The translations under genes and the position numbers were made by a program. Shown one piece after another: positions 1 through 22,242 of a stretch of 22,242 nucleotides of DNA. Under the pieces are notes generated by a model, which had not been told where the DNA came from, did not search any database, and was given only the letters and a program-made list of their open reading frames with translations. This DNA comes from a virus, in IMG/VR virus record IMGVR_UViG_3300031974_003377, positions 1-22,242 of that record; one strand, written 5' to 3'. The stretch's first letter is position 1. Every line of letters begins with the position of its first letter.

Positions 1-489
1 TTTGATCCTAAGTCACCAAGTCGTTCTTTTGCAACACCTCGTTCTTGGTCATTTGTTTCCGAGTTACTCGAAGACGACGATGACGAGAATACCACTACCG
101 ACTTGGTTAGTGGTGCAGTAGGCGAAGGCCTTGCTGTGAAGTTCATGGCCCATCGTAAGATGGCATCACAACTTCCGAACCCTTCGGATATTTTGATTGG
201 TAAGGTAAAAGAGTTAAAGACAAAAGAAATCAGTGCCATGTATTCCTTGACTGTCTCGCTCTGCTATGAACTTAAAGAAGCCTGTGATAAAAACGATAAA
301 AAGTTTGACGATAAAGTTAATAACTTTTTACGTTTTGCAATGGATAATTTTGACACTGAATTGGTTGTTATGGGTATTAAACTTGCCCTTACACAATATG
401 AACTTCCAATCGATCCAGATGAAGTTGAGTGTTTTGATGAGTTCCATGAAAAGTTCGGCAAGTACGTAACTGCCGCACAGGCATCTTAA
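1..489 (+). CDS. C-terminal part of a MoxR-type AAA ATPase (5' end outside window)
   Basis: Frame 1 is open from the first base to the stop at 487-489, so the gene begins upstream of the window; the visible 162 residues are its C-terminal end. The start of the fragment contains FATPRSW followed by an acidic run, the pattern of the helical lid region after the AAA core in MoxR-like ATPases of marine T4-like phages. No Walker motifs are visible because they would lie upstream. MoxR ATPases normally act as chaperone-like remodellers together with a VWA-domain partner, and the next gene encodes such a protein, which supports the call. A TTG at 103 could be mistaken for a start, but the same frame continues upstream with plausible coding sequence. 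A hairpin terminator follows directly. Confidence 0.7.
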   Translation, partial: FDPKSPSRSFATPRSWSFVSELLEDDDDENTTTDLVSGAVGEGLAVKFMAHRKMASQLPNPSDILIGKVKELKTKEISAMYSLTVSLCYELKEACDKNDKKFDDKVNNFLRFAMDNFDTELVVMGIKLALTQYELPIDPDEVECFDEFHEKFGKYVTAAQAS

Positions 490-495
490 AACTTT

Positions 496-531
496 GGGTG
501 GGGTATTTTGGTATCCCACCCATCCTTTTTT
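496..531 (+). terminator. Rho-independent terminator after the ATPase gene
   Basis: A 10-bp stem (496-505 with 512-521, GGGTGGGGTA pairing TATCCCACCC with one G-T pair) encloses a 6-nt loop TTTTGG and is followed by a run of six T. It starts 7 bases after the stop codon of the ATPase gene, the usual place for an intrinsic terminator. Confidence 0.85.
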
Positions 532-533
532 GA

Positions 534-562
534 TTGACAAATCCAATTAAATATACTATAAT
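534..562 (+). promoter_or_regulatory. Consensus sigma70-type promoter ahead of the VWA gene
   Basis: TTGACA at 534-539 and TATAAT at 557-562 are both perfect consensus hexamers separated by exactly 17 bp. They lie between the terminator and the ATG at 591, so transcription would start near 569 and leave a roughly 22-nt leader. A second motif, TTAAATATACT (547-557), is embedded here and recurs in the leader of the gene at 12545; its TAAATA core resembles T4-type late promoters. Confidence 0.75.
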
Positions 563-590
563 AATATTATAAACAATAAGGAATAGGCAC

Positions 591-1895
591 ATGGCAACAC
601 AAACACAAGATCAAGAAGTATTAGATAGATGGGAAGAGATTAAAAATATCCCAGAGGTAGAAGTTACAGACGAACTTCGTAAAGAAGTATTAGACAAAAT
701 TATTGTCGCTCGTGTTGGTCTTTTAATGCGTCATCCGTTTTTTGGTAATATGGCAACACGCCTTAAAGTTCAAGAAGCATCTGACTGGTGTCCTACTGCC
801 GCTACTGATGGTAGACACTTATTTTATAGTGTACCGTTTTTTGCTAAAATGACTAACAAAGAAGTTGAATTTGTTATTGCACATGAAATACTTCATTGCG
901 TATATGATCATATGTCTCGTAGAGAAAAACGAGATCCACAAGTACATAACATTGCCGCTGACTATATTGTAAACAATATTCTTGTTCGTGATAAAATCGG
1001 CGAGAAGCCTAAAGACATTCCTATTTTTCAAGACTTCAAATATGACGGTTGGTCTTCTGAAGATGTATACGATGACATCTATAGCAAATATGACGAAGAA
1101 GAATTAAAACAACTTGGTCAACTTCTTGACGAACACATTGATTGGGATAAAGAAAGTGATGGCAATGGTGCTGGTTCTAAGGACAATAAAGAAAAATCAC
1201 CAAGTGATAAGCCATCTTATAGTAAAGACGAACTACGTAAGATTAGAGATGAAATTAAAGAATCAATGATGTCATCAGCACAGTCAACAGGTGCTGGTAA
1301 TCTTCCTAAAGAAATACAACGTATGATTAAAGAGTTGACTGAACCTAAAATGAACTGGAGAGAACTTCTTCAGCAACAGATTCAATCAACTATTAAAAAT
1401 GATTTTACTTTTAGTCGACCTTCACGTAAAGGTTGGCACACTGGTGCTATTCTTCCAGGTTTAAACTTCCAAGATACTATTGATTTATGTATTGCAATTG
1501 ATATGAGTGGTTCTATTAGTAATGAACAGGCACAAGTATTCTTGAGCGAAATTAAAGGTATTATGGAACAATATCAAGATTACAAAATTAAAATTTGGTG
1601 TTTTGATACTGAGGTTTATAACGAACAAGATTTTGATGCGGCAAATGATGACTTACTATCTTATGAGGTACAAGGTGGTGGCGGTACTGACTTTGACGCT
1701 AATTGGAGATACATGAAGGACAATGATATTGTTCCTAAGAAATTTATTATGTTTACAGATGGGTACACTTGGGACAGTTGGGGTGATGCAGATTATTGTG
1801 ATACAATTTTTGTAATTCACTCACATCATAACAAGGATATTGAAGCACCGTTTGGGATAACAACTCACTATGAAAATGAAACCAAATCCGCTTAA
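591..1895 (+). CDS. Metallopeptidase-like / VWA-domain protein (DUF2201 type), partner of MoxR ATPase
   Basis: A 434-residue protein with two recognisable parts. The N-terminal part has a zinc-peptidase-like HEILH motif (H98, E99, H102), as in the DUF2201 N-terminal domain. The C-terminal part is a von Willebrand factor A fold with a MIDAS metal site: DMSGS at 304-308, a glycine run ending in T366/D367, and FTDG around 388-391. A charged, low-complexity linker (about 185-235) joins them. Proteins of this build are typically encoded next to MoxR ATPases, as here, and are thought to work with them in metal-dependent protein remodelling; the role in phages is not established. The start is supported by AAGGA (578-582), 8 nt before ATG. 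It has its own promoter, so it can be expressed separately from the ATPase. Confidence 0.85.
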   Translation: MATQTQDQEVLDRWEEIKNIPEVEVTDELRKEVLDKIIVARVGLLMRHPFFGNMATRLKVQEASDWCPTAATDGRHLFYSVPFFAKMTNKEVEFVIAHEILHCVYDHMSRREKRDPQVHNIAADYIVNNILVRDKIGEKPKDIPIFQDFKYDGWSSEDVYDDIYSKYDEEELKQLGQLLDEHIDWDKESDGNGAGSKDNKEKSPSDKPSYSKDELRKIRDEIKESMMSSAQSTGAGNLPKEIQRMIKELTEPKMNWRELLQQQIQSTIKNDFTFSRPSRKGWHTGAILPGLNFQDTIDLCIAIDMSGSISNEQAQVFLSEIKGIMEQYQDYKIKIWCFDTEVYNEQDFDAANDDLLSYEVQGGGGTDFDANWRYMKDNDIVPKKFIMFTDGYTWDSWGDADYCDTIFVIHSHHNKDIEAPFGITTHYENETKSA

Positions 1896-2145
1896 CTTTT
1901 TTGGAATAAGACGATTAGAGTATCCAGGTCCTCATTTAGAATACATGGAACTTGCTCAAGGTTATAATTTGGATAAAGCAATTATATCTTGGATAGAAAG
2001 TAACTGCAAAAGTAGATATTATATTGGTAGATCAATAGGATTGGATAGTAATAATAGTATTCAAACCAAAGTAAAAATTGGTTTTGAAAATCCAAAAGAA
2101 CTTTCATATTTCGCTTTGGCGTGTCCACTTTTAAAATACAAATAA
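1870..2145 (+). CDS. Small conserved-type phage protein, function unknown
   Basis: This 91-residue ORF overlaps the end of the VWA gene by 26 bp. A second in-frame ATG lies two codons later at 1876. The protein is basic and aromatic, and no catalytic motif, membrane segment or signal peptide is visible. Its position, close packing and same-strand orientation suggest co-transcription with the VWA gene. I do not recognise a function. Confidence 0.6.
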   Translation: MKMKPNPLNFFGIRRLEYPGPHLEYMELAQGYNLDKAIISWIESNCKSRYYIGRSIGLDSNNSIQTKVKIGFENPKELSYFALACPLLKYK

Positions 2146-2189
2146 GTAATTAAGTATGCATATTACTAAATTAACAAGGAGAATGACAT

Positions 2190-2519
2190 ATGTCTGATAA
2201 AAATACAACGACTGCTCCTGCTCCAGGTCAAGCACCTGCTCAAGGCGGCGCAGTTGAATTAACAGTTCAAGACCTTAACACTCTAAGAACTGTAATCGAT
2301 GTTGCTACACAACGTGGCGCATTTAAAGCAAATGAATTAGCGGCTGTAGGTACAACTTATAATAAGTTAGATACCTTTTTACAGCAGGTTCAAAAACAAC
2401 AGGCTGATGCCGCAAAAGCAAAAGATGGTGTAGCACCAGCAACACCAGAAGCGGCTCCTGTAAGCGGTGCTGATGCATCAGCGGCTTTAACAGGCGAGCC
2501 TACACCGGAGACAAAATAA
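2190..2519 (+). CDS. Ala/Pro-rich small phage protein with a short helical core, function unknown
   Basis: This 109-residue protein has Ala/Pro-rich flanks around a compact middle (about 25-70, including LTVQDLNTLRTVIDVA and a GAFKANEL stretch) that looks like two or three helices. I recall similar small proteins in the structural regions of T4-like cyanophages, but assign no function. A strong ribosome site, AAGGAG at 2176-2181, sits 8 nt before the ATG. The last base of its stop codon is the first base of the next start codon (TAATG), indicating translational coupling. Confidence 0.7.
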   Translation: MSDKNTTTAPAPGQAPAQGGAVELTVQDLNTLRTVIDVATQRGAFKANELAAVGTTYNKLDTFLQQVQKQQADAAKAKDGVAPATPEAAPVSGADASAALTGEPTPETK

Positions 2520-3124
2520 TGGCTACGAAACATATCGGAAGATTAAAATCAAATAAAAGGAAAGTTGCTGTTGCGTACAGAACAATTCCTGGAGACCATA
2601 AACACGCATTAGTAGTTTCAACTGAAAACTTAACTGATGCAGATCATGATGTTTTAATGCAATTAGTAGACTCACCAGCAGGTCAAGATTCATATGAACT
2701 TGCAGAAGCAATGGCACGTACACGTCTGTCTGACGGAAGTGTAATGTTAGCACGTTTTCATTCACAAGGAAAACTTACTAAAGTTCCAACAAGCGAAGTA
2801 GTAATGACTCCAACTACAAATACTACAGTTGAGTTAGATGAGTTAAACAAACTTATTGCTGAGCAAAAAGGTGTTTCAATTGAAGATCTTGCATTGAAAG
2901 AAGACACACAGCCAGTAGCAACTGCTGAAACAGTTCCTGCAACTGACACTGCAACTGCACCTTCAAATGAACCAGTAGCGGCTCCTACACAGGGAGAAGC
3001 ACTTTCAGATGAAGATCTTGCTAAATCTTATCGTTCACAAGCAGATAGATTAAGTAAAGAAGCGGCGCAGTTAAGACGTCAAGCAGAAGAACTTGTACCC
3101 ACTAAGAAAAAAGCCAAGGCCTAA
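2519..3124 (+). CDS. Phage protein with ordered N-terminus and coiled C-terminus, function unknown
   Basis: This 201-residue protein has a folded-looking N-terminal half (about 1-110, beginning MATKHIGRLK). A Pro/Ala/Thr-rich linker (about 125-160) follows, then a charged heptad-like helix (about 165-195) and a lysine-rich tail. The layout recalls conserved hypothetical proteins encoded in T4-like cyanophage structural modules; a scaffold- or virion-associated role is possible but unproven. It is coupled to the previous gene by a 1-base stop/start overlap and ends 5 bp before the next ATG. Confidence 0.7.
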   Translation: MATKHIGRLKSNKRKVAVAYRTIPGDHKHALVVSTENLTDADHDVLMQLVDSPAGQDSYELAEAMARTRLSDGSVMLARFHSQGKLTKVPTSEVVMTPTTNTTVELDELNKLIAEQKGVSIEDLALKEDTQPVATAETVPATDTATAPSNEPVAAPTQGEALSDEDLAKSYRSQADRLSKEAAQLRRQAEELVPTKKKAKA

Positions 3125-3129
3125 CTTAG

Positions 3130-3447
3130 ATGGGGGCCAGGAACTTAAAACTTCCTGAAGATGTAATCAGACATTGGCCTGAAGTATTCAAGAATATAGA
3201 AGTAAAAACTATACCTCTTGAATACCTTCAGCATATCGAAGTTACGTTCAAAAACAGGAAAAAATGGATTATAGAATGTAAACCTAATGTTTCTCAAAAA
3301 AGATTTGAGAAGGATATTAGGGAACTATTCGATCAATACGGCCCTCAAATCAAGGGTGTTGACTTTGCTATAGACACAAAAAAACTTAAACAAGATATAC
3401 AGAAAGGTACGCAAAAGGTGTTTAAAAACGCCAAAATACGTAAATAA
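3130..3447 (+). CDS. Small basic phage protein, function unknown
   Basis: This 105-residue lysine-rich protein has a strand-rich middle (PLEYLQHIEVTFKNRKKW around 39-56) and a basic C-terminal helix. It starts 5 bp after the preceding stop and closes the run of four small genes before a 70-bp gap holding a candidate late promoter. No enzymatic motif is seen. It resembles small conserved proteins near phage structural genes, but I cannot name a role. Confidence 0.65.
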   Translation: MGARNLKLPEDVIRHWPEVFKNIEVKTIPLEYLQHIEVTFKNRKKWIIECKPNVSQKRFEKDIRELFDQYGPQIKGVDFAIDTKKLKQDIQKGTQKVFKNAKIRK

Positions 3448-3474
3448 TGTATAATATTAAAAGAAGTCAAAAAG

Positions 3475-3482
3475 CATAAATA
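3475..3482 (+). promoter_or_regulatory. Candidate T4-type late promoter element (CATAAATA)
   Basis: CATAAATA differs by one base from the T4 late -10 element TATAAATA. It lies in the 70-bp gap before the fibre-like gene, with its last base 36 nt ahead of the ATG. The same TAAATA core ends exactly 36 nt ahead of the gene at 12545 and 38 nt ahead of the gene at 591. Confidence 0.5.
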
Positions 3483-3517
3483 CATATAGCAACATTAGAC
3501 TTCAGGAGTAAGTAAGT

Positions 3518-4804
3518 ATGGCACTTAAAATTAGAAGAGGAACAGAGGCGGAAAGAGCGGCCTTAACGGGTACTGACCCAGCATTGGGCGAACCTATTTT
3601 TGTAACAGATACTGGAAAATTATGGGTAGGTGATGGCACTACAGGTGGTGTTCAAATTAATCCAGATTTAGCCATTACAAATTTAACAGATGTTGATACA
3701 TCTATGTCTCCTGCTAACGGCCAATTACTTACATGGTCTACTCCAAATATGCAATGGGAAGCACAAACTTTATCAGTTGTGCAAGATATACAAGATTTAA
3801 ATAATGTCGATACTACCGGTGTTGCTAACGGTAAAATTTTAAAATATGATGCCGCACTAAACAATCCAGATGCTACTGTAGGCGGTTGGGTAGTAAGTGA
3901 TGAATACTCTTTTGATCTTGATACAGTTATCGGGGGCAAAAGTATTAATATTATTGGTGATGTATCAACTGACGGTCTTAATGCTCCTGCAAATGGACAA
4001 TACTTGTTATGGGATGATGTAAACGGTTACTGGAAACCAGGTGACATTAACTTATCGAGTAGTTCTATTAGTGCAATTACAGCAGACGTAACAGGATCTG
4101 TTTTTGCTGATGATAGTACTGTAATGATCGATGCTGTTGCTGGAACAGTAAACTTAACTAACGGTGTGTTAAGTGTTGTTCAAAACGAAATTCAAGCAAC
4201 AGGTACTAACTTAATTAAAATTGGTAACAACACAGATGTTAACTCATTAACTTTCCAAGTTACTAACGTTGATGCATCTGAAGCAATCGAAGTTGTTAAT
4301 AAAGCAGGAAACAGTGTAAACAATACATCTAAACTAACGTTCTCAAGTAGACACGGTGCAGATATGGAAAATCCAGTAGCGGCAACAGCAGGCGACTGGG
4401 TTGGAACAATTAGTGGTAGAGCATTTGATCCATTAGAAAATGCTTATATTCCATCAAGCATTTTTGCAATGACTCTTGATAACAACGAAGCGATTGCACA
4501 AGATACTGCTAAAGGTAAATTCTTATTCATTAATAATTCAGGCACAGGTACTTCACCAGTGTTAAATGTTATGTCATATGATGCACGTGGTTATCTTGCT
4601 ATTAATAACAATGCCAATTACGTTGCAGATGCAACACTTGATGTTAATGGATTTATGAAAATGGCTCCACTTACTGCTGAACCAACAGCAGTTGAAGGCA
4701 TGATGGCTATTGCAGATGGAACTACTTGGGATCCGGCATCTAAAGGTGGCGCAGTAAGTTATCCAGTTTACTACGATGGTAATGCTTGGAACGCATTGTA
4801 CTAA
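3518..4804 (+). CDS. Tail-fibre-like / virion surface protein with Mtd-type N-terminal domain
   Basis: This 428-residue protein begins MALKIRRGTEAER and continues to KLWVGDG by residue 40, the signature of the major-tropism-determinant N-terminal domain common on phage tail fibres and appendages. Three degenerate repeats follow (about 55-84, 94-128 and 149-178), each with an ANGxxLxW/Y core and a later tryptophan. Beyond about 180 the chain is rich in Asn, Thr and Val, as in beta-structured fibre shafts, and the C-terminus has a tail-fibre-like end with PVYYDGNAW. No intramolecular chaperone is visible. GGAG at 3505-3508 supports the start. It is the last clearly structural gene before the enzyme clusters, which makes it, or the structure it attaches to, a possible target of them. 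Confidence 0.75.
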   Translation: MALKIRRGTEAERAALTGTDPALGEPIFVTDTGKLWVGDGTTGGVQINPDLAITNLTDVDTSMSPANGQLLTWSTPNMQWEAQTLSVVQDIQDLNNVDTTGVANGKILKYDAALNNPDATVGGWVVSDEYSFDLDTVIGGKSINIIGDVSTDGLNAPANGQYLLWDDVNGYWKPGDINLSSSSISAITADVTGSVFADDSTVMIDAVAGTVNLTNGVLSVVQNEIQATGTNLIKIGNNTDVNSLTFQVTNVDASEAIEVVNKAGNSVNNTSKLTFSSRHGADMENPVAATAGDWVGTISGRAFDPLENAYIPSSIFAMTLDNNEAIAQDTAKGKFLFINNSGTGTSPVLNVMSYDARGYLAINNNANYVADATLDVNGFMKMAPLTAEPTAVEGMMAIADGTTWDPASKGGAVSYPVYYDGNAWNALY

Positions 4805-4848
4805 GCCAACAATAATACAACCAATCTTTTTTCCAAATAAGTAAGTAT

Positions 4849-5490
4849 ATGAGCACCTTAACTCTCTATACCTCTGGCAGTACTGATGAACCAAAAGAAG
4901 TTACCCACACTTGGGATCAAATAAAAGATTGGGCATTAAAAAGCATCGATGAAATTGGATTGTCAGACGAAGATAGAGTGCTTGATGTATTCCCTAATAA
5001 CACTATTGCCCACCACACAATTACCGCCTTTCCTGCGTTTTTAAGCGGCGCACAGTGCTGGAAAACTAACTTTAGTGCATATACCTACCCTGAACTGTTT
5101 AACCGCGTTAAACCGACGTTTATAGCGTTAATACCACGCCATTTAGAACTATTACTAAAGGCAAAAGGCTTTGAAAACTTGGATATGAGTTGCGTCCGTT
5201 ATATGGTTACAGGTAGTTCCAAAATAGAACAAAGTTTCATAGATGCCTTTAGAGAACGTGGTGTCCAAACTGTAGCAAATTGGTATGGAATGACTGAAGT
5301 TGCTCCACCAAAAATGATTGGATATAATACGACACATTTTACAAAGATAGACGACGATGTATGGTTTACTGACGAAGGAGAATGTGTGATAGATAAATTT
5401 TATACAGGCGATATATTTGATGTAGAAACTAAAACATTTTTACATAGGAAAAAAGAAGCAAATGGAAAAACTTGGAAAACTGAAGTTTAG
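4849..5490 (+). CDS. Miniature adenylate-forming (ANL/AMP-binding) domain protein
   Basis: At 213 residues this is far shorter than normal ANL enzymes (about 500-600), yet the core motifs are present in order: the phosphate-binding loop TSGST at 8-12 with K16, YGMTE at 146-150, and TGDIF at 186-190. The N-terminal subdomain before the P-loop and the C-terminal lid with its catalytic lysine are absent. The natural reaction is acyl-AMP formation from a carboxylate and ATP. Whether this core alone can adenylate, or works with a partner, cannot be told. The start is 44 bp after the fibre gene, without a strong ribosome site but with a TAAGTAAGTA leader also found before 3518. The last 29 bp overlap the GNAT-like gene, whose product could be a functional partner. 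Confidence 0.75.
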   Translation: MSTLTLYTSGSTDEPKEVTHTWDQIKDWALKSIDEIGLSDEDRVLDVFPNNTIAHHTITAFPAFLSGAQCWKTNFSAYTYPELFNRVKPTFIALIPRHLELLLKAKGFENLDMSCVRYMVTGSSKIEQSFIDAFRERGVQTVANWYGMTEVAPPKMIGYNTTHFTKIDDDVWFTDEGECVIDKFYTGDIFDVETKTFLHRKKEANGKTWKTEV

Positions 5491-6019
5491 ATTTGCTACT
5501 ATAGAAGATACACATTTAGTAGAACAATTTTGCAAATCGCAAAACTTTAGTAATAACACATCACTTAAAAAAATGAAATGGGAATGGTGCCTTGATGTAG
5601 GTGCTTGGACTATTGCATTAGACGAAGACAAAATTATTAGCATAGCAGGTATACATCCATTGCCAGAAGTAAATTCAGACAGTTACCGTTGTTTGTTTAG
5701 AGGTGCTCAACTTCCTGGTTACACACTCGGTACAGGAAGAGATATTTTTAAAACAGGTATACAGTTAAGACATCTTTTAAATTATCAAATAGATTGGGCA
5801 ATAGAAAAAAACATAAATGCAGAACTATACATTAGCACTAACATAAATGACGATGGCGGCAAAAGTCAACGTATGAATAATATTATGATGCCATTACTTG
5901 CAAAACGTGGTATATGGGAATTAGATAGACAAATAGAACTTTATAATGTTCCACAAAACTTATGGCGTATTGATGTGCTTACTTATATGGAAGAGCGTAG
6001 CCGTTCGCTAAACACCTAA
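5462..6019 (+). CDS. GNAT-like acyltransferase family protein
   Basis: A 185-residue protein opening with a strand-helix pattern (LKFRFATIEDTHLVEQFC) typical of GNAT N-termini. A paired-strand segment around 48-66 (GAWTIALDEDKIISIAGIHP) follows. No clear acetyl-CoA pyrophosphate loop (Q/RxxGxG/A) is seen, although GYTLGTGRD near 87-95 falls in a plausible region, so activity and donor are uncertain. It overlaps the ANL-like gene by 29 bp with AGG upstream as ribosome site, suggesting coupled expression; transfer of an adenylated acyl group is an attractive but unproven link. Its last 41 bp overlap the convergent halogenase gene. Confidence 0.5.
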   Translation: MEKLGKLKFRFATIEDTHLVEQFCKSQNFSNNTSLKKMKWEWCLDVGAWTIALDEDKIISIAGIHPLPEVNSDSYRCLFRGAQLPGYTLGTGRDIFKTGIQLRHLLNYQIDWAIEKNINAELYISTNINDDGGKSQRMNNIMMPLLAKRGIWELDRQIELYNVPQNLWRIDVLTYMEERSRSLNT

Positions 6020-7076
6020 AACTATATTCGTCAAATATAGTAAACGGCTTTTTCTTTATATTAATTTCTTTAACTTCGTTTTTCCAATAATCTGTATTTT
6101 TACTCGTTGCAGTATAATGTAACTCTAAAAATTCTTCTAAGTGTTTTACGATATTACGCCATTGCTTGTTATAAATTTTTTGTTTTCCTACAAGCCTTAC
6201 TAACATTTCAATTTGATATTGAATAAGCCAAATTGCTTGTGCTTCTAAAGGTTCTAAAAATCCTGCACTTAATCCGACGTTTAATATTTTTCCTTGATAT
6301 GGTGTTTCGCAATATTGGCTTTCCCATTCAATTACTCTAAGTTTATCTAATTCAAGATTGTACGGACATTTTTCAATAAATTCTTTCTTAGCACTTTCTA
6401 CTGTTTGATGTTTGTTACTAAACACATACCCGTTACCTATACGATTTTGTAGATAGATATTCCACATCCAGCCATTGCTCATTGCTGTTGTTTCTGTATA
6501 ATATTTTAATTCATTATCATAACTTGGTGCAACTATAGCACAGTTATTTTTTAGTTTAGTTTTTATCATCTGTTTTTGAGGGAACAATTTGCTAAAGCCT
6601 GCACAGTTTATAATTAAATCAGCATCTAAATTATCAATTGTAGACAGTGTTTTGTTTACTAATTTTACACCATTTGGTAGTGCTACTTTATCACGTAACA
6701 TAATGCCAAACTTATTCGCATCTATATGATATGCATGACGCCATTTTTTATTTGGCAACTCATAATTTTCCATCCAACGCATTTGTTCATCATGCTCTGC
6801 TTCGTCAAAACAAAAATGATGGAACCAACTTTCGCCGTGCCAGTTTTTATGTTTAATTGTATACTTACGAACAGCATCACAGTTGTCAAATAAATCTTGT
6901 TCAGTAAGACCTATTTCATTTATAAAATCATATATGCTGGGCAATGTACTTTCACCTACACCTATAATAGGAATATCTTGACTTTGTATTACAGTTATAT
7001 TCCAATCTGTTTTAACACTAAGATAACTTGCAGTCATCCAGCCTGCTGTACCTCCGCCTACTATTGTTACTTTCAT
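5979..7076 (-). CDS. Flavin-dependent tryptophan-halogenase-family protein
   Basis: A 365-residue flavoprotein with GGGTAG (7-12) for FAD binding, the family block GVGESTLP (39-46), a lysine (K71) aligned by me with the catalytic lysine of PrnA/RebH, WMWNI at 203-207 matching WxWxI, and GFLEPLE at 272-278. The usual proline after WxWxI is tyrosine here, and the usual EPLES reads EPLEA. Family members are normally over 500 residues, so the C-terminal part is reduced. Such enzymes use FADH2, O2 and halide to make a hypohalous intermediate and halogenate an electron-rich substrate; a flavin reductase is needed and none is in the window. Cyanophage halogenases of this family are known (VirX1). 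It is last in the - strand oxygenase operon and overlaps the preceding gene by 4 bp. Confidence 0.8.
   Translation of the reverse strand: MKVTIVGGGTAGWMTASYLSVKTDWNITVIQSQDIPIIGVGESTLPSIYDFINEIGLTEQDLFDNCDAVRKYTIKHKNWHGESWFHHFCFDEAEHDEQMRWMENYELPNKKWRHAYHIDANKFGIMLRDKVALPNGVKLVNKTLSTIDNLDADLIINCAGFSKLFPQKQMIKTKLKNNCAIVAPSYDNELKYYTETTAMSNGWMWNIYLQNRIGNGYVFSNKHQTVESAKKEFIEKCPYNLELDKLRVIEWESQYCETPYQGKILNVGLSAGFLEPLEAQAIWLIQYQIEMLVRLVGKQKIYNKQWRNIVKHLEEFLELHYTATSKNTDYWKNEVKEINIKKKPFTIFDEYSFRCLANGYALPYK
5999..6053 (+). terminator. Nested hairpin with T-run at the convergent gene ends
   Basis: An outer 7-bp stem (AGCCGTT 5999-6005 with AACGGCT 6043-6049) encloses a perfect 8-bp inner stem (ACTATATT 6021-6028 with AATATAGT 6034-6041, loop CGTCA). 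A T-rich tract follows directly after the outer stem. It straddles the stop of the GNAT-like gene and lies inside the upstream half of the convergent halogenase gene's 3' end, so it is best read as a + strand terminator. Confidence 0.5.
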
Positions 7077-7777
7077 AATGCTAAAATGTCCTGTATTCGA
7101 CTTTCATCGACCCTTGTTAAAAAATGTGCTCTTTCAGTTTTACCAGTATTTTCTGTTCCATGATAAGCATTAGTATTTAAAATATAAACTTTGCCAACTT
7201 TCATATTATATTTTACTTCTCTATCTTTACCAAAGCAAAATACTGCTTCTTCGTTAGTTTCTAAGGGAATATGCAATTTTTTAACTGTACTATCTTTATG
7301 TGTTTTAATTTCCGCTCCAGGTCCGTGAATAGTAATAATACATTGTTTAAAACTATCTTCTCCTAATAGATCAATTAGTGTATTCATATAGCCATATCTG
7401 TATTGAGGCAATACATTACACTTGTCATAGAATAAAGGATCTAATGTTTCAGGAAACATCTCTTTGTTTGCTTGACTTGGAGGAGGTAACGGCTCGTATT
7501 TTTCAACTGGCCATGCAAGTGTATATCCACTAATAGGTCCACAATAATAACCACAGTATCCTAATTCCATATATTGTTTACTAACTTCAAGTGTAAGTCT
7601 TTCAGGAAAATTATAAAAATCAAAGTATACGTGTTTGAATTTTTCTTTTAATTCAGAATAATAGTTCTTTAGTTGAACAGGATCTAAATCAACATTTAAT
7701 TCTATACAACCCCAAGACTCGTCTTCATATAGCATTTCCATTGTAATATCTTTTGGGTCATAGTTTTTTATAATCAT
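7073..7777 (-). CDS. Fe(II)/2-oxoglutarate oxygenase, Asp/Asn beta-hydroxylase type (A)
   Basis: A 234-residue cupin-type dioxygenase. The iron ligands appear as H160-x-D162 and H206 (in the AYHGTEN stretch), with R216 positioned to bind 2-oxoglutarate. The core between them (KKLHIPLETNEEAVFCFG, then KVYILNTNAYHG) is shared with the products at 7774, 8950 and 9678, so these are paralogues. Family members hydroxylate protein side chains or small molecules using O2 and 2-oxoglutarate; the substrate here is unknown. The N-terminal 140 residues are not shared strongly with the paralogues and probably set specificity. ATGA-type 4-bp overlaps with both neighbours show translational coupling. Confidence 0.8.
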   Translation of the reverse strand: MIIKNYDPKDITMEMLYEDESWGCIELNVDLDPVQLKNYYSELKEKFKHVYFDFYNFPERLTLEVSKQYMELGYCGYYCGPISGYTLAWPVEKYEPLPPPSQANKEMFPETLDPLFYDKCNVLPQYRYGYMNTLIDLLGEDSFKQCIITIHGPGAEIKTHKDSTVKKLHIPLETNEEAVFCFGKDREVKYNMKVGKVYILNTNAYHGTENTGKTERAHFLTRVDESRIQDILAL

Positions 7778-8364
7778 ATTACTTCCTCACTATATTTAAG
7801 TATTTCAGTCTCTTTGTCTTTAGGAATTTTAAAAAACAAATGTACTCGATCTCTTTCACCGTCATTTAACGTGCCATGATCGTTTGAAGTATTAACTAAT
7901 ATCATACTACCGTCTGCAGGAAGAACATATCTTCTGTCAGGATAAAATCTAAAAAATGCTTGATCATTTGTCATCACAGGTATATGTACTTTTAAATAGT
8001 CATCTGTATCACTATGAAAATTAATCATAGTTCCTGGTGGGTGTACAACTAAACTAAACTGATGAGCAAAAGGAAATTTGTCTTGTAATTTTCTTGCTAA
8101 TCCAAACATTAATTTAGTATCTTTGTACTCTTTCTTTTCATTTTTTGTAACATTATAAGGCGGACAAGGAATTGTCAAATCTTCTAAGTTACTTTGTAAC
8201 GCCCAACCATGTACACCGTCAAGTATATGTCCTCCAACACCTTCGTCAGCATTGTTGTCCCAATGCCAACACATATCTGTGTGTTGTGTTTGCAAGTCAA
8301 TATAAAACAAGCGTAATTCGTTTATATTAACTTTAGTCTTTAATACTTTTATGTCGTGAATCAT
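7774..8364 (-). CDS. Fe(II)/2-oxoglutarate oxygenase, Asp/Asn beta-hydroxylase type (B)
   Basis: The shortest of the tandem paralogues at 196 residues. The metal triad is H117-x-D119 (NFHSDTDD) and H163 (NDHGTLN), and R173 is the likely 2OG-binding arginine. The segment KVHIPVMTNDQAFFRF is the same core strand pair seen in paralogue A. No signal peptide or membrane segment is visible, so it should act in the cytoplasm. The start overlaps the end of the SDR gene by 32 bp and the stop overlaps paralogue A by 4 bp. Confidence 0.8.
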   Translation of the reverse strand: MIHDIKVLKTKVNINELRLFYIDLQTQHTDMCWHWDNNADEGVGGHILDGVHGWALQSNLEDLTIPCPPYNVTKNEKKEYKDTKLMFGLARKLQDKFPFAHQFSLVVHPPGTMINFHSDTDDYLKVHIPVMTNDQAFFRFYPDRRYVLPADGSMILVNTSNDHGTLNDGERDRVHLFFKIPKDKETEILKYSEEVI

Positions 8365-8953
8365 AGTACTCTACTACTTTCTTAATTTTTTCTTTCTTAC
8401 CTTCATAATGATAACTTTCAGTAAAAAATTTAAAGTCTATATTAGACATTATAGGATTTTTAAACCAAAAGTCTAAAATGTCATTTAATTCTATTTGCTT
8501 TAATCCTGCTACATCATAATTAGGATCTACAGTTTCTGTTATATTTAGATGTAATAACTTTGTCTTTGTATCTAATGTTTCTAACGGTAACCATTTACAT
8601 CTTTCTTTTAATCTATGTTTTACTTCGGCATAGTTACTATGGTTTTCATATTTTTGCGGTGCTTCATGAAAATCACCTGCAATACTTCCTACGCAAATTA
8701 AATATGGTACATAACTATACACATCTTCTAATAATTTTATTTGATAGTCTTTTACACAAGCACTGTTTACAAATACATCTGCAGATTGTGCAATTTTAAC
8801 TATTTCGTCGTATTGCTTATCTAAATCATATCCTGTTTCTCTACTTAATTGTATTACTTCATGCTTAGAAAAGTAATCATGTAACCATTCTTGCATCACG
8901 TGATGCCCTGGTTTGATTATACTTTTCTTTCCGCCAGTAATTACAATTTTCAT
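8333..8953 (-). CDS. Short-chain dehydrogenase/reductase-like protein
   Basis: A 206-residue Rossmann protein. It opens MKIVITGGKK, where the family's TGxxxGxG dinucleotide loop is altered, and has NSA at 63-65 in place of NNAG. It keeps an active-site-like S90 (VGSIAGD) with Y108 and K112 (YAEVK) in the SDR spacing. It would be expected to oxidise or reduce an alcohol/carbonyl, or epimerise a sugar nucleotide, with NAD(P). At 206 residues it is near the short end of the family, and the changed glycine loop leaves cofactor choice uncertain. It sits between two pairs of oxygenases, so it may act on their hydroxylated product; this is inferred from position only. It has a 4-bp overlap with the upstream gene. 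Confidence 0.65.
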   Translation of the reverse strand: MKIVITGGKKSIIKPGHHVMQEWLHDYFSKHEVIQLSRETGYDLDKQYDEIVKIAQSADVFVNSACVKDYQIKLLEDVYSYVPYLICVGSIAGDFHEAPQKYENHSNYAEVKHRLKERCKWLPLETLDTKTKLLHLNITETVDPNYDVAGLKQIELNDILDFWFKNPIMSNIDFKFFTESYHYEGKKEKIKKVVEYYDSRHKSIKD

Positions 8954-9714
8954 AACGCAATTTCTCCATTGGCTAACTTTAGTAAAGTTTCCATGTTTGG
9001 TTTAGTTTGTAAATGTGTTCTATTGTTTTTACTGTTATTAATCGTTCCATGAGGTACAGCGGCATTAATTAAGTACGCTTTACCTGTTTCGAGATTATAA
9101 CTTCTATCTAATTTTTCTCCATATAGAAATAAAGCATCTGGATCGCTTTCTACAGGAATATGTAATCGTTGTACATTTGGACCGTCAATATGTTTTCCTA
9201 ATTCTGCATTAGGCTGATGCTTTCTGATGCTTGTATCACGCCAAACATTTTCTCCTAATACTTCATACATCTGCTGAAAGTATCCAAACTTAAATTTTTC
9301 CTGCACTGCTTTTTCTCTGTCTTCTTTTATTTCAGGATACAGGTCTTCTCTACCTGCCCATTTCGGAGTACAAGGAATATCCTTTTCACAATACCAACTT
9401 ACTTCCATAACTAATATTTCTGCCGGTTTATCAAATTGTTCTTTGATATATTTTATTATGTGATACCCTTCATCGTGTACCCCTCTACCTTCTTGGCCTA
9501 CTACCCCTTCAAATGCTTTTTCAATATTTTTTAAATGATATTTTTCTTTAAGATATTGTTCTTGTCTCCAACTAAAAAATAAATTACTATACTGTTCTTC
9601 AACTTGTTGATACCAAGACTGTAACTTAGAAACATTTATTTTCCAAGGTAATTCAATTATATCCCATTTATCGCTGTCTATATATTCGTATGAGTAATCC
9701 ATTCTTCTGTCCAT
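8950..9714 (-). CDS. Fe(II)/2-oxoglutarate oxygenase, Asp/Asn beta-hydroxylase type (C)
   Basis: A 254-residue oxygenase with H175-x-D177 (GKHIDGP), H222 (VPHGTIN) and R232 as the iron and 2OG ligands. The core QRLHIPVESDPDALFLYG followed by GKAYLINAAVPHG matches paralogues A, B and D. It has the longest N-terminal region of the set, rich in Tyr, Trp and Glu, which may form the substrate site. The start at 9714 gives a 37-bp overlap with paralogue D; a second ATG four codons on is also possible. It is coupled to the SDR gene by a 4-bp overlap. Confidence 0.8.
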   Translation of the reverse strand: MDRRMDYSYEYIDSDKWDIIELPWKINVSKLQSWYQQVEEQYSNLFFSWRQEQYLKEKYHLKNIEKAFEGVVGQEGRGVHDEGYHIIKYIKEQFDKPAEILVMEVSWYCEKDIPCTPKWAGREDLYPEIKEDREKAVQEKFKFGYFQQMYEVLGENVWRDTSIRKHQPNAELGKHIDGPNVQRLHIPVESDPDALFLYGEKLDRSYNLETGKAYLINAAVPHGTINNSKNNRTHLQTKPNMETLLKLANGEIAL

Positions 9715-10355
9715 ACCTTTCCGTATAAATGTATTCTATTTGTTAATCCTTTGTTTTCCACACTGTGCGGAATAGTTGTGTTTACAAGATAAGCATATCC
9801 TGGCTCCATATGAAATTCTTCATCACCTATAATCCAGTTACTATCTTCATTCGTATGAATAGGAATGTGTACTCTTATTTTATCAGGACTGTCTTGGTGT
9901 GTAATTAATTTTGTTCCCGGAGTATGTATTGTTACTAACCACTTTTTACTTCTAATTGGTAATTGTTTTACAAGTTCTAATCCATACCCTGTAAAACATT
10001 TACGTGGATTTAGTTCGTCATTATCATTATCACGGTATTCTTCTTTAGCACAACCTTGTTCAAATGGCTTAGGTCCAGGTTCATCACTATTCCAACAAAG
10101 TGTATAGTATGCCGCATCATCTGGCAAGTAATGTCCTGTCTTTGCTTCTGGGTCGCTAATAGGAAATTGCCACACATGATTATTTTCACCGATGATAAAT
10201 TTCCAATCAGAAAAATTTTTTTCTAAATCTTCATACCATTTATGAATTTTTTCTACATCAACTTCAAACAACTTTTTTACTTTAAAGCCTAAATCAACTG
10301 GCTCGTGTGTTTCAATATAGCGTTTGAAATCTTGGGTGTGTTGTTGCATTTCCAT
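9678..10355 (-). CDS. Fe(II)/2-oxoglutarate oxygenase, Asp/Asn beta-hydroxylase type (D)
   Basis: A 225-residue oxygenase with H153-x-D155 (THQDSPD), H197 (IPHSVEN) and R207. The shared core reads KIRVHIPIHTNEDSNWIIG and YAYLVNTTIPH. The upstream part carries LNPRKCF and a CWNSDEPGPKPF stretch, comparable in position to the proline-rich loop in paralogue A (PLPPPSQ near 97-102), so these loops may mark the same substrate-side structure. It starts inside the preceding unrecognised gene with a 44-bp overlap; the two in-frame ATGs are only one codon apart. Confidence 0.8.
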   Translation of the reverse strand: MEMQQHTQDFKRYIETHEPVDLGFKVKKLFEVDVEKIHKWYEDLEKNFSDWKFIIGENNHVWQFPISDPEAKTGHYLPDDAAYYTLCWNSDEPGPKPFEQGCAKEEYRDNDNDELNPRKCFTGYGLELVKQLPIRSKKWLVTIHTPGTKLITHQDSPDKIRVHIPIHTNEDSNWIIGDEEFHMEPGYAYLVNTTIPHSVENKGLTNRIHLYGKVWTEEWITHTNI

Positions 10356-11781
10356 TTCTTACTCTTGTATTCATATCCATTGCTACGTAATCGTGGCCAT
10401 ATAAAACTAAATCTTCTGGAATTAGTTTCTCAAAAGTTTTCCATTTTTCTTCTAAAACTTCAGGCTCTACGTTCCAATGTAGCATTTCACTGGACCATAT
10501 ATTTGTAGTCCATAGTACTTTTGTACCATGTACTGTATTTATTTTGTCAAAAAGTTGGTTAGGATCAGATACAATATCTATCACATAAAACTGATGTTTA
10601 AGTTTTTTATATCTATCCCAAAGTCTTTGAAAGGCAAGACTTCCGCCAAACTCTTTTAGTTCTTGTTCCCAGAACTGTTTATAATTTCCTCTATACGTAC
10701 TTGCAAAATTAAAATGTAAATCATTTTCGAGTAACCATTTATCTAAGTCGTACCCGTCCCAAGTTTCTAATAATTTCTTTTTGTAGTTTATACTTGCTTC
10801 ACACCAATCAAAGTAGTGTACTGTTGTTCCATTATTAAACCCGTTTGCATTTAATATGGCAAGAGGCTTAAAGCCGGCGGCCGCTGTAAACAAATGATCA
10901 ATATGTTTACCATTAGTTCTTACTCCTTCTCCTGAAAGTGTTTCTGTGTTAAAAGCATACACTCTATCTTTTTCAATTTCTTCTTGATATCCTAACTTAC
11001 GTATCCATGCTTTTTGACTTTGATTCAAACCTTCTTCTTTTGTTTTATCAAGCCATGCAATTTCTAATTGATTTGATTGATTATACGGATATAAAAATAC
11101 TTTGCAGTCACGCATATCGTTGTCTAAATTATCAATTTGTATATTGTTTTTTAATGCAATATCAATCCAGTTACTTCCGTCTGCTGTTACAGAATATTCT
11201 TGTTGACCTTCTTGCTGTTTAATCCATGCAGGTGTGTAATCACTATGTACTGTCTCCTCACTATATTCAAAGTTTTGTAACATAGGTTTTCTATCTTGAT
11301 ACACTCCTATTTCATCAAAAGAAGGTTTTCCTAATTCTATCCACTTAGAAAGATTAACAAACAAATACTGTCGATGTAAGCCAGGATAAGAACCTGTCGT
11401 AAGATAATGTTGTTTTTTCTTATCCATAATATGTCCTACTACAAAAAACTGCGGATTCTTTTCAGCATATTCTACACTTTTCTGCACTAAACTTGGTCCA
11501 CGGAATAACAACAAACCTTGACAAGCAATCATTGCATAATCTTTTTCTTTTTTAATTGCTTCTTCAAGAATAGTTTCTACTTTATTATGAAACCCAACAT
11601 AAGAACACATACCCATCTTAATCATACGGTTAATATAAAAGTATGTCATATCGAAGGTACGTTTTTGTACAAATTTATTTGGAATGTCTCTTGAAATATC
11701 TAAAATGCCAACAGCAACTTTATTATCAATGTTTAGATTCTCGTAGTATCTATCTACAGTAATACTGTTCCAGTCTTTCAT
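10312..11781 (-). CDS. Large unrecognised protein, possibly two-domain transferase-like
   Basis: A 489-residue protein that I cannot place. The N-terminal third alternates strands and helices (DYAMIACQGLLLFRG, then FFVVGHIMD and GLHRQYLFVNLSKW), loosely like nucleotide-sugar or other transferase folds but without a clear DxD. A later segment (AGFKPLAILNANGFNNG followed by VHYFDWCEASINYKK) looks like a Rossmann strand-loop-strand and could be methyltransferase-related; VLWTTNIWSSEM near 440 would then be a late strand. These are fold impressions, not family matches. It sits 1 bp from the first oxygenase gene and overlaps the next by 44 bp, so it belongs to the oxygenase operon. No signal peptide or transmembrane helix is visible. 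Confidence 0.6.
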   Translation of the reverse strand: MKDWNSITVDRYYENLNIDNKVAVGILDISRDIPNKFVQKRTFDMTYFYINRMIKMGMCSYVGFHNKVETILEEAIKKEKDYAMIACQGLLLFRGPSLVQKSVEYAEKNPQFFVVGHIMDKKKQHYLTTGSYPGLHRQYLFVNLSKWIELGKPSFDEIGVYQDRKPMLQNFEYSEETVHSDYTPAWIKQQEGQQEYSVTADGSNWIDIALKNNIQIDNLDNDMRDCKVFLYPYNQSNQLEIAWLDKTKEEGLNQSQKAWIRKLGYQEEIEKDRVYAFNTETLSGEGVRTNGKHIDHLFTAAAGFKPLAILNANGFNNGTTVHYFDWCEASINYKKKLLETWDGYDLDKWLLENDLHFNFASTYRGNYKQFWEQELKEFGGSLAFQRLWDRYKKLKHQFYVIDIVSDPNQLFDKINTVHGTKVLWTTNIWSSEMLHWNVEPEVLEEKWKTFEKLIPEDLVLYGHDYVAMDMNTRVRNGNATTHPRFQTLY

Positions 11782-11782
11782 A

Positions 11783-12475
11783 CTAACCCCTATTAGTATA
11801 GTAACTTTGTCTTAACACATAGAAAAAATCTCTAATGCGTCTACCTAATTCATAATGTATAATCATATGAATTCTTGGTTCGTCACTATTATTCCATACA
11901 GCGTGAGTATTTGAAATGTCCATTAAAAATGCACTTCCTTGATCAGTGAAGGGTACAATACCATGTTCTTTAAATAAAAATTTACAACCTTCTGGATTAT
12001 TCAAACTAATATTACAAACACTTAAACGTTTTTCTTCGTCGGGTCTATCTTGGTGTGGAAGAATATATCCGCCTGGTTCAAGTAACATAAAACGAACACG
12101 GTTTAAATATTCTGCTGGCCATACATCTGTCAAAAACTTTTTAGTTACAGGACATTTTTCTGCTACCCAAGTCCAATCAAGTTGTTTAATAACATCACTA
12201 CGTTCTCCGTATTGATCTAAACTTTGTGTATCCTCGTCTAAACCGTGCAGTGTTAAACTTTTCCAACCTTTACCATAATCTGTTCTATGATCTTTAAAGT
12301 AATCTAATAGAGATTCTGCCTCTGTGTGCATTTCTTTCCATGGCTGATTATGTAAAGCACTCAATTCAAAGCAAGGCCAACCACTTTCCATTACTACCCA
12401 TTTTGGATCAAATTGTTCTGGATACTTTACTTCAATTTGTTTTGCGTCTTTAAAAAGGCTATCTAACTGTGTCAT
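11783..12475 (-). CDS. Aspartyl/asparaginyl beta-hydroxylase-like 2OG oxygenase (E), operon leader
   Basis: A 230-residue oxygenase and the first gene of the left-going operon. H141-x-D143 (LPHQDRPD), H191 (SNTHAVWNNSDEPRIH) and R201 form a complete iron/2OG set. The wording around them (GGYILPHQDRP, then GSAFLMDISNTHAVWNN) is closer to classical Asp/Asn beta-hydroxylases than the four tandem paralogues are, so it is probably a separate branch rather than a recent duplicate. The ATG faces a 69-bp divergent spacer with candidate promoters; no strong ribosome site precedes it. Confidence 0.8.
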   Translation of the reverse strand: MTQLDSLFKDAKQIEVKYPEQFDPKWVVMESGWPCFELSALHNQPWKEMHTEAESLLDYFKDHRTDYGKGWKSLTLHGLDEDTQSLDQYGERSDVIKQLDWTWVAEKCPVTKKFLTDVWPAEYLNRVRFMLLEPGGYILPHQDRPDEEKRLSVCNISLNNPEGCKFLFKEHGIVPFTDQGSAFLMDISNTHAVWNNSDEPRIHMIIHYELGRRIRDFFYVLRQSYYTNRG

Positions 12476-12489
12476 GTTTGTATTTTTCT

Positions 12490-12519
12490 ATTAAACTATC
12501 TGTTAAATATACTTATCAA
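12490..12519 (-). promoter_or_regulatory. Possible sigma70-like promoter for the left-going oxygenase operon
   Basis: On the - strand TTGATA (12519-12514) and TTTAAT (12495-12490) are each one base from consensus and 18 bp apart. They would start transcription about 8 nt before the ATG at 12475, an unusually short leader, so the call is weak. Confidence 0.3.
12502..12509 (+). promoter_or_regulatory. Candidate late-type promoter element for the right-going radical SAM operon
   Basis: GTTAAATA has the TAAATA core of T4-type late promoters and ends 36 nt before the ATG at 12545, the same distance as the element before the fibre-like gene. The 11-mer TTAAATATACT (12503-12513) is identical to 547-557 in the leader of the VWA gene. 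Confidence 0.45.
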
Positions 12520-12544
12520 TGCGTATGGAAGTATAGTTAACCTT

Positions 12545-13579
12545 ATGAAATGTAAATATCTCGATAACCAAATCAATGTTGCTACCAACGGGTCGTATAG
12601 ATTATGCTGTATGAGTTTAGAACCTGAAGGTCCTTACAACATCAGAGAACATACTCCTCAAGAATGGCACGACAGTGAATTCCACAGAAAAACACGTGAG
12701 CAAATGGCAAGAGATGAATGGCCTGATGCTTGTAGACGTTGTAAAGAAATGGAGGACCGAGGACTTCCAAGTCAGCGTTGCAAAAAGCGAACATATGGTC
12801 CAGGTCTAAGTCATTTAGATTTACGTATAGGAAATAGTTGTAATTTAAAATGTATTAGTTGTTGGCACATGAGCAGTAGTAGTATTGCTGAAGAAGCCGT
12901 TGCTATGAAAAAAGCAGGCATTGAACCGTTACATGGTGTATTAGAAATTCCTAATTTTAATTGGGCAACAGAACAAGCGTTTGATAAACTATTAGAACTA
13001 CCAATTCAAGAAGTTTATTTAACAGGTGGTGAGCCTATGATGGTTAGACACTTGCCTACTTTTTTAGAAAAACTTGATAGCGATACAACAATAAGATTTA
13101 ACACAAACTGTACTATATGGAATCCTAAACTTGAAAAAATTCTTAGAAAATTTAAAATGGTTATAATGAGTTTTTCTATGGATGCTACAGACAGAAGAAT
13201 TAATTATATTAGACACGGGTCTAACTGGGATGAAGTAAAACAAAATTCTGAACGTTGGGCAGACTTTTGTAAAGTTGACATTAGTCCAACTGTTAGTATT
13301 TTGAACGCTTGGTTCTATGATGAAATAAAAGAATATGCAGATAAAAAAGGTTGGCCTATTTTTGAAAATTTATTAATGTTACCTGAATGGTTACACATTA
13401 AAAATGCACCAGACGAACTTAAAAAACAATTTCAAGGTGTAGACAAATGGAAGGAGGATCAAGCAGATCCTGAAAAAATTGAAGAATTTAAAAGAAACAT
13501 AACTAAATTAGATAATTGGAGAAAGATGTATATAAAAGATTATCTTGCTCCTGTGGCAAAAGCATATGGACTTAATTAA
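12545..13579 (+). CDS. Twitch-domain radical SAM protein (N_twi_rSAM type), first copy
   Basis: A 344-residue protein. The radical SAM [4Fe-4S] motif CNLKCISC (C99, C103, C106) and TGGEP (160-164) are complete. An N-terminal cysteine set (C3, C21/C22, C63, C66) precedes it and should hold an auxiliary cluster in the twitch arrangement, placed in front of the SAM core as in the N-terminal twitch radical SAM family. Such enzymes make a 5'-deoxyadenosyl radical to modify peptides, sugars or other substrates; the target is unknown. It opens the right-going operon and shares the N-terminal design with the 435-residue protein at 17864-19171. The next gene starts 14 bp before its stop. Confidence 0.85.
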   Translation: MKCKYLDNQINVATNGSYRLCCMSLEPEGPYNIREHTPQEWHDSEFHRKTREQMARDEWPDACRRCKEMEDRGLPSQRCKKRTYGPGLSHLDLRIGNSCNLKCISCWHMSSSSIAEEAVAMKKAGIEPLHGVLEIPNFNWATEQAFDKLLELPIQEVYLTGGEPMMVRHLPTFLEKLDSDTTIRFNTNCTIWNPKLEKILRKFKMVIMSFSMDATDRRINYIRHGSNWDEVKQNSERWADFCKVDISPTVSILNAWFYDEIKEYADKKGWPIFENLLMLPEWLHIKNAPDELKKQFQGVDKWKEDQADPEKIEEFKRNITKLDNWRKMYIKDYLAPVAKAYGLN

Positions 13580-14021
13580 AGAAAATAAACAAAAAAGACG
13601 AAGTGTATATAAATTAGAAGACCGATATAGAAAAGTTTGGTCTTTTACAGATCAAGATTGGCTTGATGATCATATTTCGATGTTAGAAGATCTTATGCCA
13701 GGGTTTGTTTTAGATTACAAATGCTCTGATACTGAAATGTATATAGACTATAAAATTATACCAGGAACACCTGCAAGTAAGTTTGAACATACTCCGGAGT
13801 TTATGAAAAAGATCTATAATTTCTGTTTAGATAATATTAATGAAACACAACCATACGCACACGGTGATTGGGTTTTAAGTAATATAATTATAGATGGTGA
13901 TACACTTACTTTAATTGATTGGGATAATGTAAATTTATACCCTCCACATCTAATACTTGAAAAATTGCATGATGATCTAAAGAGTGCATTTGGAGATAAG
14001 TTTGACCCCGCAAGCCTTTAG
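13566..14021 (+). CDS. Minimal aminoglycoside/choline-kinase-like (APH fold) protein
   Basis: A 151-residue protein from the ATG at 13566; a TTG at 13545 would add seven residues but overlaps deeper into the previous gene. It contains AHGDWVLSN (HGD 99-101, N106), the catalytic loop of APH/choline kinases, and LIDWDN with D118 and D120 as the metal-binding motif. Usual family members are 250-350 residues, so this is an extremely reduced kinase with a rudimentary N-lobe. The conserved DYKIIPG segment (61-67) would form the hinge region. Likely chemistry is phosphoryl transfer to a sugar, amino alcohol or similar small group. It lies between the radical SAM gene and two propeller genes, overlapping both neighbours. 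Confidence 0.7.
   Translation: MDLIKENKQKRRSVYKLEDRYRKVWSFTDQDWLDDHISMLEDLMPGFVLDYKCSDTEMYIDYKIIPGTPASKFEHTPEFMKKIYNFCLDNINETQPYAHGDWVLSNIIIDGDTLTLIDWDNVNLYPPHLILEKLHDDLKSAFGDKFDPASL
13992..13995 (+). promoter_or_regulatory. Ribosome binding site favouring a TTG start at 14002
   Basis: GGAG at 13992-13995 is 6 nt before TTG at 14002, a normal spacing. The alternative GTG at 13984 has only a weak AAAGAG upstream and adds six residues. Confidence 0.5.
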
Positions 14022-15222
14022 TTATCCAACAGTTGGTAGTAATGGAATAATTTACTGTGCACCTTACGGTCTTACAGAGTCTGTTGACTATATTCTTAAA
14101 ATGAACCCTACTACATATGACGTTACTAAAATACCTTTAGAAGTTAATAAGTCTACAGAAAAGTGGCAAAATGGTATTGTTTTCCGTAACTTAATTTTCT
14201 TTCTACCCTATAACGAAAGTAAAGTAATAATTTTAAATACGGATGATGATAGTGTACAATACATTGAATTAGATGTTGTAGGTCAAGGAAAGTATATTCA
14301 AGGACACATTTACAACAATAGAATTATTGCTCTACCATATGGTGAACACAATCCTTTTAACTTTGTATTAGATATCGATACAGAAACATTAAATTATACC
14401 TTACATAAGTTAGATGTAAAACCAGATACAAAAAGATGGCATACAACACAATTACTTGGTAGTTGCATTTATGGATTACCAAGAGGTGAAAATTTAGATA
14501 CACATTACAATGATGCTATCATATATGACTGCTTTGACTTGTCTTATAATACTGTTGACCTTTTACAGCACTGGGAAGATTATGATAAAGAAAGACATTG
14601 TAATAAAAAGTTTACCACATTAGCAAAAGCAAACAATAAACTTTATGCTCCTCCATACAGTGAAATAGCAGAATTTGATATTTTAGCAACCTTAAAAGAT
14701 AATGCTTGGAATATGCAAAGAACAGGTATTAAAGCAACAAGCAGAAAGTATTTTTCACACACTGTTGCTAAAAACGGAAAAATCTTTTTTCCGCCTGCAG
14801 GCCATGACGAGGACTGGAGTGAAATGTTAATTATTGATAGCAACACAGATAAGTGGCACATTAAAGATTTAGGTATAGGCAAAGAAAGTAAAAAATACTT
14901 TGCTGGTGTGGAAAACAGTCAAGGGAAATTGTATTACATTCCTCGAGGTGGTTGTGTATGTGAGCCCGAAGATACTTGGAAAAGTCAAGGCGACTTAGCA
15001 GAAGTATTAGTAGTAGATACAAATACAGAAGAACACTATACAGTTGATGTTGGTGAATACTTTAAAGATAATACTACTATTGAAAAATATAACAAATGTG
15101 TTATAATTAACGATATTATATATGCTTTTCCATACGGTGAAAGCGACAGTTTTCAAACTGTGTTAGTGTTTGACACTATTAAAGAAAAAGTTATCAAAAC
15201 AATAGACTTAAACAATGTATAA
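14002..15222 (+). CDS. Beta-propeller protein, sister copy 1
   Basis: About 406 residues, or 412 if the GTG at 13984 is used. Eight spaced repeats end in a strand plus P-Y/R/A-G/N-E/D turn: APYG, LPYN, LPYGE, LPRGE, PPYSE, PPAGHD, IPRGG and FPYGES. Each is followed by a strand of the type VLVVDTNT. This is a kelch-like or PQQ-like seven- or eight-bladed propeller. No signal peptide is visible and no catalytic site can be named; propellers commonly bind proteins, glycans or cofactors. Two cysteines close together (GGCVCEPED near 316-324) are unusual for a cytoplasmic propeller blade. It overlaps the kinase-like gene by 20 bp and the second propeller gene by 8 bp. Confidence 0.7.
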   Translation: MTPQAFSYPTVGSNGIIYCAPYGLTESVDYILKMNPTTYDVTKIPLEVNKSTEKWQNGIVFRNLIFFLPYNESKVIILNTDDDSVQYIELDVVGQGKYIQGHIYNNRIIALPYGEHNPFNFVLDIDTETLNYTLHKLDVKPDTKRWHTTQLLGSCIYGLPRGENLDTHYNDAIIYDCFDLSYNTVDLLQHWEDYDKERHCNKKFTTLAKANNKLYAPPYSEIAEFDILATLKDNAWNMQRTGIKATSRKYFSHTVAKNGKIFFPPAGHDEDWSEMLIIDSNTDKWHIKDLGIGKESKKYFAGVENSQGKLYYIPRGGCVCEPEDTWKSQGDLAEVLVVDTNTEEHYTVDVGEYFKDNTTIEKYNKCVIINDIIYAFPYGESDSFQTVLVFDTIKEKVIKTIDLNNV

Positions 15223-16354
15223 AGCATTTGAAGATTTTTACAAAGAAGCAACAATTAAACATTTATTATTAGAACAACATAATGATGTTTTAATATCTCC
15301 TCCTTTTGCAACTGACAAATGTAAAGACTATAGCAAAATTGCTGTATATGAAAACAATAAAATAAGATTTATTAATTTAGATTTACCTCCTGCAACAAGT
15401 AAAACTAATGCTGTTGCTAAAGTAAAAGACAGTAGTTACTTAATTCCTTATGCTATATGGGACGATTATAATATTGTTGTACAACTTACTGATAATAAAG
15501 TAGACTATCACGAATTAAACAAAAAAGGAAAAGGACAATTTTACAGTGTAGCATCAAACGGCGATAAGGCTTGTAGTTTTCCTTTAGGATACGAAGATAC
15601 ACAATATTTAATTTACATTGACGATAGTGTAAAAACTGTTCCTTTAAAAAATGTGCCTACTAAAGCACACATGGGTACAGTTTATTGTAATGACACATTT
15701 TGGAGTATGCCAAGATCAGAAACTAATGATTATAATAACCTTGTAAGTTATGACGGCAAAGAATTTACTTCTTATACATTACCTAAAATTAACAATGTAA
15801 GTAGAAAATATAGTGATATAGTTGTAAAAGAAAACACACTTTATAGTTTACCATTTGGAGAAACAGCAGGGTTAAAAACAGTAATAGAGTTTAATACAGA
15901 CTCTAAAGAATTTAAACAACATGAATTAGATGTTCCTGACTATGCTAAAAAATTTAACAGTCAAGTTCTTATAGAAGATAAAATTGTTGGATTGCCTTAC
16001 GGTGACGAAGAACATAACGATAGTAACTATGGTGTAATTTTTGATACTACAACAAAAACAAGTAAAGCATTTGATATTGAATTAGGATTTGGCGGCAAAT
16101 ATAGATATCGTAGCGGAATACAATATAAAGGCTATGCTATATTTTTACCAAGCGGTTCTCCGTACTGTCCTATTATACGTGTTGATACTTCGGGTAACTT
16201 TATAACTAAACTTTACGATGAATTACTTTTTGGAAGACCGATTATTTTTAAAGATAAGTTATATTCTATTGTTTATGATATAAAAACAAATAGATCAAGT
16301 ATAGTAGAAATAAACGAAAATTTAGGCTTGCTTCATAAGGTAGATATCACTTAA
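15215..16354 (+). CDS. Beta-propeller protein, sister copy 2
   Basis: A 379-residue protein with the same repeat design as its upstream neighbour: turns SPPFATD, IPYAIWD, FPLGYED, MPRSETND, LPFGETAG, LPYGDEE, LPSGSP and a degenerate last blade. Several blades share the K/R-K-Y/F spacing (for example NVSRKYSDIVVKENTLYSLP) found in copy 1 (TSRKYFSHTVAKNGKIFFPP), which indicates tandem duplication followed by strong divergence. An N-terminal 25-residue helical lead is not part of the propeller. No signal peptide or membrane segment is seen. The 3' end overlaps the convergent radical SAM gene by 33 bp. Confidence 0.7.
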   Translation: MYKAFEDFYKEATIKHLLLEQHNDVLISPPFATDKCKDYSKIAVYENNKIRFINLDLPPATSKTNAVAKVKDSSYLIPYAIWDDYNIVVQLTDNKVDYHELNKKGKGQFYSVASNGDKACSFPLGYEDTQYLIYIDDSVKTVPLKNVPTKAHMGTVYCNDTFWSMPRSETNDYNNLVSYDGKEFTSYTLPKINNVSRKYSDIVVKENTLYSLPFGETAGLKTVIEFNTDSKEFKQHELDVPDYAKKFNSQVLIEDKIVGLPYGDEEHNDSNYGVIFDTTTKTSKAFDIELGFGGKYRYRSGIQYKGYAIFLPSGSPYCPIIRVDTSGNFITKLYDELLFGRPIIFKDKLYSIVYDIKTNRSSIVEINENLGLLHKVDIT

Positions 16355-17224
16355 ACAAGCACACACTGTTTTTCCACAAGTAATAGTTTCTGTTGGTAAA
16401 TTATAATCTTTTAAATCGCCAATCGGGCCACCTTGCTCACATTCACTTCTAAATATTTTTCCGTACATATCAATTTTAATCATGTGTAACCCTGCCCAGC
16501 ACTTCCAACCCTTATGATTATTAAGTTCCTTAACAATTAGATCATTTGCTGTAATAGGTTGTTCATTATATAGTATATCGCCTCTGTGTAAATGTTCGTC
16601 ATTTAATTTTCTAAAATAAGGCCATTCAGAAATAATTTTTTGTTGTTCTTCTGTATAGTTTGAAACTTCATTAGTAACATAATCTAAACTTGTTTTATCA
16701 ACAATTACTTTTGGCCAAATTGCAAGTCTTGTTGTATCATTATACATTCTTTTTGCTATTGCTACTTGTTCATCGAATTGATCTGGAACCATCATTAAGT
16801 TAATTGCAGTTTCGCAATATACTTTATTCGCTACGTCAATAAAATGTTGAATGTCTGCATATTCTGGATGGTAACTTATGATCATTCCATCAGTATATTG
16901 ACTTATTGTTTTATAATATTCTACAGTTCTACTACCATTAGTAATAAAACTAAAAGCATGACCTTCATCTTTTACTAACTTTGCCATATCAACAAAGTGT
17001 TTCCAGAACGTAGGTTCACCTCCTGTAATTCTATAACAGATTTTCTTTCCTGGAATTTTAAAATTTTTAATGAAATTGCTTACAGTTTCCCAGTCTGGTT
17101 GTCCGCTTGATCCGTTATGTAAAAAATCTGGACAATAGGAACAGCGATAGTTACACTTGTTACTTAATGTCCAACTAACAAGGAACCAGTCTTCTTTCTT
17201 AGGGTCTGCATAAGTTATTTTCAT
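16322..17224 (-). CDS. Radical SAM protein with C-terminal twitch/SPASM-like cysteines
   Basis: A 300-residue enzyme with CNYRCSYC (C24, C28, C31) and TGGEP (67-71). Its C-terminal part has cysteines C242, C262, C283, C288 and C290, with a GWKCWAG and IKIDMYGKIFRSEC context that fits a SPASM/twitch auxiliary cluster. It resembles the product at 20758-21720 in both the core and the tail (both have a YTEEQ...II segment and a GWKCxxG entry), so the two are paralogues. It is the last gene of the left-going operon from the right edge and overlaps the preceding oxygenase gene by 4 bp. Confidence 0.85.
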   Translation of the reverse strand: MKITYADPKKEDWFLVSWTLSNKCNYRCSYCPDFLHNGSSGQPDWETVSNFIKNFKIPGKKICYRITGGEPTFWKHFVDMAKLVKDEGHAFSFITNGSRTVEYYKTISQYTDGMIISYHPEYADIQHFIDVANKVYCETAINLMMVPDQFDEQVAIAKRMYNDTTRLAIWPKVIVDKTSLDYVTNEVSNYTEEQQKIISEWPYFRKLNDEHLHRGDILYNEQPITANDLIVKELNNHKGWKCWAGLHMIKIDMYGKIFRSECEQGGPIGDLKDYNLPTETITCGKTVCACLSDIYLMKQA

Positions 17225-17871
17225 TCTGTCATGCTATGCTTAATAATTAAATCGTGTGTGCGTTCATTTAGTTTAACTGTTAATATAAGAGCATATAGTC
17301 CATCACTAAAACTAAACACACTGTGATCTTTTTGAAAATTTATAAAATACAAATAACCTGGATCAGGATACATAGGTTTGCCATCAAGCATATGAACAAA
17401 GTTTTCAGGTTTACATTTTCCGAATACACATAATAATCTAAAGTACTCTGGTCCTACTCCTGGAAAATCTCTATGTGGCGGAAAAAATCCTCCTTGATCC
17501 ACTCTAAGTAAATGTACTCTACCAATGTCTGGTGAAAAGACATCTACTAAATTTGCAAAATCTGGAATTTGTTTATATACTTCTGTTGGAACAGTAAAGT
17601 TTTCCTCTTTCATTTCAACATCGTGGTAACGTTGCATATAACCAAAACTGTTTAAATGATAGTTGTCCATTACATCGCCTGTATGACTTGTAATAGGTAA
17701 ACCCCATCTGTTATTATGCGAATCTTTCTTTTTATTATAAGGACACCAATTATCTTGAAATTGTGTAAGTTGTTCTTGAACTTTATGTTCGTCTATCTTT
17801 AATTTTAACTTAACAGTATCACCGAGATTAGTTAGACTGTTCCATAGTAATGCTCTTTTTTCTTTATCCAT
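17221..17871 (-). CDS. 2OG oxygenase-like protein (F) lacking the usual arginine
   Basis: A 216-residue protein with H133-x-D135 (FFPPHRDFP) and H183 (DHSVFSF), the same iron-ligand spacing as Asp/Asn beta-hydroxylase-like oxygenases. After the distal histidine the chain runs SDGLYALILTVK, with no arginine at the position that carries it in the other five oxygenases; K200 is the nearest basic residue. It may bind 2-oxoglutarate differently or use another cosubstrate, so the activity call is tentative. It lies between two radical SAM genes (8-bp overlap upstream, 4-bp downstream), a local pairing of oxygen- and radical-based chemistry. Confidence 0.65.
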   Translation of the reverse strand: MDKEKRALLWNSLTNLGDTVKLKLKIDEHKVQEQLTQFQDNWCPYNKKKDSHNNRWGLPITSHTGDVMDNYHLNSFGYMQRYHDVEMKEENFTVPTEVYKQIPDFANLVDVFSPDIGRVHLLRVDQGGFFPPHRDFPGVGPEYFRLLCVFGKCKPENFVHMLDGKPMYPDPGYLYFINFQKDHSVFSFSDGLYALILTVKLNERTHDLIIKHSMTE

Positions 17872-19171
17872 TATACACTGACTCCAATTCTGGAAACACT
17901 TCTACAAAATTTTGTTTCCGTGTTTTATCGTTTATTTGTAGGTATTGTTTTAAAGCAGGTAACTTATTGCTCCAATCTTCAGCGTTCATGTATTCAACAA
18001 GACCTTGCCATCGTTGTCTACCATACGGATTAACATTAAATTCAAAATCACGTAAAAAATGTGTTGCAAAATTAGTTATCTTTGTGCTTACTTTATCTTT
18101 AATATCTTGAGGTAATACTCTTACATTCATATGACTTGGCAAGTAAACAAGATGCAACCCTATTACACCTGCACCGTATGGTGCTTTATTAATCTTTTTA
18201 TAATTTTGTTCTAACTTCCATTCTGCTAAGTCAACTATATGATGAACGTTTAATGCTTGTACAGCACAAGCAATATTAACAATTATATTATCGGGTGTGT
18301 CATCTAATATTTTTAAGTTGTTCTCGATTTCAGAAAATTTGCTTGGAAATCTAATATAATCGTTTCTTTCATTTATTGCATCTATGCTAAAATTAAATTT
18401 TACTTGTTTAAATTTTGCCCACAAACTTAACAACTTTTCATTTATATCTGTACCATTTGAATTATAACGTAAAACACAATTTTTTGCATGACCTTCAGCA
18501 ACCATAAATTCTAATATAGAATAATGCTCTGGAATCATTAATGGTTCGCCACCTGCAAAATACAACTCTTTAATATGTTGTGCTTGGCTTTTCATTGTGT
18601 CAATGAAACTTCCTTTTTTATACCAAGTATAATCAAATGAAGGATCCCAACTTTGATCTTGGATAAGTTGCTTATTTGTATACTGCGGATATTGTAGTTT
18701 CCAATCTTTAATCCAACTTGAACTATCGTGCGGAGAACACATTACACATTTTAGATTACATATATTACCTAATCGTAAATCAAAATAAGGTATGTTTACA
18801 GGTAAACTTCCATCATCTTTTGTTTGCTCTACAATAGTGTCAATATCTAAACGCTCTTTCCAAACTTCTGTTTCCCAGTTACGTTTGCTTTTTATTCCTT
18901 TAGACTCTTCTTCAAAACACTTACGACAACTTTCAGGAATTTTATTGTTCAGCATTTGCAACCTTGTCCTACGCATATGTTCGCTATTCCACACTTCTTC
19001 AATTGTATGGTCACGAACGTTCATTGCAATACCGTCTTTTTTTACAAGTCCTGCTGTTTTGTCATCATTAACACCTGCACCCGAAGCATTAGCAGTACAA
19101 CAAACTCTAACGTCACCATTAGGTCGTGTTGCTAAATGTATCCACGGCAAAGGGCAAAATGTTTTACTCAT
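17864..19171 (-). CDS. Twitch-domain radical SAM protein (N_twi_rSAM type), second copy
   Basis: A 435-residue protein starting FCPLPWIHL with C6, C24/C25, C82 and C85 for an N-terminal auxiliary cluster, then CNLKCVMC (C138, C142, C145) and AGGEP (206-210). The segment LRYNSNGTDIN around 240 is the radical SAM strand that contacts SAM. It is the longer relative of the product at 12545-13579, with an insert between the core motifs (about 146-200) and a longer C-terminal region rich in Lys and Asn that could hold the substrate. It overlaps its neighbours by 8 bp on each side. The substrate is unknown. Confidence 0.85.
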   Translation of the reverse strand: MSKTFCPLPWIHLATRPNGDVRVCCTANASGAGVNDDKTAGLVKKDGIAMNVRDHTIEEVWNSEHMRRTRLQMLNNKIPESCRKCFEEESKGIKSKRNWETEVWKERLDIDTIVEQTKDDGSLPVNIPYFDLRLGNICNLKCVMCSPHDSSSWIKDWKLQYPQYTNKQLIQDQSWDPSFDYTWYKKGSFIDTMKSQAQHIKELYFAGGEPLMIPEHYSILEFMVAEGHAKNCVLRYNSNGTDINEKLLSLWAKFKQVKFNFSIDAINERNDYIRFPSKFSEIENNLKILDDTPDNIIVNIACAVQALNVHHIVDLAEWKLEQNYKKINKAPYGAGVIGLHLVYLPSHMNVRVLPQDIKDKVSTKITNFATHFLRDFEFNVNPYGRQRWQGLVEYMNAEDWSNKLPALKQYLQINDKTRKQNFVEVFPELESVYNG

Positions 19172-20162
19172 GTTCTATTCTTTCAAACTGCTTGTTAAGT
19201 TTATCAAAGGTTCCGCATTGTTTACTGCATTCTTTTAAACCTGTTGTTGTCCAGCAACTACTAATTTTATTAAAAAAGTTTAATAAAAATATTTCTTGCA
19301 TAGTATTCTTATGTAGATTAGGATATTCTTTTATTTTTGTCATGTAATCAATTCTACTATAACTATGCTGTGGTAACCATTCTAAGTCTAACCAACAACA
19401 AGGACTAACATTACCATTAGCACTAACATAGATTTGACTATCTTGCTTTGCTTTGCAATTAATAGTTGGTAAAATTTCCTGTTGTGCTTTTTTAGCAGGT
19501 TCTATCATTTCAAGACTTTTCTGTGACGGTAACAATGTATGTGTAACATTATAGTCATCATCAATAACATCTAACTTACCATCTTTAAATCTTGTTGTGT
19601 GTTTAATACTAAATCCTTTAAAACCAAGTTCTTTACTCATTTGTTCACAAGTATCTACTTGATGTTCGTTATGTTTGAATACTAACATATCCCAACGTGC
19701 ATCTCCGCCTGCATGAATAAAATGTGTAGCATTGTTTATAATTTTATCCCAATCTGTATTAATCCTGTATAATGCATGAGTATCTTTTAATCCGTCGATG
19801 CCGAAAACAACTTTTACATTTAAACTTGCAAGTTCTTGCCACCACTCTTTTGATCTACCGCTTCCGTTAGTGTGCATTTGTAGTGACATACCTGGATTAG
19901 TTTCATGTAGATATCTAAAAATTTCAAGAGTGTCTTTAGCAACAATAGGATCTCCTAAGTTACCACACATATTCAAAAACTTTAATTGACGAACAAAGTC
20001 TCTTGGAAACCAATTAACAAACGTGCCGAGATCAATTTCATCTAAAGATAAACTATCTAACAACGGGCCTCCTTGAAGCCTACGTGGACACATAGGACAA
20101 CGTGCTTGACATTTACTTGTTACTTCAAGATGAATAGATGTTATATCTTTGTATTCGTACAT
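19164..20162 (-). CDS. Radical SAM/SPASM protein with GNLGDP in place of GGEP
   Basis: A 332-residue enzyme with CQARCPMC (C18, C22, C25) for the SAM cluster. The usual GGEP loop reads MCGNLGDP (65-72), a variant I have seen in some SPASM proteins. The C-terminal SPASM-type cysteines are C236, C255/C256, C303, C312 and C316, in a context with YVSANGNVSPCCW typical of the domain. SPASM enzymes frequently act on peptides or proteins, though sugar-directed ones exist. Its start codon shares one base with the stop of the methyltransferase gene, so the two are translationally coupled. Confidence 0.85.
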   Translation of the reverse strand: MYEYKDITSIHLEVTSKCQARCPMCPRRLQGGPLLDSLSLDEIDLGTFVNWFPRDFVRQLKFLNMCGNLGDPIVAKDTLEIFRYLHETNPGMSLQMHTNGSGRSKEWWQELASLNVKVVFGIDGLKDTHALYRINTDWDKIINNATHFIHAGGDARWDMLVFKHNEHQVDTCEQMSKELGFKGFSIKHTTRFKDGKLDVIDDDYNVTHTLLPSQKSLEMIEPAKKAQQEILPTINCKAKQDSQIYVSANGNVSPCCWLDLEWLPQHSYSRIDYMTKIKEYPNLHKNTMQEIFLLNFFNKISSCWTTTGLKECSKQCGTFDKLNKQFERIEHE

Positions 20163-20761
20163 TATTTTATTCCTGATATCATATACCTTGTATACTTAGA
20201 CAATTTAATTTCCTCTACATCATAATCTTTTGCGTCTACAGATTCAGCAAGTTCACCTGCACTGTTTACACAATTAATATGTTCTTCAAGTTCCGAATAA
20301 TTGTTGCTTTGCATAACATACATAGTACCTTGAGGTATGTTATCAAACCATTGTTTCAAGTCTTCTTTTGTTAAATGTTCACAACTTGTATTAATTACAA
20401 TGTCTGCACTGTACTTATCTGTACACATATTGCCTGTCCTTGCAGTAAATCTTCCTTGCATTTCTTGATTTTTATTCATTGTATATGCTGTGGATTCACA
20501 ACTTGGATCAATATCTACAGACTCGATGTGTTTAATACGAAGATGACTATTAAATAATAAACTTGCTAACACACCGTTCCAACCTCCGTGAATAATAATA
20601 GAATATTCTTTTCTGTAATCGCATTTATATTCTAACATTTTTACCAAGGCTTCTTTACTACGTAATTGACCTTTCCAGAAACTTTCAAGTGTACGATCTC
20701 TATCATCGCTGTTACGAATCGCGTCCATCCAAAATTTAATATCTTCAATATCTATTTTCAT
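20162..20761 (-). CDS. Class I SAM-dependent methyltransferase-like protein
   Basis: A 199-residue Rossmann-like protein. The SAM-binding loop appears as IIIHGGWNGVLASLLF (about 55-70), followed by a strand ending in VDIDPS (82-87) that would hold the ribose hydroxyls. ADIVINTSCEHL (119-130) is the post-II strand where the family often has a catalytic loop. The first glycine-rich motif is shifted from the textbook E/DxGxGxG pattern, so the substrate class cannot be assigned. It is flanked by radical SAM genes with 1- and 4-bp overlaps, and could methylate or help activate their substrate. Confidence 0.7.
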   Translation of the reverse strand: MKIDIEDIKFWMDAIRNSDDRDRTLESFWKGQLRSKEALVKMLEYKCDYRKEYSIIIHGGWNGVLASLLFNSHLRIKHIESVDIDPSCESTAYTMNKNQEMQGRFTARTGNMCTDKYSADIVINTSCEHLTKEDLKQWFDNIPQGTMYVMQSNNYSELEEHINCVNSAGELAESVDAKDYDVEEIKLSKYTRYMISGIK

Positions 20762-21720
20762 ATTTTTTCTTTCGGTATTTTGCTATCTGCACTACTAACA
20801 CAGGTTGGTGTAATACAGGGCATTGGTTTATCAAAAAGTTTGAACCCTTCAGTGAGTGTGCCTAATGGCTCATCGTGACAACTGTATGCACGTTTCACTT
20901 CGTTGCCTCTAATGATACAACTCTGGTATCCACTGTTGCATTTCCAACCTTTGAATTTGTTAAAACCAAAAGCATTAAATCTTTCTGCTTGGTCAATTTC
21001 ATATTCTACTCCTTGAGCATCTTGTAACCTAACTTGTGGTACATTCTGTTCACTTTCGTTTTGTAATATGATTTTTTGCTCTTCCGTGTATCCGTCCACC
21101 ACAAAAGAAGCAGTAGGATCGGACTGAGGCTTAAGAGTAACATGAAGACCCCTGCTAATAAACCTATTACATCTATCATAATATTCCTCCCAATGTTCAG
21201 GTACCATTACCTGATTGATCGTTACAAGGACATCATTGTCTTGTAAATATAAAAGTTTGTCACCAAACTCTTTTTCATCGGCAAACTCCGCATGGAAACT
21301 TGCTGTAATACTTCTTCTATCCATTACGTGGGTAATATCTAACCAACGTTTCCACCAAGTCTTTGCAGGACTACAGTTACTTGTCATATGAATACTTAAA
21401 TATTTGCTTTTATAATCTTCATAATGTTCTATTAATTTTAATAAATCTTTATATGCTGTAGGTTCTCCACCGCTGAAACTAAAATGAAACTTATCATATC
21501 CATTGGCTATTGCTTGTTTCTTTATTTCATCAATAGTATTTTTGTAGGTTTCTAAATTGTAGTAGTCTGGCTTGTCTGTATTTGCATATGGCCAACAATA
21601 TGAACATTTATAATTACAAAAACGACCAATGATCCAACTTACAGCAAATAGATTGCTGTCCAGCATTGTCTTTTGCCCAAGTTTAACTATGTTATTAAAT
21701 GGAATCTTCGTAGTCATCAA
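20758..21720 (-). CDS. Radical SAM protein with C-terminal twitch/SPASM-like cysteines, paralogue of 16322-17224
   Basis: A 320-residue enzyme with CNYKCSYC (C35, C39, C42), SGGEP (83-87) and C-terminal cysteines C261, C268, C281, C302 and C307. The GYTEEQKIILQ segment and GWKCNSG entry match the product at 16322-17224, though overall identity looks low. The first 30 residues before the cluster are an N-terminal extension relative to its paralogue. The ATG at 21720 gives a 26-bp overlap with the preceding gene; a second ATG follows immediately. The substrate is unknown. Confidence 0.85.
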   Translation of the reverse strand: MMTTKIPFNNIVKLGQKTMLDSNLFAVSWIIGRFCNYKCSYCWPYANTDKPDYYNLETYKNTIDEIKKQAIANGYDKFHFSFSGGEPTAYKDLLKLIEHYEDYKSKYLSIHMTSNCSPAKTWWKRWLDITHVMDRRSITASFHAEFADEKEFGDKLLYLQDNDVLVTINQVMVPEHWEEYYDRCNRFISRGLHVTLKPQSDPTASFVVDGYTEEQKIILQNESEQNVPQVRLQDAQGVEYEIDQAERFNAFGFNKFKGWKCNSGYQSCIIRGNEVKRAYSCHDEPLGTLTEGFKLFDKPMPCITPTCVSSADSKIPKEKI

Positions 21721-22242
21721 ACTGCTCCTTCAACCATTTAAAATCATTTATTTTATAAAGCATATCTTTATCGTCTTTGTGTGCTTCGCCAAAATATCTA
21801 CCACACTGTGCACCATGGATTGCATACTTGCCATGCTCTCTATCAGCACCAACTGTACACCATGTATCTAATCTTTTTTCTGTTTCTTCGTCTACTTGAC
21901 CTTTAATTATTTTACTTGAAAGTTTTGCACATTCTCTAAATCCACTTTTCCATGTACTCCAAGGATCAGAGTTGAATGAAGTAATATTTGATATTTCATC
22001 TACTGCTTTAAACTTATTACTGATACTTGTAGTCATGTCAGGTACGGTGATGTCCATGTTTAGTGTGAGTGTGCGAGGAAGAAGTTTAACACCGCCGTAC
22101 CCGTATTCCAAGTCGTTTATAGGATTTATACTTCTCCATACATGGACTGTATCTAAATCCCACTCGGAAACCTCATAGTCAAAGTTGAAGTCAAGTAGTT
22201 CAGCATCTCCGTCAACTACCCAAAACATTTTTGTAAAGCATT
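21695..22242 (-). CDS. Glycosyltransferase-like protein, 5' end cut by window edge
   Basis: The frame is open through the right edge of the window: codons before the ATG at 22228 continue as C-F-T-K, so this is the C-terminal part of a longer protein (at least 182 residues visible). FWVVDGDAELLDF (2-14 from the internal Met) looks like the DxD-bearing strand of a GT-A-type glycosyltransferase and is followed by a YGYGGVKLLPR segment. I recall this combination from marine phage proteins. A nucleotide-sugar glycosyltransferase role is therefore plausible but rests on a short motif. The rest is helical with two Trp-containing segments. It is upstream in the left-going radical SAM operon (26-bp overlap with the next gene). 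Confidence 0.5.
   Translation of the reverse strand, partial: CFTKMFWVVDGDAELLDFNFDYEVSEWDLDTVHVWRSINPINDLEYGYGGVKLLPRTLTLNMDITVPDMTTSISNKFKAVDEISNITSFNSDPWSTWKSGFRECAKLSSKIIKGQVDEETEKRLDTWCTVGADREHGKYAIHGAQCGRYFGEAHKDDKDMLYKINDFKWLKEQFDDYEDSI

Follow-up and report, generated by a model that had tools for sequence, protein, structure and literature searches.

Why marine phages keep 2OG oxygenases beside fibre genes is an old question, and the locus described here, in which six such enzymes lie with five radical SAM (rSAM) enzymes and a flavin halogenase after a fibre gene, makes it testable. The window (the whole stretch of DNA analyzed) is a 22,242-bp IMG/VR record, and approximately half of the island is lost beyond the contig end. 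A first-pass annotation had read the island as a pathway acting on a virion protein, a host glycan or a secreted molecule. Here we ask which of these the island enzymes are likely to modify.

Gene layout and enzymes of the island

Positions 4849–22242 are packed with overlapping genes for the six 2OG oxygenases, five rSAM enzymes, one halogenase and accessory proteins. Island genes in the window overlap by 1–44 nt or are separated by no more than 70 nt, and they form four strand blocks rather than the three described earlier: the fibre, AMP-binding and GNAT-like genes (+), halogenase to OG5 (−), RS1 to KEL2 (+), and RS2 to the contig end (−). The same gene order was kept across tens of IMG/VR records, and comparison of the window with a close relative (L023) gave pS values of about 0.01–0.08 and pN values of 0–0.012. 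Because of the tight overlaps, the conserved order and the low pN relative to pS, the gene set stands above chance. The island genes appear to be under purifying selection, and we are nearly certain that the island is a real, functional, co-travelling module.

All five rSAM enzymes matched PF04055 above the cut-off and had an intact CX3CX2C motif: RS1 (12545..13579, +), RS2 (16322..17224, −; E = 6.6e-12), RS3 (17864..19171, −), RS4 (19164..20162, −; E = 1.9e-8), which has a SPASM-like C-terminus, and RS5 (20758..21720, −; E = 1.9e-12). RS1 and RS3 are of the N-terminal twitch type and scored 213.6 and 424.5 bits against the twitch subfamily NF033640 (cut-off, 170 bits), whereas RS2, RS4 and RS5 were below the cut-off. 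RS3 had at least 187 IMG/VR relatives. Prokaryotic viperin (pVip) was rejected as an identity: the best score, 49 bits for RS2, compares with an NCBIfam cut-off of 180, and a PADLOC match of 53.9 bits was limited to the generic N-terminal rSAM half.

Five of the oxygenases passed the curated PF05118 cut-off (Asp/Arg hydroxylase family) and kept the HxD..H..R motif: OG1 (7073..7777, −; E = 1.2e-9), OG2 (7774..8364, −; E = 9.8e-9), OG3 (8950..9714, −; E = 4.6e-5), OG4 (9678..10355, −; E = 6.2e-12) and the core enzyme OG5 (11783..12475, −; E = 8.8e-14). The divergent OG6 (17221..17871, −) had no Pfam match and no clear distal Arg; it aligned with OG5 by HHalign (E = 1.4e-6), reads HRD..H, and has a relative in genome G010, 33% identical, that passes the PF05118 cut-off. 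HxD...H is present in all six, and among their PDB relatives the substrates are Asp/Asn/Pro residues or amino acids.

The halogenase (5979..7076, −) is a short form of 365 aa that matched PF04820 with E = 7.5e-70 (236 bits; curated cut-off, 21). Its PDB matches included Trp-5-halogenase (E = 6e-41) and the cyanophage enzyme VirX1 (PDB 6qgm; E = 6.6e-38 by phmmer), which belongs to the same fold family; the catalytic Lys (K79 of PrnA/RebH) and the Glu region EPLE align with both. VirX1 has 531 aa, and the window enzyme differs from it in lacking the C-terminal part and in the WxWxIP motif, which reads WMWNIY with Tyr for Pro. Therefore, halogenating activity of the window enzyme is uncertain. 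Together, the PF05118, PF04055 and PF04820 matches, the HHalign result for OG6 and the motifs bear out the three enzyme classes and their numbers as first annotated.

The accessory proteins named at first pass fared less evenly. The mini AMP-binding (adenylation) protein (4849..5490, +; 213 aa) was confirmed by PF00501 (E = 6e-21, profile positions 168–328 of 384); it is without N- and C-terminal domains, and its size is conserved among relatives (213–224 aa). The mini kinase-like protein KIN (13545..14021, +) carries HGDxxxxN and IDWD and matched APH at E = 4.9e-4, below the Pfam cut-off. No Pfam match was obtained for the GNAT-like protein (5462..6019, +), a conserved neighbour that keeps its first-pass name, the SDR-like Rossmann protein (8333..8953, −), which 6 of the 33 dereplicated loci encode, or the methyltransferase-like protein (20162..20761, −), a conserved member of its block.

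Four further proteins were recognized besides those listed at first pass. KEL1 (13984..15222, +) is a beta-propeller-like repeat protein that matched a Kelch model below the cut-off (E = 2.3e-4), and KEL2 (15215..16354, +) is a divergent paralogue (about 20% in alignment) that never occurs without KEL1. The 489-aa core protein o489 (10312..11781, −) has about 100 IMG/VR relatives, and a pattern-based scan found none in bacterial or archaeal GTDB genomes. Its model (pLDDT 82) has a weakly glycosyltransferase-like fold: the PDB fold search returned nothing below 1e-3, and the weak matches, GT-A ones at E ≥ 4e-3, were mostly glycosyltransferases. The GT-A glycosyltransferase-like protein o21695 (21695..22242, −) is truncated by the contig end, reaches about 228 aa in relatives and has an invariant DxD; the model of a relative (pLDDT 92.5) gave glycosyltransferases as top Foldseek matches (E ~5e-5).

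Relatedness of the phage

The contig begins inside an AAA ATPase gene, of which the 3' part remains (1..489, +; phrog_1297, E = 1.6e-23), a conserved flank with relatives at 83–97%. It is followed by a VWA/metallopeptidase-like gene (591..1895, +; phrog_1314, E = 4e-116, labelled 'HNH endonuclease' in PHROGs), whose best isolate matches were the jumbo phages PA5oct (44%) and Phosso (42%). The capsid proteins of larger relatives (up to 268–356 kb) were nearest to those of Phosso, Vibrio phage 2.275.O and PA5oct. By these sequence comparisons the phage belongs with jumbo myoviruses and not with T4-like cyanophages. A DNA search with the whole window found no match among isolate phages, and no isolate-phage relatives were found for OG4, o489, o21695, KEL1, the AMP-binding protein or RS5. 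The moraphage lineage was weighed as the clade and set aside; PMC12619734 does not mention rSAM enzymes, oxygenases or a halogenase. The URO-D gene of a sister island was uninformative about the host, giving only 28–44% matches to unrelated bacteria.

The complete island and its exchange

In larger relatives the full island extends over about 30–40 kb and is flanked by two sets of tail-fibre genes: the Mtd_N fibre on one side, Collar-domain fibres and repeat fibres on the other. Full islands add glycosyltransferase-like proteins, a sugar dehydrogenase, aminotransferases, an amidinotransferase and a phosphatase, and sister islands hold a UDP-sugar dehydrogenase, a DAHP/KDO8P-synthase family protein, a nucleotidyltransferase and an HAD phosphatase, as well as URO-D and porphobilinogen deaminase. 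The sugar-nucleotide genes of these relatives are as compatible with glycan or envelope synthesis as with tailoring of virion proteins.

In 16 large records, 6–11 rSAM genes and 1–6 PF05118 genes were grouped in one region. The unassociated scattering that would have spoken against the first-pass reading was not seen; there were occasional outliers, among them an rSAM gene at 97 kb in G006, and one 260-kb relative has two rSAM clusters. KIN, RS1, RS2, OG5 and o489 were present in all 33 dereplicated loci, and the conserved core that lies between tail-fibre genes consists of rSAM enzymes, one 2OG oxygenase, the mini-kinase-like protein, o489 and the GT-A-like protein. Accessory cassettes are exchanged all-or-none: KEL1, KEL2, the mini AMP-binding protein, OG2 and OG4 occurred together in 25 loci and were all missing from the other 8. 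The expectation that the set travels with fibre genes held in the neighbourhood check. The island adjoined the same fibre gene in 26 of the 33 o489 loci, the loci without a detected fibre being ±10-kb cut-outs of divergent relatives, and close halogenase relatives on long enough contigs likewise had the island beside this fibre gene.

On the backbone tree, island type (cassette state) changed six or more times, compared with two changes on the o489, OG5 and RS2 trees. On trees of the same 19 taxa, the numbers of changes were 5 for the VWA gene, 6 for o2519, 4 for o3130 and 2 for the fibre. Within the fibre, the N-terminal 120 aa gave 5 changes (p = 0.18), which is backbone-like, and the C-terminal part gave 2, a number as low in none of 2000 shuffles. 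Island type thus co-segregates with the fibre C-terminus and not with the genes just past the fibre. The few changes on the trees of island genes and fibre C-terminus, against many on the backbone, indicate that the island and the fibre tip are swapped between phages as one unit, decoupled from the backbone. Because fibre and island are physically adjacent, the co-segregation could be simple linkage. A partial Mantel test that set fibre identity against the overall gene content of the loci, cruder than the tree-based test and less informative, was not significant (0.15, p = 0.094).

Late promoter motif

The fibre gene (3518..4804, +) encodes a receptor-binding-like protein with an Mtd_N adapter domain (PF18454, E = 5.9e-9). 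A T4-type late promoter motif, CATAAATA (3475..3482, +), lies about 40 nt ahead of its start, and in all 8 of the 8 genomes compared the fibre is preceded by this motif. It also lies upstream of genes for the sheath, the tube, the head-tail adaptor and the baseplate, and divergent pairs of it lie inside the island in three genomes (G001, G010 and G012); the fibre thus shares its late motif with sheath, tube and baseplate genes, as do island blocks in some genomes. In G001, ATAAATA occurred 54 times against 116 expected, and 41 of the 54 copies were upstream of gene starts. That fibre and virion genes have this motif in common speaks for a role late in infection and connected with the virion.

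Against such a role, the late motif is absent from the divergent OG5/RS1 promoter region of the window. This region carries a conserved 15-bp element, ATAAGTATATTTAAC (12502..12516, −), of which one copy was found in G001 and one in the examined part of G004, each directly upstream of OG5, and none in G003 or G014.

Possible substrates

Travel with the fibre and the late motif lend the first-pass reading partial support, and a virion or adhesin protein has somewhat under an even chance of being the substrate. Our best reading, offered tentatively because we place it just short of probable, is a late-expressed tailoring locus that may decorate tail-tip or fibre proteins in uncultured aquatic jumbo myoviruses. 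The enzymes would hydroxylate, halogenate, methylate or otherwise change side chains, or attached sugars, on co-produced tail-tip proteins, the likeliest substrates being the fibre and the KEL propellers, which are co-inherited, and hydroxyl groups would provide handles for glycosyltransferases. A swap of the island would then alter adhesin surface chemistry, comparable to O-antigen loci altering serotype. It is possible, although we consider it doubtful, that this amounts to a 'tail-tip serotype locus', in which the receptor-binding end of the fibre is exchanged as one unit with a large set of enzymes for C–H functionalization and glycosylation, and the bespoke adhesin decoration of each phage type (hydroxylated, halogenated, rSAM-modified, glycosylated) sets or shields host recognition. 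Should tail-tip proteins prove to be the substrate, the adhesins of phages would not be plain polypeptides, and host range and receptor binding could hinge on installed chemistry that sequence-based prediction overlooks.

The main rival, which we rate as rather unlikely, is late remodelling of LPS, capsule or lipid A in the host envelope, for example against superinfection or against virions sticking to debris. The glycosyltransferase-like, aminotransferase and sugar-nucleotide genes of sister islands, together with their HAD phosphatase, are what such a pathway might use, and PF05118 also includes lipid hydroxylases such as the lipid A hydroxylase LpxO. However, the island genes inspected included no recognizable polymerase, flippase or other membrane protein, the fibre C-terminus is part of the exchange unit, and neither the halogenase nor the twitch rSAM enzymes are known as envelope enzymes.

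A secreted small molecule is a less likely target or product of the island, and we consider it improbable that the enzymes make a small molecule or modified RiPP-like peptide acting on host or competitors. The peptide maturase SkfB appeared as a weak match among the rSAM relatives, and the AMP-binding protein, halogenase and methyltransferase-like protein would suit such a product; the AMP-binding protein, however, consists of its central part, neither carrier protein nor exporter was seen, and the module remains tied to fibre genes. No precursor peptide gene was found by the maturases in the island part of the window, whose gaps leave no space for one, although a precursor could lie elsewhere.

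A role in the general metabolism of the infected cell is very unlikely. Modulation of 2-oxoglutarate and nitrogen has been proposed for cyanophage 2OG oxygenases (PMC3037559) and metabolic fitness for CP220 (PMC2853527), and URO-D and porphobilinogen deaminase of sister islands would agree with these proposals, but the diversity of the enzymes, the exchange pattern, the fibre linkage and the late promoter are unlike housekeeping. Hypermodification of phage DNA is least credible: base modification by phage glycosyltransferases and tailoring enzymes has precedent (Pyle et al. 2024, cited by PMC12619734), but the Tet/JBP or base-hydroxymethylating enzyme expected of such a locus was not identified (no Tet/JBP oxygenase above cut-off in eight records, thymidylate synthase in one of the eight), the oxygenases belong to the Asp/Pro hydroxylase type, and the locus sits among tail genes.

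Comparison with known phage loci

The island connects two earlier and separate curiosities, the abundance of rSAM genes in Campylobacter phages and the 2OG oxygenase and halogenase genes of cyanophages, and each is a partial precedent for it. It would also be a rich and so far untapped supply of enzymes (rSAM, 2OG and halogenating) that tailor proteins or glycans. In CP220 and CPt10 (Firehammervirus), a module described as interchangeable (PMC2853527) comprises five clustered rSAM genes, an amidinotransferase and two nucleotide-diphospho-sugar transferases downstream of baseplate/PAAR genes. The island shares with it the number of rSAM genes (at least five) and exchange. RS4 matched a CP220 rSAM protein by profile (E = 4.7e-20), and the amidinotransferase of sister islands (e.g. 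G003 and G006) matched that of CP220 (E = 5.7e-23), whereas the window itself has none. The island transferases have no profile homology to those of CP220, and no 2OG oxygenases, propellers or mini AMP-binding protein were recognized in the annotated CP220 module. The related phage CP21 has a halogenase, but outside any rSAM cluster. Co-inheritance with the fibre was seen for the window's island and has not been demonstrated for the CP220 module.

Marine T4-like phages had been credited at first pass with single 2OG oxygenases; T4-like cyanophages in fact often hold several (PMC3037559). In Synechococcus phage Sf-CH11 and HTVC008M (T4-like cyanophage/pelagiphage), a halogenase lies amid several 2OG oxygenases beside large structural/neck genes. 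The halogenases are homologous to that of the window (profile matches, E = 8e-68 and 1.5e-57), but the 2OG enzymes are of other families without profile match, and no rSAM cluster, propellers or o489 occurred in the stretches inspected; the window is thus not a member of this fibre–2OG–halogenase cluster. In the jumbo Vibrio phage K566, to which the RS1 profile gave a match with E = 2.4e-26, several twitch-type rSAM genes are grouped in a stretch where neither a fibre nor a halogenase or 2OG oxygenase is annotated.

Gene content of the island in the window

The window is in its entirety a 22,242-bp IMG/VR virus record, in which the island ran from 4849 to the record end and was tightly packed, with overlaps of 1–44 nt and a widest gap of 69 nt. 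It encoded a flavin halogenase, six 2OG oxygenases (OG1–OG6), five radical SAM (rSAM) enzymes (RS1–RS5), a mini AMP-binding protein (AMP), a mini-kinase-like protein (KIN), two beta-propeller-like proteins (KEL1 and KEL2), GNAT-like, SDR-like and methyltransferase-like proteins, and a 489-aa protein (o489); its last gene, encoding a DxD protein, was interrupted by the contig end. CX3CX2C was kept in all five rSAMs and HxD...H in all six oxygenases. The halogenase retained both the catalytic Lys and EPLE, had a length of 365 aa (vs about 511–531 aa) and carried Tyr for Pro in WxWxIP. Ahead of the island, and separated from the AMP gene by 44 nt, lay a fibre gene whose product bears an Mtd_N adapter domain (PF18454, E 5.9e-9). 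Comparison with L023, a stretch of a relative, gave 26 synonymous and 13 nonsynonymous changes (pN/pS about 0.1), and this low rate of amino-acid change relative to synonymous change indicates that the genes are under constraint.

The closest relatives of the oxygenases were a beta-hydroxylase, cis-4-proline hydroxylase and AspH, a kinship suggesting that they may hydroxylate amino acids or side chains. RS3 showed a weak relationship to SkfB, a peptide maturase. The DxD protein family gave a confident GT-A-like model (pLDDT 92.5), the best PDB matches of which were glycosyltransferases (E about 5e-5, TM about 0.4), and the o489 model (pLDDT 82) gave only weak glycosyltransferase-like matches.

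Block exchange of the island and inheritance of the fibre tip

Gene content was compared among 33 dereplicated full-length o489 loci. KIN, RS1, RS2, OG5 and o489 were present in all 33, and KEL1, KEL2, AMP, OG2 and OG4 behaved as an all-or-none cassette (jointly present in 25, jointly absent in 8). OG1 nearly tracked this cassette (24/33), and all 19 loci with the halogenase were KEL-positive. Fisher p values for cassette co-occurrence (7e-8) disregard relatedness, which was taken into account by tree analysis. Cassette state required at least 6 changes on the concatenated flank tree, whereas it required only 2 on the o489, OG5, RS1 and RS2 trees and 3 on the KIN and RS3 trees, indicating that the island passes from one backbone to another as a block for the most part. 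Since core genes co-transfer, the all-or-none pattern alone is no proof that KEL proteins and oxygenases are directly linked in function. The locus nearest to the window by flank genes (L190, 90%) was without the cassette and had TauD, aminotransferase and PP-loop genes in its place.

The first-pass annotation had asked whether the enzyme set travels together beside fibre genes, and the trees, built on one set of 19 taxa with 2000 shuffles, answered that it does. State changes numbered 5–6 on the trees of the flank genes VWA, o2190 and o2519, against a mean of about 6.3 in the shuffles, and 4 on that of o3130, compared with 2 on the fibre tree, a value that none of the 2000 shuffles reached or fell below. 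The N-terminal 120 residues of the fibre were backbone-like (5 changes, p 0.18) and residues 200 onward island-like (2 changes), placing the exchange boundary inside the fibre gene so that the tip co-travels with the island. A partial Mantel test, coarser than the trees, was not significant. An alternative reading of this co-segregation is plain linkage through adjacency.

We are close to certain that the island is a real, conserved and exchangeable tailoring module. Our best single hypothesis, held tentatively at slightly under an even chance, is that it decorates tail-tip proteins as the putative substrate; we rank this above remodelling of the host envelope, which we regard as rather unlikely.

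Full extent of the island in larger relatives

No DNA match to the window was found among 50,697 isolate phage records. The window's VWA flank gene, and the capsid protein of G001, a 268-kb relative, best matched jumbo phages (capsid identities: Phosso 71%, Vibrio 2.275.O 69%, PA5oct 67%), and relatives' records reached 356 kb.

Islands read in G001, G003, G004, G006, G010, G012 and G014 spanned ~30–40 kb, bordered on one side by Collar-domain and repeat-type fibre genes and on the other by the Mtd_N fibre gene, beyond which came the VWA and ATPase genes. Across 16 records, rSAMs (6–11) and PF05118 genes were concentrated in the island region, apart from occasional outliers. In the distant relative G017 (260,148-bp record), a second cluster of four rSAM genes lay at 142–147 kb, apart from the main island.

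Genes beyond the window's set comprised two glycosyltransferase-like genes, a DxD paralogue with its own rSAM, a UDP-sugar dehydrogenase, DegT and class III aminotransferases, a nucleotidyltransferase, a TauD oxygenase, a PP-loop protein, a HAD phosphatase, a phosphatase-like protein and a B12-binding rSAM. Genes for a DAHP/KDO8P-synthase family protein, uroporphyrinogen decarboxylase (URO-D) and porphobilinogen deaminase lay in or beside the islands of G010 (L137:665–1438 and L137:2433–3374) and G012 (L135:7325–8161). Some names, among them those of the two border glycosyltransferases, the SGNH hydrolases and the amidinotransferase, were assigned by sequence reading; for the amidinotransferase a profile match to CP220 supports the assignment.

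The DxD protein of G004 (L132:18190–19863) had a 558-aa form that carried additional copies of a related motif at its N-terminus. At the island's far end in G014 (L119–L120, record 45658–61107), a 5,149-aa open frame adjoined fibre genes. Amid the tailoring genes of G001, a small protein without a Pfam match (161435–162013; L111:1435–2013) read as fibre-like and is a possible additional virion substrate.

Comparison with known phage modules

In Campylobacter phage CP220, five rSAM genes are grouped downstream of baseplate/PAAR genes with one gene for an amidinotransferase and two for sugar-transferase-like proteins, a module that was called interchangeable in 2010 (PMC2853527). By profile, the amidinotransferase-like gene of the G003-type island (L125:13260–14228 in G003; 57421–58389 in G006) matched its CP220 counterpart (E 5.7e-23), as did RS4 (E 4.7e-20). 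A halogenase also sits among 2OG genes near structural genes in cyanophage Sf-CH11 and in pelagiphage HTVC008M; the two halogenases are homologous to that of the island, whereas the 2OG genes were not by profile test. Among the papers searched, none brought together the terms tryptophan halogenase, radical SAM and cyanophage. The island unites CP220-type and cyanophage/pelagiphage-type themes in another phage clade, and to these it adds the propellers, the mini-enzymes and a demonstrable co-inheritance with the fibre tip.

Late promoter motifs

In G001, ATAAATA was depleted (54 observed vs 116 expected), and at 41 of the 54 sites a gene started no more than 90 nt downstream. This depletion and upstream siting make the motif, NATAAATA, a simple marker of late genes in this jumbo-phage clade. 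Ten long genes that follow the motif beyond the island were used as queries, and seven of them matched virion-related families (sheath, tube [two], head-tail adaptor, baseplate wedge, fibre-connector and virion structural). Taken together, depletion, upstream siting and the structural genes match a late promoter of the T4 type. The motif stood ahead of the fibre in 8 of 8 genomes and, in the window, at 3475, and it occurred as divergent pairs within the islands of G001, G010 and G012. It was not found in the OG5/RS1 divergent region of the window, which held a conserved 15-bp element, ATAAGTATATTTAAC, at 12502–12516. Absent from G003 and G014, this element occurred upstream of OG5 once in G001 and once in the examined part of G004.
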